DNA of 64,000 nt from a bacterium SCSIO 12696 (GTDB lineage: Bacteria; Pseudomonadota; Gammaproteobacteria; Pseudomonadales; Porticoccaceae). The translations under genes were made by a program, and so were the position numbers. This document shows positions 1-64,000 of this stretch, piece by piece; position 1 is the stretch's first letter; every line of letters begins with the position of its first letter. The notes beneath the pieces were generated by a model. It was not told the origin of the DNA. It saw nothing but the letters and a program-made list of their open reading frames with translations, and did no database searches. The DNA lies in contig CP073744.1 in the NCBI GenBank assembly GCA_024397955.1, forward strand, positions 1,674,001 through 1,738,000, given 5' to 3'.

Positions 1-747
1 GGCCAATGCTTCGGCTTCCACCAGTGCGGCTTCATCAAATTGTCGCGGCTGGCTCCCGGGTAGGGAGATATCAAACTTTTGACCACTTTGATCCAAAGCC
101 GAAAGATTCGAAGCGAGCCTGATCACTTTGTTGACCGCTTCATCGACACTGTCAGTGTCGATATTTCCTTTGATCAGAGTGATACCTTGGGCATTCAGCT
201 GCTCAACAATGTCTTCGCGGGCGTACAGGTAGAACAAAATAATGTGCACTTTCTGCTCACTGACTCTTAGCAAGGCATCCAGATGCTTGTTGTTGAGTGA
301 CTGCTGCTGCAAGACCAACAGTTGTTGATCGCACCCTTGTGCACTATTCAGCCATACCTCCGCATCATAGTCAGAGAATTCAATAGACAGCCTCGGGTAG
401 CGCTTGATATGGCGTTTAAAGTAACGGCCAAGTGCAGTGCCGACCACCAAAGCCGACACTGGCTCACCCTGTTGGCTCTGAACGGTTGGCTGCTCACCAG
501 ATTCAAGTAGCAGGCTGGTCAGGGTTTTTGTAGGTAGCTGAGCAATGTCTTTGATCCTCATGCCTTGATCAACTAACTTTTTAATCAAACGCAAATGATC
601 AATATCGGTTGCGGTGTACGCCCTTTGCCCGCCAGCACTGCGCCTTTCTGGACCCAACTGATAACGACGTTCCCACATTCTCAGCGTATGGGGATTTATC
701 CCTGTCATCCGCGCTGCAGCACCAATACTCATTGTTACCTGTTTCAC
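1..747 (-). CDS. MerR-family transcriptional regulator, C-terminus beyond window
   Basis: DNA-binding regulator, cut by the window edge after 249 codons. The GTG at 747 is preferred as start because a perfect GGAGG lies 7 nt before it; an in-frame ATG follows at 730-732. Residues about 6-75 form a MerR winged-helix domain (IGAAARMTGINPHTLRMWERRY, then a typical wing and helix). The remainder resembles the Rossmann-like C-terminal half of LitR/CarH-type regulators, which in light-sensing members binds cobalamin. The cobalamin motif DxHxxG is not visible, so a B12-free variant is more likely. It is transcribed divergently from the small membrane gene at 898. The MerR identity is sure; target genes and ligand are unknown. 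Confidence 0.85.
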   Translation of the reverse strand, partial: MKQVTMSIGAAARMTGINPHTLRMWERRYQLGPERRSAGGQRAYTATDIDHLRLIKKLVDQGMRIKDIAQLPTKTLTSLLLESGEQPTVQSQQGEPVSALVVGTALGRYFKRHIKRYPRLSIEFSDYDAEVWLNSAQGCDQQLLVLQQQSLNNKHLDALLRVSEQKVHIILFYLYAREDIVEQLNAQGITLIKGNIDTDSVDEAVNKVIRLASNLSALDQSGQKFDISLPGSQPRQFDEAALVEAEALA

Positions 748-771
748 AACAATACCTCCGCAACCTTTGTC

Positions 772-799
772 TAATTATTGTAATGATTTATTTAGTCAA
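772..799 (-). promoter_or_regulatory. Candidate sigma70 promoter for the MerR gene
   Basis: On the minus strand TTGACT (-35, 794-799) is followed after 16 nt by TAATTA (-10, 772-777). It lies in the very AT-rich divergent spacer (748-897). TTGTCTAA and TTTAGTCAA flank it as an imperfect inverted pair, so an autoregulatory site is conceivable. The match is moderate only. Confidence 0.35.
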
Positions 800-897
800 A
801 AATCAACATAACTCAAAAAATGCATCTATATTTATCAACAAAACATATACATTATTGTTTTTGAACCTGTAGAAACCAATGAAAAGGAGCCTGAACG

Positions 898-1212
898 ATG
901 AGAAAGGTCATCTTGGGCGTCTGGGACGCCATTATGAATAGTCGCCGAAATCCGCTAAGACACCTGGATATGGCGTCACAACATTACTTTATGCATGTGC
1001 TGGGCTGGATGTGGAGCATGGTGTTTTCACTCTCCGCACTCTCGATACTTCAGTTCCACATGGTTTGGCTGGCTCATGTGCTGCTGATTGCCGGCGTATT
1101 TACCACCGTTATCGTTTTTAAACGAGCTGAGGAACACGCCTCTGCGCAGGCTGCCGAGCTGGAACTTGGCCATGGTTCCAGTTGTGTTTGGCAACTTGAT
1201 CGCGAAGCATAA
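898..1212 (+). CDS. Small two-helix membrane protein of unknown function
   Basis: 104 residues. A basic N-terminus (RRNPLRHLD at about 17-25) precedes two hydrophobic stretches, about 32-53 and 57-77, so an inner-membrane hairpin protein is predicted. AAGGAG stands about 10 nt before the ATG and supports the start. It lies 31 nt upstream of a small secreted cytochrome c on the same strand, so the two are probably co-transcribed. No enzymatic motif was recognised. A role linked to the cytochrome is a guess from position only. Confidence 0.6.
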   Translation: MRKVILGVWDAIMNSRRNPLRHLDMASQHYFMHVLGWMWSMVFSLSALSILQFHMVWLAHVLLIAGVFTTVIVFKRAEEHASAQAAELELGHGSSCVWQLDREA

Positions 1213-1243
1213 AACCCACAACAACCCATTGGAGTTTTCCACC

Positions 1244-1552
1244 ATGAGCAAACCACTATTCATTGCTGCAGCCACGCTTGCCTCAGCATTAGCGCTGGCA
1301 GAAACGCCACCGCCAGCCAAAGAAGCCACGTGCAAAGCCTGCCATGGGCCTCAGGGTAACGCCCCCATAGTAGCGTCGTACCCAAAGCTGGGCGGCCAAA
1401 ACAAGGAGTACTTGATCAGCGCTTTGAAAGCCTATCGGGCGGGTCAAAGAAAAGGTGGCCTGGCAGCAGCAATGACAGCACAGGCATCGCAGCTTAGCGA
1501 CGCAGAAATAGATCAGCTCGCTGAATACTACTCGTTACAGAAACAGAAATAA
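1244..1552 (+). CDS. Small periplasmic class I cytochrome c
   Basis: 102 residues with a signal peptide (about 1-20, ending ALA) and one haem c attachment site, CKACH, at about residues 31-35. A Met in the C-terminal half (the AAAMTAQASQLSD stretch) is the likely sixth ligand. This is the size of a cytochrome c-553/c5-type single-haem electron carrier exported to the periplasm. The ATG at 1244 is chosen because GGAG lies 9 nt before it and the signal peptide starts there; a longer frame starting upstream overlaps the previous gene and is rejected. Electron donor and acceptor are not evident. Confidence 0.88.
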   Translation: MSKPLFIAAATLASALALAETPPPAKEATCKACHGPQGNAPIVASYPKLGGQNKEYLISALKAYRAGQRKGGLAAAMTAQASQLSDAEIDQLAEYYSLQKQK

Positions 1553-1592
1553 CAAAGGGCACTGCAAGGTGTCCTCATCGTCACAACAGCCT

Positions 1593-1853
1593 TTACTGTG
1601 ATTTTTTACCCAGCACATTCAGCTTTTCAAGAAAGGCTATTTTTTCTTTGTTGTTGGTGTACTTGAATGAAAATTTATTGTGAAAGAATACAGTCAGGCT
1701 GACAAAATCATTTTGTATAGAAACTGTATAGCCATCAAAATCCGTATACGCAGTTAGCCCATTTAAATGGTACTTGTCATCGATCCGATCACCATCCGTG
1801 GTAATTTTATTAAACGCGCGAAGGGCGACTCTGATATCAATTTCACCGCTCAT
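1593..1853 (-). CDS. DUF3081-like small protein
   Basis: 86 residues, soluble, without signal peptide or membrane segment. The pattern ALRAFNKIT...GDRIDDKYHLNGLTAYTDFDGYTVSIQ...LTVFFHNKFSF resembles DUF3081, a family of about 85 residues in marine gammaproteobacteria whose function is unknown. It stands alone, convergent with the cytochrome c gene. The family assignment is from memory of the pattern and should be treated as probable, not certain. Confidence 0.6.
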   Translation of the reverse strand: MSGEIDIRVALRAFNKITTDGDRIDDKYHLNGLTAYTDFDGYTVSIQNDFVSLTVFFHNKFSFKYTNNKEKIAFLEKLNVLGKKSQ

Positions 1854-1985
1854 CTGAACACACCTGAACTGTTGAGAATATGTGGACTGGTACCATTTGG
1901 CTGTACTCCCGACTATATACTCAAAGGCCCACTGCCTGCGCGATCAAACTTGGACAACAATTAATTACAGGCAGGCTTGGGCTCT

Positions 1986-2708
1986 CTACTTAAACCGCCT
2001 CAGAATCGGCTTATTAATCCCATTGGACCAAATATAACGAAGTACACGTACAAACCAAGGTTTGCGCAAGCTGCGAATTTCATTATCAGTCAGGGGTTCG
2101 CCAGCGAGATCCGGCTTCATTTTCAACAAGCTCGCACGGTCGGTGCGTTGCAGATAATTCACCAACCAGGTTTTGACGAACAACAACCATTTTAAGGATT
2201 GGGGCTTACGTATCGCCGACGCAAAATCAAAGAAACGCATTTCACCGCCAGGCTGAACCAAAATATTAGCGCGGCGGAAGTCGTTGTGCGCGTAACCAGC
2301 CTCGTGAAACAACGCCAAAAACTGTTGAGTCTGTGAATAGGCTTGAGGCCAACGGCCGCGATTCTCCTTGCCGGGGTGCTCACCATCCAAAAACTCCATG
2401 GCGAACATATCGCGACCGATGGGTCCGTAGTACTGAGGCACAAAATCACTGTCGGCAAAACTGGCCAGCACACTCACTTCGCGTTTAATCAAACCTCGGC
2501 ATACCAACACCCGGCTCCACCAGGGGCGCTGACTGAAATCCTTAACCACCGCCAGCTGGTCATCCACATTCACCAAATACACGTCTGCCTGGAACACCCC
2601 CCGACTGGGGCGCAATTCCTTGTAGAAGTTCTGTTGCAGCGCACTGGCGATGGCGCTTTGCAGATTGTTGTCCGTCATAGGCGTTTCGGTCGAAAAAACT
2701 GGCGCCAT
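1986..2708 (-). CDS. WaaP/RIO-like protein kinase-fold enzyme (lipopolysaccharide kinase-type)
   Basis: 240 residues. The kinase-like catalytic loop is HNDFRRANIL (about residues 141-150, H-x-D...N) and the metal-binding Asp lies in FFDFAS (about 158-163). The nucleotide-binding Lys is probably in the LAVVKDFS stretch near 56. This architecture is that of Kdo/heptose kinases (WaaP, KdkA, InaA) and RIO-like kinases, which phosphorylate sugars of the LPS inner core or proteins. A second in-frame ATG at 2678 is an equally good start, since neither has a clear ribosome site. It diverges from the PLP enzyme at 2789. Substrate is not determinable here. Confidence 0.7.
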   Translation of the reverse strand: MAPVFSTETPMTDNNLQSAIASALQQNFYKELRPSRGVFQADVYLVNVDDQLAVVKDFSQRPWWSRVLVCRGLIKREVSVLASFADSDFVPQYYGPIGRDMFAMEFLDGEHPGKENRGRWPQAYSQTQQFLALFHEAGYAHNDFRRANILVQPGGEMRFFDFASAIRKPQSLKWLLFVKTWLVNYLQRTDRASLLKMKPDLAGEPLTDNEIRSLRKPWFVRVLRYIWSNGINKPILRRFK

Positions 2709-2788
2709 TGTAACGGAATCGTTACCAGATTGATTCCTCCGGGCCGCGCACCTAGACTGAACTGGTTATAGAAAACACACCGAAATCT

Positions 2789-3973
2789 ATGGATCACTTC
2801 GACACCCTTGCGCGGCAGCTTGCCCCTCACTACTCAGCCTTCAAAGTCGACGAACGGCTACTGTTTACCGGCCATTCCCATCAAGCCTGGCCCGATGTGG
2901 CCGCCCAGGGGCAGCTCGAAGCCTTTGAATCCGCCGCACATTCAGTGGATGAAAAGTGGCACACCGCCTTTGCCAAAGCCGATATTCTGCGCAACTACCT
3001 GCGGCAGTGGTACGACGACCCAAATGGTCTCTACTGCTTGGCCGAAAACACCCATATCCTACTGGTCAGCTGGCTGTCGTCGCTGAACCTGAAGCGCAAA
3101 GCCAAAATCATCACCACCGACGGTGAGTTTCACTCCATGTATCGGCAGCTCAAGCGCCTTGGTGAAGAAGGCATAGAGGTGGTCATGCTGCCCACAGCAC
3201 CGCTGCACAACTTTGCTGAGCGCCTGGCGGAAGTGGCGGATAGAGGCACTGCTGCAATTATGTTGTCGCGGGTATTTTTTGAGAGTGCCCTGATTCATCC
3301 CCAGCTCCGGGAGGTGGCTGACATTGGCCGACAACAAGGCATCCCTGTACTTATCGACGATTACCACGGCACCAACAACGCGCCTCTCTCAATCCGCGAT
3401 GAAGACCTGGAGGACTGCTACCTGGTGACCGGTGGCTACAAGTACCTGCAATGGGGAGAGGGCAACTGCTTTTTGCGCTTCCCCGAAAGCTGTGAACTGC
3501 GTCCGATGATTACCGGCTGGTACGCGTCATTCTCGACTTTGGACAAGCCTCGCAACAATGGGGCCACCGTATTCGACGTTGGTGAACAGCGCTTTTCCAC
3601 CGCCACTTACGACCCAACTTCTCAGTTTCGGGCCGCCAAAGTGGTGGAGTTTTTTCAGCAACAGCAGCTCACCAAAAGTGTGATCCGCCAGCAGTACCTG
3701 GGGCAATTGCAGTACATGCGCCAACTGTTTGAGGACGCTAATTTCAATAGCGATCGGATTCGCCTTGCCCATCAGCAGCCTATAGAAAGCAACGGGGGCT
3801 TTCTTGCCCTGAAAAGCCCCCACGCGGAACAGTTGCGTCAGCACTTATTGGACAACGGCGTGCTCACCGACTCCCGTGGAGACACACTGCGCTTTGGGGT
3901 AGCTCCCTACATCAACGCACAACAAATAGAACAGGCGGTTCACAAGCTGGCAGAAGCTGTGGCACAGTTGTAG
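2789..3973 (+). CDS. Kynureninase-like class V aminotransferase-fold PLP enzyme
   Basis: 394 residues, fold type I PLP enzyme. The N-terminal FTGHSHQAWP motif, the PLP-ring aspartate in LIDDYHGT (about 187-194) and the Schiff-base lysine in TGGYKYLQWGEG (about residue 214) match the kynureninase/class V aminotransferase group. No other tryptophan-to-anthranilate genes are nearby, so true kynureninase activity (L-kynurenine to anthranilate and alanine) is not assured; a related desulfurase or lyase is possible. The stop is only 2 nt before an L,D-transpeptidase gene, so they are translationally coupled. Confidence 0.72.
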   Translation: MDHFDTLARQLAPHYSAFKVDERLLFTGHSHQAWPDVAAQGQLEAFESAAHSVDEKWHTAFAKADILRNYLRQWYDDPNGLYCLAENTHILLVSWLSSLNLKRKAKIITTDGEFHSMYRQLKRLGEEGIEVVMLPTAPLHNFAERLAEVADRGTAAIMLSRVFFESALIHPQLREVADIGRQQGIPVLIDDYHGTNNAPLSIRDEDLEDCYLVTGGYKYLQWGEGNCFLRFPESCELRPMITGWYASFSTLDKPRNNGATVFDVGEQRFSTATYDPTSQFRAAKVVEFFQQQQLTKSVIRQQYLGQLQYMRQLFEDANFNSDRIRLAHQQPIESNGGFLALKSPHAEQLRQHLLDNGVLTDSRGDTLRFGVAPYINAQQIEQAVHKLAEAVAQL

Positions 3974-3975
3974 CC

Positions 3976-4461
3976 ATGCGCGCCATCCAACTTCTGTTAC
4001 TGCTCTGTTCCACCACTCTGTTTGCTGAACAACTACCACTGGCGGACTCTGTTTTAGTGGACAAGTCCGAGCGCAAAATGTGGTTGATCCACAATGGCGA
4101 GCGCTATCGAGAGTACGAAATCTCACTGGGAGATAGCCCTGAAGGGCACAAGCAGCAAGAAGGAGACGAACGTACTCCGGAAGGCAATTATTTACTGGAC
4201 TACCGCAACCCCAAAAGTCGCTACCACCTGTCTATTCATATCAGTTACCCCAACGCGGACGACGAGGCAAAAGCCAAGACCAAAGGCGTTAGCCCCGGCG
4301 GCGATATTTTTATTCACGGCACACCCAATGGTATGGACTGGGCAGCGAAATACTATTCAGGCATTGACTGGACCGATGGCTGCATCGCCGTCAGCAACAA
4401 GGAAATCGAAGAAATCTGGGCATTGGTAAAAAACGGCACACCCATTGAAATACGCCCATAG
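3976..4461 (+). CDS. Secreted L,D-transpeptidase (YkuD domain)
   Basis: 161 residues. A signal peptide (about 1-18, ending LFA) is followed directly by a YkuD domain. The catalytic motif HGTPNG...DWTDGCIAVSNKE carries the expected His (about 114) and the nucleophilic Cys (about 136) in the S/D-x-G-C-I pattern. Such enzymes act on the tetrapeptide stems of peptidoglycan, making 3-3 cross-links or attaching proteins in the periplasm. No LysM or PG-binding domain is present. It starts 2 nt after the PLP-enzyme stop without its own ribosome site, indicating coupling. The small, single-domain form resembles the YafK/ErfK-like group. Confidence 0.85.
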   Translation: MRAIQLLLLLCSTTLFAEQLPLADSVLVDKSERKMWLIHNGERYREYEISLGDSPEGHKQQEGDERTPEGNYLLDYRNPKSRYHLSIHISYPNADDEAKAKTKGVSPGGDIFIHGTPNGMDWAAKYYSGIDWTDGCIAVSNKEIEEIWALVKNGTPIEIRP

Positions 4462-4490
4462 CGAAAAAGCACAGAAGACTGCGGCTCAAT

Positions 4491-5027
4491 TTACCACCGG
4501 CCTTTAGCCTCTATTGTCTGGACTTGCAGCACCTGCTTTACCTCATCAAAAAATTCCTGCTGCTTGGAGGCCACCGGGTCATCACAAGCAATCACCTGCT
4601 CAACCAATTCAATGGCTGACCGCCTCTGTTCATCGGAAAACCTGGCCACACTGGGCTCAAGAAATTTGCTGAGCTGATCTTTCACTTTGTCTTCGTCGGG
4701 AATCAAAAAGCTGCAAGACGCCAATAACTCCGTAGATTCACGCTCCGACAGGTGAAATTCCTGCTGAAACAAAGTAAGCATGCAGGACTTCTGCTCCCTG
4801 GAAATATCTCCAGAGCACTTGGCTGCCACATACATCAGGCCGGCGGTGGCCTCCATAGGGCTTTCTATGCAAAACCCGGGATCGGCGTTGTATTGCTGCT
4901 GCCACTTGCGACGCCGGAAATACCAGAACGGATTGAGGCTATTCAAGCTAATTCCAGCGTCGTCCAAGCGGCGCACTAAAATCAGAATGGTGACAATCGC
5001 CCCCAGAATCGTCAGTACGATATGCAT
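4491..5027 (-). CDS. Membrane-anchored TerB-like protein
   Basis: 178 residues. An N-terminal hydrophobic helix (about 2-19) anchors the protein. Residues about 55-170 are helical, with TerB-like features: YVAAKCSGDISREQKSCM, LSERESTELLASCSFLI and FSDEQRRSAIELVEQVIACD. TerB-like domains are small metal-associated helical bundles found in tellurite resistance and envelope-stress proteins. No other ter gene is close, so a tellurite function should not be assumed. It is convergent with the transpeptidase gene. Family assignment is moderate. Confidence 0.55.
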   Translation of the reverse strand: MHIVLTILGAIVTILILVRRLDDAGISLNSLNPFWYFRRRKWQQQYNADPGFCIESPMEATAGLMYVAAKCSGDISREQKSCMLTLFQQEFHLSERESTELLASCSFLIPDEDKVKDQLSKFLEPSVARFSDEQRRSAIELVEQVIACDDPVASKQQEFFDEVKQVLQVQTIEAKGRW

Positions 5028-5119
5028 GCCATGCTCCCTGCTGTTTTTTATTAATACCCTATCTTAAAAGTCGCCAACACAAGTGGCAACTGACGCCTGC
5101 GATCTATAAAATCCGCGCC

Positions 5120-5926
5120 ATGACAGCCCCCCTACCAGACAACTTACCCGACAGCTATCTGCAGCGCTTTGGTGGCATTGCGCGCCTCTATGGCATGGAG
5201 GGCCTACGGGCATTACACAGCGCCCATTTTGTAGTTGTCGGTGTCGGTGGCGTTGGCTCTTGGGCCGCCGAAGCATTGGTGCGCACGGGGGCTGGCACCA
5301 TCACTCTGGTGGATCTGGACGATATGTGTATTACCAACAGCAACCGCCAGCTTCACACCACCGCCGATACTATTGGCCAACCGAAAACCGCGGTATTGGC
5401 ACAACGGCTGGCTGCCATCAACCCGGACGCGACGGTGCATGTTGTCGATGATTTTGCCGAACCGGAAAATCTGGCCGAGGTTATTCCTGAAGATGCTCAG
5501 GTAGTGATCGATGCCATCGACTCTTCCTACGCCAAATCGGCCTTAATTGCCCATTGCCGCCGCCACAAACAAGAGATCATTACCGTGGGCTCCGCTGGTG
5601 GCCGCTGCGACCCCACTCGCATCGAAACAGCAGACTTGCGCCACAGCACCGGCGATGCCCTGTTATCGCGGGTGCGGCAGCGATTAAGAAATCATTATCA
5701 CTTCCCCAAAAACCCAAAACGGAACATGCGGGTACAGGCTGTTTTTTCTGCGGAGCAGATGAAGTACCCCGCAGCCGATGGCCAGGTGTGCCAGAGCAAA
5801 TCTCAAATGCAGGGCGGGGTTAAACTGGACTGCAGCGGTGGCTTTGGGTCTGTGACCATGGTGACTGCCAGCTTTGGCATGGCAGCCGCAGCAAAAGCCG
5901 TAGAGCGCTACTTAAAGAACGACTGA
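5120..5926 (+). CDS. tcdA: tRNA threonylcarbamoyladenosine dehydratase TcdA (CsdL)
   Basis: 268 residues, E1/ThiF-like Rossmann enzyme that cyclises t6A37 of tRNA to ct6A using ATP. The nucleotide-binding VVVGVGGVGSWAAEALVRTG (about 36-55) and VDLDDMCITNSNRQ follow the TcdA pattern, as do CQSKSQ and the C-terminal GSVTMVTASFGMAAA. Length is the normal one for the family. In enterics TcdA works with the cysteine desulfurase pair CsdA and CsdE. Here a fused CsdA-CsdE is encoded 1.4 kb downstream on the other strand, a context that supports the assignment. The GGDEF gene follows after 3 nt. Confidence 0.93.
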   Translation: MTAPLPDNLPDSYLQRFGGIARLYGMEGLRALHSAHFVVVGVGGVGSWAAEALVRTGAGTITLVDLDDMCITNSNRQLHTTADTIGQPKTAVLAQRLAAINPDATVHVVDDFAEPENLAEVIPEDAQVVIDAIDSSYAKSALIAHCRRHKQEIITVGSAGGRCDPTRIETADLRHSTGDALLSRVRQRLRNHYHFPKNPKRNMRVQAVFSAEQMKYPAADGQVCQSKSQMQGGVKLDCSGGFGSVTMVTASFGMAAAAKAVERYLKND

Positions 5927-5929
5927 ATT

Positions 5930-6700
5930 ATGAAAAATCTCATTATCAAATTAGGCCGCCTCAACACAACGGCCATTTTTACCGTAGCCTGTATCGCCGT
6001 ATCCGTATTGATTACCGCGATCATCATGGCGATGTTTGCCGGCGGCCTCAATAAAATTGGCCTGGCTATCGCCATTATTGCGCCGGCGATTATTGCCCCA
6101 CTGGCCACATGGCAATCCACCGGGCTAATTATCAAAATCGCTCAACTGGAAACAGAAGCTCGCAAGCTGGCCACTTACGACCCGCTAACCGAACTGATGA
6201 CACGAAGAGCGTTCATGGAAAGTGCGCTCAGTGTGATGAAAGTCAATCAGCGCAATCACGCGCCATTGTCACTGGCTTACATCGACATTGATAACTTCAA
6301 AAAAATCAACGACAGCCATGGTCATCAGGTAGGTGACAGCGTACTCGAGCAACTGGGTAGGCTGATTCGCAATCAAGTACGAGGCTGTGACCTGGTCGGC
6401 CGAATTGGTGGTGAAGAGTTTGCACTGGCGATGGCAGATACCAATTTGCTGGGGGCCATGCACCTGGCTGAAAAGCTGCGTTACAGTATTGCCGAATACC
6501 AAGTGCAACATCAGGATTTGCAACTGCAATGCACCGTCAGCATCGGCATTTCAACCATGGATTGGAACAACCCGATATCGTTTGAGCAGTTATGTAATCA
6601 GGCGGACAGCGCACTGTACCGGGCGAAAAAATCCGGCAAGAACCGGATCACCCATGCGGTAATGGGCACCCAAATGGCTGGGCCCGCTGCATTATTTTAA
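5930..6700 (+). CDS. Membrane-bound diguanylate cyclase (GGDEF)
   Basis: 256 residues. Two transmembrane helices (about 14-36 and 39-60) and a short linker precede a GGDEF domain (about 82-245). The active-site loop is RIGGEEFAL, an intact GGEEF, so cyclic-di-GMP synthesis from two GTP is expected. The substrate and metal site is in YIDIDNFKKINDSHGHQVGD. No RxxD product-inhibition site is seen just before the loop (RGCDLVGRIGGEEF does contain RGCD, which could serve). No separate sensory domain exists, so the membrane hairpin may be the sensor. The ATG is 3 nt after the tcdA stop. Confidence 0.88.
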   Translation: MKNLIIKLGRLNTTAIFTVACIAVSVLITAIIMAMFAGGLNKIGLAIAIIAPAIIAPLATWQSTGLIIKIAQLETEARKLATYDPLTELMTRRAFMESALSVMKVNQRNHAPLSLAYIDIDNFKKINDSHGHQVGDSVLEQLGRLIRNQVRGCDLVGRIGGEEFALAMADTNLLGAMHLAEKLRYSIAEYQVQHQDLQLQCTVSIGISTMDWNNPISFEQLCNQADSALYRAKKSGKNRITHAVMGTQMAGPAALF

Positions 6701-7279
6701 CTTACACCGTAAGCTCTGCCTTACCGTTGGCCATTCGCTGTCGATGATCGAAAAAACCACAGTATCCCGATAACTGCCATCCGCAGAGCGCTGGTGATTG
6801 CGCAATACGCCATCCTGCTTTGCCCCCAGGCGAGCAATGGCGTTTCGCGATGCATGATTGTGCCAGTGGGTGCGAAACTCCACCGCAATTACCCCTAACG
6901 TGTCGAACGCGTGCCCCAACAACAACAGCTTGCACTCAGTATTCACTGCCGTACGCTGAAAAGATTTCGCATACCAGGTGTAGCCAATTTCAAGGCGGCG
7001 ATGGGTCGTATCAATGTTACAATACCGGGTAGAGCCAATCACCTGGCCACTGGCTTTGTGACGCACGACAAAGGGCAACATGGCTCCAACCGCCTGATTA
7101 TCCAGCGCACTTTTCACATACTTTTCTGTGGTTTCAGGCGTGGGAACACTGGTGTACCAGAGCTTCCATAGCTCACCGTCTGCGCAAGCCTGCTGCAATC
7201 CTGAAACATGATCGCTGCACATGGGCTCCAGAACCACATGCTCTCCGCTCAAGGTAATGGGGTTAATCCAATTTTCCAT
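6692..7279 (-). CDS. RimJ/RimL-type GNAT N-acetyltransferase
   Basis: 195 residues from the ATG at 7279, preferred because AGGGTGGT precedes it and relatives begin with the same WINPITLSGEHV stretch; a longer frame to 7321 exists. The GNAT fold is visible: strand VIGSTRYCNI, then RLEIGYTWY, and the acetyl-CoA helix region after VNTECKLLLLGHAFDTLG. It ends with the typical HWHNHASRNAIARLGAKQDGVLRNH. This group acetylates N-termini or small molecules with acetyl-CoA in the cytoplasm. It overlaps the GGDEF gene end by 9 nt in convergent orientation. Substrate unknown. Confidence 0.85.
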   Translation of the reverse strand: MENWINPITLSGEHVVLEPMCSDHVSGLQQACADGELWKLWYTSVPTPETTEKYVKSALDNQAVGAMLPFVVRHKASGQVIGSTRYCNIDTTHRRLEIGYTWYAKSFQRTAVNTECKLLLLGHAFDTLGVIAVEFRTHWHNHASRNAIARLGAKQDGVLRNHQRSADGSYRDTVVFSIIDSEWPTVRQSLRCKLK

Positions 7280-7346
7280 AGTAACCACCCTAGGTTTTAT
7301 AACGCTGCCGGACACCATCATGGCATACGGGCGGAGTCAGCGATGC

Positions 7347-9005
7347 CTACCCTAAAAGGGAACCAGATAATTGCAGCACCCTCTCCACCAACGCCCGAAA
7401 ACCATTGCTGCGGGAAAGGCTAAGGTGCTTTTCCAGGCCCAGTTCTGCAAACAGCCTATCCATATCCACAGCAGCGATTTCAGCCGCGGTTTTGTTGTTC
7501 ACTAACAGTAACAGCAACGCAGCCAGCCCCTTCACGACCCGCGCATCACTGTCGATCAAAAACTGGTATCGACCTTCCACCACCCGGCAACTCACCCAGG
7601 TAGACGCTTCGCAGCCGTTTACCCGGTTGTTGTCAGTACGAATATCGGGCTTGGCGACAATGGCATCCGCCCACTTCAGCAACTGCCGATAGCGTTGTTG
7701 CCAACCGGGCTGTTGCCTCAACCGGTCAATAGAAAGCCCTTCAAGGCGATCACTCTCTGCAGCTGGCATCTGCACGGCACCATTCGGCTGGCTGGCCAGA
7801 CAGCGGGCCAGCGCCTCGATCATCCGATCAATATCGTCACGACAGTTATAGGCGGCGATGGAGGCGCGTACGCTGGTGTCGTGGCCAGAACGCAACGCCA
7901 TTAACGGCATGGCACAGTGACGACCGGTGCGCACTGCAATATCCTCACCGTCCAGCCAGTGAGCCATATCCATGGCCTGCAAGCCACTGCCAAACACTGG
8001 AGCAAAGGTAGCAATACCGACGTTGCTGTCGACACTGGACAGCAGTTCGATACCCGGCAATTGCTGTAGCTGTTGATGCAAGTAATCCGTAAGTTGTTGC
8101 TCGTGGGCCGCCATGGCATCTCGATCCAACTGCCGCCAAAACCGCAGACAAGCACCCAGCCCGGCAATGGCCGCCAGTGAGGAAGTACCGGTTTCAAAAC
8201 GGTGTGGCGGTACCCCATAGGTGCTGCCCTGTAACTGCACCTGCTCAATCATCTCCCCACCGCCCTGCCAAGGGGGGAGCGCTGCCAGGCATTGCTGACG
8301 ACCATAGAGCAAACCCATTCCAGTAGGGCCATAAAATTTGTGGGCCGAGCACACCAGAAAATCGCAACCGATAGCCTGCACATCGATTATCTGATGAGCA
8401 GCCAGTTGCGCCGCGTCGACTACCCAATGGATGTTGCGATCTGCCAATGTCTGCTTCAGCGGCGTTAAATCCGCCCTAAAACCCAACGCATTGGAGGCCG
8501 CAGTCACTGACACAACTCTGGTGCGCTCCGACAACACCTCACCAACCCGATGCAACTGCGGCAGGCCGTTGCTGTGGGGCACAAATTTCAGCACAAGGCC
8601 GTGGCGCTGCGCCGCCATCTGCCAGGGCACCAAATTGGCGTGGTGTTCTGCCGTGGTCAGCACAATTTCATCGCCGGGGCACAGACCTTCTGTCAGGCTA
8701 TTGGCCAATAGGTTAAGTCCTTCAGTAGCGCCACGAGTAAATATCACCTCGGCAGGCTCTACAGCATTGAGAAACTGCCCTGCTGCAACGCGGGCCGCCT
8801 CCACCATTTCCGTGGCACGGCGCGCCAGGCGATGGCTGGAGCGATGAGTATTGGCATTGCTGGCGCGATAAAAATCCGCGACCGCATCGATCACAACTTG
8901 CGGGCGCTGAGTTGTAGCGGCGTTATCCAGATACACCAACTCGCGATTTTCCGGATGGGAGAAAAGTGGGAATTGCTGTTTGAATTGTTGGGGGCTAAAC
9001 GGCAT
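7347..9005 (-). CDS. csdA-csdE: Fused cysteine desulfurase CsdA and sulfur acceptor CsdE
   Basis: 552 residues, longer than CsdA (about 400). Residues 1-405 are a group II cysteine desulfurase: THRSSHRLA, TTAEHHANLVPW, VVDAAQ, the PLP lysine in SAHKFYGPTG (K223) and the persulfide cysteine in TGRHCAMP (C364). Residues about 424-545 are a SufE/CsdE domain with its acceptor cysteine in VNGCEASTW (C465), then SDARVVKGLAALLL and LFAELGLEKHLSLSRSNG. The two proteins are normally separate and pass a persulfide from one to the other; here they form one chain. TcdA (CsdL), their known partner in E. coli, is encoded nearby. No frameshift is seen and the linker (405-423) is short. Confidence 0.93.
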   Translation of the reverse strand: MPFSPQQFKQQFPLFSHPENRELVYLDNAATTQRPQVVIDAVADFYRASNANTHRSSHRLARRATEMVEAARVAAGQFLNAVEPAEVIFTRGATEGLNLLANSLTEGLCPGDEIVLTTAEHHANLVPWQMAAQRHGLVLKFVPHSNGLPQLHRVGEVLSERTRVVSVTAASNALGFRADLTPLKQTLADRNIHWVVDAAQLAAHQIIDVQAIGCDFLVCSAHKFYGPTGMGLLYGRQQCLAALPPWQGGGEMIEQVQLQGSTYGVPPHRFETGTSSLAAIAGLGACLRFWRQLDRDAMAAHEQQLTDYLHQQLQQLPGIELLSSVDSNVGIATFAPVFGSGLQAMDMAHWLDGEDIAVRTGRHCAMPLMALRSGHDTSVRASIAAYNCRDDIDRMIEALARCLASQPNGAVQMPAAESDRLEGLSIDRLRQQPGWQQRYRQLLKWADAIVAKPDIRTDNNRVNGCEASTWVSCRVVEGRYQFLIDSDARVVKGLAALLLLLVNNKTAAEIAAVDMDRLFAELGLEKHLSLSRSNGFRALVERVLQLSGSLLG

Positions 9006-9032
9006 AGCAGGCGTCTGTGAAAGATAAATACA

Positions 9033-9809
9033 TCAAATACCGAATAGCCGTTGGCTGTTTCGGGTTGTCTGGGCTGCAATCTCTTCTACACATTGCCCAC
9101 GCAATTGCGCCAGGCAGCTGGCAATTTCCGGCAAATAGAGCGGGCTGTTGGACTGCCCCTGGTGACCCCAAAGTGGCATGTCGGGCGCATCAGTTTCCAA
9201 CAGCAATGACTCCAGTGGCAACTTCGCCACCGCTTCACGGGTTTTACGGGCACGCTCGTAGGTAATGGTGCCGCCAATGCCCAGATAAAATCCCAGCTTC
9301 CAATAGCTGCGACCCAGTTCTGCACTTCCGGTAAAGGCATGGATCACTCCACCACGAGGCAGGTGGTACTTTTTCAGCAGCTCAATAACTCTGTTGTGGG
9401 CTTTGAGCACATGGATAATCACTGGCAGGTTGGCGTCACAGGCAAGTTGCAGCTGCTCTTCAAACCAGGGCAATTGCTGTTCGATGGGAATATCCAGATA
9501 GCTATCCAAACCACACTCACCCACAGCTACGCACCGTGGGTGCTGAAGGTATGCTTCCAGTACTGCGCCCAACTGCCGCGGGTTTTGCTGCTCGCTCCAA
9601 CTGGCCACCCACCAGGGGTGCAAACCGACAGCGGCATAAACCCCGGGCAGAGATTCGGCACAGTCAAAAGGCACATCCAATTCAGCGGGATTGACGCCGG
9701 GAATGACCAGTTGCTCTACCCCCGCCTGTCGACAGTCGTGCCAACATTGTTCGCGATTGTCGTCAAACGCGCCAAAATCGAAATGGCAATGGCTGTCAAT
9801 CAGTTTCAT
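9033..9809 (-). CDS. TatD-family metal-dependent hydrolase/DNase (YjjV-like)
   Basis: 258 residues from the ATG at 9809; a TTG two codons earlier is possible. Metal ligands of the TatD TIM barrel are present: DSHCHF (about residues 5-10), GECGLD (E near 96), PVIIHVLKAH, HAFTGS and LLETDAPDMP. TatD enzymes are 3'-5' DNA/RNA exonucleases acting in DNA repair or RNA turnover, and some act as deacylases. The closest known pattern is E. coli YjjV rather than TatD proper. It is 27 nt downstream of csdA-csdE in transcription order reversed, that is, it lies upstream of csdA-csdE on the minus strand. Confidence 0.88.
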   Translation of the reverse strand: MKLIDSHCHFDFGAFDDNREQCWHDCRQAGVEQLVIPGVNPAELDVPFDCAESLPGVYAAVGLHPWWVASWSEQQNPRQLGAVLEAYLQHPRCVAVGECGLDSYLDIPIEQQLPWFEEQLQLACDANLPVIIHVLKAHNRVIELLKKYHLPRGGVIHAFTGSAELGRSYWKLGFYLGIGGTITYERARKTREAVAKLPLESLLLETDAPDMPLWGHQGQSNSPLYLPEIASCLAQLRGQCVEEIAAQTTRNSQRLFGI

Positions 9810-9821
9810 GGGCAACCGCAG

Positions 9822-10238
9822 TTAAAACGAGTGTTTTTTACGCATATCCACCAGCGAACGCGTCACCAGTTCCCGCAATACAGCAACATCCACATCGCTG
9901 AGCTTTTTGATGTACAAGCAGGATTTACCGGTTTTGTGCTTGCCAAGCTTGGCCATCAAATCCGGGTAGCGGGAAAACCCATTCATAATGTAGACGGTGA
10001 GATTTTGTTTGCGCGGCGAAAAACCAGTGAGCATCCACTCGCCGCCGCCCTGAGTATTGTCGTAGCGATAGCGGCCAAAGCCGACAATGCTAGCTCCCCA
10101 CATTACCGGTGGTTCACCACTAACATCTTTGAGCAGGTTAAGGAGGCGGTCGCAATCGGTGCGGCGCTCACCGCTGGCAGCCGTATCGAGGAATGCTTTT
10201 ACACTGGCCTTGCGGGGCTGAGTTTTTAACGTAGCCAT
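9822..10238 (-). CDS. DUF1801 (YdhG-like) protein
   Basis: 138 residues, soluble. The patterns LLKDVSGEPPVMWGASIVGFGRYRY, GGEWMLTGFSPRKQNLTVYIM and GKSCLYIKKLSDVD are typical of DUF1801 proteins, an alpha/beta family related to the iron-chaperone frataxin-like fold of YdhG. Biochemical role is unknown. The start is firm: AAGGAGG lies 6 nt before the ATG. It is the first gene of a probable minus-strand unit with tatD (12 nt gap) and csdA-csdE. Confidence 0.82.
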   Translation of the reverse strand: MATLKTQPRKASVKAFLDTAASGERRTDCDRLLNLLKDVSGEPPVMWGASIVGFGRYRYDNTQGGGEWMLTGFSPRKQNLTVYIMNGFSRYPDLMAKLGKHKTGKSCLYIKKLSDVDVAVLRELVTRSLVDMRKKHSF

Positions 10239-10258
10239 GGCAACCTCCTTGGTTCAGA

Positions 10259-10292
10259 AGATTGCCACGTAGCTGCGCGACTCGCAATGACA
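10259..10292 (+). repeat. Half copy of CATTGCGA-type dispersed repeat (right arm)
   Basis: The stretch starting AGATTGCCACGT and ending CGCAATGACA matches the right arm of the full palindromic element at 54919-54995. Only one arm is present here. It lies between the DUF1801 gene and the LpxO-like gene. Confidence 0.6.
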
Positions 10293-10317
10293 AACAACCA
10301 TTACTACGGGTAACGAT

Positions 10318-10347
10318 AGCCCGGGTGGAGCAACGCGCAACCCGGGA
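10318..10347. repeat. REP-like palindrome with CCCGGG ends
   Basis: AGCCCGGGT (10318-10326) and ACCCGGG (10340-10346) form an inverted pair around a GC-rich loop. The same family recurs in full at 31994-32028. It sits just after the stop of the LpxO-like gene and could also act as an mRNA-end hairpin. Confidence 0.65.
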
Positions 10348-10359
10348 AGGGATAATGAT

Positions 10360-11277
10360 TTAAAAGAATATCGCCCAGAGAATCAGGCCAAACAGTGCCC
10401 ACTTCACCAAATAGTAAAGCGGCTTGTTAAACGCCTTGAGCTTTTTACCGATAATACGAATCTGATACACACCGCCGAAAATGCGATTGAGCACCCCCAC
10501 CTTGTCGCTGTCGGTATTTTTGGTGGCGGAAGCGGTCACCACAAAGCGGCCAAAGATTTTGTTAAACCATTTGGCGATGGGGTTGTTCATAGGGCGCTCG
10601 ATATCGCAGAACAGAATCAGGCGGTCGGTATCGCTGTTATTGGCGGCGTAGTGAATGTAGGTTTCGTCGAACATCACCTCCTCGCCGTCGCGCCAGGAGT
10701 ACTTTTCACCATCTACAGCGATATAACAGTCATCACTGTTGGGAGTTATCAGACCCAAGTGATAACGCAGAGATCCGGCATAAGGGTCGCGGTGACGCAC
10801 CAAGGTACCTCCAGGAGGCAGCATGGTGAACATAGCCGCTTTTACCGACGGGCACTGACGCAATAATTCCAGGGTTTGTGGGCACAGCGCTTTGGCAGAG
10901 GGCAGGTAATCCTGATACCACTTCAGGTAAAAACGAGTCCAGCCGGTTTTGAAGAACGAGTTAAAGCCCAAGTCGTCCAGCTTTTCACTTTTCTTAATGT
11001 GACCACCACCAGAGAGCTGCTTGGCCTCCTCGCGGATGGTTTCCCAGTTGTCCTGCAACAGTTGCAATTCAGGAAATTGCTTTACGTCCAGGTAGGGTGT
11101 GTTGGGCACCTTGGAGAACAAGTACATCAAACAATTCACTGGCGCCATAATGGTGGAGTGATCGCTGAGCTGGCGGAAAAATTTATGACGCACCTTGCCG
11201 CGGTAGTGGACATAAATACCACAGCCAATAAAGGTGTAGAGGATCAGTAGTTTGGGGGCAAAGATTTGCGCTAGCAT
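10360..11277 (-). CDS. lpxO: LpxO-like aspartyl/asparaginyl beta-hydroxylase family protein
   Basis: 305 residues from the ATG at 11277, chosen because GGAAG precedes it; a GTG four codons earlier is possible. The 2-oxoglutarate/Fe(II) dioxygenase core is clear: LVRHRDPYAGSLRYHLGL (first His near 162, Asp after it), EVMFDETYIHYAANNSD (second His) and the Arg of DRLILFCDIERP. A hydrophobic N-terminus (about 5-22) and C-terminus (about 285-305) suggest membrane association, as in LpxO, which 2-hydroxylates secondary acyl chains of lipid A. A peptide-hydroxylating homologue cannot be excluded. Split dispersed repeats flank the gene on both sides. Confidence 0.75.
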   Translation of the reverse strand: MLAQIFAPKLLILYTFIGCGIYVHYRGKVRHKFFRQLSDHSTIMAPVNCLMYLFSKVPNTPYLDVKQFPELQLLQDNWETIREEAKQLSGGGHIKKSEKLDDLGFNSFFKTGWTRFYLKWYQDYLPSAKALCPQTLELLRQCPSVKAAMFTMLPPGGTLVRHRDPYAGSLRYHLGLITPNSDDCYIAVDGEKYSWRDGEEVMFDETYIHYAANNSDTDRLILFCDIERPMNNPIAKWFNKIFGRFVVTASATKNTDSDKVGVLNRIFGGVYQIRIIGKKLKAFNKPLYYLVKWALFGLILWAIFF

Positions 11278-11297
11278 GTTGGCTTCCACTTAGATAG

Positions 11298-11327
11298 TTG
11301 TCATTGCGAAGAACGCAGTGGCGATGG
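11298..11327 (+). repeat. Half copy of CATTGCGA-type dispersed repeat (left arm)
   Basis: TTGTCATTGCGAAGAACGC followed by AGTGGCGATGG matches the left arm of the full element at 54919-54995. It lies between thiI and the LpxO-like gene, opposite the right-arm copy at 10259. Confidence 0.55.
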
Positions 11328-11355
11328 TTAAAAATCCCGCGTCACTTTGGCCGAA

Positions 11356-12810
11356 CTATTTAGGTCTATAAACGGCCACATTGCCATGACCTTGCTCAAA
11401 TAAAATCTCCGCGTGCAGGCGGCTCATGATTCCCTTGGCGCAGTAGAGCATATAACGGGTATTTCCATCCAGTTGTGCAAACTTCTTGGCCAGCTGGTAA
11501 AAGGGAATCTTTTTCACCGCAACGCCATTAACCTGCAAAGGACTCAACTCTTCTTCATCCGGATGGCGAATATCCAGAATCACCGATTCCGCCAGTGGTA
11601 CCGACAACACCTCCACATCAATGTCGGCATCTACAGCCTCCATCACCTCGTGGATCAGCTCTTCGCGACGATCGGTCACCGCCGCGTCAAGAATCGAAAA
11701 ATCAAAGCGGGACTCTTCCCGCTCGATGCGCTCCATACGAGCCCGTGTAGTGGGTTTGACCGAAATCACACCGCAATACTCCGGCATACTGGCAGAAAAT
11801 TCTTCAGTGCCAATCTCCCGGGCGGTTTTGATGATGTCGGACTTGTCGGTGGTAATCAGTGGCCGCAACACCAGTGTATCGGTGACTTTATCGATCACCG
11901 ACAAATTGACCAATGTCTGACTGGAAACCTGTGCCACTGCTTCGCCAGTGACAACCGCGTCCACATTCAGGGCACTTGCGACCTGGCTGGCGGCGCGCAA
12001 CATCATACGCTTGAGAGTCACCCCCATCTGGGAGTTATCTACCTTCTCCAGAATTTCAGCCACCACTCCCTCAAAGGGCACAGTAATAAATTTCACGGTG
12101 TGGGAAGCGCCGTATTTGCTCCACAAAAAGTGAGCCACTTCCTTTACACCCAGTTCGTGGGCACGGCCACCCAGGTTAAAAAACAAGAAGTGAGTACGCA
12201 AACCACGCTTCATACACAGATAACTGGCCACGTTGGAATCAAAGCCACCGGATATCAGTGAAATCACTGAATCCTGGGTACCCATGGGAAAGCCCCCCAG
12301 GCCCGGCTGGGTATTTTCAATAACGTAGAGGTTGTCTTCTTTAATTTCCAGGCGAACTGTTACATCGGGGTTCTTCAGTTTCACCCCAGCGGCTTCGGTA
12401 TTCTGATTCAGGCCACCTCCCACATACTGCTCCACTTCATTGGAGGTAAACGGGTGTGTCCCATTACGCTTCACACGAACACAAAATGTTTTCCCCGCCA
12501 ATGGCTCGCGCCAATGAGTCAGGGTTTGCTCATACATTTGCTGCATATCACCCAGGCTGTAACGATGCACGAGAGAAAAGTTGGCAATACCTGGGGTGTT
12601 CCCAAGAATCTCGCAGACCCGCTGCTGCAAAACTTCATTGCCTTGTGGGCCAACCACTTCGATTTTGTCCCAGTCGCGCACCACACGTAGCTCTTCAGAA
12701 TGCGGCTTGAGCAGCTTGGCCAAATTATTGGTCAATTGCTTAATCATGCGCTTACGCACTGGCGGCGTCTTGACAATGATTTCGGGGAACAGCTTGACAA
12801 TAAAGTGCAT
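11356..12810 (-). CDS. thiI: tRNA 4-thiouridine synthase ThiI with rhodanese domain
   Basis: 484 residues from the ATG at 12810, where relatives also begin (MHFIVKLFPEI). Order: ferredoxin-like and THUMP domains (1-165), PP-loop adenylation domain with ISGGFDS (about 187-192), and C-terminal rhodanese domain. The two redox cysteines known from E. coli are conserved: MPEYCGV (about C346) and the persulfide cysteine YCAKGIMS (about C457). It uses IscS-derived sulfur to make s4U8 in tRNA, and the rhodanese domain can also serve thiamine thiazole synthesis. It stands alone, divergent from glnA. Assignment is secure. Confidence 0.96.
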   Translation of the reverse strand: MHFIVKLFPEIIVKTPPVRKRMIKQLTNNLAKLLKPHSEELRVVRDWDKIEVVGPQGNEVLQQRVCEILGNTPGIANFSLVHRYSLGDMQQMYEQTLTHWREPLAGKTFCVRVKRNGTHPFTSNEVEQYVGGGLNQNTEAAGVKLKNPDVTVRLEIKEDNLYVIENTQPGLGGFPMGTQDSVISLISGGFDSNVASYLCMKRGLRTHFLFFNLGGRAHELGVKEVAHFLWSKYGASHTVKFITVPFEGVVAEILEKVDNSQMGVTLKRMMLRAASQVASALNVDAVVTGEAVAQVSSQTLVNLSVIDKVTDTLVLRPLITTDKSDIIKTAREIGTEEFSASMPEYCGVISVKPTTRARMERIEREESRFDFSILDAAVTDRREELIHEVMEAVDADIDVEVLSVPLAESVILDIRHPDEEELSPLQVNGVAVKKIPFYQLAKKFAQLDGNTRYMLYCAKGIMSRLHAEILFEQGHGNVAVYRPK

Positions 12811-12864
12811 GAACACAACCGGTACGAGCAAAATTCAGGGGGCGAGATTATAGCGGTTGATACA

Positions 12865-13021
12865 GCTGCGGGCTACGAGCGACGCGCTGCGAGCAGCCTG
12901 TAGGTCGGCTTTTCTTGAAACAAAGAGTAGCCTGCCAAGGTTATACGCATATTGGTTTTCACAAAACATATACAAAAACCTCGCTCGATCTGCTCGCAGC
13001 CCGAAGCTAGTAGCCCGCAGC
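12865..13021. repeat. About 157-bp element with nested inverted ends
   Basis: GCTGCGGGCTAC (12865-12876) pairs perfectly with 13010-13021, and CTGCGAGCAG-type arms (12886-12896) pair perfectly with 12990-13000. The gaps between outer and inner arms are 9 nt on each side. The interior is AT-rich and has no gene. It looks like a REPIN or MITE-like non-coding element in the thiI-glnA spacer, just upstream of the NtrC sites. No target-site duplication was recognised. Confidence 0.55.
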
Positions 13022-13026
13022 CGAAC

Positions 13027-13062
13027 TGCACCAAAATAGAGCGCACGCCCTTATTTGGTGCA
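13027..13062 (+). promoter_or_regulatory. Candidate NtrC enhancer sites for glnA
   Basis: TGCACCA (13027-13033) and TGGTGCA (13056-13062) are exact NtrC half-sites. Each forms part of a 17-bp degenerate site, and together they frame a 36-bp region. They lie roughly 100-135 bp upstream of the transcription start expected from the sigma54 promoter, the same spacing as the E. coli glnA enhancers. Site identity is inferred from the motif. Confidence 0.6.
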
Positions 13063-13135
13063 ATATCTGTCACCTATTTGCCCCTGCACTTTGCTAAAAT
13101 GCCGCCTTCTCGCCGCCAGCGCCGTAATTTTGAGT

Positions 13136-13151
13136 TGGCACATCAATTGCT
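13136..13151 (+). promoter_or_regulatory. Sigma54 (RpoN) promoter of glnA
   Basis: TGGCAC-ATCAA-TTGCT matches the -24/-12 consensus perfectly, with GG and GC separated by exactly 10 nt. It lies about 50 bp before the glnA ATG, giving a start near 13162. Together with the NtrC half-sites upstream, it predicts nitrogen-limited activation of glnA. Confidence 0.85.
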
Positions 13152-13201
13152 AATGGCAAACCATCTATTTTGTTGAGCCGAACATTTTTACGGAGACCAT
13201 C

Positions 13202-14605
13202 ATGTCCAAGACCCTCGAACTCATCAACGAAAGCGGCGCCCGCTGGGTAGACCTGCGCTTTACCGACACCAAAGGCAAGGAGCAGCATGTCTCCATACCC
13301 ACTTCCGAAGTGGACGAAGATTTTTTCGAAGACGGCAAGATGTTCGATGGCTCCTCCATCGCTGGCTGGAAAGGTATTAACGAGTCAGACATGATCTTGC
13401 TGCCACAAGACGACACCGCTCTGCTGGACCCATTCACCGACGAACCCACGGTGATCGTACGCTGTAACATCGTTGAGCCCACCACTGGCCAGGGTTACGA
13501 GCGCGACCCTCGCTCTGTAGCCGCTCGCGCCGAAGCTTACCTGAAGTCTACCGGCATCGGCGACACCGCCATCTTTGGCCCGGAGCCCGAGTTCTTCGTG
13601 TTCGACGACATCAAGTGGGGCGCAGACATGAGCGGCGCTTTCTACAAAATCAACTCTGAAGAAGCGGCCTGGGCCTCTTCCCACAGCTACGACGATGGCA
13701 ACACCGGCCACCGCCCTGGCGTGAAGGGCGGCTACTTCCCCGTTCCTCCGGTTGACTCCCTGCACGACCTGCGCGCCGCCATGTGTGCCGCCATGGAGCA
13801 AATGGGCCTGGAAATTGAAGTTCACCACCACGAAGTGGGCACCGCTGGCCAGTGTGAAATCGGCGTTGGCGCCAACACCCTGACCAACAAAGCGGACGAA
13901 GTTCAGGTACTCAAGTACTGCGTTCACAACGTGGCTCACGCCTACGGCAAAACCGCCACCTTTATGCCCAAGCCTCTGGTGGGCGATAACGGCTCCGGCA
14001 TGCACGTACACATGTCCATCTCCAAAGATGGCGTTAACCAATTTGCCGGCGACACCTACGCAGGTATGAGCGAAATGGCCCTGTACTACGTGGGCGGCAT
14101 TATCAAGCACGCCCGCGCTCTGAACGCCTTTGCCAACGCGTCTACCAACTCCTACAAGCGTTTGGTTCCCGGCTTTGAAGCCCCGGTTATGCTGGCCTAC
14201 TCTGCCCGCAACCGCTCCGCTTCTATTCGCATTCCTTACGTGACCAGCCCCAAAGGCAAGCGCATTGAAGTACGTTTCGGCGACCCCACCGCCAACCCGT
14301 ACCTGATGTTCTCCGCCTACCTGATGGCGGGCCTGGACGGCATCATCAACAAGATTCACCCCGGCGATGCCGCCGATAAAGACTTGTACGACCTGCCACC
14401 GGAAGAAGCGGCGGAGATTCCTACCGTTTCCAGCAGCCTGGAACAGGCCTTGGAAGCGCTGGATCAAGACCGCGCCTTCCTCACCCAAGGCGGCGTATTT
14501 ACTGACGACATGATCGACGCCTACATCGACCTCAAGCGTGAAGAGGTGGAGCGCGTTAACATGACTACCCACCCAGTGGAATTTGACCTGTACTACAGCT
14601 GCTAA
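13202..14605 (+). CDS. glnA: Glutamine synthetase type I
   Basis: 467 residues, the normal length of GSI. It condenses glutamate and ammonia to glutamine with ATP in a cytoplasmic dodecamer. The beta-grasp N-domain has [11 protein letters not shown] and [19 protein letters not shown]. Active-site motifs follow: [41 protein letters not shown] and [10 protein letters not shown]. The adenylylation tyrosine is present in [10 protein letters not shown] (about residue 396), so control by GlnE is expected. ACGGAGACC precedes the ATG. Expression from the sigma54/NtrC promoter upstream is predicted, and ntrBC lie downstream. Confidence 0.98.
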
Positions 14606-14640
14606 CAACAGCCGCCAAACAAGTACAGTAAGCACCAAAA

Positions 14641-14666
14641 AAGCAGCCCACCTGGGTTGCTTTTTT
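14641..14666 (+). terminator. Rho-independent terminator after glnA
   Basis: Stem GCAGCCC / GGGTTGC (one G-T pair) with loop ACCT, followed by six T. It lies 38 nt after the glnA stop and should separate glnA from the downstream gene. Confidence 0.85.
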
Positions 14667-14742
14667 GCATTTTGGGGAATTGCGACCGGTGCAAGCAGTC
14701 CAATATGCGGTAGGATTAAGGCTCGCAATTGAGGTAAAAGCC

Positions 14743-15327
14743 ATGAAACGCCCACTGGTTTATGTTTTTTCTCTGCTACTGACACTGCTCTGGAGCAGTG
14801 CATTCGCCCAGCAGCTTTACAAGGTGGTCGACGAAAACGGCAAAGTGACTTTTACGGACAAGAAGCCCAGCGACCATATCAAATACGAAACCATCACCGT
14901 CAACACCGCCGAACCCGACCCCCAGGCGGTAAAAAAATCCCGTGACAACAAAAAGCGTTGGCAAACCGATTCGGAAAACCCCGACCGCAAGAAGCGATTT
15001 CGTGGCTACAAGTCCGTCACCATTACCTCCCCAAGCAACGACGCTACTGTTCTCCACGACCAGTTCAGGGTCCCCGTAAAGCTGGCACTCACCCCTGGCT
15101 TACAACCTAAGCACAAGGCTCAGTTGATTTTTGATGGCAAAAAGCTGGACGAATCCGACAGCAATACCAACTTCGTACTCACCGACCTGGATCGCGGCAG
15201 CCATCGTATCCAAATAAAAATCATCAACGATGCAGGCAAAGTTGTCGCCAGTTCCAACACGGTGACCATTCACGTCAAACGCCCCCAAGTATTCAACGGC
15301 GGTCCTCTGGCAGCACCAAGGCTGTAA
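14743..15327 (+). CDS. Secreted DUF4124-domain protein
   Basis: 194 residues from the ATG at 14743, where GAGGT stands before it and a signal peptide begins (cleavage after SSAFA, about residue 22). Residues 23-50 are a DUF4124 segment (QLYKVVDENGKVTFTDKKPSD), a short beta unit common in periplasmic proteins of this group. The C-terminal part (SNDATVLHDQFRVPVKLALTP...SHRIQIKIINDAGKVVASSNTVTIHV) looks like an Ig-like beta domain. Position between glnA and ntrB is common in related genomes. The function is unknown. Confidence 0.78.
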   Translation: MKRPLVYVFSLLLTLLWSSAFAQQLYKVVDENGKVTFTDKKPSDHIKYETITVNTAEPDPQAVKKSRDNKKRWQTDSENPDRKKRFRGYKSVTITSPSNDATVLHDQFRVPVKLALTPGLQPKHKAQLIFDGKKLDESDSNTNFVLTDLDRGSHRIQIKIINDAGKVVASSNTVTIHVKRPQVFNGGPLAAPRL

Positions 15328-15337
15328 GAACCCCGGA

Positions 15338-15354
15338 CGCACCAATTTGGTGCA
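15338..15354 (+). promoter_or_regulatory. NtrC-binding palindrome upstream of ntrB
   Basis: CGCACCA-ATT-TGGTGCA is a 17-bp palindrome differing from the NtrC consensus only in the first base. It lies 50 bp before the ntrB ATG. By analogy with the glnL promoter of enterics, it would let NtrC repress or tune its own operon. Confidence 0.75.
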
Positions 15355-15403
15355 AAAAGAACAATAAGCCGCTAGACTACCGGTTTTACACCGATGCCAC
15401 CCT

Positions 15404-16462
15404 ATGCCGAAAGCGGATTCACTCAGCCTTGACCATCTCAATACCGCGGTATTGCTGCTGAATGCGGACCTATCCATCGTTCAGGCCAACACCGCCACCG
15501 AAACCTTGTTGGGTATTGGCCGAAATCAACTTCAAGGGAAACTGTTCACCGACTTTCTGGCAAACCCGGACTTGCAACAAGAGCTGTTGCAAATACAACA
15601 GGGACAAGCGCCCTACACTTACCGGGCCGCAAAACTGACCATTCCCGGGAAAAGCGATATCAAGGCGGACATTACCGCATCACCCCAGCCTGCAGGACAA
15701 TTACTGCTGGAGCTGCAATCCGTTGATCGCATCTTGCAAATCAATCGCGAAGACGCACTGCTTTCGATTCAAAGCGCCAGCCGCGAACTGGTGCTGGGCC
15801 TGGCTCACGAGGTAAAGAACCCCCTGGGAGGCATTAAGGGTGCTGCTCAGCTGCTGGCGTTAGAGCTACCCATTGAACAGCAAGAGTACACCGACCTGAT
15901 TGTGGCCGAAGCCAACCGCCTCAGCCTTTTGGTAGACGAGCTTTTGGGGCCAGCTCGCCCCTTACAGCTATCGCCCACAAATATTCATGAACTCTGCGAG
16001 CACGTGGCCACCCTGATCACCGCAGAGCTCCACAGCGAGCACTCGAAGCCAGCCAATATTGCTATTGAAAGAGACTACGACCCCAGCCTCCCGGAGTTGG
16101 AACTGGACGGCCAGCAATTGATTCAGGCCCTGCTAAATATTGTTCGCAATGCCGTACAAGCCCTGCGACCTCAAGGCCGCGGCACCATCGTGATGCGCAC
16201 CCGTATCCAGCGCCACTTTACTATTGGCAAAGCCTCCCATCGCACCATTTTGCGTGTGGATATTGAAGACAATGGCCCGGGTATTGCAGACGATATTGTC
16301 GAGCGCATTTTTTACCCGATGATCAGTGGGCGTGATGGCGGCTCAGGGCTGGGGTTGCACATAGCCCAGACAATTATCGGCCGCCACAACGGTTTGATCG
16401 AATGCAAAAGCCAGCCGGGCAATACACTGTTTTCACTGTTTCTGCCATTTCAACAAAGGTAA
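15404..16462 (+). CDS. glnL: Nitrogen regulation sensor histidine kinase NtrB (GlnL)
   Basis: 352 residues, cytosolic. PAS domain (about 10-115), then HisKA with the phosphorylated His in LAHEVKNPLGGIKGAAQLL (H135), and an HATPase domain: N box LLNIVRNAVQAL, G1 DIEDNGPGIADD, G2 GRDGGSGLGLHIAQ. NtrB phosphorylates NtrC when nitrogen is scarce and, with PII, dephosphorylates it under excess. It is followed after 3 nt by ntrC. The start at 15404 keeps the PAS domain complete, although no strong ribosome site is visible. Confidence 0.95.
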   Translation: MPKADSLSLDHLNTAVLLLNADLSIVQANTATETLLGIGRNQLQGKLFTDFLANPDLQQELLQIQQGQAPYTYRAAKLTIPGKSDIKADITASPQPAGQLLLELQSVDRILQINREDALLSIQSASRELVLGLAHEVKNPLGGIKGAAQLLALELPIEQQEYTDLIVAEANRLSLLVDELLGPARPLQLSPTNIHELCEHVATLITAELHSEHSKPANIAIERDYDPSLPELELDGQQLIQALLNIVRNAVQALRPQGRGTIVMRTRIQRHFTIGKASHRTILRVDIEDNGPGIADDIVERIFYPMISGRDGGSGLGLHIAQTIIGRHNGLIECKSQPGNTLFSLFLPFQQR

Positions 16463-16465
16463 TTT

Positions 16466-17893
16466 ATGACTAACGAATCTGTATGGGTGGTAGACGATGA
16501 CAATTCCATTCGCTGGGTGATGGAAAAAACCCTGGTTCGCAACCAGATCCCATGCCGCAGTTTCAACAGCGCAGAGAACTTGCTGACCGCTTTAGGGCAA
16601 GAAGCCCCCGACGTAATTATCAGCGATGTACACATGCCGGGCATGAGCGGTATGAAACTGTTGGAGAACATTCACCACAACCACCCCAAGGTGCCGGTGA
16701 TCATCACCACCGCTCACTCCGACCTGGACAGTGCGGTTTCCGCTTACGAAGGCGGCGCCTTTGAGTACCTACCCAAGCCCTTTGACATCAACGAGTTGGT
16801 GGCAGTTACTCGGCGAGCCATAAACCACCATCACGAACAAATTGCCAACGAGCTACAAGCCAACCAAAACAACCCCGAGCAAACCACCAGCGGCTCAGAA
16901 ATCATTGGCGAAGCACCCGCCATGCAAGAATTGTTTCGCGCTATTGGTCGGCTATCCAACTCCCACCTCACGGTACTTATTAATGGTGAATCCGGCACCG
17001 GCAAAGAGCTGGTAGCCCGAGCACTGCATCATCACAGTCCCAGGCGCGATCAATCTTTTGTTGCTATTAATATGGCCGCCATCCCCAGTGATTTGATTGA
17101 GTCGGAATTGTTTGGCCACGAAAAGGGAGCCTTTACCGGCGCCAACCAACGTCGCGTAGGCCGCTTTGAACAAGCGGATGGCGGCACTCTGTTTCTGGAC
17201 GAAATCGGTGATATGCCCGCCGACGCTCAAACCCGTTTATTGCGGGTATTGGCGGACGGTAAATTTTACCGGGTTGGTGGCCATAGCCCGGTGAACGTAG
17301 ACGTACGCATCATCACTGCCACCCACCAAAATCTGGAACAACGAGTGGCCAACAAGCAATTTCGAGAAGACCTGCTTCACCGCCTGAATGTGATTCGATT
17401 AAATCTACCAACTCTGGCTGAACGCCGTGAAGACATCATCAAACTGGCGGAACATTTTCTGCAAAAAACCGCCCGAGAACTGGAAATGGAAACCAAGGTG
17501 CTACTGCCGGAAAGCCAGCAGTTTTTGCAGCAGCATTCCTGGCCCGGCAACGTACGCCAATTGGAAAACTGCTGCCGCTGGTTAACCGTGATGGCGCCAG
17601 GCCGGGAAATCCACCTGGAAGACTTGCCAACAGAATTGTTGCAACAAGAAAATATCCACAACAAACCAACGCTCAACAACAGCGATTGGCAGGCAGCGCT
17701 TCAACATTGGTTTGAACAACAGCTGCAGAGCGGCAAAGATGCTGTCCTCTCCAGCACCCAACCGCACATTGAGCGTATCGCGATAGAAGCCGCGCTTACA
17801 CACACCGGCGGCCGCAAAGAAGCGGCCGCCAAGCTATTGGGCTGGGGCAGGAATACCTTGACCCGAAAAATTAATGAACTTGAAATGGGTTAG
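16466..17893 (+). CDS. glnG: Nitrogen regulation response regulator NtrC (GlnG)
   Basis: 475 residues. Receiver domain with phospho-acceptor Asp54 ([12 protein letters not shown]) and the acidic pocket VVDDDN. Central AAA+ sigma54 activator domain follows: Walker A GESGTGKE (about 173), the sigma54-contact loop GAFTGAN, Walker [12 protein letters not shown]. The C-terminal Fis-type helix-turn-helix contains [29 protein letters not shown]. It activates sigma54 promoters such as glnA under nitrogen limitation. AAGG precedes the ATG, 3 nt after ntrB. Confidence 0.97.
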
Positions 17894-17897
17894 CGCT

Positions 17898-18065
17898 TTA
17901 CTTGGTTACCACCCAAAGTGCGTGAACCAGGCCGGGAATCCAAAACAAAAAACAGAGTACGATATTAATAATCAGGTCTTTGCCTGCGCCGTTTTTTAGA
18001 AAAACCGCCAAGGGCGGCAGCAGAATTGCGATAATAATTAGTACTAATTTATTGTCCATCATATA
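17898..18065 (-). CDS. YqaE/Pmp3-family small membrane protein
   Basis: 55 residues from the ATG at 18065, before which GGGGA is present; a longer frame to 18128 lacks a ribosome site. Two transmembrane helices (about 5-20 and 28-50) with ILLPPLAVFLKNGAGKDLIINIVLCFLFWIPGLVHALWVV, the hallmark pattern of Pmp3/UPF0057 proteins. In yeast and plants these modulate membrane potential and salt tolerance; bacterial roles are poorly known. It is convergent with ntrC (4 nt apart). Confidence 0.88.
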   Translation of the reverse strand, partial: YMMDNKLVLIIIAILLPPLAVFLKNGAGKDLIINIVLCFLFWIPGLVHALWVVTK

Positions 18066-18124
18066 TCCCCAGATTTTTTTGATGTTTATTAATAATATTG
18101 AAAGTCGCTTTGACCAATTAACAC

Positions 18125-19402
18125 TCAACCAGCAACCGCATCCAGCGCCTGCTCTACGTCCGCAATAATATCATCGATATTTTCAATGCCGACAGATATG
18201 CGCACCAAATCAGCGCTGACACCAGCGGAAGCCAATTCCTCTTCATTCAATTGGCGGTGAGTGGTGGACGCCGGATGACAGGCCAAAGATTTGGCATCAC
18301 CGATATTCACCAGTCGTAGGATCATCTGCAAAGCATCGATAAACTGGGCTCCCGCTTCCAGGCCACCTTTAATACCAAAGCTCAGAATGCCGGATGCACG
18401 GCCGCCAGAAATTTTTTGACAGCTCTCATAGTAGGGGCTGTCTTCCATGGCGCCATAGTTCACCCAGGACACTTTGTCGTGCTCTTTAAGGTATTGCGCC
18501 AACTTCAACGCATTTTCACAGTGGCGCTCCATACGCAGACCCAAAGTTTCCAACCCCTGCAGTATCTGGAAGGCATTCATGGGTGAGATGGCAGAACCGG
18601 TGTTACGCAGCGGCACTACCCGGCAGCGGCCGATAAAAGCGGCGGGCCCCAAGGCTTCGGTATACACCACACCGTGGTAAGACGGGTCGGGGGTGTTGAA
18701 CACCGGGAAGCGCGCCTTATTGGCCACCCAGTCAAACTTGCCTGAATCGATAATAATGCCGCCAATGGAGGTGCCGTGGCCGCCGATGTATTTGGTGAGC
18801 GAGTGAATCACAATATCCGCCCCCAGCTCGATTGGCCGACACAGGTAAGGCGTGGCCACGGTATTATCAACAATCACCGGCACACCGTGGCGGTGGGCGA
18901 TTTCTGCCAGCGCCTGAATATCGACAATATTGCCCGCCGGGTTACCGATGGATTCACAAAAAATTGCCTTGGTATTTTCGTCAATGGCGTTTTCAAAACC
19001 CTCCAAATCATCAAACGACACCATACGTACATCGATACCCTGATTGGGAAAAGTGTGGGCGAACAAATTGTAGGTGCCACCGTACAGTTGGCTGGTGCTG
19101 ACAATATTAGAACCCACTTCACACAGGCACTGAATGGCGTAAGTAATGGCTGCCATACCAGAAGCCACCGCCAATCCGGCGATACCACCCTCCATAGCCG
19201 CCAGCCGCTGCTCCAGAACATCGGTGGTGGGGTTCATAATGCGGGTGTAAATATTCCCGGGCACTTTGAGATCAAACAGGTCTGCGCCGTGCTGGGTGTT
19301 ATCAAAGGTATAAGACGTTGTCTGGTAAATGGGCACTGCCGCTGCTTTGGTGGTCTGTTCAGCAGTGTAGCCGTGGTGAAGTGCCAGGGATTCAAGCTTC
19401 AT
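18125..19402 (-). CDS. metY: O-acetylhomoserine sulfhydrylase
   Basis: 425 residues, Cys/Met-metabolism PLP family. It makes homocysteine from O-acetylhomoserine and sulfide in direct-sulfhydrylation methionine synthesis. Motifs: PIYQTTSYTFDNTQHGADLF, NIYTRIMNPTTDVLEQRLAAMEGG, the cofactor aspartate in VIVDNTVATPYLCRP, and the Schiff-base Lys in VIHSLTKYIGGHG. The extended length and HGTSIGG pattern fit MetY rather than MetB/MetZ (about 390). An inverted repeat upstream (19453-19477) may be its operator. Confidence 0.92.
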   Translation of the reverse strand: MKLESLALHHGYTAEQTTKAAAVPIYQTTSYTFDNTQHGADLFDLKVPGNIYTRIMNPTTDVLEQRLAAMEGGIAGLAVASGMAAITYAIQCLCEVGSNIVSTSQLYGGTYNLFAHTFPNQGIDVRMVSFDDLEGFENAIDENTKAIFCESIGNPAGNIVDIQALAEIAHRHGVPVIVDNTVATPYLCRPIELGADIVIHSLTKYIGGHGTSIGGIIIDSGKFDWVANKARFPVFNTPDPSYHGVVYTEALGPAAFIGRCRVVPLRNTGSAISPMNAFQILQGLETLGLRMERHCENALKLAQYLKEHDKVSWVNYGAMEDSPYYESCQKISGGRASGILSFGIKGGLEAGAQFIDALQMILRLVNIGDAKSLACHPASTTHRQLNEEELASAGVSADLVRISVGIENIDDIIADVEQALDAVAG

Positions 19403-19452
19403 GGTGTTGTCTCTTAAAAATTTTTAAGGCAGAAAATAAGGTTACAGAGTAC

Positions 19453-19477
19453 GTCTAAAAATCGTGCATTTTTAGAC
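19453..19477. repeat. Perfect 10-bp inverted repeat between metY and the PAS-GGDEF-EAL gene
   Basis: GTCTAAAAAT and ATTTTTAGAC are separated by CGTGC. It is 50 bp upstream of the metY start and 6 nt after the stop of the upstream gene. No T-run follows on the minus strand, so an operator or an mRNA-end hairpin are both possible. Confidence 0.6.
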
Positions 19478-19482
19478 ATGTC

Positions 19483-21957
19483 CTACAGCTGATCCATGGG
19501 TTTTGGCTGAGCCACCGCATACCCCTGCACATAATCCAGGCCGATTTCTCGCAACATAGCCAGCTGGTTTTCGTTTTCCACACACTCGGCCACGGTGCGA
19601 ATGCCCATTATGTGGCCCAGGTGGTTGATGGTGCTGATCATGGAATAATCCACGTCGTTAAACTCCATATTGTGGATAAAGCTGCCATCAATTTTCAGGA
19701 AGTCCACCGGCAGCTGTTTAAGGTAAGCAAACGACGACAGACCACTGCCAAAATCATCCAGTGAAAAGTAACAGCCCTGTGCCTTCAGCGCGCGAATAAA
19801 TTCCATGGCGCGATCGAAATTTCGCACCGCTGCGGTTTCGGTAATTTCAAACTGAATATGGCGCGGATCGACTTTGGTTTCGCGAAAACGACGCAGTACG
19901 TATTCGCGAAAATCTTCATCGCCGATGGTGCCGCCAGAAATATTGACAGAAAAACGCTGCTGATAGCCCTGATTACTGGCCAGCTGCCTTTGCAGATAGC
20001 TGATGGTACGTTCAAATGTCCAGCGATCCAGCTCATCAATAATGCCGTAATGTTCTGCGGCGGGAATAAATTCACCGGGAGACACCAGCTTGCCATCCCG
20101 CCCGACCATGCGCACCAGCACTTCGTAGTGACGTGCGGTGGGCTCCACTTTGCCCGTGGGCACAATGGGCTGCACATAAAGCACAAAACGATCCTCTTCC
20201 AAGGCTTCGGTAATGCGCGGAATCCACTCAGCCACACTTTGACGCCGGGTCACATCTTTGGCGAGGTAGTGAAAGTGAATGCGATTGCGGCCAGACTCTT
20301 TCGCGGCGGAGCAGGCGCTGCCCGCCTCAACCAGCACATCAATGGCGGAATGAATACTGCTGTCGATCACTTTGGCGCCGATGCTGGCGCCCACTTTCAG
20401 GCGTCGCTCACCCCAGGGGAAGCTGAAGGTTTTAATCTGCCACAACAACTGGTCAGCAATTTCCCGACACTCTTCCACAGATCGATTTTTCAACAACAAC
20501 GCAAATTCATCGTTACCCAGGCGGGCCACGGTGTCGTCTTTGTCCCCCAGCCGAGTCAACAACCGGGCGAACTGGCGCAGCAGCTCATCACCCGCGTTGT
20601 GACCACAGGTGTCGTTAATCACAGAGAAGTTGTAGAGGTCGATGTACAGCAGGGTATGGGTGTCCATGCTGTTTTCGGTTTGTTCAATCAACTGAGCCAG
20701 ATCCGCCACCAGCTGGCGTCGGTTGGCCAACTGAGTTAACGGGTCGTGCATGGATTGCCACGCCAGGCGGCTGGACATACGCCGGGATTCACTCACCGCC
20801 CGAAAAATCACCACCACACCCACCAGGTCGTTCTTGCGATTGCGCAGTGGCATTGCCGACGCCATAGCACTCACTGGCGGGTAATCTGCCACCTTCAACT
20901 GGGCACCTTCTGGCAGATTCACCAGAGTACCCCGGCGCAGTGCCTCGCTGGCCGGGCAAGCCAACGGTTCGCCACTGTCATCCACAAACGTCAGCCAGCG
21001 ACTCACTTTGCCATGCAGAAGGTTGGTTTCACTACTGTGTAACAGTTCCAGACCCACTGGGTTAACGTGCTCCATCAGTCCTTGATCGTCTACCAGAATC
21101 AGGCCGTCTGCCACTTGTTCGTAGATAATGCTGATCAGCTCACGCTGTCGAAATAGGGTTTCCTGGGCGCTGCTCAAATTAGAAAGATCGCCACAACAGA
21201 GCACATAGTGCCCCGGCGTCTGTACCGCGCGAAACACTTGTATCTGCATTTGCATGGTACGACCATCCGCAGTAGCGGCCTCCAACAGGCCATCACTGCT
21301 TTGACGCATCTGCTTCTCAAAAAAACTCTTTAAGTCTGATTCCGGCAGCTCTTCAATCGCAGGAAACAAAATGCGTACTGGGGCGCCTTGCAGTTGCTCA
21401 TCACGATAGCCAAACAACACCTGGGCAGCTTCGTTGGAGTCTTGGATAACACCATCGCCATCCAGAGTCAGCACCCCGAGCCAGTCGGTTTCCATATAGG
21501 CAGGCGCTTCCCCTTCCAGGGCACTGGGCTTTCGAGCTTTTACAAACAGGGGGTCGTAAGGGGCTTCGTCGATCTGCAACAAGCAAAGGCGTTGGCCATC
21601 TTGATTCAGGCAACTGATTTGCACCCGGTGCAGTGGCAGCTCTCGGTCACCACGGGTCATGGCCTGCTCAATGGCATCAAGACGTTCCGGATCAACCGTT
21701 TGCGTCCAGCATAGAGCACCGCCGCTGGCGAACACCGATTCCACAGCGGCGCACAACTCTCCGCCAGCCAGCGCCGGAAATAAATCATTTAAACCGTGGT
21801 GATGTATTTGCTCTGCTTCGATATTGCTCCACTGCTCCATCCAGCGGTTCCACAGTATCACCCGCTGGCGGCTGTCCAGCACAATCACACCCATCGGCTG
21901 AGCGGCCAGTACTTGCAGAGCCAACTCGCCAAGTTCGTTATCGCTTTCCAGTTGCAC
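19483..21957 (-). CDS. PAS-GGDEF-EAL protein with degenerate GGDEF
   Basis: 824 residues, no transmembrane segment. Three PAS-like regions (about 12-110, 155-275, 285-395) precede GGDEF (about 405-560) and EAL (about 575-815). The GGDEF loop reads RLGNDEFALLL (GNDEF), so cyclase activity is doubtful. The EAL domain starts YEVLVRM (EVL) and keeps the catalytic DDFGSGLSS, VDFLKIDG and AECVENENQL, so phosphodiesterase activity is plausible. The protein probably hydrolyses cyclic-di-GMP in response to PAS ligands. The start is a GTG at 21957 because a stop codon lies in frame just upstream. DUF2333 lies 27 nt upstream. Confidence 0.87.
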   Translation of the reverse strand: MQLESDNELGELALQVLAAQPMGVIVLDSRQRVILWNRWMEQWSNIEAEQIHHHGLNDLFPALAGGELCAAVESVFASGGALCWTQTVDPERLDAIEQAMTRGDRELPLHRVQISCLNQDGQRLCLLQIDEAPYDPLFVKARKPSALEGEAPAYMETDWLGVLTLDGDGVIQDSNEAAQVLFGYRDEQLQGAPVRILFPAIEELPESDLKSFFEKQMRQSSDGLLEAATADGRTMQMQIQVFRAVQTPGHYVLCCGDLSNLSSAQETLFRQRELISIIYEQVADGLILVDDQGLMEHVNPVGLELLHSSETNLLHGKVSRWLTFVDDSGEPLACPASEALRRGTLVNLPEGAQLKVADYPPVSAMASAMPLRNRKNDLVGVVVIFRAVSESRRMSSRLAWQSMHDPLTQLANRRQLVADLAQLIEQTENSMDTHTLLYIDLYNFSVINDTCGHNAGDELLRQFARLLTRLGDKDDTVARLGNDEFALLLKNRSVEECREIADQLLWQIKTFSFPWGERRLKVGASIGAKVIDSSIHSAIDVLVEAGSACSAAKESGRNRIHFHYLAKDVTRRQSVAEWIPRITEALEEDRFVLYVQPIVPTGKVEPTARHYEVLVRMVGRDGKLVSPGEFIPAAEHYGIIDELDRWTFERTISYLQRQLASNQGYQQRFSVNISGGTIGDEDFREYVLRRFRETKVDPRHIQFEITETAAVRNFDRAMEFIRALKAQGCYFSLDDFGSGLSSFAYLKQLPVDFLKIDGSFIHNMEFNDVDYSMISTINHLGHIMGIRTVAECVENENQLAMLREIGLDYVQGYAVAQPKPMDQL

Positions 21958-21984
21958 CTGATTCAGTCCGTCTTTAAGTGTGAA

Positions 21985-23028
21985 CTAACCCTGATCCAGC
22001 AGGGCCCGCAAATCAATCAACGCCGCATTGGCACGGCTAATATAAGAGGCGACGACCAAAGAATGGTTTGCCATTAAACCGAAACCGTCGCCATTCAATA
22101 CCATAGGGCTCCACAGGGTTTGCTGGGTTCCCTCCAGCTCGCGAATAATTTGCTGCAAGCTGATTCGGGCGTTTTTCTTTTCGAGAACATCGGCAAAGTC
22201 CACTTCCACCGCCCGCAAAAAATGGATCAGCGCCCAGCTAGCACCCCTAGCTTCGTAAAAGCGGTTATCTATTTCCAGCCAAGGTGTTTTATCTTCTACT
22301 TCGTCCGCAGTAGGTGTCGATTGGCGGGCAGCGGGATCGCCCGCCAAATCCGTATTCAATCGGGTTTGCCCGACACTGGCAGTGAGCCGCTGAGACAGAT
22401 TACCCAGGCGAGTCTCCACCGTGCGCAACCAGTAATTGAGGTTGTCGGCACGAGCGTAAAACTGGGCATCGTATTGGTCTTCATCCCGGAGCCGTTTCAG
22501 GTAGTTTTCCACATAGTCCGCACCTTCGCGATAGCCGGTTTCGGCGGCAGGAAACATCCACTTGGCATGATCGTAATTAAAGCGTGGTTCCGCCAACGCC
22601 AGATCCGCATCTTCTGTGGATTGAGATTGAGGCCGACTGAACGCTTCCCTCATGGCTTTACTGAAGTCACGCAGTTGAATCACCACGCCGTATTCCCAGC
22701 TGGGAATGTTATCGAGCCAGATACCCGGTGGCGTTACATCATTGGAAAGGAAACCACCGGGCTTTTCCAACAGCGTGTCCACCACACGAATCATAGTAGT
22801 GGCAGTAACGGCCCCCACTGGCTGTTTGGGATAGTCGCTAATACCCGAGCGCACATCAAAAGGCTCGGGCTCCTGGCTCCAATACCAACCGACCAGCAGC
22901 AACACCACAAACAAAGCAAGAAGAAACCACAACAGATGCTTCACAAAAGAGCGCTCAACCAGATAGTCTTCGCGCCACTCATTTAAACGTTCTTTAAAAC
23001 TCGCCATCATGCTTTTTACACCAGCCAA
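21985..23028 (-). CDS. DUF2333-family membrane protein
   Basis: 347 residues. One transmembrane helix (about 30-50, after a basic N-terminus) and a periplasmic domain with the DUF2333 signature: VDTLLEKPGGFLSNDVTPPG, DNIPSWEYGVVIQLRD and SRPQSQSTEDADLALAEPRF. The family occurs in gammaproteobacteria and its function is unknown. The TTG at 23028 is accepted as start because a perfect AGGAGG lies 8 nt before it, made from the last codons of the upstream gene; ATG codons follow at codons 7 and 8. Coupling to the PCuAC gene is therefore likely. Confidence 0.82.
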   Translation of the reverse strand: MAGVKSMMASFKERLNEWREDYLVERSFVKHLLWFLLALFVVLLLVGWYWSQEPEPFDVRSGISDYPKQPVGAVTATTMIRVVDTLLEKPGGFLSNDVTPPGIWLDNIPSWEYGVVIQLRDFSKAMREAFSRPQSQSTEDADLALAEPRFNYDHAKWMFPAAETGYREGADYVENYLKRLRDEDQYDAQFYARADNLNYWLRTVETRLGNLSQRLTASVGQTRLNTDLAGDPAARQSTPTADEVEDKTPWLEIDNRFYEARGASWALIHFLRAVEVDFADVLEKKNARISLQQIIRELEGTQQTLWSPMVLNGDGFGLMANHSLVVASYISRANAALIDLRALLDQG

Positions 23029-23033
23029 CGGAT

Positions 23034-23465
23034 TTACCTCCTGACAGAGCGCACCGCAGTGCCCACAGTCAATGGCTCACACTGCTCAAAATTCAAAGTG
23101 ACCGACACCGGCTCACCGTCTTTTAACGGGCGCACCCCAAACAACATGACATGAAGACCACCGGGTTTGAACGACACTGTTTCACCCGCTGGCAAATCCA
23201 CGCCTTTTACCCGACGCATTCTCATCACGCCGTCTTTGTGGATGTGGGTATGAAGCTCGCCACTGCGAGCAATATCCGCAGTGGCGCCCACCAAACGGCA
23301 ATCGCGAGCCCCTTTATTGTGCAAATCGAAAAATGCCGCTGTCACCGTGCGTCCCGGCGGCATACCGCGCACATAGGCATTATCCACCGCAATAGCGGCC
23401 TGATCTGCCACAGTAAAGGGAGAAACCAAAAAACAGCCCAATAATATGAGCAACCGCATAGCCAT
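23034..23465 (-). CDS. Periplasmic copper chaperone PCu(A)C
   Basis: 143 residues with a signal peptide (about 1-20, ending TVA). The Cu(I) site pattern H(M)x10Mx21HxM is visible: ELHTHIH...MRMRRV...GGLHVMLFG. PCu(A)C proteins deliver copper to the CuA/CuB centres of cytochrome c oxidase, usually with Sco1. Neither Sco nor oxidase genes are beside it here. Its last codons supply the ribosome site of the DUF2333 gene, so the two form one unit. Confidence 0.9.
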   Translation of the reverse strand: MAMRLLILLGCFLVSPFTVADQAAIAVDNAYVRGMPPGRTVTAAFFDLHNKGARDCRLVGATADIARSGELHTHIHKDGVMRMRRVKGVDLPAGETVSFKPGGLHVMLFGVRPLKDGEPVSVTLNFEQCEPLTVGTAVRSVRR

Positions 23466-23870
23466 TACATCCTGAGCAAATTTTCCCGACTATAACAGGA
23501 AAAACCCATCAAGCCCTACAGGCAAACCGCTGTTTACTGGGCAATTATTGAACGGCAGCAAGACAAAACAACCAAAAGCCGATTTTTTACAAATTTTACA
23601 ACCCAAATAACCGATTTTAGGCACAAAATCCTACAACTTCAGCAAAAAAACCGACATCAGTGATGATCTGCAACAAAAATGACTTAAACGTGACAAATTC
23701 GGCTTGGCACAAAGTGACAAACAAAGAAATATGCGCAGATATACCCGGCATCTTGCAGCGATTGTCTGCGAAACAGAAACAAAGTGGCAAAAAATTGGAC
23801 TTGGCGTTTATTTTGGTGCAGACTCCCCAACAGCTTGTTGGCAAACCCCCTTCCCACGCGAGCATTATCT
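23466..23870. other. 405-bp non-coding spacer upstream of aroQ
   Basis: AT-rich spacer between the divergent PCuAC and aroQ genes, presumably carrying both promoters, including that of aroQ-accB-accC. No strong -35/-10 pair, operator or hairpin stood out. Open frames here lack ribosome sites and are not convincing genes. Confidence 0.4.
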
Positions 23871-24320
23871 ATGGCAACCATTCTGGTACTTCACGGCCCA
23901 AACCTGAATTTGTTGGGCAGTCGCGAGCCGGAAGTCTATGGCGCCGACACTCTCGCCAGCATCAATCAACGACTCACCGAGTTGTGCCTCGACGGCGGCC
24001 ACCACCTGCTCAGCCTGCAAAGCAATGCAGAGTACGAGCTGATTGAGCGCATTCACGACGCAGCCCACGAGGGCGTCAACTATATTTTGTTTAACCCCGC
24101 TGCTTTTACCCACACCAGTGTGGCATTGCGGGATGCGCTGTTGGGGGTCAGTATTCCATTTATTGAAGTGCATCTATCCAACGTGCACAGTCGGGAAGCG
24201 TTTCGCCAACACTCCTATTTTTCAGATATCGCCGATGGCGTTATCTGTGGCCTCGGCGCTCAGGGTTATGAGCTGGCGCTGCAGGCCGCATTGCAAAAAC
24301 TAAGCAACAACACACCATAA
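23871..24320 (+). CDS. aroQ: Type II 3-dehydroquinate dehydratase
   Basis: 149 residues, the normal length; the ATG at 23871 is chosen because [20 protein letters not shown] must be near the N-terminus. It converts 3-dehydroquinate to 3-dehydroshikimate in the shikimate pathway. Catalytic residues are present: Arg and Tyr in SREPEVYG, Asn/His in NPAAFTHTS, and [14 protein letters not shown]. The family is a dodecamer. It is the first gene of the conserved aroQ-accB-accC order, 34 nt before accB. Confidence 0.95.
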
Positions 24321-24354
24321 CAAGTTAACCGTTTAACAAGACCTGGGATCTATC

Positions 24355-24813
24355 ATGGATATTCGCAAAATTAAAAAACTCATTGAGCTGCTTGAAGAAT
24401 CCGATATTGGCGAGCTGGAAATTGTCGAGGGTGAAGAATCTGTTCGCATCAGCCGCGGTGGCCAGGTAGTTGCCGCTGCGCCAGTGGTTGCCGCTGCACC
24501 GGCTCCAGTCGCACCAGCGCCTGCCGCTGCCCCCGCACCCAGCGCTGCTCCGGCAGAGCCAGCGGCGGCCCAGCCAGAGGGTCACGTTATCGCCTCCCCT
24601 ATGGTGGGCACCTTCTACCGCTCTCCGGCACCTGGGGCGCCCAGCTTCTGCGAAGTTGGCCAAAGCGTGAAGGCTGGCGATGTTCTCTGCATCGTTGAAG
24701 CCATGAAGATGATGAACCAGATCGAAGCCGACAAGTCCGGCACCGTTGGCGCCATTTTGGTAGACGACGGCGAGCCGGTGGAATTTGACCAGCCGATGAT
24801 CACCATCGTCTGA
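24355..24813 (+). CDS. accB: Biotin carboxyl carrier protein of acetyl-CoA carboxylase
   Basis: 152 residues. N-terminal helix [22 protein letters not shown], an Ala/Pro-rich flexible linker (about 38-75) and the C-terminal biotinyl domain. The biotin lysine is in EAMKMMNQ (K118) and the thumb region is [14 protein letters not shown]. It carries CO2 on biotin from AccC to the carboxyltransferase for malonyl-CoA formation. It is followed after 18 nt by accC. Confidence 0.97.
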
Positions 24814-24831
24814 TAGCACGGGAGTCACACC

Positions 24832-26175
24832 ATGCTGGAAAAAGTGCTGATCGCCAATCGTGGCGAAATTGCCCTGAGAATTTTGCGCGCTTGTAAAGAG
24901 CTGGGCATTAAAACTGTTGCGGTTCACTCCAAAGCAGATGCCGAACTCAAGCACGTGCGCCTTGCGGACGAATCTGTTTGTATCGGCCCTAACCCATCCA
25001 CCGAAAGCTACCTCAATGTGCCGCGCATTATCAGCGCCATGGAAGTCACTGACGCCGTTGCGGTTCACCCTGGCTATGGCTTTTTGGCAGAAAACGCCGA
25101 CTTTGCCGAGCAAGTGGAAAACAGTGGCTTTACCTTTATTGGCCCCAGTGCGGAGGTAATACGCATCATGGGCGATAAGGTGGCCGCCATTGACGCCATG
25201 AAAAAAGCGGGTGTGCCTACGGTGCCCGGCTCCGATGGCCCACTGAGTGAGGACAATGAGCGCAATCTGGAAATTGCCCGCGATATTGGCTACCCCGTGA
25301 TTATTAAAGCCGCCGCCGGTGGTGGTGGCCGCGGTATGCGCACCGTACACACGGAAGCTCACCTGATTAACGCCATCCAGGTGACCAAGTCAGAAGCGCG
25401 TACCGCGTTTGGTGACGATACCGTATATATGGAGAAGTTTCTGACCACGCCACGGCACGTGGAAGTGCAGGTTCTGGCGGACGGCCAGGGCGGCGCCATC
25501 CACTTGGGTGACCGCGACTGCTCCCTGCAACGCCGTCACCAAAAAGTCTTGGAAGAAGCGCCGGCACCAGGAATTCCCGATGAAGTGCGCCAGGAAGTGT
25601 TTGATGCTTGCACCCAGGCTTGCATCGACATTGGCTACAAAGGCGCTGGCACCTTCGAATTCCTTTACGAAAACGAGCGCTTTTACTTTATCGAAATGAA
25701 CACCCGTGTTCAGGTGGAACACCCGGTATCAGAAATGATTACCGGCGTAGACATCATTAAGGAACAATTGCGCATTGCCAGCGGGGAAAAGCTGAGCTTC
25801 ACCCAGGATGAAGTGATCTTCCGAGGCCACGCGTTTGAGTGTCGCATCAACGCCGAAGACGCCAAAACCTTTATGCCCAGCCCAGGGAAAATCACCAACT
25901 TCCACGCACCGGGTGGCTTTGGTATTCGGGTGGATTCACACCTGTACAGTGGTTACAGCGTACCGCCTCATTACGACTCCATGATTGCCAAAGTCATTAC
26001 CTACGGCAAGGATCGTGAAAATGCCCTCAAGCGTATGAACAACGCTCTGGATGAGCTGATCATTGAAGGCATCAAAACCAACATCGACCTGCAGAAAGAT
26101 TTGGTCAATGACGGTGAGTTCATCAAAGGCTGTGTGAACATCCACTATCTGGAGAAAAAGCTGGGGCTTTCGTAA
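24832..26175 (+). CDS. accC: Biotin carboxylase subunit of acetyl-CoA carboxylase
   Basis: 447 residues, ATP-grasp enzyme that carboxylates biotin on AccB. Motifs: [21 protein letters not shown] at the start, [15 protein letters not shown], the glycine-rich [14 protein letters not shown], and metal/catalytic [22 protein letters not shown]. Length and termini fit E. coli AccC. CACGGGAGTCACACC precedes the ATG. A bidirectional terminator follows. Confidence 0.98.
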
Positions 26176-26197
26176 CTCGCCCACTTTTTCAAAAACA

Positions 26198-26227
26198 AAA
26201 ACCGGCTTTTCACAAGCCGGTTTTTTA
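26198..26227. terminator. Bidirectional terminator between accC and the DUF3047 gene
   Basis: AAACCGGCTT and AAGCCGGTTT pair around TTCAC and are followed by a T-run on the plus strand and preceded by an A-run, so it can end both convergent genes. It overlaps the last codon of the minus-strand gene. Confidence 0.88.
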
Positions 26228-26908
26228 TTGTTGCGAGAAAAAAATTTCCCCGTAGTAGGCTCGCGCTGCGCCACCGGCGTTGTCGGAATCCGACATAATC
26301 GCCACTCCGTGGGCGGTATCAAAAGAGCGCCCAAAATAGCGCTCAAAATCCTCAGCCACATTGACCCGCTGGCTGTGCCACTGCCCCAACCCCTGTTCCC
26401 CACAATGCAGCGGCACCATCACCGCATTTTTGGTAAACGGGCTTTTCCACGAAGTTAACTCGGTTTTGCGATTGCACCACACGTAATTCAACGCCAGCGT
26501 ATCCCAGGGAAACGGACTCAACTTGACCACCACGTAAAGTCGCGCCGGGTAATCGTCACCGGCTTTTTCCAAGGGGTTTTCAATATCGTGCACATTGTCC
26601 ACCCGCCAGGACCAATTCAGGTAGGGGGTGCGCGTCAAATCAATATCCAGCTCCCGGTAAAGCGCCGAAGCCGTTGCCGACGTATCCGCCTGCAGTACCG
26701 CCCGCCCTTCTTGCTGAACAATTTGGTAGCGAGACTGCCCTTTAAAAGACTGGCGTTGCCACTGTTTGAGCGAGCCATTTGCAAACTCTGAAATAGCGAC
26801 GCGACCATCGGTTACCACACCCGGCTGACGCACAGCGCAACTGGCCAACAACAGTAAAATAACCACAACCGAAAGTTGGCGGATGCGCGCCAGCGGCTTA
26901 TCTTTCAT
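26225..26908 (-). CDS. DUF3047-family lipoprotein
   Basis: 227 residues from the ATG at 26908; the longer frame is rejected because it overlaps prmA and a lipoprotein signal starts here (LLLASC, lipidated Cys about residue 23). The mature part carries DUF3047 patterns: RTPYLNWSWRVDN, GDDYPARLYVVVKL, LNYVWCNR, and the C-terminal GVAIMSDSDNAGGAARAYYGEIFF. A periplasmic beta-sandwich fold is likely and the function is unknown. It is divergent from prmA. Confidence 0.85.
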   Translation of the reverse strand: MKDKPLARIRQLSVVVILLLLASCAVRQPGVVTDGRVAISEFANGSLKQWQRQSFKGQSRYQIVQQEGRAVLQADTSATASALYRELDIDLTRTPYLNWSWRVDNVHDIENPLEKAGDDYPARLYVVVKLSPFPWDTLALNYVWCNRKTELTSWKSPFTKNAVMVPLHCGEQGLGQWHSQRVNVAEDFERYFGRSFDTAHGVAIMSDSDNAGGAARAYYGEIFFSQQ

Positions 26909-27000
26909 AATGTCACTATTCCAACGAAAACCAATTGGCTTTCGACCCAAAACCCACCAGCGCAGTTCCCGCGAACAGCGCCGCGACTCACAGGAACACC

Positions 27001-27876
27001 ATGAGCTGGCTACAATGCAAACTGGATACCACACGTGCGACCGTTGAGGCACTGGAAGACGCCATGCTGGCAGCGGGAGCTGTCTCCGTCACCTTTCAAG
27101 ACCTTGAAGACGAGCCCATTCTGGAGCCCGGCGTCGGGGAAACCCCACTGTGGAACAACATTCGCCTGGTAGGGTTGTTCACTGCTGACACCGACACCAC
27201 TTTGGCCACCGTACAGGCCACCGCTCATTACGGCGACCTGCCGCCCCATCGCTGGGAAATCCTGGAAGACAAAGACTGGGAGCGGGAGTGGATGGCCAAT
27301 TACCACCCCATCCAATGCGGCGAACGGCTATGGGTTTGTCCCAGCTGGACAGAGCCACCTCAAGCGAATGCGGTCAACTTGATGCTCGACCCCGGCCTGG
27401 CTTTTGGTACTGGCACACACCCCACCACGTTCCTCTGCCTGAAATGGTTGGACAGCCTCGACCTGACGGGCAAAACGGTGGTGGATTACGGCTGTGGTTC
27501 CGGCATTCTCGGTATCGCCGCGTTGTTGCTGGGCGCAGAAAAAGTCGTCGCCATCGACAATGACCCACAGGCACTGATTGCCACAGTAGAGAACGGCAAA
27601 CGCAACAATATCGATCCAAAACGCCTATCCACCTATTTACCGGACGAGGCACCGGCACTGCAAGCGGATATTACCGCGGCCAACATCCTTGCCGCCCCAT
27701 TGATTGAACTGGCAGAAACCCTTTCAACGCTCACCCGCAGCGGCGGCCAACTGTGTATGGCAGGGCTAATCGCACCACAAACAGGCTCGGTAAAAGCCGC
27801 CTATGAGAACCAGTTCGACTTTGGCCCGGAACAAAGCCAGGATGAGTGGGTGCGCCTGAGTGCGACAAAACGCTAG
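27001..27876 (+). CDS. prmA: Ribosomal protein L11 methyltransferase
   Basis: 291 residues, close to E. coli PrmA (293). It trimethylates L11 using S-adenosylmethionine. The N-terminal substrate domain includes WEREWMANYHPIQCGERLWVCPSW. The SAM domain has LDPGLAFGTGTHPTT, VVDYGCGSGILGIAALLLGA and ANILAAPL (NILA catalytic region). The ATG at 27001 follows CAGGA and matches relatives beginning with a short Trp-containing strand. Confidence 0.97.
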   Translation: MSWLQCKLDTTRATVEALEDAMLAAGAVSVTFQDLEDEPILEPGVGETPLWNNIRLVGLFTADTDTTLATVQATAHYGDLPPHRWEILEDKDWEREWMANYHPIQCGERLWVCPSWTEPPQANAVNLMLDPGLAFGTGTHPTTFLCLKWLDSLDLTGKTVVDYGCGSGILGIAALLLGAEKVVAIDNDPQALIATVENGKRNNIDPKRLSTYLPDEAPALQADITAANILAAPLIELAETLSTLTRSGGQLCMAGLIAPQTGSVKAAYENQFDFGPEQSQDEWVRLSATKR

Positions 27877-27912
27877 AATAAAAGCCAAAATACAATAACA
27901 AGCACCACCGCC

Positions 27913-28947
27913 ATGGACTACATCACTCGCTGCCCCGCCTGCACCATCGCCTTTCAGGTGAGTGATGAGCAGTTACAGCTCGCCGGCGGCAAAGTGCGTT
28001 GCGGCGCCTGCCTGAGTATTTTTGATGCTCGCAGTCATTTCGAATTACCACTGGCAGAGCAACCAGTAAGCACCCCAGATCTTGACGACGAAGTGCTGAT
28101 CCATGACCAAATGGATGCCAGCCTTGTAGAGCAAATCGAACAACAGCCACCCAGTTACACCGAACCCGAACAACAGTTAGAGCCCGACACACCCAAAGCA
28201 CCTCTGACATTGCCTCCAGCCGTGCAACACCCACGGTTGACCCACGAGCCATCGGAAGACCTGCCCGCTGAGGAAGCCGAATCCGTCATTGCTATGGGCT
28301 GCGACAGTGATGGCTCCATCATAGAACTGAGTTGCGATTCAGAAGACGATGAAGAGCTCGCAGACGGTGAACCGACGGAACCAGAAGCAGCTGAAGAAAC
28401 TCTTTTTGAAGCGCCAGACCCCGCGGATGACTTCCCCTTTGGCACACGCCCTGCCAAACCCAAACGCAATCCGCTGTGGGCTATTGCCTGTGTCCTGCTC
28501 ATCACGTTATTGCCACTGCAATATCTGCACTTTCACGCTGCGGAGCTGGGGCAACAATGGCTACAGTATCGACCCTGGATAGACAAGCTATGCGCAATTA
28601 CTGGCTGCCAGATTCCTCCTCAGGTGGACCTGGCAAAAATAAAACCCAGCTACCTGATGGTCAGCAATCACCCCAGCTCTGCCAATGCCCTGCTGGTGGA
28701 AGCAGTGATCGAGAACCAAGCCGATTTTGCACAACCCATGCCCCGGCTATTGCTCAGCTTTAGCAACCTCAGCGGTGAAACTATCGCCCAACGCAGCTTC
28801 CACCCCAGCGAGTACCTGCAAGGGGAAATGAGTGGCAAAAACCAACTCCCTCCCAAGCGCCCTGTGCGGGTGCGCATTGAACTGGCAGACCCCGGACCAG
28901 ACGCCACCAACTACGAAATGCTGGTGGTCAGAAATAATGAACAATAA
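27913..28947 (+). CDS. Zinc-ribbon and DUF3426 membrane protein
   Basis: 344 residues. The N-terminus is an MJ0042-type zinc ribbon (CPACTIAF...VRCGACLSIF, two CxxC pairs). An acidic, low-complexity region (about 60-180) and one transmembrane helix (about 192-212) follow. The C-terminal domain (about 215-344) is DUF3426, with a beta fold. This arrangement is conserved between prmA and dusB in many gammaproteobacteria; the role is unknown. It lies 36 nt after prmA. Confidence 0.85.
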   Translation: MDYITRCPACTIAFQVSDEQLQLAGGKVRCGACLSIFDARSHFELPLAEQPVSTPDLDDEVLIHDQMDASLVEQIEQQPPSYTEPEQQLEPDTPKAPLTLPPAVQHPRLTHEPSEDLPAEEAESVIAMGCDSDGSIIELSCDSEDDEELADGEPTEPEAAEETLFEAPDPADDFPFGTRPAKPKRNPLWAIACVLLITLLPLQYLHFHAAELGQQWLQYRPWIDKLCAITGCQIPPQVDLAKIKPSYLMVSNHPSSANALLVEAVIENQADFAQPMPRLLLSFSNLSGETIAQRSFHPSEYLQGEMSGKNQLPPKRPVRVRIELADPGPDATNYEMLVVRNNEQ

Positions 28948-28994
28948 TTAACCAATTTCACTTTATTCCGGTTATCCATTGCGAGTATCATTAC

Positions 28995-29013
28995 CGCCCT
29001 TCGCGAAAGGGCG
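28995..29013 (+). other. GC-rich hairpin in the dusB leader
   Basis: CGCCCTT and AAGGGCG pair perfectly around CGCGA, 33 bp before the dusB start. No T-run follows. It may end the previous transcript or lie in the dusB-fis leader. Confidence 0.45.
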
Positions 29014-29045
29014 TACTTGCAGCAACTGCCACTGGCGAATAAATC

Positions 29046-30044
29046 GTGTTCCAAATTGGCCCATACCACATTCAGCAACCCACTGTACTCGCGCCAATGG
29101 CGGGGGTCACCGACTTGCCATTTCGGCACTTATGTCGTGACCTGGGTGCTGGCCTGGTAGTGGCGGAAATGGTGACCTCGGACGTGCGTCTGTGGAGCAG
29201 CCGCAAGTCACAACAGCGCTTGATTCACCGCAGCGAACCAGAGCCCCGTGCCGTACAAATTGCCGGTGCAGACCCAGCCATGATGGCCGAAGCCGCTCGC
29301 GCCAATGTGGCCCTGGGCGCCCAGATTATTGATATCAATATGGGTTGCCCTGCCAAAAAGGTGTGCAAACGAGCCGCGGGCTCGGCACTGCTCCAGGACG
29401 AGCCTCTGGTAGCGGATATTCTGCAAACCGTGGTCGCCGCGGTAGACGTGCCAGTCACCCTGAAAATTCGCACCGGCACCACCCCAGAGCAGCGCAACGG
29501 GGTGGATATCGCCCGGTTGGCGGAACGGAGTGGCATCGCCGCACTGTCGGTACACGGCCGCACCCGCGCCTGCCGTTTTATGGGGCAGGCAGAGTACGAC
29601 ACCATCGCCGAAATTGTCAGCGCAGTGGGAATACCCGTGGTGGCAAACGGCGACATAGACTCGCCGAGCAAGGCCCGGCATGTACTGGAAAAAACTCAGG
29701 CTGCAGCGGTAATGATCGGCCGCAGCGCCCAGGGACGACCCTGGATATTTCGCGAAATAAACCACTACCTGACCACTGGCCAGGAATTGGCAGAACCCTC
29801 TTTGGCAGAGGTGAAAAACATATTGTTGCGCCACATCGATGGCCTGCATCGCCACTATGGCGACACTATGGGGCCGCGTATTGCGCGCAAACATCTGGGC
29901 TGGTACCTGGCAACACTGAACCTGGCACCGGATCAGCAAAAACAACAGCGAGCTGCGTTTAACAGCCTCACTGAAACTCAACAACAATTGGATTTTTTGG
30001 AACAGTTTTTTTCTGGAACCGCGATTCAGGAACAGGTTGCATGA
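29046..30044 (+). CDS. dusB: tRNA-dihydrouridine synthase B
   Basis: 332 residues from a GTG at 29046. FMN enzyme reducing uridine in the tRNA D-loop. Motifs: VLAPMAGVTDLPFR, the catalytic Cys in DINMGCPAKKVCKRAAGSALL (about C98), VTLKIRTGT, SVHGRTR, and GRSAQGRPWIFREI. The dusB-fis order is typical of gammaproteobacteria. Its TGA overlaps the fis ATG by 4 nt, so the two are coupled. Confidence 0.96.
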   Translation: MFQIGPYHIQQPTVLAPMAGVTDLPFRHLCRDLGAGLVVAEMVTSDVRLWSSRKSQQRLIHRSEPEPRAVQIAGADPAMMAEAARANVALGAQIIDINMGCPAKKVCKRAAGSALLQDEPLVADILQTVVAAVDVPVTLKIRTGTTPEQRNGVDIARLAERSGIAALSVHGRTRACRFMGQAEYDTIAEIVSAVGIPVVANGDIDSPSKARHVLEKTQAAAVMIGRSAQGRPWIFREINHYLTTGQELAEPSLAEVKNILLRHIDGLHRHYGDTMGPRIARKHLGWYLATLNLAPDQQKQQRAAFNSLTETQQQLDFLEQFFSGTAIQEQVA

Positions 30045-30337
30045 CACCCGACACATTCACCATCCAGGCCGACAGCGAAGCGGCCATCGACGATAATCAG
30101 CCTCACGAGCATGAGTCTCTGCGCTACTGCACGGAATATGCCCTGAAACACTTTTTTGAATGCCTGGACGGGCAAATGACCACTGGCCTGTACGACCTGG
30201 TGATCAGTGAAGTGGAGCAGCCGCTACTAGAGACCGTGATGGCCTACACACGCAACAACCAGAGCAAAGCCGCACAAATCCTTGGTTTGAACCGAGGCAC
30301 ATTGCGCAAAAAGCTCAAGCAGTACGACCTTTTATAA
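30041..30337 (+). CDS. fis: Nucleoid protein Fis
   Basis: 98 residues, the length of E. coli Fis. The C-terminal helix-turn-helix is nearly canonical (TRNNQSKAAQILGLNRGTLRKKLKQY), preceded by a dimerisation segment (LYDLVISEVEQPLLETVM). It bends DNA and regulates rRNA promoters and recombination. The start overlaps the dusB stop. Confidence 0.97.
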   Translation: MTPDTFTIQADSEAAIDDNQPHEHESLRYCTEYALKHFFECLDGQMTTGLYDLVISEVEQPLLETVMAYTRNNQSKAAQILGLNRGTLRKKLKQYDLL

Positions 30338-30388
30338 CCGCCGTTATCGGCCCACTTTTTACCCCTGCACAAACTGGATACCCCTTCG

Positions 30389-31978
30389 ATGACCGAACAA
30401 CTGAACACTGTTCTCACACCCGTGAAACGCGCACTGATCAGCGTTTCCGACAAAACCGGTATTGTTGAATTTGCCCAGGCTCTGACTGCCCAGGGCGTTG
30501 AAATTCTTTCCACTGGCGGCACTTTCCGTCTGCTCACCGAAAACGGTGTGCCCGCGGTGGAAGTATCCGACTACACCGGCTTCCCGGAAATGATGGACGG
30601 CCGCGTGAAAACACTGCACCCCAAAGTACACGGCGGCATTCTCGGCCGTCGCGGCAAAGACGACGCAGTGATGGCCGAGCACGGCATTCAGCAAATCGAC
30701 ATGGTAGTGGTTAACCTGTATCCGTTTAAAGCGACCGTAGCTGACCCCAATTGCGACCTGCCTACCGCTATCGAAAACATCGATATCGGCGGCCCCACCA
30801 TGGTGCGCTCCGCTGCCAAGAACCACAAAGACGTGGCGATTGTGGTTAACGCCAGCGATTACGATGCGGTACTGGCTGAAATGCAAGCCAACAACGGCGC
30901 ACTGGGCTACGAAACCCGTTACGGCCTGATGGTTAAAGCCTTTGAGCACACCGCCATGTACGACGGCATGATTGCCAACCACTTTGGTGCTCGCAACACC
31001 AATAACGAGAAACGCGACTTCCCCGACACCTACAACGTGCAATACCTGAAAGCACAGGACATGCGCTACGGCGAGAACCCGCACCAAAAAGCCGCTTTCT
31101 TTAAAGAAGCCGAGCCTGCTGAAGCATCCGTATCCACTGCCACTCAATTACAAGGCAAAGAGCTGTCGTTCAATAACGTCGCCGATACCGATGCGGCTCT
31201 GGAAACCGTCAAACTGTTCGACGAGCCCGCCTGCGTGATCGTCAAGCACGCCAATCCCTGTGGCGTGGCGGTATCGAGCGACATTAAAACCGCCTACGAA
31301 TTGGCCTTTGCCACCGACCCGGAATCCGCCTTTGGCGGCATTATCGCCTTTAACCGCGAACTGGATGCGGATACCGCAGCAGCCATTGTGGAAAAGCAAT
31401 TTGTGGAAGTGATTATCGCGCCAGCGGTGTCTGACGCAGCGGTAGAAGTGGTCTCCGCCAAGAAAAATGTACGCCTGCTGGCCTGTGGCGAGTGGCAAGG
31501 TGAGCGTCCTGTTGCCTACGATTACAAACGCGTGAACGGCGGCCTACTGATTCAGGAAAAAGACAATGGTATGGTCAACAAAGAAGACCTCAAGGTGGTG
31601 ACCAAAGTCGCCCCCAGCGACGAACAAATGGACGACCTGTTGTTCGCCTGGAAAGTGGCGAAGATGGTGAAATCCAACGCCATTATCTACGGCAAAGACG
31701 GCCAGACCATCGGCGTTGGCGCTGGCCAAATGAGTCGGGTTAACTCCGCCCGCATCGCCGCCATCAAAGCCGAACACGCGGGCCTGGAAGTAAAAGGGGC
31801 GGTAATGGCCTCTGACGCTTTCTTCCCGTTCCGCGACGGCATCGACAACGCCGCCAAAGTTGGCATCAGTGCTGTGATTCAACCCGGCGGCTCCATGCGC
31901 GATGAAGAAGTCATTGCCGCCGCAGACGAGCACGGCATGGCGATGGTGTTTACTGGCATGAGACATTTCAGACACTAA
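30389..31978 (+). CDS. purH: Bifunctional AICAR transformylase/IMP cyclohydrolase
   Basis: 529 residues. N-terminal IMP cyclohydrolase (about 10-200: [35 protein letters not shown]). C-terminal AICAR formyltransferase follows ([13 protein letters not shown], catalytic Lys-His in [12 protein letters not shown], ending [16 protein letters not shown]). It carries out the last two steps of IMP synthesis. purD normally follows directly, but here an arsR-arsH pair lies between. Confidence 0.98.
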
Positions 31979-31993
31979 AATTCGCGCCAAGGA

Positions 31994-32028
31994 GTAGCCC
32001 GGGTGCAGCGCAGCGAAACCCGGGCTAC
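31994..32028. repeat. REP-like palindrome after purH
   Basis: GTAGCCCGGGT and ACCCGGGCTAC form perfect 11-bp arms around a GCAGCGCAGCGAA loop. It is the complete form of the family seen at 10318-10347 and lies exactly between purH and arsH. Confidence 0.8.
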
Positions 32029-32035
32029 GGAATCG

Positions 32036-32788
32036 TCAACAACAGGTAACACTGGAGGTACTGCATTTGGTTTTCGACGGCGGCACCAAATCAATATCAC
32101 CCGCTTCATCCAACAACTGATTAATCTGGCTCTGTGTTTCTGTTCGCTCGCTGTAGCGTTCCGTCAGGTAATCTTTCTGACCACGCATCAGAAGCGTGAC
32201 TCGAAATAGCTCCTCCAACACATCCATCACCCGATCTCGAAACGGCGACGGCTTTAAACGACCGTCGCTATCAAATTCCTGCCACGCTTTAGCAATAGAC
32301 GACTGATTGGGGATCGTAAACATTCGCATCCAACGCCCCAAAATGCGCATATTATTAACTGCGTTAAACGACTGTGAACCCCCGGTAATCTGCATTAATG
32401 CCAGGGTTTTCCCCTGAGTGGGGCGCACTGCTCCTTCGCTAAGCGGTATCCAGTCAATTTGATTTTTAAATACGCCAGAAAAATTACCGTGAATTTCCGG
32501 GCTGATCCACACATGTCCATCCGCCCACAACGCCAATTCGCGCAATGCTTTTACTTTGGGGTCGCCAGCATTCTGGCCATCAAAAATTGGCAGCCCCTCA
32601 GGGTCGAATATTTTCACCTCAGCGCCAAAGCCCTCAAGCACTTGGCGAGCTTCAAGGGCCAACTTGCGGCTGTGGGAAGCTTCTCGCAGAGAGCCGTAAA
32701 TGATTAAAAATCGCGGCGCGCGGTAGTCCTCTGCTTGGTTTTTTAGCAACCGATCAACAACTGACTTTACACTCAAATTAAGGGCCAT
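32036..32788 (-). CDS. arsH: NADPH-dependent FMN reductase ArsH (organoarsenical oxidase)
   Basis: 250 residues, flavodoxin-like. [15 protein letters not shown] (phosphate loop), [62 protein letters not shown] and [13 protein letters not shown] match ArsH closely. ArsH oxidises trivalent methylarsenicals and has quinone/azo reductase activity. The C-terminus is Cys-rich ([10 protein letters not shown]), an unusual tail. GGAGG stands before the ATG. It is the second gene after arsR. Confidence 0.94.
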
Positions 32789-32842
32789 TTGGCACCTCCT
32801 CTATTTATCACTCACAAAATATTTCCGAGCCCTTCACTTCAA

Positions 32843-32902
32843 AACTCTTTATTTCCGAACTCTTTATTTCCGAACTCTTTATTTCCGAACTCTTTATTTC
32901 TA
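32843..32902. repeat. Four tandem copies of a 15-bp unit between arsR and arsH
   Basis: AACTCTTTATTTCCG is repeated at 32843, 32858 and 32873, with a fourth, slightly changed copy at 32888 (ending CTA). Units are contiguous, with no spacers, so this is not a CRISPR. A further degenerate ATTTCCGAGC lies at 32821. It is in the non-coding gap of the ars operon. Confidence 0.9.
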
Positions 32903-32931
32903 AAAAATTCGAAATATAAACTCAAAAAATT

Positions 32932-33225
32932 TTAACTATCAGGCCCCACACAGCACTCCGCCATCAAATAAGCGATAACCTCCTGTACGACCACATAGTT
33001 GGCAGTACAGCGCAAAACTCGCCCTTCACGCTGTTGATGCACCAAGTTTACTTGCATTAAACGATGCAAATGATGCGACAAGGTAGAACCAGGAATCTTC
33101 AGCCTAGCTAACAATTCACTCACCGCCATACCATCGCTACCCGCCTTAATCAGCAAGCGATAAATACTAAGACGAGTATCGTGGCCTAACTCAGCCAAGC
33201 ATTTGGTGGCATCTTGATGCTTCAT
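32932..33225 (-). CDS. arsR: ArsR-family arsenite-responsive repressor
   Basis: 97 residues from the ATG at 33225, chosen because AAGG lies 9 nt before it; the ATG at 33249 would start inside the operator. Winged helix: HDTRLSIYRLLIKAGSDGMAVSELLARLKIPGSTLSHHLHRLM. A Cys pair in the C-terminal MAECCVG and a Cys near the N-terminus (TKCLAEL) are candidate As(III) ligands, unlike the CxCxxC helix of the E. coli type. It should repress the arsR-arsH unit. No arsB, arsC or arsM is next to it. Confidence 0.88.
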   Translation of the reverse strand: MKHQDATKCLAELGHDTRLSIYRLLIKAGSDGMAVSELLARLKIPGSTLSHHLHRLMQVNLVHQQREGRVLRCTANYVVVQEVIAYLMAECCVGPDS

Positions 33226-33242
33226 GAACGCAACCTTAACTG

Positions 33243-33286
33243 ATTGCATTAAATATTTCCATTATATTCGAAATATTTAATGCAAT
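33243..33286. promoter_or_regulatory. Perfect 17-bp inverted repeat, candidate ArsR operator
   Basis: ATTGCATTAAATATTTC (33243-33259) and its exact complement (33270-33286) surround a 10-bp spacer. It lies immediately upstream of arsR, in the spacer to purD, and is the right size for an ArsR dimer or two. Confidence 0.8.
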
Positions 33287-33369
33287 TGACAAGAATCACG
33301 CTAGAGCTGATACCTGCAAACAGGTACAATTCGCGCACTTTTTAACCCAGCAACTTTTCCAGTATTCCC

Positions 33370-34656
33370 ATGAACGTACTCGTAATCGGCAGCGGCGGCC
33401 GTGAACACGCTTTGGCGTGGAAAGCCGCACAATCAGCAAACGTAGAAACCGTTTTTGTAGCACCCGGTAACGCCGGTACCGCACTGGAAGCAAAACTGGA
33501 GAACGTCGCCATCGATGTGGCGGATTTTGCGGCACTGGCAGAATTTGCCGAAAGCAATAACTGCGGTCTGACCATTGTTGGCCCGGAGGCGCCTCTGGTG
33601 GATGGGGTTGTCGACTTCTTTGCCGCAAAAGGCCTGCGCTGCTTTGGCCCGTCACAGGGCGCGGCCCAACTGGAAGGCTCCAAGGCGTTCACCAAAGACT
33701 TTCTCGCTCGCCACAACATTCCCACCGCCGGTTACGGCAACTTTACCGATGTGGATGACGCCATTGCCTACCTGCACAAAATGGGCGCGCCGATTGTGGT
33801 AAAAGCCGACGGCCTGGCTGCGGGTAAAGGCGTGATTGTCGCCGAAACTCTGGAGCAAGCGGAAGCAGCGGTACGGGACATGTTATCGGGCAACGCCTTT
33901 GGCGATGCCGGTTGCCGAGTGGTGATCGAAGAATTTCTGGAAGGGGAAGAAGCCAGTTTTATCGTGATGGTAGACGGCGAGAACATACTGCCCATGGCCA
34001 CCAGCCAGGACCACAAACGCGCTTACAACGGCGACAAAGGCCCCAACACCGGTGGCATGGGTGCCTACTCACCAGCTCCCGTAGTGACCCCGGAAATCGA
34101 CCAGCGCATTATGGAGCAGGTGATCCTGCCCACCGTGCGCGGCATGGCGGCAGAAGGCAACAGTTACACCGGCTTTCTGTACGCGGGCCTGATGATTAAC
34201 CCCCAGGGCCAGCCCAAAGTGATCGAGTACAACTGCCGCTTTGGCGATCCGGAAACCCAGCCCATTATGATGCGCCTGCAGTCCGACCTGGTGGAACTGT
34301 GCCAGGCCGCTATCGACGGCCAGCTGAACAGTAAAACCACCCAGTGGGACAGCCGCGCCGCCGTGGGCGTGGTACTGGCTGCCGGTGGCTACCCCGGCAG
34401 TTACGCCAAAGGCGAAGTAATCTCCGGCCTTACCGCTCAAGTTGATAACGGCGCCAAAGTCTTCCACGCTGGCACCAAAATCGACGGCGATAACGTGGTC
34501 ACCAGCGGCGGTCGGGTGCTCTGCGCCACCGCCCTTGGCGACAGCGTCTCTGAAGCCCAGACCAAAGCCTATCAGCTGGTTGAGCAAATCTCCTGGAACG
34601 GCGTGGAATACCGCACCGATATCGCTTATCGAGCCATCGCCCGGGAAAACTCGTAA
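33370..34656 (+). CDS. purD: Phosphoribosylamine-glycine ligase
   Basis: 428 residues, ATP-grasp enzyme making GAR in purine synthesis. VLVIGSGGREHALAWKAAQS, VGPEAPLVDGVVDFF, the ATP-grasp KADGLAAGKGVIVA, GPNTGGMGAYSPAPV and YNCRFGDPETQP are canonical. Length is normal. It normally sits beside purH; here arsR-arsH on the opposite strand separates them, so it must have its own promoter near the ArsR operator. Confidence 0.98.
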   Translation: MNVLVIGSGGREHALAWKAAQSANVETVFVAPGNAGTALEAKLENVAIDVADFAALAEFAESNNCGLTIVGPEAPLVDGVVDFFAAKGLRCFGPSQGAAQLEGSKAFTKDFLARHNIPTAGYGNFTDVDDAIAYLHKMGAPIVVKADGLAAGKGVIVAETLEQAEAAVRDMLSGNAFGDAGCRVVIEEFLEGEEASFIVMVDGENILPMATSQDHKRAYNGDKGPNTGGMGAYSPAPVVTPEIDQRIMEQVILPTVRGMAAEGNSYTGFLYAGLMINPQGQPKVIEYNCRFGDPETQPIMMRLQSDLVELCQAAIDGQLNSKTTQWDSRAAVGVVLAAGGYPGSYAKGEVISGLTAQVDNGAKVFHAGTKIDGDNVVTSGGRVLCATALGDSVSEAQTKAYQLVEQISWNGVEYRTDIAYRAIARENS

Positions 34657-34672
34657 AAAACGCCCTCAGCAC

Positions 34673-34693
34673 CCCATACCCACAGGGTATGGG
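34673..34693 (+). other. 9-bp hairpin after purD
   Basis: CCCATACCC and GGGTATGGG pair perfectly around ACA, 17 nt after the purD stop. No T-run follows, so it is a weak terminator or an mRNA-stabilising hairpin. Confidence 0.55.
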
Positions 34694-34801
34694 ACTCCTT
34701 ACGAAATTCAGTAAAGAAATGCAAAGAAAGCGCGCAAAATAGCGAGTATAGCGTTTGCAGTACCAACACCAATTATTTTTGGAGAAACGGGAGAGACAGC
34801 C

Positions 34802-34954
34802 ATGTGCATTTTCGAGCTGACCGCCATTCTCGAGCAGTACAAAATTCCCCATCGCCTGGATAACGGCAAAGTGATGGCCAAGGGCAGAGATAACCATTGG
34901 CTGGATGTGACCGGCTGGAGCCGATTGCAAATGGCGAAGTGGTTGCAAACCTGA
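34802..34954 (+). CDS. Unrecognised 50-residue protein
   Basis: A short frame with GGGAGAG about 7 nt before the ATG and a strong terminator 20 nt after the stop, so it looks like a free-standing small gene. The product is soluble: MCIFELTAILEQYKIPHRL, then a basic middle (KVMAKGRDNHWLDVTGW) and RLQMAKWLQT. It contains three Trp and no signal peptide or membrane helix. No family was recognised. Opposite-strand frames here lack ribosome sites. Confidence 0.6.
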   Translation: MCIFELTAILEQYKIPHRLDNGKVMAKGRDNHWLDVTGWSRLQMAKWLQT

Positions 34955-34975
34955 CCTTAGCCAATTCTGAAAGAC

Positions 34976-35009
34976 AAAAAAAACCGCGCCAAGTCAGCGC
35001 GGTTTTTTT
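34976..35009. terminator. Strong bidirectional terminator
   Basis: AAACCGCGC and GCGCGGTTT pair around CAAGTCA, with an A-run before and a T-run after. It serves the small gene at 34802 and may act on the aminotransferase transcript from the other side. Confidence 0.92.
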
Positions 35010-35039
35010 CATTTAGCCAGCCTACTCAACTCTCTCAAC

Positions 35040-35065
35040 GTCACTCCCGCGAAGGCCGGAATGAC
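35040..35065 (+). repeat. Short GTCATTCC-type dispersed repeat
   Basis: GTCACTCCCGCGAAGGC ending CGGAATGAC, an imperfect palindrome of the family seen in full at 55304-55369. It lies between the terminator and the aminotransferase stop. Confidence 0.55.
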
Positions 35066-35075
35066 GAAGAGAAGA

Positions 35076-36269
35076 TCACAAAACCTTCGCCACAGACTCC
35101 GCAAAGTAATCCATATTGGCATCATTCAGTCCGGCCACGTTAATGCGGCTGGAGCCCACCATGTAGATGCTGAATTCGTCTTTCAGGCGCGCCACTTGCT
35201 CCGGGGTAATTCCCAGGAACGAGAACATGCCAAACTCCTTTTCGATAAAGCCAAAGTCGGCACCATTGCAGGCAGCATTAAGCTTGGCCACGGCTTGGGC
35301 TCGCAGGCCGTTAATGCGGTTGCGCATTTCTGCCACTTCGCCCTGCCATTGCTCGGTCAGTTCTGCAGACTCCAAAATGGTGGCCACAATGGCAGCACCG
35401 TGTGCTGGGGGCATAGACCAGATACCACGAGCAATATTAATCAGCTGGCTGCCAGCGGCTTCTGCTTTGTTACTGTCTTCGGCAATCACCAACAACAGGC
35501 CTATACGCTCACGGTAGAGGCCAAAGTTTTTCGAGCAGGAAACTGACAAAAACATTTCCTTGACTCGCTCACCCATCAGGCGCAGGCCTGCGGCGTCTTC
35601 GTCCAAGCCCACACCAAAGCCCTGGTAGGCCATATCGACGAAGGGTATCAGCCCTTTTTCCACACACAGGTCGGCGACTTGCGCCCACTGTTCCAGGTTC
35701 AGGTCAGCGCCACAGGGGTTGTGGCAGCAGGCGTGCAAAAGCACCACATCACCGGACTGGGCATCGCGCTCCAAAGTGCCGATCATGTCGGCAAAGGCAA
35801 CCGAGCAAGTGCTGCGGTCGTAGTAAGGGTATTCCTTGATGTTCAGCCCCGCTTCGCCAAACAACGGTACGTGGTTGGCCCAGGTAGGGTTACTCATCCA
35901 GATAGTGGCACCGGGCTTGGCGCGATTGATCAACTCACCACCGAGGCGCAATGCGCCGCAACCACCGGGCGCCTGAATAGAGGCAACTCGATTGGCCAGC
36001 AATGCCGGGTGGCCTTCACCCAGAGCCAGCTTGCGCATTTCGCTGTTGTACACGGGGTGGCCCGGGCCGCCGATATACGACTTGGTGGTCTCGGCATCTA
36101 TCCAGCGTCCTTCAGCGGCTTTTACCGACGCCAAAATAGGGGTTTCGCCAGTAGGTGTCTTATATACACCTACCCCCAAATCCACTTTCTTGGGGTTGTC
36201 GTCTTTCAGATATTGGCCCATCAGGCCAAGAATGGGGTCTTGAGGCAATATTTGCAGTGATTCAAACAT
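35076..36269 (-). CDS. Class I aromatic/aspartate aminotransferase (TyrB/AspC type)
   Basis: 397 residues, PLP fold type I. LGVGVYKTPTGETPIL, SYIGGPGHPVYN, LHACCHNPCGADLN, the cofactor Asp in PFVDMAYQGFG, and the Schiff-base Lys in SVSCSKNFGLYRERIG match the AspC/TyrB subgroup. Such enzymes transaminate Asp, Phe, Tyr and related acids with 2-oxoglutarate. It lies 84 nt downstream of paaX, so a role in turning phenylalanine into phenylpyruvate for the Paa route is inferred. Ordinary aspartate aminotransferase activity cannot be ruled out. Confidence 0.9.
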   Translation of the reverse strand: MFESLQILPQDPILGLMGQYLKDDNPKKVDLGVGVYKTPTGETPILASVKAAEGRWIDAETTKSYIGGPGHPVYNSEMRKLALGEGHPALLANRVASIQAPGGCGALRLGGELINRAKPGATIWMSNPTWANHVPLFGEAGLNIKEYPYYDRSTCSVAFADMIGTLERDAQSGDVVLLHACCHNPCGADLNLEQWAQVADLCVEKGLIPFVDMAYQGFGVGLDEDAAGLRLMGERVKEMFLSVSCSKNFGLYRERIGLLLVIAEDSNKAEAAGSQLINIARGIWSMPPAHGAAIVATILESAELTEQWQGEVAEMRNRINGLRAQAVAKLNAACNGADFGFIEKEFGMFSFLGITPEQVARLKDEFSIYMVGSSRINVAGLNDANMDYFAESVAKVL

Positions 36270-36353
36270 GGTCGTATCCCGGGGGAGCTGTGGGTCAAAT
36301 AAACAGGCGTATTGTAGTCGGGATTAACTGGCAAGCAAGGCTGAAAATGACTT

Positions 36354-37277
36354 TTACAGTCCACCAAAGCGGGAAAAGTAATCCGCCTCTGCATCCGGCA
36401 AACAGCCATTGGCAGTTTCCATGGATGTGATAGCAAAAGCCATGGCGTTTTCCTGAATCTGGCGGTACAAATCAGCTGTCATATCGTGCACTTCTTTAGC
36501 TTCCCAATCCGCGGGCAGCAATTCCTGGGGTAGTTCGGCATCCTTAAGCAACAACCGCCGATATTCGTGGATCAACAGAGTGCGCAACTGAAAACTGGCT
36601 TCCTGATCCAAGCCATCGCCTTTATTGAAGCGCTTGTGTAATGGCGCAAATTGAACCAAAAACTCCCGGTACTGCTGTTGCAGCTGCTCCAAATTCCAAC
36701 AGTCAAATACCCGCTGGCACAGCTGTTCTGCGGACAGGCCGTCGTCTGGCTGGCAGCGCATCACAACAACCTGTTCTTGCACCCCCAATTCAACCAGGGT
36801 TTCGTCCAAGGGCACGCGCTCCACACCGGGCTTTGCCATAACACCGGGAAACAAGTTGCCAAACCCCAACCAGCGCAACTCTTTGCGCAGCAGCTCCCGC
36901 TGTTTTTCCGCCAACTCGTTCAAGTACACAAATAACCAGTCGCCGCCATCCAGGCCGTGGTCTGCGGCGTAGATGCGCTGAGCGGCTTTTTGATAACGAC
37001 GCAGTCCAGAGGCCGTTAAACTGTAATAGCTTTTGCGGCCTATTTGCTCCGAAAAGAGCCAATCATCCTGCATCAGGCGGTAAACTGCCGTTCGCACCAA
37101 GCGCTGATTAAGGCCCAGTGGCTCCAACACCCGAATCACACTGCCCAACCATACGCTGTTGCCATGTTGGGAGATGGTGTCGCCAAATAGCGTCACCACC
37201 AAAGAGCCGGCGCGCATGGGGCGGCGCTGGCGAAATTGTTGCAATAGTTTGTTCAGTTGGCTGGCAGCGGTGGGCAC
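36354..37277 (-). CDS. paaX: PaaX-type repressor of phenylacetyl-CoA catabolism
   Basis: 307 residues from a GTG at 37277; this start leaves the same N-terminal length as E. coli PaaX. The N-terminal winged helix (SLVVTLFGDTISQHGNSVWLGSVIRVLEPLGLNQRLVRTAVYRLMQDDWL, then GRKSYYSLTASGLRRY) and the C-terminal FSRFGGL fit the family. PaaX binds phenylacetyl-CoA and releases paa promoters. It lies 27 nt after the Lrp-type gene and before the aminotransferase, suggesting one transcript. Candidate operators are at 43548 and 53866. Confidence 0.92.
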   Translation of the reverse strand: MPTAASQLNKLLQQFRQRRPMRAGSLVVTLFGDTISQHGNSVWLGSVIRVLEPLGLNQRLVRTAVYRLMQDDWLFSEQIGRKSYYSLTASGLRRYQKAAQRIYAADHGLDGGDWLFVYLNELAEKQRELLRKELRWLGFGNLFPGVMAKPGVERVPLDETLVELGVQEQVVVMRCQPDDGLSAEQLCQRVFDCWNLEQLQQQYREFLVQFAPLHKRFNKGDGLDQEASFQLRTLLIHEYRRLLLKDAELPQELLPADWEAKEVHDMTADLYRQIQENAMAFAITSMETANGCLPDAEADYFSRFGGL

Positions 37278-37304
37278 TGTGTCGGCTCTCGTCTATTGGG
37301 CTTG

Positions 37305-37763
37305 TTATCCAGTAATGGGCAGTTCGCCAGTGAGCTTGTTCTGGCGCATGGAAATCAAAGTACTCACCGAACGTACCCCGCGCAATACCAACAGCTGCGA
37401 CGACAAAAATTGCTCGTAAGCCTCCATATCCCCGGACACGATTTTGAGCAGGTAATCACACTGCCCGGTGACCGAGTGGCATTCCAGAATTTCCTTATTC
37501 TGATGCACACGCTCAAGAAACTTCTCAATGGTTTCCGGGTGGTGGTTTTCCAGGGTTACTTCGGCGAAGGCGATTACCTGCAGGCCCACCTTTTTCTGAT
37601 TGATGCGGGCGCTGTAACTCTCGATTACCCCCTCGTCCTGCAATCGCTTTACCCGCCGCCAACAAGGGGCAGGTGACAAAGAGATACGCTCTGCCAGGTC
37701 GCGATTAGAAAGTCGCCCGTCCAGCTGCAGCTCGTGAAGTATCTGGATATCGTACTTATCCAA
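37305..37763 (-). CDS. Lrp/AsnC-family transcriptional regulator
   Basis: 152 residues from a TTG at 37763, before which GGGAAGGG stands; the alternative ATG at 37826 adds a non-conserved 21 residues. DKYDIQILHELQLDGRLSNRDLAERISLSPAPCWRRVKRLQDEGVI is the AsnC helix-turn-helix. The remaining part (FLERVHQNKEILECHSVTGQCDYLLKIV) is the RAM effector domain. It is divergent from the E1/E2 genes, like BkdR of Pseudomonas. The spacer holds AAGAATATTGCTT (37797-37809), an Lrp-like near-palindrome. Its ligand is probably an amino acid. Confidence 0.9.
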   Translation of the reverse strand: MDKYDIQILHELQLDGRLSNRDLAERISLSPAPCWRRVKRLQDEGVIESYSARINQKKVGLQVIAFAEVTLENHHPETIEKFLERVHQNKEILECHSVTGQCDYLLKIVSGDMEAYEQFLSSQLLVLRGVRSVSTLISMRQNKLTGELPITG

Positions 37764-37911
37764 GAAATAACCCTTCCCTAAAAAACACTTAAAAGAAAGA
37801 ATATTGCTTAAATGCACTATTATCAAGCAACAACGAAAACAAATTTCCCACCTTACTATATAAAGTAGTTAGACCTTCGCCACAGCAATAGCCATTCAAC
37901 AAGGTCGATTT

Positions 37912-40038
37912 ATGTCTTCAGCGGAATTACAGGCTATGGACGCCACCACTGGTCCTCACCAACAAATTATCAGCGCCTACGACTGGCACCGGGTGGCTTA
38001 CTTGATTCTCGCCTCACGGACGATGGACGATGTTGAAGAACAACAGCTGGTACCGCAAAAACTGGTATTTAATCAGTTTTCCGCTCGCGGCCACGATATG
38101 GCCCAGATAATGCTGGGATCATTGCTCACCCATCCCCACGACGGTGCCACCGGTTATTACCGCTCACGCCCTTTTGTGCTGGCCCTGGGGGAAGACTTTG
38201 AAGTTTCTCTGGCTGGCCCATTAGCCCGCAGTGGCGGCTACAGCGATGGCCGCGATATCGGCGTAGTGTGCAACTACCCCAACGAAAAGCGCACTGGTGC
38301 CATGCTGTTCCCCATGTGTGGTGGCGTCGGCTCCCAGTATTCGCCCATTTCCGGCTGGGCCCAGTCTCTGCTTTACCACCAACACTCCTTAAACGACCAC
38401 AGCTATAAAGGCGCTATTGGGGTCTCCATGGGCGGGGACTCCTCCATGTCCACCAGCGGTTTTTGGGCGGCATTCAACATTTCCACCACCAACAACCTGC
38501 CTCACCTGTTTTATATCGAAGACAATGGCTACGGCATTTCCGTCCCCCAGGAAGTGCAGACCCCCGGTGGCGATCAGGTGGCCAATTTGGCGGCATACAA
38601 ACAGCTGGAGATTGTCGACGGCGATGGCTCAGACCCGCTGGAAGCAGCCACCAAAATCAAACAGGCGGTGGATTACGTGCGCAGCGGCAAAGGCACTGCC
38701 CTGCTGCGCCTGAAAGTACCCCGCTTGTGCGGCCATACTTTCCAGGATACCCAAACCTACAAGCCCGCGGATTTTATCGCCCACGAACAGGCTAATGACC
38801 CGCTGCCCAAGCTAAAAAACTTTCTGTTGCAGCAAAGCTTGATTAGCGAAGAGCAATGGTCAGCACTGGAAGACCAGGCAACTCAAGAAGTCCAAGAGGC
38901 GGTGGGAAAGGCCCTGCAACGCCCAGAGCCCAACACCACAGAAGTCACTCGTTACCGATACGAAGAGAAAGACGCAAACGGCAATCCGGAGATCCAACTG
39001 CGTGGAGGCCTGGCAGCTGCTGGCCACCAGTTCCCCACCTCCAGCGAACAGACCCGACCTGAGGGCGCTCGCCTGAATATGCTTACCGCCATTCGCAAAA
39101 CCCTGGATTACGAGCTGGACACCAACCCCAAGGTGCTGGTGTTCGGTGAAGACGTCGGCCCCAAGGGCGGTGTGCACGCTGCCACCCTGGGCCTGAGCGA
39201 CAAATACGGCAACGACCGGGTATTTGATACCAGCCTCTCAGAAGAAGGCATTATCGGCCGCTCCGTGGGTATGGCTCTGGCGGGGTTAATGCCGGTGCCG
39301 GAAATCCAGTTTCGCAAATACGCCGAACCGGCCGCCGAACAGCTGACCGACACCGGCATTATGCGCTGGCGCACCGCCAACCAATTTGCCGCCCCCATGG
39401 TCGTACGGGTACCCGGCGGTTTTGCCCGCCGCGGCGATCCCTGGCACTCCATGTGCGACGAGGTGGAGTGGGCTCACAAAGTGGGCTGGCAGCTAGCCAT
39501 GCCCTCCAACGCAGAAGATGCTGTGGGGCTTTTGCGTTCAGCGTTGAGAAGCAACAACCCCACCATATTCTTTGAGCACCGCTCCCTGCTGGATAACAGC
39601 TGGGCCCGCCGCCCCTACCCCGGCCACGAATTCGTTGTGCCCTTTGGCAAGGCCAAAACCCTGCTCAGCGGCAACAAACTCACAGTGGTGACCTGGGGCG
39701 CGATGGTGCAACGCTGTGAAGCGGCAGCGAGCCAATATCGCAACCAGGTTGAACTGATCGACCTGCGCACCATCCAGCCCTGGGACAAAGACGGCATTTT
39801 GGCCTCAGTGAAAAAAACCGGCCGCTGCCTGATTGTGCACGAAGACAATAAAACCGCCGGCTTTGGCGCCGAGATTGCCGCCACCCTCAGCGACGAACTG
39901 TTTTTTGACCTGGATGCTCCTATCCGTCGCCTGGCGATGCCCGACATTCCCAGCCCGCACAATATTCACCTGCTCAACGCCACTGTGCCCAGTGCGGAAA
40001 AAATCGCCGCGGAAATACAAGAACTGCTGGATATTTAA
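37912..40038 (+). CDS. Fused E1 alpha-beta subunit of a 2-oxoacid dehydrogenase complex
   Basis: 708 residues. Residues about 1-360 are the E1 alpha part, binding thiamine diphosphate (GGDSSMSTSGFWAAFNIS...FYIEDNGYGISVP, VDGDGSDP). Residues about 385-708 are the E1 beta part (VLVFGEDVGPKGGVHAATLGL, DTSLSEEGIIGRSVGMAL, YAEPAAEQL, VRVPGG, EHRSLLDN). The two are separate chains in classical branched-chain dehydrogenases. It decarboxylates a 2-oxoacid and passes the acyl group to E2. Adjacent PaaX and aminotransferase suggest phenylpyruvate; branched-chain oxoacids are the alternative. AAGG precedes the ATG. Confidence 0.9.
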   Translation: MSSAELQAMDATTGPHQQIISAYDWHRVAYLILASRTMDDVEEQQLVPQKLVFNQFSARGHDMAQIMLGSLLTHPHDGATGYYRSRPFVLALGEDFEVSLAGPLARSGGYSDGRDIGVVCNYPNEKRTGAMLFPMCGGVGSQYSPISGWAQSLLYHQHSLNDHSYKGAIGVSMGGDSSMSTSGFWAAFNISTTNNLPHLFYIEDNGYGISVPQEVQTPGGDQVANLAAYKQLEIVDGDGSDPLEAATKIKQAVDYVRSGKGTALLRLKVPRLCGHTFQDTQTYKPADFIAHEQANDPLPKLKNFLLQQSLISEEQWSALEDQATQEVQEAVGKALQRPEPNTTEVTRYRYEEKDANGNPEIQLRGGLAAAGHQFPTSSEQTRPEGARLNMLTAIRKTLDYELDTNPKVLVFGEDVGPKGGVHAATLGLSDKYGNDRVFDTSLSEEGIIGRSVGMALAGLMPVPEIQFRKYAEPAAEQLTDTGIMRWRTANQFAAPMVVRVPGGFARRGDPWHSMCDEVEWAHKVGWQLAMPSNAEDAVGLLRSALRSNNPTIFFEHRSLLDNSWARRPYPGHEFVVPFGKAKTLLSGNKLTVVTWGAMVQRCEAAASQYRNQVELIDLRTIQPWDKDGILASVKKTGRCLIVHEDNKTAGFGAEIAATLSDELFFDLDAPIRRLAMPDIPSPHNIHLLNATVPSAEKIAAEIQELLDI

Positions 40039-40047
40039 AAACACGGA

Positions 40048-41304
40048 ATGCCCATGACCGATACCATCGACATCACCCTATCCGCCGAGCAACTGGAAGG
40101 CACCGAAGCCACTTTGAGTCAATGGCTGGTTGCGGTTGGCGACACCGTAGAGGAAAACCAGCCGGTGGCCGAGCTGGAAACGGATAAAGTGGCCATCGAA
40201 GTCGTGGCACCCAGCAGCGGTGTTATTGTGGAGCTGCTTGCCAAGGCAGGCACCGCCGTCGAGCCCGATCAGCTGCTGGGCAAACTCAACACCGATATCA
40301 CGGCTGCGGTGCGCCATGTTGCCAACGGCGAGCCGTTTGCAGAGGCCGCACACACAGAATCACCACAAGCCGAGAACAATCCGGCAAATAACGACCACTC
40401 TGCCCGCCACCTGGTAGGCCCAGCGGTACGCAAGCTGATCGCCGAGCACGAGCTCAATATCGACCATATTCGCGGCACTGGCCGAGGTGGGCGAGTCACA
40501 CGGGACGACGTAGTTGCCTACTTAAGCAGTGGCCTTGCCGAACAAGACAAGCGCAGCACCGCACCCAACAAATACCCCAGCTCAAAACCCGGCAGCCAGG
40601 GCATGGCCAGCCGCCTGGTGCCCCACAGCCAGATGCGCAAATCTATCGCCAGCCATATGGTGGAGAGCCTGCTGCACAAGTCCCCTCATGTGACTTCGGT
40701 ATTCGAAATGGACATGAGCAACCTGATTGAACACCGCAAGTGGCACAAAAAAGAGTACCAGGCAAAAGGCGTAAAACTCACTTTCACCGCCTACTTTCTG
40801 GCCGCCTGCGTGGAAGCCATGAAGGCAGTGCCACAGATGAATGCCCAATTCCACCAGGACGCTCTGGAGATTTTTGACGACATCAATATCGGCGTTGGCA
40901 CCGCCTTGGGGGGCGAAGGACTGGTGGTTCCCGTGGTTAGACAAGTGCAAAACCTGGAGCTGTTTGATATCGCCAAAGCCCTGAGCGAACAAACCAGTAA
41001 AGCTCGCAACGGCAAGCTGTCGCCAGCGGATATGCGCGGCGGCACCTTTACCCTCTCCAATCACGGGGTCAGCGGCAGTTTGCTGGCGGCACCCATTATT
41101 ATCAACCAACCTCAAGTGGCGATACTGGGCATTGGCAAACTGGAAAAACGGGTGGAGGTGGCGGAAGTCAATGGAGCGGATGAAATCCGCATCCGCCCCA
41201 AGTGTTACGTGTCATTGAGCATTGATCACCGCGCCGTGGATGCGTTTCAGACCAACGCCTGGCTCAGTAAATTTGTGGAAGTGATCGAAAATTGGGGGCA
41301 GTAA
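40048..41304 (+). CDS. Dihydrolipoamide acyltransferase E2
   Basis: 418 residues; an ATG two codons later is an equal start. Lipoyl domain (1-80) with the lipoylated Lys in ELETDKVAIEV (about K47), E3/E1-binding domain (about 122-160, GPAVRKLIAEHELNIDHIRGTGRGGRVTRDDV) and the catalytic domain (about 185-418). The active-site motif reads IDHRAVDAF, where most relatives have DHRxxDG. It transfers the acyl group to CoA, here possibly giving phenylacetyl-CoA. No E3 gene is next to it; a housekeeping Lpd must serve. Confidence 0.92.
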   Translation: MPMTDTIDITLSAEQLEGTEATLSQWLVAVGDTVEENQPVAELETDKVAIEVVAPSSGVIVELLAKAGTAVEPDQLLGKLNTDITAAVRHVANGEPFAEAAHTESPQAENNPANNDHSARHLVGPAVRKLIAEHELNIDHIRGTGRGGRVTRDDVVAYLSSGLAEQDKRSTAPNKYPSSKPGSQGMASRLVPHSQMRKSIASHMVESLLHKSPHVTSVFEMDMSNLIEHRKWHKKEYQAKGVKLTFTAYFLAACVEAMKAVPQMNAQFHQDALEIFDDINIGVGTALGGEGLVVPVVRQVQNLELFDIAKALSEQTSKARNGKLSPADMRGGTFTLSNHGVSGSLLAAPIIINQPQVAILGIGKLEKRVEVAEVNGADEIRIRPKCYVSLSIDHRAVDAFQTNAWLSKFVEVIENWGQ

Positions 41305-41337
41305 ATTGCGCTAGTGAATGCCGTCCATAGCAGGCAC

Positions 41338-43431
41338 TTACCAAACCCTCTCCACCCCCACAAACAGCGAGCGGGGTTCTCCGGGGAAATAGCGAAAGCC
41401 GCTGAACGACGTAAAGTCAGCGCGCTCTGCGTAACGCCGGTCAGTGGCGTTGAGCAGCCGCGCCCGCACAGTCCAATCCGAAGACAATTGCCAGGACGCA
41501 CGAATATTCAGCAGCCGATGGCCTGGGTATGTGCGCAAATTTTCCGGGTCCAGAAAGTAACTGCCAGCCACTACCCACTCCGCCTCCAGACGCATGTTTT
41601 CAGCATCCCCCCAGCCGAGACGTAAGCTGCCAAAACGCCGCGGCGCCGTATCCACATCATTGCCGTTGATATTGATGCCAGACAAAATCTGGTCAGAGTC
41701 GTAGCGATGGCGGGCAACGCTGGCATTAGCGGACACATCAAACCCCGCCCCCAGCTGAGCGCTGATTTCTGCCTCAATGCCGTGATGGCTGGTGCGGCTG
41801 TTATCCCGGTTAAAAAAATCCGAGTCCCGAAAAATCACGTTGTCTTTGCGCAAGCGGTACAGAGCCAACTCGTAGCGAAGGCGAGGGAAATCGCCACGCA
41901 CCCCCAACTCCAAACTGTTTGCCTCTTCGGAGTCCAGCTCAGCCACCTGTTGAGCACGCTGCAAGCGATAGAGTTCAGCCGCCTGTGGGGCACGAAAGCC
42001 GTGAGTCCAATTGGCAAAAACCAATTGCCCTTCCGCCAGCTGATAGCTGGCACCCAACTTGGGAGAGAGATTGGTAAAAGTGTCGCTGCGATCCTCTGGG
42101 CGGCTGTAACGGCAGCCACCAAAGCCACACACAGAGCCGTCTTCACGGGTGCGCCCCGCGGGCAGAAAATTGTCGTAATCGTAACGCATGGACTCCAGGC
42201 GCAAGCCCGCTTGCAAAGCCACTTTGGCAGTCAAGTTCCAGTCTACAGACCCGAACACTGCCGCCATTTGTGCATTCACCTGGTAATCGTAGTGACGGCC
42301 CACCGGAATGGTTTCCTGCAAGAAAGCCGAACCTTGGGTCGGGGCATCCTGGGACTGACGCAGCCAGGCGTCGGTAAATTCCAGGTCGGCGCCCACGCCC
42401 AGCACCAAATCACTATCGCGGTTCCAATAACGCACACTCTGTACACCAATACTGGCCTGGCCGTTTTCCTCTAACGGGTCACCGGGCAAGAAATGTTGCA
42501 GAAAATCCATACGGGTGTAACGCAAATAAGGCGTAACCACCGTGCTGCCGCTCTCCAATTCCTGCTCAAAGCGCAGCCACAGCCTTGCAGAAGAGGCATC
42601 GCGAAACGCCTCGGGTGTTGGGTTGGTTCTCGACAAGGCTTCCGACAGATAAGCGCCTTCGCCGGTGATAAAGCCCGCGGTTTCCTGGCTGAGGTTGGTT
42701 AAAGACAGACCAGCGGTTGCCTGCCAATCGCCGAGCTCGGTACGCCGATGCAAGCTGAGTTTTTGTTGTTCATAACCCGCCTGATCCCGATAGCCGGAAT
42801 CGTGGCTCAGGGTTAACTTGGCTCCCCAATCTTCGCCGGATTGCCGCCACTGAATACGGCCAAAATGATTGGCCCCAGCTTCCACACTAAATCGGCCACC
42901 GGGCTCGCCACCAAAGTCCTGAGTAATCACATTCACCACACCGTGCAGCGCGTTAGAACCGTGCACCGCAGTGCCTGGCCCGCGCTGTACCTCGACACGA
43001 AACGCCTGTTCAGTGTGCGACTCAAACAACTCGTTGACATTGCAAAAACCCGCCGCCCGCAGGGGGATGCCGTCTTCGGTAATCGAAAACGAACCACAGG
43101 CACCGGCACCGGTTAATACCGGTGAGCGAATCGCCGGCAAGTACTCCTGACCATTGCCACGGTGTAAATTCACCCCGGGCACCCTCAACAAAGCCTGCTG
43201 AATATGGCTTTGGGACACAAACGGGATATTGGTGAGAGTACTGATACTGTGTGGACTTTCGAGGCGCGAATCATCAATACGACGGGCCACAGACACCACC
43301 TCTTCAGCCGCCTTCTCAACCGTCTCTTGCGCCGCTTGTACACCTTGAGTGGAACAACAGACTGCCGAAACCAAAACAATGCCGAAAGCGGCTACGGGGG
43401 TGTTTTTGTGCACATCAAAACTACTGCTCAT
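41338..43431 (-). CDS. TonB-dependent outer-membrane receptor
   Basis: 697 residues with an N-terminal signal (about 1-34). The plug domain has VPGVNLHRGNG, SITEDGIPL and RVEVQRGPGTAVHGSNALHGVVNVIT. The beta-barrel ends with a TonB C-terminal box (FPGEPRSLFVGVERVW, terminal aromatic residue). It takes up a scarce ligand across the outer membrane using TonB. The place between E2 and paaZ hints at an aromatic compound or peptide, but siderophore uptake cannot be excluded from sequence. It is divergent from paaZ. Confidence 0.92.
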   Translation of the reverse strand: MSSSFDVHKNTPVAAFGIVLVSAVCCSTQGVQAAQETVEKAAEEVVSVARRIDDSRLESPHSISTLTNIPFVSQSHIQQALLRVPGVNLHRGNGQEYLPAIRSPVLTGAGACGSFSITEDGIPLRAAGFCNVNELFESHTEQAFRVEVQRGPGTAVHGSNALHGVVNVITQDFGGEPGGRFSVEAGANHFGRIQWRQSGEDWGAKLTLSHDSGYRDQAGYEQQKLSLHRRTELGDWQATAGLSLTNLSQETAGFITGEGAYLSEALSRTNPTPEAFRDASSARLWLRFEQELESGSTVVTPYLRYTRMDFLQHFLPGDPLEENGQASIGVQSVRYWNRDSDLVLGVGADLEFTDAWLRQSQDAPTQGSAFLQETIPVGRHYDYQVNAQMAAVFGSVDWNLTAKVALQAGLRLESMRYDYDNFLPAGRTREDGSVCGFGGCRYSRPEDRSDTFTNLSPKLGASYQLAEGQLVFANWTHGFRAPQAAELYRLQRAQQVAELDSEEANSLELGVRGDFPRLRYELALYRLRKDNVIFRDSDFFNRDNSRTSHHGIEAEISAQLGAGFDVSANASVARHRYDSDQILSGININGNDVDTAPRRFGSLRLGWGDAENMRLEAEWVVAGSYFLDPENLRTYPGHRLLNIRASWQLSSDWTVRARLLNATDRRYAERADFTSFSGFRYFPGEPRSLFVGVERVW

Positions 43432-43547
43432 GGTACTGCCATTTAAACCACTGAGTCGGAAAGCATAACCTCAACTAAACTGAATGTGGCAACTGATTAC
43501 TGCCCAACCCCAAAACAACACAAAATTTACTTGATTATTGATTTTTT

Positions 43548-43556
43548 TGTATCATT
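43548..43556 (+). promoter_or_regulatory. TGTATCATT motif upstream of paaZ, candidate PaaX half-site
   Basis: TTTTTTGTATCATT is shared, base for base, with the paaA upstream region. Here the left arm is degenerate (AACAACACA at 43514-43522, against AATGATACA). TATCAT could also serve as the -10, so the operator would overlap the promoter. Confidence 0.45.
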
Positions 43557-43601
43557 TTAAAGTAGAATAAATCGCAACACCCGCGAACCCGGATACCCGC
43601 A

Positions 43602-45647
43602 ATGAATTACCAAAGTTATGTGTGTGGCCACTGGCACACGGGCACTGAGCCAGGGCAGCAAGTGTTCCATGCCATTACCGGTGAATTTCTGGGGCATATT
43701 TCCAGTGCCGGCATCGACTTTAAGGCGGTGGCGGAATACGCCCGCAGTGTGGGCGGCCCGGCTCTGCGGGCGATGACCACTCACGAGCGTGCCACGGCCC
43801 TGAAACAACTTGGCCTTCACCTGCTGAGCGTCAAACAGAAGTTTTACGAACTGTCTGCCGCCACCGGCGCCACCAAAGCCGATAGCTGGATCGACATTGA
43901 AGGCGGCATCGGTACCATGCTGAGCATCAGCTCCATGGTGCGCCGGGAATTACCCAACGAAACCTTTGCAGTGGAAGGCGACACCGAGCGCCTGTCGGCC
44001 AACGGCACCTTTGTGGGCCGTCATATTCTGGTGCCCAAAGAGGGCCTGTCGCTGCACATCAACGCGTTTAACTTCCCGATTTGGGGGATGTTGGAAAAAA
44101 TCGCCCCATCCCTGGCAGCCGGGGTTCCAGTGATTGTGAAGCCTGCCACCGCTTCTGCCTACCTCACCGAGTTAATGGTGCGGGAGATCATCGACACCGG
44201 CTTTTTGCCCGAAGGCTCCATCCAATTAATTTGCGGCTCCACCGGCGATCTGCTGGATCACCTCATCGAGCAAGACAGCGTCACCTTTACCGGCTCCGCC
44301 AAAACCGGAAAGATGCTGAAAACCCACCCCAACATTATCGAAAATTCCATTCCCTTCAACATGGAAGCGGACTCGCTGAACTGCTGCATTCTCGGTGAAA
44401 CCGTTAGCGAGGACAGCGACGAGTTCAGCCTGTTCATCAAAGAAGTGGGGCGGGAAATGACCACCAAAGCAGGGCAAAAATGCACCGCCATCCGCCGCAT
44501 TCTGGTGCCGCGTAATAAAGTGGGGGTGGTTTCCGAAGCCCTGAAAAATCGCCTTGCCAAAACGGTGATTGGCAACCCGGCCACCGAAGGTGTGCGTATG
44601 GGTGCACTGGTGGGCTGCGACCAGGTAAGCGACACCTGGGACGCGGTAAAAACCTTGCAGCAATCCTGCGACACGCTGTTTGGCGGTGACCGCGATTTTG
44701 AGGTTGTTGGAACCGACAAAACCCAAGGGGCGTTTTTCCCACCCACCCTGCTGTACTGCGACCAGCCATTAACCACAGCCACGCCTCACGAAGTGGAAGC
44801 CTTTGGCCCAGTCAGTACCCTGATGCCCTACGACAATCTGAAACAGGCCATTCAGATTTCCAAACTGGGCAAGGGCTCGCTGGTCAGCTCCGTGTTTACC
44901 TACGACAACACAGAAGCCCGGGAAGCGGTGTTGGGCACCGCCGCCTACCACGGCCGCATGGTGATTATTAACCGCGACTGCGCTGGGGAATCTACCGGCC
45001 ACGGTTCCCCACTGGCTCAGATGGTTCACGGCGGCCCCGGTCGCGCCGGTGGCGGTGAAGAGCTGGGCGGTATCCGCTCGGTAAAACATTATATGCAGCG
45101 CACCGCCCTGCAGGGCTCGCCAACTACCCTTGCGGCTATCACCAACGAATATATGCCGGGCGCGGCGATCAACCAGACCGAAGCCCACCCATTCACCAAA
45201 TACTTTGAAGAAATTCAGCCCGGCGACAGCCTGATTACCCACCGTCGTACAGTGACCGAAGCGGATATCGTCAATTTTGGCTGTCTGTCCGGCGACCACT
45301 TCTACGCCCACTTCGACGAAACCGCCGCCGCCGAATCCCTGTTCGGCAAGCGCGTGGCTCACGGTTACTTTGTGCTGTCTGCCGCCGCCGGTTTGTTCGT
45401 TTACCCCGGCGTCGGCCCGGTATTGGCCAATTATGGCCTCAACAACCTGCGTTTTATTGAGCCGGTGGGTATTGGTGACACCATTCAGGCACGACTCACC
45501 TGCAAACAGAAGATCAAAAAGGACAAACGCCCGGATGATCTCAAAGCCACCGGTGTTGTAGAGTGGGATGTGGAAGTCACCAACCAGGAGGGGGTTGCAG
45601 TTGCTATTTACAGCATCCTGACGCTGGTAGAAAGAAAAGAACCGTGA
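43602..45647 (+). CDS. paaZ: Bifunctional oxepin-CoA hydrolase/semialdehyde dehydrogenase PaaZ
   Basis: 681 residues, as in E. coli. N-terminal aldehyde dehydrogenase (about 1-520) with [32 protein letters not shown] and the nucleophile in [16 protein letters not shown]. The C-terminal MaoC-like hydratase (about 540-681) has [30 protein letters not shown] and [13 protein letters not shown]. It opens the oxepin-CoA ring and oxidises the resulting aldehyde to 3-oxo-5,6-dehydrosuberyl-CoA. It is the first gene of paaZ-G-H-J. Confidence 0.96.
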
Positions 45648-45696
45648 CTAAAAACCTGCTCTGCCAGAGCCTGAACACATCGAATAGGACAAAAAC

Positions 45697-46479
45697 ATGA
45701 GCTTCACCACCATTACCTACACCGTTGAAGACAACGTTGCGGTTCTGGCACTTAACCGCCCGGAGCGCCTGAACAGTTTTAACGCCGACATGCACACGGA
45801 ATTGCGCGAAGCACTGAAATGCGTGGAAAACGACCCGTTGGTGCGCTGCCTGGTGCTCACCGGGGCCGGCCGGGGGTTTTGCGCCGGGCAGGATTTGAGC
45901 GACCGCAACGACACCGAAGTACCGGACCTGGGCGACTCCATCGACAAAAACTACAACCCGCTGATTCGCAAACTGCTTGGCCTGCCCAAACCGGTGGTGT
46001 GTGCAGTGAATGGCGTGGCCGCCGGTGCTGGTGCCAGCCTCGCCCTGGCGTGCGACATCGTAGTGGCCGCCGAGAGCGCCTATTTTGTGCAGGCGTTTTG
46101 CAATATCGGTCTGATCCCAGACTCTGGCAGCACCTGGCACCTGCCCCGCGCCGTCGGTTTGCCCCGCGCCAAAGGCCTGGCCCTGTTGGGAGAAAAGTTG
46201 CCAGCCAAAAAGGCTGAAGAGTGGGGCATGATCTGGAAGTGTGTAGAAGACGACAACCTGATGGAGGACGTGATGGCCATGGCCCGCAATCTGGCCAGCA
46301 AACCCACCAAAGCTCTGGGCATGATTAAAGCCGCTCTGCACGAATCCACCGCCAACAGCCACCACCTTCAGCTGGAAGTGGAAAAAGAGTACATGCGCAA
46401 AGCCGGCCGCACCAAAGATTTCCGCGAAGGCGTAGCGGCGTTTATGGAAAAGCGGAAGCCCCTGTTTAAGGGGGAATAG
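45697..46479 (+). CDS. paaG: 1,2-epoxyphenylacetyl-CoA isomerase PaaG
   Basis: 260 residues, crotonase family. LNRPERLNSFNADMHTELREAL, GAGRGFCAGQDLSDRN, KPVVCAVNGVAAGAGASLALACD and LGEKLPAKKAEEWGMIWK closely match E. coli PaaG rather than PaaF. It isomerises ring-1,2-epoxyphenylacetyl-CoA to oxepin-CoA and can shift double bonds later in the pathway. No separate paaF lies in this window; PaaG or an unlinked hydratase must cover that step. Confidence 0.93.
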   Translation: MSFTTITYTVEDNVAVLALNRPERLNSFNADMHTELREALKCVENDPLVRCLVLTGAGRGFCAGQDLSDRNDTEVPDLGDSIDKNYNPLIRKLLGLPKPVVCAVNGVAAGAGASLALACDIVVAAESAYFVQAFCNIGLIPDSGSTWHLPRAVGLPRAKGLALLGEKLPAKKAEEWGMIWKCVEDDNLMEDVMAMARNLASKPTKALGMIKAALHESTANSHHLQLEVEKEYMRKAGRTKDFREGVAAFMEKRKPLFKGE

Positions 46480-46536
46480 TTTAAGGGCGAATAGTCAAAG
46501 GGGAACAGTTAAGAAGAACGGCCACAGAGAAATAGC

Positions 46537-48081
46537 ATGAGTGCACTTTCCACATCAGACAGCATTGCCGTTATCGGTGCAGGCACCATGGGTGCAGGCA
46601 TTGCGCAAGTGGCCGCTGCGGCGGGCCATCGGGTGCTGTTATTCGACGCGGCAGAAGGCGCCGCGCAGTTGGGCATCAATAAAACCCGCAAAGGCCTCGA
46701 TCGCCTGATCGCCAAAGGCAAAATGACGACCGAGCAGGCTGAGGAACTGGTAGGTCGCATTATAGCTTGCGGCTCGCTGCAAGAACTGTCATCCGCCAAG
46801 CTGGTGGTGGAAGCCATCGTCGAAAAACTGGAAATCAAGCAAAGCCTGTTTGCCCAGCTCGAAGAAGTTTGTGGCAACGATGTGATTCTGGCCACCAACA
46901 CATCCTCCATTTCTGTCACCGCCATTGCTGCCGGACTCAAGCAACCGGAACGCCTGGTGGGCATGCACTTCTTTAATCCGGCGCCGGTGATGAAACTGGT
47001 GGAAGTCATTACGGGCCTGGCCTCTGACTGCAATGCCCTGCAAACGGTTTACGATACAGCAGCCAGCTGGGGCAAACACCCGGTTATGGCCAAATCCACA
47101 CCCGGGTTTATTGTTAACCGGGTGGCACGCCCTTTTTACGCAGAAGCTCTGCGGGTACTACAAGAAGGCGGCAGCGATGTGGCGACCATCGACGCCGTTA
47201 TGCGCGAAGCTGGCGGCTTTCGAATGGGGCCGTTCGAGCTTATGGATTTAATCGGCATGGACGTCAATTACGCCGTCACTAATTCCGTATACAACGCCTA
47301 TTTTCAAGACCAGCGCTTCCTGCCATCACTGGTGCAACAAGAACTGGTACAGGCAGGTCGCCTAGGGCGCAAAACTGGCCACGGCTTTTACAACTACGCC
47401 GAGGGCACTGAGCAAACATTACCCCACACCGCCGCATCAGGCCCCAAACCCGAACGGGTAATTGTTGGCGGCACACTCGTTTATGGGAAAGGGGGTGTGG
47501 CCGAATCACTGATTGAGCAAATTCAAGATGCCGGTATTACTGTGGAACTCAGCGAAGAAGCCGATCACGACTTTTTGTGGGTGGATGGCGTCGAACTGCG
47601 CCTGACCAAGGGTGCCATGGCCACCGAACTGGCCGCCGAAGAAGAACTGAACGAACTGGTGCTGTTCGACCTGGCACTGGACTACAACAACGCCACTCGA
47701 ATTGCCATTGCCAAAGCGGATCAAGCCTCTGAAGAAGCCCTGCAAAAAGCCGCCGGACTGTTCCAAGCTATCGGTAAACAGGTGTCGGTGATCGACGATA
47801 TTCCCGGCATGATTGTGATGCGCACCGTTTGCATGCTGGCCAACGAAAGCGCCGATGCCGTCAACCAAGGCGTATGCAATGCCGAAGCGGTGGACATTGC
47901 AATGAAAGGCGGAGTCAACTACCCGCAAGGGCCACTGGCGTGGGCCGACCACTTGGGCATTCCACTGGTAGCCAGCGTATTGGAAAACCTGGCACTGCTG
48001 TACGGCGAAGACCGCTACCGGCTCTCGCCCCTGATTCAACGCAAGTGCTTTGCCGGGAACAATTTTTTCAGTGAATCGTAA
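46537..48081 (+). CDS. paaH: 3-hydroxyadipyl-CoA dehydrogenase PaaH
   Basis: 514 residues, the long form with two C-terminal 3HCDH domains. NAD site IAVIGAGTMGAGIAQVAAAAGH, FDAAEGA, TNTSSISVTAIAA and HFFNPAPVMKLVEVI (catalytic His). The second half repeats the dehydrogenase C-domain (IDDIPGMIVMRTVCMLANESADAVNQGV). It oxidises 3-hydroxyadipyl-CoA to 3-oxoadipyl-CoA. It lies 57 nt after paaG. Confidence 0.95.
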   Translation: MSALSTSDSIAVIGAGTMGAGIAQVAAAAGHRVLLFDAAEGAAQLGINKTRKGLDRLIAKGKMTTEQAEELVGRIIACGSLQELSSAKLVVEAIVEKLEIKQSLFAQLEEVCGNDVILATNTSSISVTAIAAGLKQPERLVGMHFFNPAPVMKLVEVITGLASDCNALQTVYDTAASWGKHPVMAKSTPGFIVNRVARPFYAEALRVLQEGGSDVATIDAVMREAGGFRMGPFELMDLIGMDVNYAVTNSVYNAYFQDQRFLPSLVQQELVQAGRLGRKTGHGFYNYAEGTEQTLPHTAASGPKPERVIVGGTLVYGKGGVAESLIEQIQDAGITVELSEEADHDFLWVDGVELRLTKGAMATELAAEEELNELVLFDLALDYNNATRIAIAKADQASEEALQKAAGLFQAIGKQVSVIDDIPGMIVMRTVCMLANESADAVNQGVCNAEAVDIAMKGGVNYPQGPLAWADHLGIPLVASVLENLALLYGEDRYRLSPLIQRKCFAGNNFFSES

Positions 48082-48093
48082 CCAGAGAACAAC

Positions 48094-49299
48094 ATGACCG
48101 AAGCCTATATCTGCGACGCAGTACGCACACCCATTGGCCGCTACGGTGGCAGCCTGTCATCCGTGCGCGCCGACGACCTGGGTGCGGCACCGATCAAAGC
48201 CCTTATGGAACGCAACGCCTGTGTGAATTGGGCTCAGGTGGACGATGTGTTTTACGGCTGCGCCAATCAGGCCGGGGAAGACAATCGTAATATTGCTCGC
48301 ATGAGTTCGCTGCTGGCAGGCCTGCCCATTGATGTTCCGGGCACCACTCTCAACCGTTTGTGCGGCTCCGGCATGGATGCGGTGGGCATGGCCGCTCGAT
48401 CCATTAAATCCGGCGAAGCGGATCTGATTATCGCCGGTGGCGTTGAACAAATGTCCCGCGCACCTTTTGTGTTGGGTAAGGCCAATAACGGATTTGACCG
48501 CAACCAGCAGATGTTCGACACCACCATGGGCTGGCGCTTTATTAACAAACTGATGAAAAACCAATACGGTGTGGACTCCATGCCAGAAACCGCCGAGAAC
48601 GTGGCGGAGGATTACAACATCTCCCGGGAAGATCAGGACGCCTTTGCCCTGCGCAGCCAACAACGCACCGCCGCCGCCCAGGCCAACGGTATTTTTAACG
48701 ACGAAATCGTCCCGGTAAAGGTGCCTCGACGCAAGCAAGACGATTTAATTGTCGATACCGACGAACACCCTCGAGCCAGTACCACCGCTGAAGGCTTGGC
48801 CAAATTACCAACTCCCTTTCGCGATGGCGGCACCGTAACCGCAGGCAATGCGTCTGGTATTAATGACGGCGCCTGCGCACTGTTGATCGCCTCAAAAGCT
48901 GCGGTGGAAAAATACGGCCTGACGCCAAAAGCCAAAATCGTCGCCATGGCCACCGCCGGAGTGGAGCCTCGGATTATGGGCATTGGCCCGGTACCCGCTA
49001 CTCGTAAAGTGCTAGCCAAAGCGGGACTGCCCCTTGAGCAAATGGACGTGATCGAACTCAACGAAGCCTTTGCCGCCCAAGGGTTGGCCTGTATGCGCGA
49101 ACTGGGATTGGCAGACGACGCCGAGCACGTCAACCGCAACGGCGGCGCTATTGCACTTGGCCACCCGCTCGGTATGAGCGGCGCTCGGCTAGTGACGACA
49201 GCGATGTATCAATTACAGGGAGATGGTGGACAGTATGCGCTGTGCACCATGTGTATTGGGGTTGGACAGGGAATTGCGATGATAATTGAGAGAGCATGA
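48094..49299 (+). CDS. paaJ: 3-oxoadipyl-CoA/3-oxo-5,6-dehydrosuberyl-CoA thiolase PaaJ
   Basis: 401 residues. The active-site Cys is in [36 protein letters not shown] (about C90), with the C-terminal His and Cys in [18 protein letters not shown] and TMCIGVGQG. The N-terminal [30 protein letters not shown] is characteristic of PaaJ/PcaF. It releases acetyl-CoA and succinyl-CoA at the end of the pathway. Only 12 nt separate it from paaH. The paa set breaks off here and resumes at paaA 4.6 kb later. Confidence 0.95.
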
Positions 49300-49365
49300 A
49301 CCCCAAAATTCCCGTTAGTACCGAAATCAGCAGCACAGTTTGCTGCGACGCCCCCCCTCTCTTAC

Positions 49366-49865
49366 CTATAGGATTGATTTGTGAAAAACACGATTCTCGT
49401 GACGCTCTCCCCCTAACTCAAAGTTAGTCACCCCGACTTCATAAAAGCCATGCTTTTTATAAAATTTGATAGCTGGCTCATTTTTAGAATTAACGGTTAA
49501 CCACAATTTTTTAAAGCCCGAGTTCTTGCAACACGCCATTGACCCCAGCAACAGATCTGACCCATACCCCCGAAGTGCTCTTGGATATAAAGCCTATCCA
49601 GTTCAGGCAACTTCTCATGTGTGGCAGGGCACTCACTATCGAGGTTCAATAGTGAAACACCGACAATATGTTTGTTTTCTTCAGCGACGAAACATTGCTT
49701 TTTCGTATCGACTATATCGTTAACTAGCTTTTCTTCTGTAAACTCAGAAAAAACATAGCTTGATATAGCACCCCTAATGCCGTCCTTGGCGTATGTATGC
49801 AGCCACACTTGCACCATTAAAGCCGCAATATTTCCTGCATCTTCAACTTTCGCAATTCTTATCAT
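49366..49865 (-). pseudogene. GNAT acetyltransferase broken by a one-base frameshift
   Basis: Two overlapping frames give one GNAT protein. The first (to about 49570) runs MIRIAKVEDAGNIAALMVQVW...LDRLYIQEHF. The rest continues in another frame with RGYGSDLLLGSMACCKNSGF, LWLTVNSKNEPAIKFYKKHGFYEVG to the stop. The acetyl-CoA loop (RGYGSD) is cut at a C-run (49567-49571), where one base seems missing. The intact product would be about 165 residues. A sequencing error in the homopolymer is possible. It is the last gene of the island, facing paaJ. Confidence 0.8.
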
Positions 49866-49927
49866 GTTTTATAAACCATATAATGGATTTACCCTGCTTT
49901 AGAGGTTTTACCTGTACTATGGCTTAC

Positions 49928-50299
49928 TTACACGTCTTCCCATACTGCACACGAGTCCAGGAATAAGTGCTTTTTAATTTTTAGGTTTTCCGAGCCCGAA
50001 TTTAGCAAACTCACAGGGATATAGGTGGAAGATTCGTCATTCTTACCAGGCAAAGGTGAACCACAATTTGTACAGAAGCTAGTTTCCCAATCGTGGTTCG
50101 GCTTGTGCCAAGTTTTTATGTATTCTTGCCCTGCAGCCCAATTAAAGTTTTCATTCGGCACCACAGAAACGGCGATTCCACCGCTACCCGTCGACTTGCG
50201 ACAAATCGAACAATGGCAAATATAAACATCTTTAAGATTTAGGCTTATTTCAAATTCAACACAGCCACAATTGCAAGAACCTTTCGCCAATTTATTCAT
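49928..50299 (-). CDS. GFA-family zinc protein (glutathione-dependent formaldehyde-activating-like)
   Basis: 123 residues from the ATG at 50299, where GGAGG lies 5 nt upstream. Metal-binding cysteines are in the family order: SCNCGCVEFEI, YICHCSICRKSTGSGG and SFCTNCGSPLP. GFA domains bind two zinc ions and in one branch join formaldehyde to glutathione; most members have no proven role. The start lies 24 nt after an attC-like core motif. It is one of several minus-strand island genes. Confidence 0.88.
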   Translation of the reverse strand: MNKLAKGSCNCGCVEFEISLNLKDVYICHCSICRKSTGSGGIAVSVVPNENFNWAAGQEYIKTWHKPNHDWETSFCTNCGSPLPGKNDESSTYIPVSLLNSGSENLKIKKHLFLDSCAVWEDV

Positions 50300-50323
50300 G
50301 TTTGCCTCCGTACGCCAAATAGC

Positions 50324-50351
50324 ACCTAACGCCCAGTTAAAGGGCGTTGGC
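50324..50351 (-). other. attC-like core at the GFA gene boundary
   Basis: On the minus strand GTTAGGT fits the integron core GTTRRRY and is followed after 24 nt by the GFA start codon. AACGCCC and GGGCGTT form a local palindrome beside it. A full 57-140 bp attC with a matching far arm was not found, so this is only suggestive. Confidence 0.35.
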
Positions 50352-50404
50352 AAATGCGAGATCATTTGGCCCGTTTTCTAGACTGACCAGCCTCACGCAT
50401 AAAG

Positions 50405-50770
50405 TTATTTATAATCACCGGTGCCAACAAATCCCACCATACGGCATATTAGGTCGCCATCTTTTTCCAAAAAATACTGACCGAGTTGAACTTGTTCGAC
50501 ACCATCAGGACCCATTCCACTGAAGGCGACCGTGGCACGGGTGACGTTGCCGATGGTATCGCTTTTAACTACTTCAGCTGACCATCCAGGTGCACTTTCA
50601 CTAAACATGCCTACGTAGTTACTTAATGCCTCAATACCATTTAGAGTGCTGGGTGTGCGAGGGTCGTCGTAGCGTATATTTTCAGTGACAGCACCGGTTA
50701 TTTTGGTAAATCGAAGTTCAGCCTCCTCGATTCGCCAAGCATCAAAGAAGTTTTTAGTGGAATCAGACAC
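50405..50770 (-). CDS. NTF2/SnoaL-like small protein
   Basis: 121 residues from a GTG at 50770 with TAGGAG before it. The pattern FFDAWRIEEAELRFTKITGAVTENIRYDDPRTPSTLNGIEALSNYVGMF, followed by a beta-rich half (VTRATVAFSGMGPDGVEQVQLGQYFLEKDGDLICRMVGF), fits the SnoaL/NTF2 fold, a hydrophobic pocket used by many enzymes and binding proteins. A specific reaction cannot be named. It lies between the GFA and AIPR genes of the island. Confidence 0.7.
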   Translation of the reverse strand: MSDSTKNFFDAWRIEEAELRFTKITGAVTENIRYDDPRTPSTLNGIEALSNYVGMFSESAPGWSAEVVKSDTIGNVTRATVAFSGMGPDGVEQVQLGQYFLEKDGDLICRMVGFVGTGDYK

Positions 50771-50784
50771 GTTTTTCTCCTAAT

Positions 50785-50866
50785 TCGGTTTCACAAAGAT
50801 ATACAATGCTCTAGCTTATTGGGTTTTTGCGACGCGCCGGCAGGGCAAAAGATCCGGCGAAACCGA
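50785..50866. repeat. Long-range imperfect hairpin between AIPR and NTF2-like genes
   Basis: TCGGTTTC (50785-50792) pairs with GAAACCGA (50859-50866), and GCCGG (50836-50840) pairs with CCGGC (50854-50858). Its length (about 80 bp) and gene-boundary position resemble recombination sites such as attC, but the core motifs are not conserved. Confidence 0.4.
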
Positions 50867-50881
50867 GTGTGATGCATCTAC

Positions 50882-52903
50882 TTACTGAATAAGCTCCATG
50901 GTTTCTGGGTCTACCCTTTCTGGATCAAAAGTGATCACGTTTCCATCTGTATCATATACAACTCCATCACGTTGTTTATTCCTCAGCCCTTCATCTATTA
51001 ATAACTGTACTGCCGCAAAGTATTCTTTATTTGTACACTTGAGCACCCTGGTGACTTTATGGTGAACTCGTGGCTTCCAAGGTTGGTCAGGAAGCAATTC
51101 ATTCACTTTGAGTGCAAAATTCAAATCTACAACTCGATCCTGTTTCCCTCTGGCAGATACTACCCTTGATTGATGTGCATGAAGTTCTTTTGCTCGCTCT
51201 ACTCTTTCGGGATTAGATATAGAAAACTCAATAGCTGCTTCTTTACACAGCTCAACAAAGTAGCGTTTTCCTCTTACTCTTTTGTCCAAAACATCAGATG
51301 AGCGAGTAGTTTGTATAAACCTCCATGTCCTTTCAATTTCCGTAGGCGAGCATAGCGAAACGTCTAGGCTTGAAAGATCTTTCACAGAAAAATCATACTT
51401 TCCCAAAAGCCTTGAGACTGTAATAAGACTAGTAATTTGCCTCCAGCGCTTAAGGAATTTTTCTCCACCAACACCTCTTCTTGGGCGAAATGTTTCCAAT
51501 ACTTGATCAGTAAGCTTTAATACCTCTGCGATTACTGGATAAACAGCTAGTGGCACATGATCTGAAAATACTAAATTGTAAGAATCATCAGATCTCATAA
51601 ATCTAGACTTAAGATTTGAAGCTTTTTGAGGTAACTTTAATACTAGGTTTACAAATCCCGAAGCAAGGTACAGTGGAGTAATAACTTTTGAAGCAGGGTT
51701 TCCTATATTGTGATGGTAGTTCTTTCTTCGTTCGTAGAAGAAGTCCGATCGATTAAAAACATCTTCTATGTCCCTCTGAATTTTGTCGGTTGCATGAAGT
51801 GATGCCAACTCAACATCAGTTTGATTGTTTGTTGCTCGAATTATCGAATCTCGAACGTCTTCTTCTTGAGAAACGATAACCTTAATTAGAACAGAACGAT
51901 TAGCATTATCTACACCACCTGCTTCGAAATACCGAAATATTGATTCAGATGTTTGCAAACCATTGACAATTTGTATGTCTTCCATATTTATAGAATCACC
52001 TACTACACTTGCAGATGTAGCCAATATTGTCACACCGTTATTTAAGCACCAAAAATCAGTAGATCCTTCATCTTCTAGTGTTGATTTGATGTCTTCATTA
52101 ACCCTATTTAACCCCATGTAATCACGCACATTGGAATCAAAAAGATATCTTCTCAAATTTCCGTTATCGGTTATAAACTGGTTATAATCACCTAGGTTTG
52201 CCAGAAGTACATACCTTTCTCCACTAGACAAAACTTCAGAAAATTTTAATTCAAGACTAAAATTAGGAATCTGCCTATGGAGCACCAATAGTTCTGTAGC
52301 CCCCAAAAAATCGAATTTAACCTTACAATTTCCAAATAAATCGTTCGTTATCGAAGATATCTGTTCCGATCGAGCTTGGACTGCTCTACCAATATCCTCA
52401 GTATTTCCTCGAGATGCGTATGCATACGAAATATTGAACTCACTTAACCTTGGTGATAATTTTCTATAAGCAAACTTTAGGTTCTCTCGACAATGTAGAA
52501 CTTCATCGGAGTAGTTTCCTTTAAGGTCTTCGGATGGAGTAGCGAAATCAAATAACTCAGATAAGCTAGCAACCAAACTATCAAGTGGTGCCTGTTTAAA
52601 TGTTTCATGATGCTTGCATGTGATTACGCGAACTTCTAATAATGACCCAAACCGGGGCCAAGAGAACCCCTCAACATCCATTAGAAGGTGGCCATTAATT
52701 AAAATATAGAATCCATCAATTCCACCATCATCTCTCCCGTCAACAGAACCAAAAAGAACTTCTTCTACTGATAGATCGAAAGGCTTTAGCCATTGTTCAA
52801 AAGCAAGATATTCAAACGCTTCATCCCGCCTATCAGACGGAATTTTATTCTCGACGCGCTCATCAATTATTCCATCCAGCAAAAAAGTATCATTCCTTGC
52901 CAT
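50882..52903 (-). CDS. AIPR-family abortive-infection phage-resistance protein
   Basis: 673 residues from the ATG at 52903 (GGGGAG before it; an ATG four codons earlier is possible). The AIPR core (about 250-400) is clear: NVRDYMGLNRVNEDIKSTL, FWCLNNGVTILAT, IQIVNGLQTSESIFRYF, IIRATNNQTDVELASL, FFYERRKNYHHN. The N-terminus (about 25-110) has a PD-(D/E)xK-like pattern, GRDDGGIDGFYI then VRVITCKH, with Thr where Gln or Glu is usual before xK. AIPR proteins are phage-resistance factors; mechanism is poorly known. A nuclease activity is inferred. Codon usage is AT-richer than the paa genes around it. Confidence 0.85.
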   Translation of the reverse strand: MARNDTFLLDGIIDERVENKIPSDRRDEAFEYLAFEQWLKPFDLSVEEVLFGSVDGRDDGGIDGFYILINGHLLMDVEGFSWPRFGSLLEVRVITCKHHETFKQAPLDSLVASLSELFDFATPSEDLKGNYSDEVLHCRENLKFAYRKLSPRLSEFNISYAYASRGNTEDIGRAVQARSEQISSITNDLFGNCKVKFDFLGATELLVLHRQIPNFSLELKFSEVLSSGERYVLLANLGDYNQFITDNGNLRRYLFDSNVRDYMGLNRVNEDIKSTLEDEGSTDFWCLNNGVTILATSASVVGDSINMEDIQIVNGLQTSESIFRYFEAGGVDNANRSVLIKVIVSQEEDVRDSIIRATNNQTDVELASLHATDKIQRDIEDVFNRSDFFYERRKNYHHNIGNPASKVITPLYLASGFVNLVLKLPQKASNLKSRFMRSDDSYNLVFSDHVPLAVYPVIAEVLKLTDQVLETFRPRRGVGGEKFLKRWRQITSLITVSRLLGKYDFSVKDLSSLDVSLCSPTEIERTWRFIQTTRSSDVLDKRVRGKRYFVELCKEAAIEFSISNPERVERAKELHAHQSRVVSARGKQDRVVDLNFALKVNELLPDQPWKPRVHHKVTRVLKCTNKEYFAAVQLLIDEGLRNKQRDGVVYDTDGNVITFDPERVDPETMELIQ

Positions 52904-52942
52904 TCGACTCCCCATTTAAATATTATTTATACATAAAACTTT

Positions 52943-53024
52943 GCTGAACGGTTACCGGAACGCAGGCTATCCGTGAAGAGCTCACTTTTTTGTGCCCGTA
53001 ACGTAGTTGAGCAAACTGTTAGAC
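52943..53024 (-). other. attC-like imperfect hairpin between the lectin-like and AIPR genes
   Basis: Read on the minus strand, GTCTAAC (53018-53024, fits RYYYAAC) begins the site 5 nt beyond the lectin-like gene stop, and GTTCAGC (52943-52949, one departure from GTTRRRY) ends it. The ends GTCTAACAGTT and AACCGTTCAGC are partly complementary. Length is 82 bp, within the attC range, and the AIPR start follows after about 40 nt. Suggestive only. Confidence 0.4.
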
Positions 53025-53029
53025 AAGTT

Positions 53030-53491
53030 TTAATCTGAACAATCAATTGTTTCTGTCAACCCCTCGTGCACAGCAAGAATCGGCATACCGCGTGACCCGC
53101 AACTATAGGTAACTTTGAGTATTTTTCGCGTTCCTCTCCTGGGGTCTCCGCAATGAGTAAGATCAGAGACGATCGAGCAGGACAATTTCCCTTCGCAAAG
53201 CGACTTAATCGAAGAGGTCGCGTTGCAATATACAGTTGCGTCAGGAATTTGAAATACCGCACGATCAATACTGATTTCCTTTGACTCTTGTGAAGGAATG
53301 AGACAATTGCATTCAAGTTGAAGTCCGATGACAAGAAAAACAACACCCAATATAGAAGCAACAATTCTTAGGATTTTTGAAAGGATACGCGGGACTTTAT
53401 ACCCGACTATTTTAAAGCCACCTCCCAGTAACCCGGCGCAAAGAAGGATAACTCCACAGGCGATCAAGAATAATGAGGCACCTAGTTCCAT
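53030..53491 (-). CDS. Membrane-anchored protein with SUEL-lectin-like domain
   Basis: 153 residues from the ATG at 53491, where AAGGAG stands just before it. Two transmembrane helices (about 5-25 and 41-58) are followed by a Cys-rich domain with cysteines at 89, 99, 105, 114, 131 and 151. The signature HCGDPRRGTRKILKVTYSC corresponds to the GDPxxGTxKxLxVxYxC motif of SUEL (rhamnose/galactose-binding) lectins, which are mainly eukaryotic. Sugar binding outside the membrane is an inference. It is upstream of AIPR on the same strand, 126 nt away, and may share its transcript. Confidence 0.6.
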   Translation of the reverse strand: MELGASLFLIACGVILLCAGLLGGGFKIVGYKVPRILSKILRIVASILGVVFLVIGLQLECNCLIPSQESKEISIDRAVFQIPDATVYCNATSSIKSLCEGKLSCSIVSDLTHCGDPRRGTRKILKVTYSCGSRGMPILAVHEGLTETIDCSD

Positions 53492-53506
53492 TTTTTCTCC
53501 TTTTCT

Positions 53507-53530
53507 GCCTAACAGCTTGCTTAAGAAGCC
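53507..53530 (-). other. attC-like core before the lectin-like gene
   Basis: On the minus strand GGCTTCTTAAGCAAGCTGTTAGGC ends in GTTAGGC, a perfect GTTRRRY core, with an L'-like TTAAGCAAGC before it. The gene start follows 15 nt later after AAGGAG, the usual spacing of a gene cassette. The far arm was not identified. Confidence 0.45.
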
Positions 53531-53865
53531 TTTTGTTTTATAACAATAATTATCGGGATACTCGATTAATATATGATCGAGCCGTAATAACCCTTGCACT
53601 CAGCCGGTCGACGAAGGAAAAAATATACTGCTTGAATACAACGCACTGGAAAGGACTTTCAGACACCTCACCACTCCTTCGGTCAATCCGTGAGCAAACG
53701 CTTGCTCTACACTGATACCCATACCATAGATCTATACACCGGCAGCTTCAAGGCAACTTATCGTTAACTCCATTGCACTCAATATGGATTCCCAGCTCTG
53801 CGAATGTGTCAAAAAGTACGCGAGCCGAACTCTACCTAGGGTGAAGCAACTTTAGACCGCTCAAA
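53531..53865. other. Non-coding stretch before paaA
   Basis: About 335 bp with no convincing gene on either strand. A short palindrome, GAGCAA-ACGC-TTGCTC, lies at about 53692-53707. This probably includes the original upstream DNA of paaA plus the island border. No repeats or att duplication were recognised. Confidence 0.35.
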
Positions 53866-53908
53866 AATGATACATATTTGCAATAGATTGTATATTTTTT
53901 GTATCATT
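53866..53908 (+). promoter_or_regulatory. paaA promoter with AATGATACA/TGTATCATT inverted repeat
   Basis: Perfect 9-bp arms AATGATACA (53866-53874) and TGTATCATT (53900-53908) are separated by 25 bp. Inside lie TTGCAA (-35, 53878-53883) and TATCAT (-10, 53902-53907) with 18 bp between them. The right arm, with its T-run, is shared with the paaZ upstream region. It is a good candidate PaaX operator that would block the polymerase. Confidence 0.6.
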
Positions 53909-53935
53909 AAGGAATGCCACGCCCCGGAGCCACCT

Positions 53936-54907
53936 ATGCCTAACAGCGAAGCCAGCCTTGAACAACTGGAAGCAGAGCTGAACAAAGAGTTTCAGGCCCG
54001 TATCGATGCTGAAGAGAAGATCGAACCCAAAGACTGGATGCCAGAGAAGTATCGTAAAACCGTATTGCGGCAGATGTCTCAGCACGCCCATTCGGAGGTA
54101 ATTGGCATGCAGCCGGAGGGTAACTGGATTACCCGCGCACCCAGTTTGCACCGCAAGATTGTTTTATTGGCCAAGGTGCAAGACGAGGCCGGTCATGGCT
54201 TGTACCTGTACAGCGCGGCCGAAACCCTGGGGGCCACCCGCGAGGAGTTGGTGCAGCTGATGCACGAGGGCAAAGCCAAATATTCCTCCATCTTTAATTA
54301 CCCAACTCTCACCTGGGCAGATATCGGAGCTATTGGTTGGCTGGTGGACGGCGCCGCCATCGTTAACCAGGTGGCGTTGCAGCGCACTTCTTATGGTCCC
54401 TACTCCCGCTCCATGATTAGGATTTGTAAGGAAGAGAGTTTTCACCAACGCCAGGGTTACGAAATTATGTTGAAGCTGGCCCAGGGCTCGCCAGATCAGA
54501 AGGCCATGGCACAGGATGCGTTAAATCGGTTTTGGGAACCGTCGCTGATGATGTTCGGCCCTACTGATGCGGATTCACCCAACTCTGCTCAATCCATGAC
54601 GTGGAAAATCAAACGCAAATCAAACGATGAATTGCGCCAGGCGTTTGTGGACCAGACCATCAAACAAATTGAAGTGTTGGGGTTGGAAATGCCCAGCAAA
54701 AACATTCAGTGGAACGAAGAACGAGGCCACTACGACTTTGGCGAGTTGAACTGGGACGAGTTTTTTGCAGTGATTAAAGGCAATGGCCCTTGTAATCGCC
54801 AGCGTTTAGCCCACCACAAAAAAGCCCACGACAACGGTGAGTGGGTGCGGGAAGCGGCCAAAGCTTACGACGCCAAGAAAAAAGCTCGTGCCGAAAAAGC
54901 AGCATAA
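53936..54907 (+). CDS. paaA: Ring-1,2-phenylacetyl-CoA epoxidase catalytic subunit PaaA
   Basis: 323 residues from the ATG at 53936 (GGAG before it; a longer frame starts inside the operator and is rejected). Di-iron ligands of the ferritin-like fold are visible: [18 protein letters not shown] (E and H) and [13 protein letters not shown] (E and H), with further Glu and His in [19 protein letters not shown]. With PaaC it oxygenates phenylacetyl-CoA to the 1,2-epoxide, fed by PaaE. First gene of paaABCDE, with its own promoter. Confidence 0.97.
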
Positions 54908-54918
54908 CTACCTACCAC

Positions 54919-54995
54919 GTCATTGCGAGCGCAGCGAAGCAATCTGGTAAACGCATCACGAGATCGCCACAGTCGCTCCGCGACTTCGCAATGAC
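54919..54995. repeat. Full CATTGCGA-type dispersed palindrome between paaA and paaB
   Basis: GTCATTGCGAGCGCAGCGAAGC on the left is mirrored by GACTTCGCAATGAC on the right, with AATC...GATCGCC inner arms. This is the family found as half copies at 10259 and 11298. It lies inside the operon and should form a stable hairpin in the mRNA. Confidence 0.85.
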
Positions 54996-55014
54996 GGACG
55001 AGAGAGTAAAGACT

Positions 55015-55296
55015 ATGAGCAATATGCCCCTGTTTGAAGTTTTTGTGCGCTCCAAGCGCGGTTTGGATCACACTCACTGTGGAAGCCTGCACGCAGAGAA
55101 CGCCGAGCAGGCACTGGAATACGCCCGCGACGTGTACACCCGCCGTTCTGAAGGGGTGAGCATTTGGGTGGTGAAAGCCAGCGATATTACCGCATCGCAA
55201 GAAAGCGACCGGGACAGTTTTTACGACCCGATGGACGATAAGCCTTATCGACATGCAACGCACTACCAGTTGCCCGATGAAGTTAACAATATGTAA
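55015..55296 (+). CDS. paaB: Phenylacetyl-CoA epoxidase subunit PaaB
   Basis: 93 residues from the ATG at 55015 (E. coli PaaB 95). LFEVFVRSKRGLDHTHCGSLHAENAEQALEYARDVYTRRSEGVSIWVVKASDI matches the family well. PaaB bridges PaaA and PaaC dimers in the epoxidase complex. A dispersed repeat separates it from paaA by about 107 nt. Confidence 0.95.
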   Translation: MSNMPLFEVFVRSKRGLDHTHCGSLHAENAEQALEYARDVYTRRSEGVSIWVVKASDITASQESDRDSFYDPMDDKPYRHATHYQLPDEVNNM

Positions 55297-55303
55297 TCAG
55301 CTC

Positions 55304-55369
55304 GTCATTCCCGCGCAGGCGGGAATCCGCGGTTTCGAAGAAATGGATCCCCGCCTTCGCGGGGATGAC
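55304..55369. repeat. GTCATTCCCGC-type dispersed palindrome between paaB and paaC
   Basis: GTCATTCCCGCGCAGGCGGGAATCC and GGATCCCCGCCTTCGCGGGGATGAC form two local hairpins and a global inverted pair. This is the widespread intergenic repeat family; a short copy lies at 35040-35065. It ends 16 nt before the paaC start. Confidence 0.85.
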
Positions 55370-55385
55370 AAGTAAGGCAAATAAC

Positions 55386-56150
55386 ATGACAAATACAAAC
55401 AATCAAGCCATCGCCGACTACGCCATTCGCTTGGCAGACGATTCGCTCACCTTGGGCCATCGCCTTTCCGAATGGTGTTCCAATGGCCCGTTTCTGGAAG
55501 AGGATATCGCGCTGATTAACGTGGCGCTGGATTACGTGGGCCGAGCCAGAATGCTTTACGCCTACGCCGCAGAAACTGAAGGCAAAAGCCGAACAGAGGA
55601 TGATATTTGTTACCTGCGCGACGCTCGCGACTACCGCAACCTGTTAATCAACGAGCTGCCCAAAGGCGATTTTGCATTCACCATGGTTCGCCAGTTTTTT
55701 GTGGATACCTTCAATTTGCTGTTTTACACCGAACTGCAAAACAGCAGTGACGATACGCTGGCCGCCACTGCTGGCAAAGCCATTAAGGAAACCACTTACC
55801 ACTTGCGCCGCAGTAAAGACTGGGTCGTACGCTTGGGCGACGGCACAGAGGAAAGCCACCGCCGCTGCCAACAAGCCATCGACGAGCTTTGGGACTACGT
55901 TACCGAATTGTTTGATATGGACGAACTGGAAAATCAGCTTGTTGGCCAGGGTATCGCCGTAAACCGTGCAGCGCTGAGAAGCCAATGGCAACAGATCGTT
56001 GAAGATACTGTCAGTGAGGCAACCTTGACTCTACCAGACCATGATATCGCCATTCGCGGTGGCCGCACCGGCATTCACACTGAACACCTGGGCTATTTGC
56101 TGGCGGAGTTGCAGTACGTTCAAAGAGCTTATCCAGGTAATACCTGGTAA
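55386..56150 (+). CDS. paaC: Phenylacetyl-CoA epoxidase structural subunit PaaC
   Basis: 254 residues from the ATG at 55386 (AAGG upstream). Ferritin-like helical protein related to PaaA but lacking most iron ligands. LADDSLTLGHRLSEWCSNGPFLEEDIALINVALDYVGRARMLY, ETTYHLRRSKDWVVRLGDGTEESHRR and GIHTEHLGYLLAELQYVQRAYPG are typical. It forms the stable core of the epoxidase with PaaA. Confidence 0.95.
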   Translation: MTNTNNQAIADYAIRLADDSLTLGHRLSEWCSNGPFLEEDIALINVALDYVGRARMLYAYAAETEGKSRTEDDICYLRDARDYRNLLINELPKGDFAFTMVRQFFVDTFNLLFYTELQNSSDDTLAATAGKAIKETTYHLRRSKDWVVRLGDGTEESHRRCQQAIDELWDYVTELFDMDELENQLVGQGIAVNRAALRSQWQQIVEDTVSEATLTLPDHDIAIRGGRTGIHTEHLGYLLAELQYVQRAYPGNTW

Positions 56151-56198
56151 ACCTGACCACCACTCCTCCCTGTGCGAGGAATGATGGGAGAAGAAATA

Positions 56199-56744
56199 AT
56201 GACCACACTGATCCCAACCGTAAGCGCCGAACAACTTGAACGCGACCAATGCCGTGCCAACCCCGCGACGGCTGCCATTTGGAATTTGCTGGATAAAGTG
56301 CATGACCCGGAAGTGCCGGTATTGTCACTGTGGGATTTGGGTGTGTTGAGAAACGTGGAGAAACAGGGCAACAAAATTACCGTTACCCTCACCCCCACGT
56401 ACAGTGGCTGCCCGGCTATCAACACCATGGCGGAGGACGTACAAACAGCACTGAGCAGTGCCGGCTATAACGAAGTAGACATTCGCAACCAGCTGGCTCC
56501 CGCCTGGACCACAGACTGGCTGAGCCCACAGGGCCGTCGCAAGTTAAGGGAATACGGCATTGCCCCACCTCAGCACGCCAGCAGCGATAAAGCCTCGCTG
56601 CTTACGGAAGAGCCCGTGGTACCCTGCCCTCAGTGCGACTCCACCAATACCGTAAAAATCAGCGAGTTTGGCTCAACCGCCTGTAAGGCGCTGTACAAAT
56701 GCAAAAGCTGCCAAGAGCCGTTTGATTATTTTAAATGCCTGTAG
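56199..56744 (+). CDS. paaD: PaaD, MIP18-type maturation factor of the epoxidase system
   Basis: 181 residues from the ATG at 56199 (GGGAGAAG upstream). N-terminal MIP18/DUF59 domain (WNLLDKVHDPEVPVLSLWDLGVLRNV, TPTYSGCPA) and a C-terminal zinc ribbon (CPQCDSTNTVKI, CKALYKCKSCQEPFDYFKC). PaaD is thought to help insert the Fe-S cluster into PaaE. It is 48 nt after paaC. Confidence 0.95.
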   Translation: MTTLIPTVSAEQLERDQCRANPATAAIWNLLDKVHDPEVPVLSLWDLGVLRNVEKQGNKITVTLTPTYSGCPAINTMAEDVQTALSSAGYNEVDIRNQLAPAWTTDWLSPQGRRKLREYGIAPPQHASSDKASLLTEEPVVPCPQCDSTNTVKISEFGSTACKALYKCKSCQEPFDYFKCL

Positions 56745-56780
56745 TGACTATTCTGAAGAGATTGTAACCAGAGTAATGCC

Positions 56781-57875
56781 ATGACTGATACCCAGTTCTA
56801 TCCATTAAAAATCGCCGCGGTTGTGCCAGAAACCGATTCTGCGGTACAGCTGGTGTTTGATGTGCCTGCCAACCTGGAAGAAAAGTACCAGTTTATTCAA
56901 GGCCAATATCTAACTCTGAAAGCGGGCATTGATGGTAAAGAGGTACGCCGCTCTTACTCCATCTGTTCTGCCGTTGGCGACTCAGAATTGCGCGTAGGCA
57001 TTAAAAAAATCAACGGCGGTGTTTTTTCCACCTTCGCCAATGAGAAATTAAAAGCCGGTGACACGCTGGACGTGATGCCCCCCCAAGGCAGCTTCCACAC
57101 CGAGCTAAACCCAGCCAATGCCAAAAAATATATGTGCATTGCCGCTGGCTCGGGCATCACCCCCATGTTGTCGATTATCAAAACCACTCTGGCTACTGAA
57201 CCCAATAGCCAGGTCACTCTGATTTACGGCAATCAGCGCACCAACACCATACTGTTCCGCGAAGAATTGTCGGACGTAAAAAATGCCTATATGGATCGCT
57301 TTCAGTGGATCAATATTCTCAGCCGCGAAGAACACGATGCAGAAGTGCTGCACGGGCGTATCAACAATCGTAAAGGTGGCGAGCTACAAGCCAAAAGACT
57401 CATAAAAATAAGCAGCTTTGACGACGTGTTTTTGTGTGGCCCGGAATCGATGATTTCGGAAGTGTCTCGGGGCCTGCGCAGCGAAGGCATTGCCGAGGCC
57501 AACATTCACTACGAACTGTTTGGTTCCTCTGCCGAAGCCGCGGCAGAAGCAGTACAAAAACATCACCAGCGCGCGGAGAAATACGGCGAGCTGGTGAGTA
57601 ACGTGACATTAATGTCTGGCGGCCGCCGTATTCACTTCGACTTAAGTGCCGATGGCGAAAACTTGCTGGACGCGGGTATCGATAACGGCGTCGATTTACC
57701 GTTCTCCTGCAAAGGCGGTGTGTGCGCCACCTGCAAAGCCAAATTAGTTGAGGGAGAAGTGGAAATGGATTTGGCCCACGGCCTGGAACAAGAGGAAATC
57801 GACGATGGCTTTATTCTCACCTGCCAAGCCCACCCGGTCAGTAATAAAGTGGTAGTGGACTTCGATCAACACTGA
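56781..57875 (+). CDS. paaE: PaaE, ferredoxin reductase of the phenylacetyl-CoA epoxidase
   Basis: 364 residues. FAD domain (RRSYSICSAVGDSELRVGIKKINGG), NADPH domain (AAGSGITPMLSIIKTTLA, FLCGPESMI) and a C-terminal plant-type [2Fe-2S] ferredoxin (LPFSCKGGVCATCKAKL, then FILTCQAHP). It passes electrons from NADPH to the PaaA di-iron centre. It ends the paaABCDE operon, and the window has no paaK, paaF or paaI behind it. Confidence 0.96.
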   Translation: MTDTQFYPLKIAAVVPETDSAVQLVFDVPANLEEKYQFIQGQYLTLKAGIDGKEVRRSYSICSAVGDSELRVGIKKINGGVFSTFANEKLKAGDTLDVMPPQGSFHTELNPANAKKYMCIAAGSGITPMLSIIKTTLATEPNSQVTLIYGNQRTNTILFREELSDVKNAYMDRFQWINILSREEHDAEVLHGRINNRKGGELQAKRLIKISSFDDVFLCGPESMISEVSRGLRSEGIAEANIHYELFGSSAEAAAEAVQKHHQRAEKYGELVSNVTLMSGGRRIHFDLSADGENLLDAGIDNGVDLPFSCKGGVCATCKAKLVEGEVEMDLAHGLEQEEIDDGFILTCQAHPVSNKVVVDFDQH

Positions 57876-57915
57876 ACGGTAGTTATCTAAGACCGGCAAC
57901 ACGACCATCACATTT

Positions 57916-57933
57916 TTGTCACACAACTGTCAC
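57916..57933 (+). promoter_or_regulatory. Candidate Pho box upstream of the EAL-CBS-GGDEF gene
   Basis: TTGTCAC-ACAA-CTGTCAC gives two direct 7-bp repeats with the 4-bp AT-rich spacer of the PhoB consensus. GATAAT (57947-57952) follows at about -10 spacing. It lies 53 bp before the start codon. Confidence 0.55.
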
Positions 57934-57986
57934 AGTGCAGTTCCATGATAATTTTCTGCACATAATAAAATAAGCAGGAGTGTGGG

Positions 57987-59798
57987 ATGGGGGTCTCAGA
58001 CAATACGCTGGTTGACAGCGCAGATATCGAACAACAGCTAACCAACATACTGGACAACGACTTACTCAGTATTTGGTTTCAGCCTATTATTGATTTTCCC
58101 AACCGCACCATACTCGGCTACGAAGCCTTAGCTCGAGGCCCCAAAGGCAGTCCGCTGCATCTCCCCATCCAATTGTTTGCCGCCGCCGAGCGCTGCAACC
58201 TGTTAAGGCAGCTGGAGCAGTGTTGCATCACCTCTGCCATTGACCGCTTTAGTAAATTGGCATTGCCGGGCAAGCTGTTTATCAATATTGCCGCTCCCGA
58301 TCTTACCGAATTAGACGCAGCCAACAACCCCATTAGCCGCGCATTAATCGACAACAGCGATCGTCTGGATATTGTGTTGGAAATTTCCGAAAAGCACCCG
58401 CTGAATGACTATCAGCGCATTCGGGAAATTGCCGACTACTGCCGCCAACACCAGCTTCAGCTAGCTATTGATGACTTGGGCAGCGGTTATTCCGGGTTGC
58501 GCACTTGGGCGGAAATTCGCCCGGACTACGTCAAAGTGGATATGCATTTTGTTCACGACATTCATTCGGATTCGGTAAAGCGGGAGTTCGTTAATTCCAT
58601 CTGTGAAATCTCCCGCGGCCTCAACTGCCAGGTGATTGCAGAGGGCATTGAACAGCCTCAAGAGCTGGAAGCACTGCGCAACCTGGGCATCAAGCTGGGC
58701 CAAGGCTATCTGCTGCAAAAGCCAGTGGAGAGCCCGGAAAAATCCGCCAGCGCCTTCCGTGAGCATTTGGACAACAGCGGCACCATGACTGTACGGCGGC
58801 TGAAAACACGGCCCAGAGATACCGTCATGGAACTGGTGCAAAATGCCCAAACCCTGAGCCCCAATGTGGCGGCCGAAGACATTAACGATGCTTTTATACG
58901 CCATCCAGAAATCAGTTCTATCCCCATTGTTGAGAACAACAAACCTCGGGGATTAATTTCTCGCGCTCAGATTCTGGAATTATTTTCCGGGCGTTTTTCT
59001 CATCAACTGTACGGCCGTAAGCCGGTGCAGGAGATTATGAATCGAACCCCGGTAGTGGTGGATTACGAAGCCCGCTTGGAGGAAGTGAGTAAGCGCGTTA
59101 CCGGCCTCGAGCAGGCGGACTTAAACGACGACTTTATCGTTACCCGGGGTGGCGATTATATCGGCGTAGGTAAAGTCAGCGATCTGTTGCGCCGCATTAC
59201 CGACTATCAAATGCGCTACGCCCGCTACAGCAACCCACTGACGCTATTGCCCGGCAACGTGCCCATCTACGAGTGGATTGACGAACTGCTGAATCAGAGC
59301 GAGCCATTTCGCCTTGCCTATATCGACCTCAATAATTTCAAACCCTTTAACGACACCTACGGTTACAGCCGAGGGGACGAAGTACTGGCGAGCTTGGGAG
59401 ATATCCTCAACAGTGCAGTGGACACCGACAAGGACTTGGTGGGCCATGTGGGTGGCGACGATTTCGTGATTCTGTTTCGCAGTGACGACTGGCGCCAACA
59501 GTGCGAACACATTTTCGAGTTGTTTAATAAAGAGCGACAGCGTTTCTACAGCGAAGAGGCATTAAACGAGGGCGGCATCTGGAGCGAAGACCGCCAGGGC
59601 AACAGCGCTTTCTTTGGCCTGTTAACCATTGCCATTGGCGTGGTTTCCCCAGACCCGGCACGTTGCCATTCCCACCACGAAGTCGCTCGGCTGGCCTCCG
59701 ACGCCAAGCACCAGGCCAAGGCCCGCGGCAACAATGAGCATTTTATTTTCCTGTCTCGCCGCCGCGGCCCTGCAGAAGACCACTTTGCTCGAAAATAA
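57987..59798 (+). CDS. EAL-CBS-GGDEF cyclic-di-GMP protein
   Basis: 603 residues, no membrane segment. Order: EAL (about 15-260), paired CBS domains (about 275-390) and GGDEF (about 405-590). EAL residues for catalysis are present: YEALARG, FINIAAPDL, LEISEKH, AIDDLGSGYSGL, YVKVDMHF, AEGIEQPQEL. The GGDEF loop is HVGGDDFVIL, close to consensus. CBS pairs usually bind adenine nucleotides, so the protein may link energy state to cyclic-di-GMP turnover. AGGAG precedes the ATG; a Pho box candidate lies upstream. Confidence 0.9.
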   Translation: MGVSDNTLVDSADIEQQLTNILDNDLLSIWFQPIIDFPNRTILGYEALARGPKGSPLHLPIQLFAAAERCNLLRQLEQCCITSAIDRFSKLALPGKLFINIAAPDLTELDAANNPISRALIDNSDRLDIVLEISEKHPLNDYQRIREIADYCRQHQLQLAIDDLGSGYSGLRTWAEIRPDYVKVDMHFVHDIHSDSVKREFVNSICEISRGLNCQVIAEGIEQPQELEALRNLGIKLGQGYLLQKPVESPEKSASAFREHLDNSGTMTVRRLKTRPRDTVMELVQNAQTLSPNVAAEDINDAFIRHPEISSIPIVENNKPRGLISRAQILELFSGRFSHQLYGRKPVQEIMNRTPVVVDYEARLEEVSKRVTGLEQADLNDDFIVTRGGDYIGVGKVSDLLRRITDYQMRYARYSNPLTLLPGNVPIYEWIDELLNQSEPFRLAYIDLNNFKPFNDTYGYSRGDEVLASLGDILNSAVDTDKDLVGHVGGDDFVILFRSDDWRQQCEHIFELFNKERQRFYSEEALNEGGIWSEDRQGNSAFFGLLTIAIGVVSPDPARCHSHHEVARLASDAKHQAKARGNNEHFIFLSRRRGPAEDHFARK

Positions 59799-59801
59799 TA
59801 A

Positions 59802-60491
59802 CTACCAGGGAATTTCGGTACCGTCATAGTTAATAAAATGGCCGGACTGTTCCGGAGTCAGCTCATCCAACACCTTTTTCAAACCCGTTGCACTTTGTTC
59901 GGTGGTAATCAGCGCATTGGGGCCGCCCATGTCCGTTTGCACCCAACCGGGGTGTAATACCACAGCCTTGATGCCCAACTCAGCGGTATCAATAGACAGG
60001 CTTTTCATGGCTTGGTTGAGCGCAGTTTTGGAGGAGCGATACATGTAGGTGCTGCCCCTTTGATTGTCTTCAATGCTCCCTACCTTGCTGCTCACAGCCG
60101 CAATGGTTTTGCCTTTACTGGCGGCCACGTTATCCAGAAACGTCTGCGCCATCAGCAAGGGAGCGATGGTATTGATCCGCACCACTTGTAACCATTCATC
60201 CACATCCAGGCTGCCCAAACGGTTGCCGTCACCGCCGTACACACCCGCGTTATTCAACAGCAAGTCAATGGGTTCGCTGCCAATGGCTTCAGCCAACGCC
60301 GCAATGCTGCGCTCACTATCCACCTCCAGCGTGTGCACCACCAGCTGCTGGCTGTACTCCTCTTGCAACTGCTGCAAGTCTGGCGACGGCTTGCGGCAAC
60401 AACCGTGAACCCGCCAGCCGCTCTGCACATACTGGCGAGTTAGCTCCAATCCAATACCTCGGTTGCAGCCGGTAATCAGCAAGGTTTTCAT
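59802..60491 (-). CDS. Short-chain dehydrogenase/reductase
   Basis: 229 residues, Rossmann fold. Cofactor motif TGCNRGIGLELTRQY at the N-terminus, LLLNNAGVYGG, catalytic Ser in AAVSSKVGS and YxxxK in YRSSKTALNQAMK. PGWVQTDMGG completes the pattern. This is the CsgA-like/carbonyl-reductase subgroup of classical SDRs, using NAD(P)H; the substrate is unknown. It is convergent with the EAL-CBS-GGDEF gene (3 nt) and divergent from pyk. Confidence 0.92.
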   Translation of the reverse strand: MKTLLITGCNRGIGLELTRQYVQSGWRVHGCCRKPSPDLQQLQEEYSQQLVVHTLEVDSERSIAALAEAIGSEPIDLLLNNAGVYGGDGNRLGSLDVDEWLQVVRINTIAPLLMAQTFLDNVAASKGKTIAAVSSKVGSIEDNQRGSTYMYRSSKTALNQAMKSLSIDTAELGIKAVVLHPGWVQTDMGGPNALITTEQSATGLKKVLDELTPEQSGHFINYDGTEIPW

Positions 60492-60599
60492 AGTAGGCTC
60501 CCGGTAATGTAAAAATCTGATCAGATGTTATCTGTGTGTCATGGTAGTTGCTATACAATGTGCGCTTTATTTCGTCGCCATCCCACTGCAGATACCGTC

Positions 60600-62033
60600 A
60601 TGTATAAACGCACCAAGATTATAGCCACCCTGGGCCCAGCCAGCTCCGACGCCGATACCATCAGCCACCTTATCCAGGCCGGTGCCAACGTATTCCGTAT
60701 CAACTTCTCTCACGGCAACGCCGAAGAGCATATGGAGCGGGCTCGCATTGTGCGTGAAGAAGCCGACAAGCTATCGGCCAACGTGGCCCTGTTAGGGGAC
60801 TTGCAGGGCCCCAAAATTCGCGTTGCCGGGTTTCGTGATGGCGAAGCCGAGCTGGTAGAGGGTGCAGCCTTTGTACTCGACACCCAGCACCCAGAAAGTG
60901 ACGGCGACCAACACATTGTCGGCTGCAGCTACCAGGCCCTGCCTCAGGACTGCAAACCCGGGCAAACACTGTTGCTGGACGACGGCCGCCTGCAGCTGGA
61001 AATTGAACGCATTGACGGCACTCAGGTTCACACCAAAGTGGTTGTGGGCGGCACTCTTTATCCCCGCAAAGGCATCAACCTGCTGGGTGGCGGGCTGTCT
61101 GCTCCGGCGTTGACCGAGAAAGACCTCAACGACCTGACAGTGGCCACGCAAATGAACATTGATTACCTGGCCATTTCTTTCCCGCGCACTGCCGAGGACA
61201 TGAATTACGCTCGGGAATGCGCCGAAAAAGCCGGTTGCCATGCCCGCCTGGTGGCAAAAATTGAACGTGCGGAAACCGTCGCTAATGACAAAACCCTGGA
61301 TGACATCATTTGCGCTTCCGACGCGGTGATGGTGGCTCGTGGCGACTTGGGCGTGGAAATTGGCGACGCTGGCCTGATTGGCGTACAGAAAAAAATCATC
61401 CTCCGCGCCCGCCAGCTAAACCGCGCCGTGATTACCGCTACTCAAATGATGGAAACCATGATCGACAACGCTATCCCCACGCGGGCCGAGGTGTTTGACG
61501 TAGCCAACGCGGTACTGGATGGCACCGATGCGGTGATGCTGTCGGCGGAAACCGCCACCGGCAAGCACCCGGTGACGGTGGTAGAGGCGATGAGCCGCAT
61601 CGCCCTGGGTGCAGAAAAGCAACGCTGCACTCAGATTTCCGGCCACCGTATGGATCGGCAGTTCCGGGAGTCCGAAGACGCCATCGCCATGGCTGCCATG
61701 TACGCTGCCAACCACATGCCCGACGTCAAAGCGATTATCTGTTTGACCGAATCCGGCAACACCCCACTGTTAATGTCGCGGATCCGCTCCGGCATTCCAA
61801 TTTTTGCTCTGTCCGAGCACCAAAGTACCCTTAACCGTATGGCGCTGTTTCGTGGTGTTATCCCCCGTTACTACGACATCTCCGGTAATAACCGCAACAA
61901 CTTACTCTCAGATGCGGTGGAACAGCTGAAATCCAATGGCTTCCTGAATAAAGGCGATGTGGTACTGGGTACACGCGGCGACCAGGTTGGTGAAGGTGGG
62001 ATGACCAATACCTTGAAGGTGTTTGAGGTTTAG
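60600..62033 (+). CDS. pyk: Pyruvate kinase
   Basis: 477 residues from the ATG at 60600, where relatives begin (RTKIIATLGPASSD). It makes pyruvate and ATP from phosphoenolpyruvate. VFRINFSHGNAEEH, GDLQGPKIRV, the catalytic Lys in LVAKIERAETV, MVARGDLGVEIG and ITATQMMETMI, PTRAEVFDVANAVLDGTDAVMLSAETATG are all intact. The length and C-terminus fit the PykA (AMP/sugar-phosphate activated) type. No glycolytic gene is adjacent. Confidence 0.97.
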   Translation: MYKRTKIIATLGPASSDADTISHLIQAGANVFRINFSHGNAEEHMERARIVREEADKLSANVALLGDLQGPKIRVAGFRDGEAELVEGAAFVLDTQHPESDGDQHIVGCSYQALPQDCKPGQTLLLDDGRLQLEIERIDGTQVHTKVVVGGTLYPRKGINLLGGGLSAPALTEKDLNDLTVATQMNIDYLAISFPRTAEDMNYARECAEKAGCHARLVAKIERAETVANDKTLDDIICASDAVMVARGDLGVEIGDAGLIGVQKKIILRARQLNRAVITATQMMETMIDNAIPTRAEVFDVANAVLDGTDAVMLSAETATGKHPVTVVEAMSRIALGAEKQRCTQISGHRMDRQFRESEDAIAMAAMYAANHMPDVKAIICLTESGNTPLLMSRIRSGIPIFALSEHQSTLNRMALFRGVIPRYYDISGNNRNNLLSDAVEQLKSNGFLNKGDVVLGTRGDQVGEGGMTNTLKVFEV

Positions 62034-62040
62034 CCCCAGA

Positions 62041-62418
62041 TTACCCGCTGCCGGTATCTTCTGCGATCTGGCAGTGGCTTAGCCGCTTAAAACGCCACTT
62101 GGCAAACCCGCGATAGCTGATATCAGCCAACTGGCGAACCCCAGGCAGTGCCACCAGCGTCGCCAATATTCGCCAACGTTTCAACTGCGCCCACATCAAG
62201 ATAAATGCATCGACGCCAATGTGCAGCCGGCCGTTGTTATCGACTGCGTGCAACAGCTTGAGCGCACCCGCCACACTCACCCCCAGCTGACGCAAAGCGT
62301 CTTCTGAACAGTTAGCATCCCGCCACGTGAAAATACCCTCGGGGGCAATACGTTGGTAGTGAGCAATCTCTTTGCTGCACAGGCCGCACTGGCCGTCGTA
62401 GAAAACCGTGATCATCAC
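62041..62418 (-). CDS. DCC-family thiol-disulfide oxidoreductase-like protein (DUF393)
   Basis: 125 residues. The family motif DGQCGLCSKEI (DxxCxxC) is at about residues 9-19, followed by YQRIAPEGIFTWRDANCSEDAL and a C-terminal helical region. The CxxC suggests a thioredoxin-like redox role, unproven. The same protein type is often found beside photolyase/cryptochrome genes, as here: the FeS photolyase ends 13 nt upstream in transcription. Confidence 0.9.
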   Translation of the reverse strand: MMITVFYDGQCGLCSKEIAHYQRIAPEGIFTWRDANCSEDALRQLGVSVAGALKLLHAVDNNGRLHIGVDAFILMWAQLKRWRILATLVALPGVRQLADISYRGFAKWRFKRLSHCQIAEDTGSG

Positions 62419-62430
62419 CGATCTCCAGAG

Positions 62431-63951
62431 TTACAAATTGTCCAAAAAGGTTTGGCTGTCGGTACGCACTTGTTCGGCTTTGGCCTCTCCCATCCGGTCG
62501 TAGGTTTTGTATATCATGCCCAAACGATGATTAGAACTGAGCCTATCCCGATGGCGAGCCAGAAAATCCCAATACAGGTAGTTAAATGGGCAGGCGTCCG
62601 GGCCGTTCTTTTGGCTCACCTTATAACTGCAGTTTTTGCAGTAGTCGGACATTTTATTGATGTAACTGCCACCCGCTGCGTAGGGTTTGCTGGCCAGAAA
62701 GCCGCCATCGGCAAACAGCACCATGCCGGACACATTGGGCAATTCCACCCACTCGTAGGCGTCGGCGTAAACCACCAAAAACCATTCATTCACTTGTTTC
62801 GGATCAATACCAGCCAATAGAGCAAAATTGCCCAGCACCATCAGCCGTTGAATGTGATGGGCGTAGGCATTGTCGCGAGTTTCCGATACGCATTGGCGCA
62901 AGCAGTTCATCGGCGTGTCTGCTGTCCAGTAGAAATCTGGCAAATCACGCTCTGCGTTAAAAAAGTTTTGTTCGCGGTAATCTGGCATCTTCAGCCAATA
63001 AATGCCGCGCACGTATTCCCGCCAGCCGATGATTTGCCGCACAAAGCCTTCAACCGCATTCAATGGCGCCTTACCTTGGTGAAAGGCCGCTTCCGCAGCC
63101 TGCACACATTCAGCGGGCAACAGCAAACCGCAGTTTAGATACAAGCTGATGTGAGAGTGATACATCCAGGGCTCACCTTCCAGCATGGCGTCCTGGTAAT
63201 CGCCAAACTTCCCAAGGCGCAGCTCAATAAAGCTGGCCAATACGTGCAGAGCCTGTTTTCGGGTGACCGCGTAATGAAACGGTTCAAGGTTGCCAAAATG
63301 ATCGGGAAACTGTTTGGCAACCAATGCCAGAACGTCTTTGCTGATGTCGTCGACATCGGTTTTGTAAGGCGGAGGAATGTCCAGTTTGCTGGTGGGTGGT
63401 TTGCGGTTGCTGGCATCGTAGTTCCATTTGCCACCGACCGGTTTATCGCCGTCCATTAAAATATTGTATTGCTTACGCATTTCTCGATAAAAATATTCCA
63501 TGCGCAACTGCTTGCGATCAGCCGCCCAACGTGCAAATCCCGATAAAGAACACATAAAGCGGGTGTCTGGGCGAACCTCTACTGGAATGCTCAAATGTTG
63601 TTGCCAAGTTTTGATATTTTCCAGAACTCGGTACTCACCGGGGTAGGTAACAATCACGGAGGACATTTTTTTGTTATTGGAAAATCGGATAACTTCGCTT
63701 TGCAGAGAGCCGGTATTTTCGGTGTCATCCAGCTTTACATAGTGAACGGGATAACCTTTTTCAATGAGTTCAGCGGCAAAGTGCCGCATGGCAGAAAACA
63801 AAAATGCAATTTTCTTTTTGTGGTGTTTCACATACTGAGCTTCTTGAGCCACTTCGCACATCAGCACAATGTCTTCAGCAGGATTGCAGCCATACAGACT
63901 GGAGATGGTTTCAGACAGTTGATCGCCTAGAATAAGCCGAAGAACAGCCAT
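62431..63951 (-). CDS. FeS-type photolyase/cryptochrome (PhrB/CryB-like)
   Basis: 506 residues from the ATG at 63951 (TTG one codon earlier). LRLILGDQLSETISSL begins the antenna-binding domain; the FAD domain holds WMYHSHISLYLNCGLL, GWREYVRGIYWLKMPDYRE, HIQRLMVLGNFALLAG and NEWFLVVYADAYEWVELPNVSGM. Four cysteines fit the [4Fe-4S] ligands of bacterial (6-4) photolyases: one in MNCLRQC, two in YCKNC and one in ACPFN. It would repair UV (6-4) photoproducts using blue light, or act as a photoreceptor. It is followed by the DCC gene. Confidence 0.93.
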   Translation of the reverse strand: MAVLRLILGDQLSETISSLYGCNPAEDIVLMCEVAQEAQYVKHHKKKIAFLFSAMRHFAAELIEKGYPVHYVKLDDTENTGSLQSEVIRFSNNKKMSSVIVTYPGEYRVLENIKTWQQHLSIPVEVRPDTRFMCSLSGFARWAADRKQLRMEYFYREMRKQYNILMDGDKPVGGKWNYDASNRKPPTSKLDIPPPYKTDVDDISKDVLALVAKQFPDHFGNLEPFHYAVTRKQALHVLASFIELRLGKFGDYQDAMLEGEPWMYHSHISLYLNCGLLLPAECVQAAEAAFHQGKAPLNAVEGFVRQIIGWREYVRGIYWLKMPDYREQNFFNAERDLPDFYWTADTPMNCLRQCVSETRDNAYAHHIQRLMVLGNFALLAGIDPKQVNEWFLVVYADAYEWVELPNVSGMVLFADGGFLASKPYAAGGSYINKMSDYCKNCSYKVSQKNGPDACPFNYLYWDFLARHRDRLSSNHRLGMIYKTYDRMGEAKAEQVRTDSQTFLDNL

Positions 63952-63954
63952 CAA

Positions 63955-64000
63955 TCATTCGCCAGTTGAGTCTGTTGATAAAGACTTAAACGCCTCCAGT
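63955..64000 (-). CDS. Possible C-terminal end of a gene upstream of the photolyase
   Basis: On the minus strand an open frame from the window edge reads LEAFKSLSTDSTGE and ends in TGA at 63955-63957, a few nt before the photolyase start. Only 14 codons are visible, so the gene cannot be named and may not be real. Confidence 0.25.
   Translation of the reverse strand, partial: LEAFKSLSTDSTGE

Follow-up and report, generated by a model that had tools for sequence, protein, structure and literature searches.

Phenylacetate catabolism is generally considered to begin with PaaK, and the repressor PaaX senses phenylacetyl-CoA. A 2026 survey located the Paa pathway through PaaK (PMC13186573). Ior1 of Phaeobacter is reported to convert phenylpyruvate directly into phenylacetyl-CoA, PaaK being dispensable for tropodithietic acid (PMC5577590, PMC7497051), and PglB/PglC of Streptomyces pristinaespiralis are reported to act as a phenylpyruvate dehydrogenase in phenylglycine biosynthesis (PMC7089894, PMC10685826). 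A literature search, covering mostly openly accessible text, found no report of a lipoyl-type phenylpyruvate dehydrogenase as an entrance to the Paa pathway, and PMC9239090, in the part available, concerns a different E2. The locus considered here lies in a 64,000-nucleotide stretch of DNA (the window) from a marine bacterium related to Porticoccus, whose genome forms one contig of 2.93 Mb (99.3% complete). With a probability of about 0.85, estimated from sequence, the E1 and E2 encoded beside its paa genes would form, together with an E3, a phenylpyruvate dehydrogenase complex that supplies the Paa enzymes with their substrate.

A fused E1 and an E2 among paa genes

The gene list and order given by the first-pass annotation (tyrB, paaX, lrp, E1, E2, paaZGHJ and paaABCDE) were recovered in full with NCBIfam and Pfam (Table 1), and the NCBIfam profiles assign PaaA, PaaB, PaaC, PaaE, PaaG and PaaZ to the Paa pathway. 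PaaF and PaaI are absent from the window's cluster, though present in relatives, and the TonB-receptor block and the block between paaJ and paaA are both missing from two genus relatives. The profile match of PaaA starts at residue 42, and its true start is probably located downstream of the listed one. The Lrp-family regulator scores 137 bits, below the Lrp equivalog cut-off of 233 (NCBIfam). An Rfam scan gave 0 matches.

Table 1. Features of the locus, with window positions, strands and profile support
Feature	Position	Strand	Support
TyrB/AspC-type aromatic amino acid transaminase	35076..36269	-	NF006719 550 bits (cut-off 377); PF00155
PaaX, repressor of paa genes	36354..37277	-	TIGR02277 269.1 bits (cut-off 264.55); PaaX, PaaX_M, PaaX_C domains
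Lrp/AsnC-family regulator, divergent from E1	37305..37826	-	AsnC_trans_reg and HTH domains
Fused alpha-beta E1, 2-oxoacid dehydrogenase	37912..40038	+	PF00676, PF02779, PF02780, single frame
E2	40048..41304	+	Lipoyl PF00364 (one domain), E3-binding PF02817, acyltransferase PF00198
TonB receptor between E2 and paaZ	41338-43431	-	
PaaZ, ring-opening hydrolase and dehydrogenase	43602..45647	+	TIGR02278 993 bits (cut-off 562.8)
PaaG isomerase	45697..46479	+	TIGR02280 387.8 bits (cut-off 345.15)
PaaH 3-hydroxyacyl-CoA dehydrogenase	46537..48081	+	TIGR02279 692.4 bits (cut-off 669.4)
PaaJ/PcaF 3-oxoadipyl-CoA thiolase	48094..49299	+	NF006551, TIGR02430 above cut-off
Unrelated genes between paaJ and paaA	49497-53599	-	
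PaaA, epoxidase catalytic subunit	53867..54907	+	TIGR02156 516.6 bits (cut-off 280)
PaaB (longest frame; profile match from residue 63)	54841..55296	+	TIGR02157 134.5 bits (cut-off 85.45)
PaaC	55365..56150	+	TIGR02158 299.4 bits (cut-off 133.35)
PaaD	56172..56744	+	TIGR02159 208.8 bits (cut-off 108.15)
PaaE reductase	56781..57875	+	TIGR02160 446.4 bits (cut-off 420.8)

The E1 is a single 708-aa frame with the E1_dh, Transket_pyr and Transketolase_C domains of Pfam, which places it among alpha-beta E1 proteins. Positions D/E176, N205, Y207, H275, E444 and H512 are conserved in 32/32 aligned orthologs, and are presumably, judging from BCKDH and PDH structures, the thiamine diphosphate/Mg and catalytic residues. 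The lipoyl, E3-binding and acyltransferase domains are all carried by the E2 and an E3 gene is found in the genome's Bkd operon, so that the components of a 2-oxoacid dehydrogenase complex are accounted for. The two proteins are a proposed phenylpyruvate dehydrogenase E1 and a proposed phenylacetyl transferase E2.

The E1/E2 pair might alternatively be a dehydrogenase of branched-chain or other aliphatic 2-oxoacids, placed beside the paa genes by chance: relatives of the E1 carry, among others, the public names 2-oxoisovalerate dehydrogenase and pyruvate dehydrogenase, 2-oxoisovalerate dehydrogenases are among its nearest solved beta subunits, and some of its active-site positions are those of BCKDH. 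The same genome, however, possesses a separate canonical Bkd operon (E1alpha, E1beta, E2 and E3 genes) as well as a leucine-degradation cluster, and conserved differences separate the window E1 from this BCKDH. The Bkd type is recognised by separate alpha and beta genes and by the N-terminal domain PF12573, which Pfam finds in the genome's own Bkd operon and not in the fused E1. Across the 390 genomes of the window's order the E1 forms a discrete ortholog group. Since a complete branched-chain operon exists elsewhere, a misplaced BCKDH identity was dismissed, and the adjacent branched-chain dehydrogenase that had been offered as an alternative at first pass is very unlikely, the more so given the specific association described below between E1 and the paa genes, which is seen in loci of differing gene order.

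Other candidate entrances in the genome

The first-pass annotation had noted that no phenylacetate-CoA ligase lies between these genes and had called for a whole-genome search for paaK; the absence extends to the entire assembly, with 0 matches to PaaK at E<=0.001, and a copy elsewhere was dismissed on this basis. Phenylalanine hydroxylase likewise has no match in the whole genome. Phenylacetyl-CoA could nevertheless arise from free phenylacetate through a ligase other than PaaK, or from phenylpyruvate through a 2-oxoacid:acceptor oxidoreductase, leaving E1/E2 to do something else, given that the genome contains six AMP-binding frames (including FadD-like and 3-(methylthio)propionyl-CoA-ligase-like proteins) and a 2-oxoacid:acceptor oxidoreductase alpha/beta pair. 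None of the six AMP-binding frames, however, is located within the window or beside paa genes, and the paa rows contain E1/E2 and no ligase. This is the least probable of the alternatives weighed here, also in view of the PaaK distribution given below.

Among the five genome matches to PF02775, two are acetolactate synthases above cut-off, a third is a ScyA/acetolactate-synthase-like thiamine diphosphate enzyme below all cut-offs, and a fourth is a 2-oxoacid:acceptor oxidoreductase beta subunit, below its cut-offs; the follow-up scan covered these four, the fifth being a 662-aa frame that, like frames of 945 and 667 aa, lay outside the own-genome family scans. No Ior-type alpha subunit was recognised among the PF02775 matches (four of five scanned further, TIGR03336 being outside the scan), and the idea that the true route runs through an indolepyruvate oxidoreductase, or through a phenylpyruvate decarboxylase, was dismissed on the four scanned identities. 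Judging from the genome, the E1/E2 complex would be the sole recognisable dedicated Paa entrance in this organism.

Co-occurrence and linkage with paa genes

In the order sample (390 genomes), where PaaA and PaaK are counted among matches at least as strong as E 1e-60 and 1e-50, respectively, E1 occurs in 10 genomes, one copy being truncated. PaaA was found in 9 of these 10 genomes, whereas only 49 of the 380 without E1 have it (Fisher p 1.8e-7), and PaaK in 49/49 genomes with PaaA and no E1, against 5/9 with both (p 3e-4); both p-values overstate independence, since the four PaaK-less E1 genomes belong to one family and three of them to one genus. In this sample, PaaA genomes without PaaK thus occur only where E1 is present (0 of 49 without E1), so there is no sign that another ligase takes the place of PaaK. 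In the sister genus g274 (2 genomes), paaK adjoins paaZ and E1 is absent. In strain MOLA455, E1, E2, tyrB, paaZ, paaG, paaJ and paaA-E follow each other in one row with overlaps or gaps of <=59 bases, and PaaK was not found among profile matches down to E 1e-50. A class sample of 369 genomes contained E1 only in the window's own genome, too rarely for use.

Physical linkage was followed in a locus set of 80 E1 loci, with paa neighbours called by our own identity thresholds. A paa gene was found near E1 in 34/80 loci (flanking DNA examined), in varied gene orders, five of these having paaX alone, and none was called in 26 of the 42 loci with >=9 kb on both sides. An unsupervised ranking of neighbours in the same 80 loci placed, after E1 itself, E2 (71), Lrp (39), PaaZ (20), PaaG (17), PaaX and PaaJ (15 each), a PaaY-type hexapeptide protein (14) and PaaA (10), and a TyrB relative was near E1 in 10 loci. 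Together with the 9/9 order-sample genomes having both genes, in which E1 and paaA are 4.1-31.2 kb apart, these 34 loci indicate a linkage beyond chance. The E1 group is seen in Pseudomonadota and, through MAGs, also in Gemmatimonadota, Calditrichota and Acidobacteriota; around the Sedimenticola E1, no phenylacetate gene was present among the 5 frames scanned.

Genome searches for PaaA and PaaK were submitted for 50 of the 80 loci: 28 isolate-like ones chosen blind to neighbours, of which 27 were searched, and 22 MAGs chosen for a paa gene or paaX in flanking DNA. PaaA was present in 47/49 searched genomes, a figure that leans upward because of the choice of MAGs, and in 26/27 of the isolate-like subset, where 5 of the 26 have no PaaK over cut-off. 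Five genomes are common to both samples (G001/G520, G005/G626, G009/G442, G015/G730 and G022/G744, with identical coordinates). In the wider set, many of the genomes lacking PaaK are MAGs.

PaaK is present in 28/47 genomes of the locus set with E1 and PaaA. Culturable E1 holders without PaaK include Porticoccus, Aliikangiella marina and MOLA455, and a Marinomonas is a holder that has it. The complex thus coexists with PaaK in many relatives, where it would be a second entrance, and the PaaK bypass suggested at first pass would apply to this genome but is too limited for a general rule. Its reading of the reaction, phenylpyruvate to phenylacetyl-CoA, is for its part supported by the lack of PaaK, the separate BCKDH, and the co-occurrence and linkage of E1 with PaaA.

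TyrB-type transaminases accept all aromatic amino acids, and sequence alone cannot resolve the pocket, so the complex may chiefly use another arylpyruvate (4-hydroxyphenylpyruvate or indolepyruvate) or accept all three to the same degree, phenylalanine not being the main source. Yet the linked PaaABCDE has phenylacetyl-CoA as its established substrate, and E1 tracks both PaaA and PaaK loss, which leaves this option with a very small probability.

The promoter motif AAAATGATACA (<=1 mismatch) has two occurrences in the window, one ahead of paaZ and the other at paaA, a count reached in 45/100 shuffles; it is absent in front of E1, without an exact copy in the 12 relative loci scanned, and no regulon is claimed for it.

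Proposed pathway and relation to known systems

For substrate, E3 source and regulation alike, we infer the following scheme. TyrB would convert phenylalanine into phenylpyruvate, which E1 would decarboxylate on thiamine diphosphate, loading the lipoyl arm of E2 with the phenylacetyl group; E2 would then move this group to CoA, yielding phenylacetyl-CoA, CO2 and NADH. The complex would skip free phenylacetate at no ATP cost, with an E3 supplied from elsewhere in the genome, for which the bkd operon offers one candidate. Ring oxidation and opening would fall to PaaABCDE, PaaG and PaaZ, with PaaH and PaaJ acting in the beta-oxidation. PaaX would sense the phenylacetyl-CoA product, and the Lrp-type protein is probably an amino acid sensor.

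The fused-E1 phenylpyruvate dehydrogenase probably represents an unnamed class of 2-oxoacid dehydrogenase and a widespread Paa entrance, by which PaaK may have been replaced in several lineages. If so, Paa would serve certain bacteria as a pathway dedicated to phenylalanine, requiring no ATP for activation, gaining NADH and leaking no free phenylacetate, and such replacement would mean that these bacteria eat phenylalanine rather than free phenylacetate. Surveys anchored on PaaK would overlook them, and many proteins labelled 2-oxoisovalerate, pyruvate or alpha-ketoacid dehydrogenase would acquire a specific, testable function; of 8,000 candidates scored, 7,999 reached E<=1e-100, though some may not be orthologs.

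The phenylpyruvate dehydrogenase reaction and the PaaK bypass each have precedents in the accessible reports, in PglB/PglC and Ior1, respectively. PglB/PglC, compared here by description, share the proposed reaction and the pyruvate-dehydrogenase-like E1 alpha/beta class; they are, however, separate subunits in an antibiotic-precursor pathway for whose product Paa competes, whereas the window E1 is fused and Paa would be the outlet. Ior1 similarly forms phenylacetyl-CoA directly for Paa enzymes, bypassing PaaK, but as an indolepyruvate-oxidoreductase-type enzyme, unlike the lipoyl E1/E2/E3 complex proposed here. Bkd resembles the window system in the domains of its E1 and in having a lipoyl E2; the window system differs in its fused E1, its own conserved residues and its paa context, the genome's Bkd having separate subunits. 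Finally, the canonical Paa pathway, as described in the accessible text of PMC13186573, has PaaABCDE, PaaG, PaaZ, PaaH, PaaJ and PaaX as its standard cluster, as here, but is entered through PaaK, in contrast with the transaminase-linked dehydrogenase complex predicted for this PaaK-less genome.

Gene row and the branched-chain alternative

The window covers C1:1674001-1738000 of the SCSIO 12696 genome, which is a single contig of 2.93 Mb (99.3% complete); the closest named relative of its E1 in a scan of species genomes is Porticoccus sp. W117, at 87% identity. NCBIfam and Pfam scans of the window recovered all the genes named by the first-pass annotation. The minus strand carries the TyrB-type aromatic transaminase, PaaX and the Lrp-family regulator; the plus strand carries E1, a fused alpha-beta protein of 708 residues, with E2 close behind, followed by PaaZ, G, H and J and by PaaABCDE. 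Two interruptions break the row, a TonB receptor gene and a stretch of unrelated genes on the minus strand. Both are absent from two genus relatives (W117 and G594), in which paaZ starts within about 220 bases after E2 and an additional PaaG-like hydratase lies between paaZ and paaG. W117 also carries a PaaI-type thioesterase between paaH and paaJ. Within the window, the word AAAATGATACA is confined to two sites, one ahead of paaZ and one at paaA; its count, allowing one mismatch, was equalled in 45 of 100 shuffles, a level compatible with chance.

Coordinates of the features discussed
Feature	Location	Strand	Remark
ArsH-type protein	window 32036-32788	-	between purH and purD; 333.6 bits, cut-off 292.25
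Fused E1	window 37912-40038	+	
E2	window 40048-41304	+	
TonB-dependent receptor	window 41338-43431	-	between E2 and paaZ
AAAATGATACA	window 43548-43558		
AAAATGATACA	window 53864-53874		
Stretch of the paa row	window 45647-48094		W117 has genes for a PaaF-like hydratase and a PaaI-like thioesterase, for which there is no space here
Unrelated block	window 49497-53599	-	within the paa cluster; besides the AIPR protein, small unrelated GFA, SnoaL-like, acetyltransferase-like and lectin-domain-like genes
AIPR-domain protein	window 50882-52915	-	in the block; scores 486 bits against the AbiU defence model
Branched-chain complex row	C1:1547000-1559000		same genome
TPP enzyme	L104:5041-6870		same genome, C1 about 863 kb
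Truncated E1 frame	L149:10384-11112		genome G646
ATPase and regulator	L151:11631-12812		Marinomonas sp. MED121

The main rival identity for E1 and E2 is a branched-chain 2-oxoacid dehydrogenase (BCKDH). Elsewhere the genome encodes a separate row of E1alpha, E1beta, a two-lipoyl E2 and E3, whose E1alpha carries the N-terminal domain PF12573 and aligns along almost its full length with bacterial 2-oxoisovalerate dehydrogenase (497 bits). Another cluster, with a carboxyltransferase, a biotin carboxylase, an acyl-CoA dehydrogenase, HMG-CoA lyase and a gamma-carboxygeranoyl-CoA-hydratase-like protein (under cut-off), fits leucine degradation. Among 32 aligned E1 orthologs, the cofactor and catalytic positions D/E176, N205, Y207, H275, E444 and H512 are retained, and G137, V139, G140, R450, R468-K469-Y470-A471 and W511 are invariant. 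Aligned stretches of E1 and the genome's own BCKDH read MCGGVGSQY/ISGPLTTHY, GRSVG/GTAIG and EIQFRKYA/EIQFADYI, respectively; some of the differing positions presumably line the substrate pocket, as in BCKDH structures, and there is a slight hint that a roomier E1 loop would suit a phenyl group.

Search for other entrances to phenylacetyl-CoA

The lack of PaaK reported for the row extends to the whole genome, where TIGR02155, a model with matches in 10 of 14 control genomes (above cut-off in one), gave none at E 0.001. AMP-binding domains (PF00501) fall in seven places and six frames of the genome, none of them in the window. Four of the frames encode a FadD-like protein, an acetate-CoA ligase, a 3-(methylthio)propionyl-CoA-ligase-like protein and Aas; the fifth is a long AMP-binding protein scoring far below cut-off, and the sixth, with 1571 residues, is a carrier-protein enzyme adjoining a polyketide synthase. 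Phenylalanine hydroxylase (Biopterin_H) has no match in the genome, and no indolepyruvate oxidoreductase alpha was recognised among its five TPP_enzyme_C hits, of which four were scanned for family; a 2-oxoacid:acceptor oxidoreductase pair is encoded. One TPP enzyme of about 609 residues, in the same row as a TonB receptor, is weakly ScyA/acetolactate-synthase-like, below all cut-offs.

Distribution of E1, PaaA and PaaK

In a 390-genome sample of the order, orthologs of E1 are sharply set off, with ten genomes (one truncated) at 65% identity or more and the rest at 46% or less; PaaA exceeds its cut-off in 58 genomes and PaaK in 54. PaaA is found in 9 of 10 genomes with E1 versus 49 of 380 without (Fisher p 1.8e-7), and PaaK in 49 of 49 PaaA-positive genomes without E1 versus 5 of 9 with it (p 3e-4), p-values that overstate independence because the four E1- and PaaA-positive genomes without PaaK (SCSIO 12696, W117, G594 and MOLA455) represent one family, and three of them one genus. 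E1 and paaA lie 4.1 to 31.2 kb apart in all nine genomes holding both. In the tenth, G646, the E1 frame has just 242 residues, beside a copper amine oxidase fragment, and neither PaaA nor PaaK is among the matches listed; E1 seems to decay where the Paa pathway is gone.

Unsupervised clustering of neighbour proteins in the best 80 of 477 E1-encoding stretches from the species-genome collection ranked E1 first, followed by E2 (71 loci), Lrp (39), PaaZ (20), PaaG (17), PaaX and PaaJ (15 each), a hexapeptide protein of PaaY type (14) and PaaA (10, nine of them labelled through the window's PaaA). By our thresholds on locus DNA, a paa gene occurs in 34 of these 80 loci (paaX alone in five), and in 16 of the 42 that are flanked on each side by 9 kb or more, the other 26 having none; a TyrB relative lies near E1 in 10 of the 80. 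The arrangement is varied: E1-E2 precede paaZ in Aliikangiella and Lysobacterales, precede paaX and paaG-H-J in Marinomonas, and adjoin paaABCDE in a Colwellia MAG. The MOLA455 row runs E1, E2, tyrB, paaZ, paaG, paaJ and paaA-E, with neighbouring longest frames overlapping or lying no more than 59 bases apart, and PaaK was not found in this genome (searched as G015 and as G730); in G548 and G748, of the sister genus g274, paaK adjoins paaZ and E1 was not found. Comparison of the two rows looks like one entry enzyme swapped for another.

Does this hold among E1 holders at large? PaaA exceeds its cut-off in 47 of 49 E1 genomes searched, PaaK being present in 28 of the 47 and absent in 19, a tally in which 22 of the 50 loci selected are MAGs chosen for nearby paa genes, where absence may reflect assembly gaps, and in which one PaaK-less genome (G038) has a 221-bit PaaK match below cut-off. 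Among 27 isolate-like genomes picked regardless of neighbours, 26 have PaaA, and five of these are without PaaK over cut-off: Porticoccus W117, Aliikangiella G2MR2-5, Aliikangiella marina, MOLA455 and Marinomonas MED121. In several other Marinomonas paaK adjoins paaA; it was not found in MED121, where a HEC-01A-type AAA ATPase and an AraC-type regulator stand between paaA and paaJ. On a quick E1 tree, with long branches flagged, explaining PaaK status takes at least 11 changes, six of them forced by well-supported branches, thus the ligase was gained or lost repeatedly among E1 holders, provided that its apparent absences from MAGs are genuine. Sedimenticola selenatireducens has an E1 ortholog and PaaK-type ligases with no PaaA match, perhaps pointing to an anaerobic phenylacetyl-CoA route. 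Taken together, the first-pass proposal of a phenylpyruvate dehydrogenase bypassing PaaK was right in substance and has strong comparative support, the substrate specificity, the decisive point, being predicted from genome comparison.

Comparison with known systems

A pyruvate-dehydrogenase-like complex, PglB/PglC, has been suggested to convert phenylpyruvate to phenylacetyl-CoA in phenylglycine biosynthesis (PMC7089894, PMC10685826). In Phaeobacter, tropodithietic acid can be made without PaaK through Ior1, an unrelated oxidoreductase (PMC5577590, PMC7497051). A 2026 survey of the Paa pathway in 6,536 genomes takes PaaK as the starting point, and the word phenylpyruvate is absent from its main text (PMC13186573). 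No published account of a fused-E1 complex as Paa entrance was found in the literature searched. Phenylpyruvate dehydrogenase and PaaK bypass are each known separately; what appears new is their combination in a dedicated fused-E1 complex that would serve recurrently, and sometimes alone, as an entrance to the Paa pathway.
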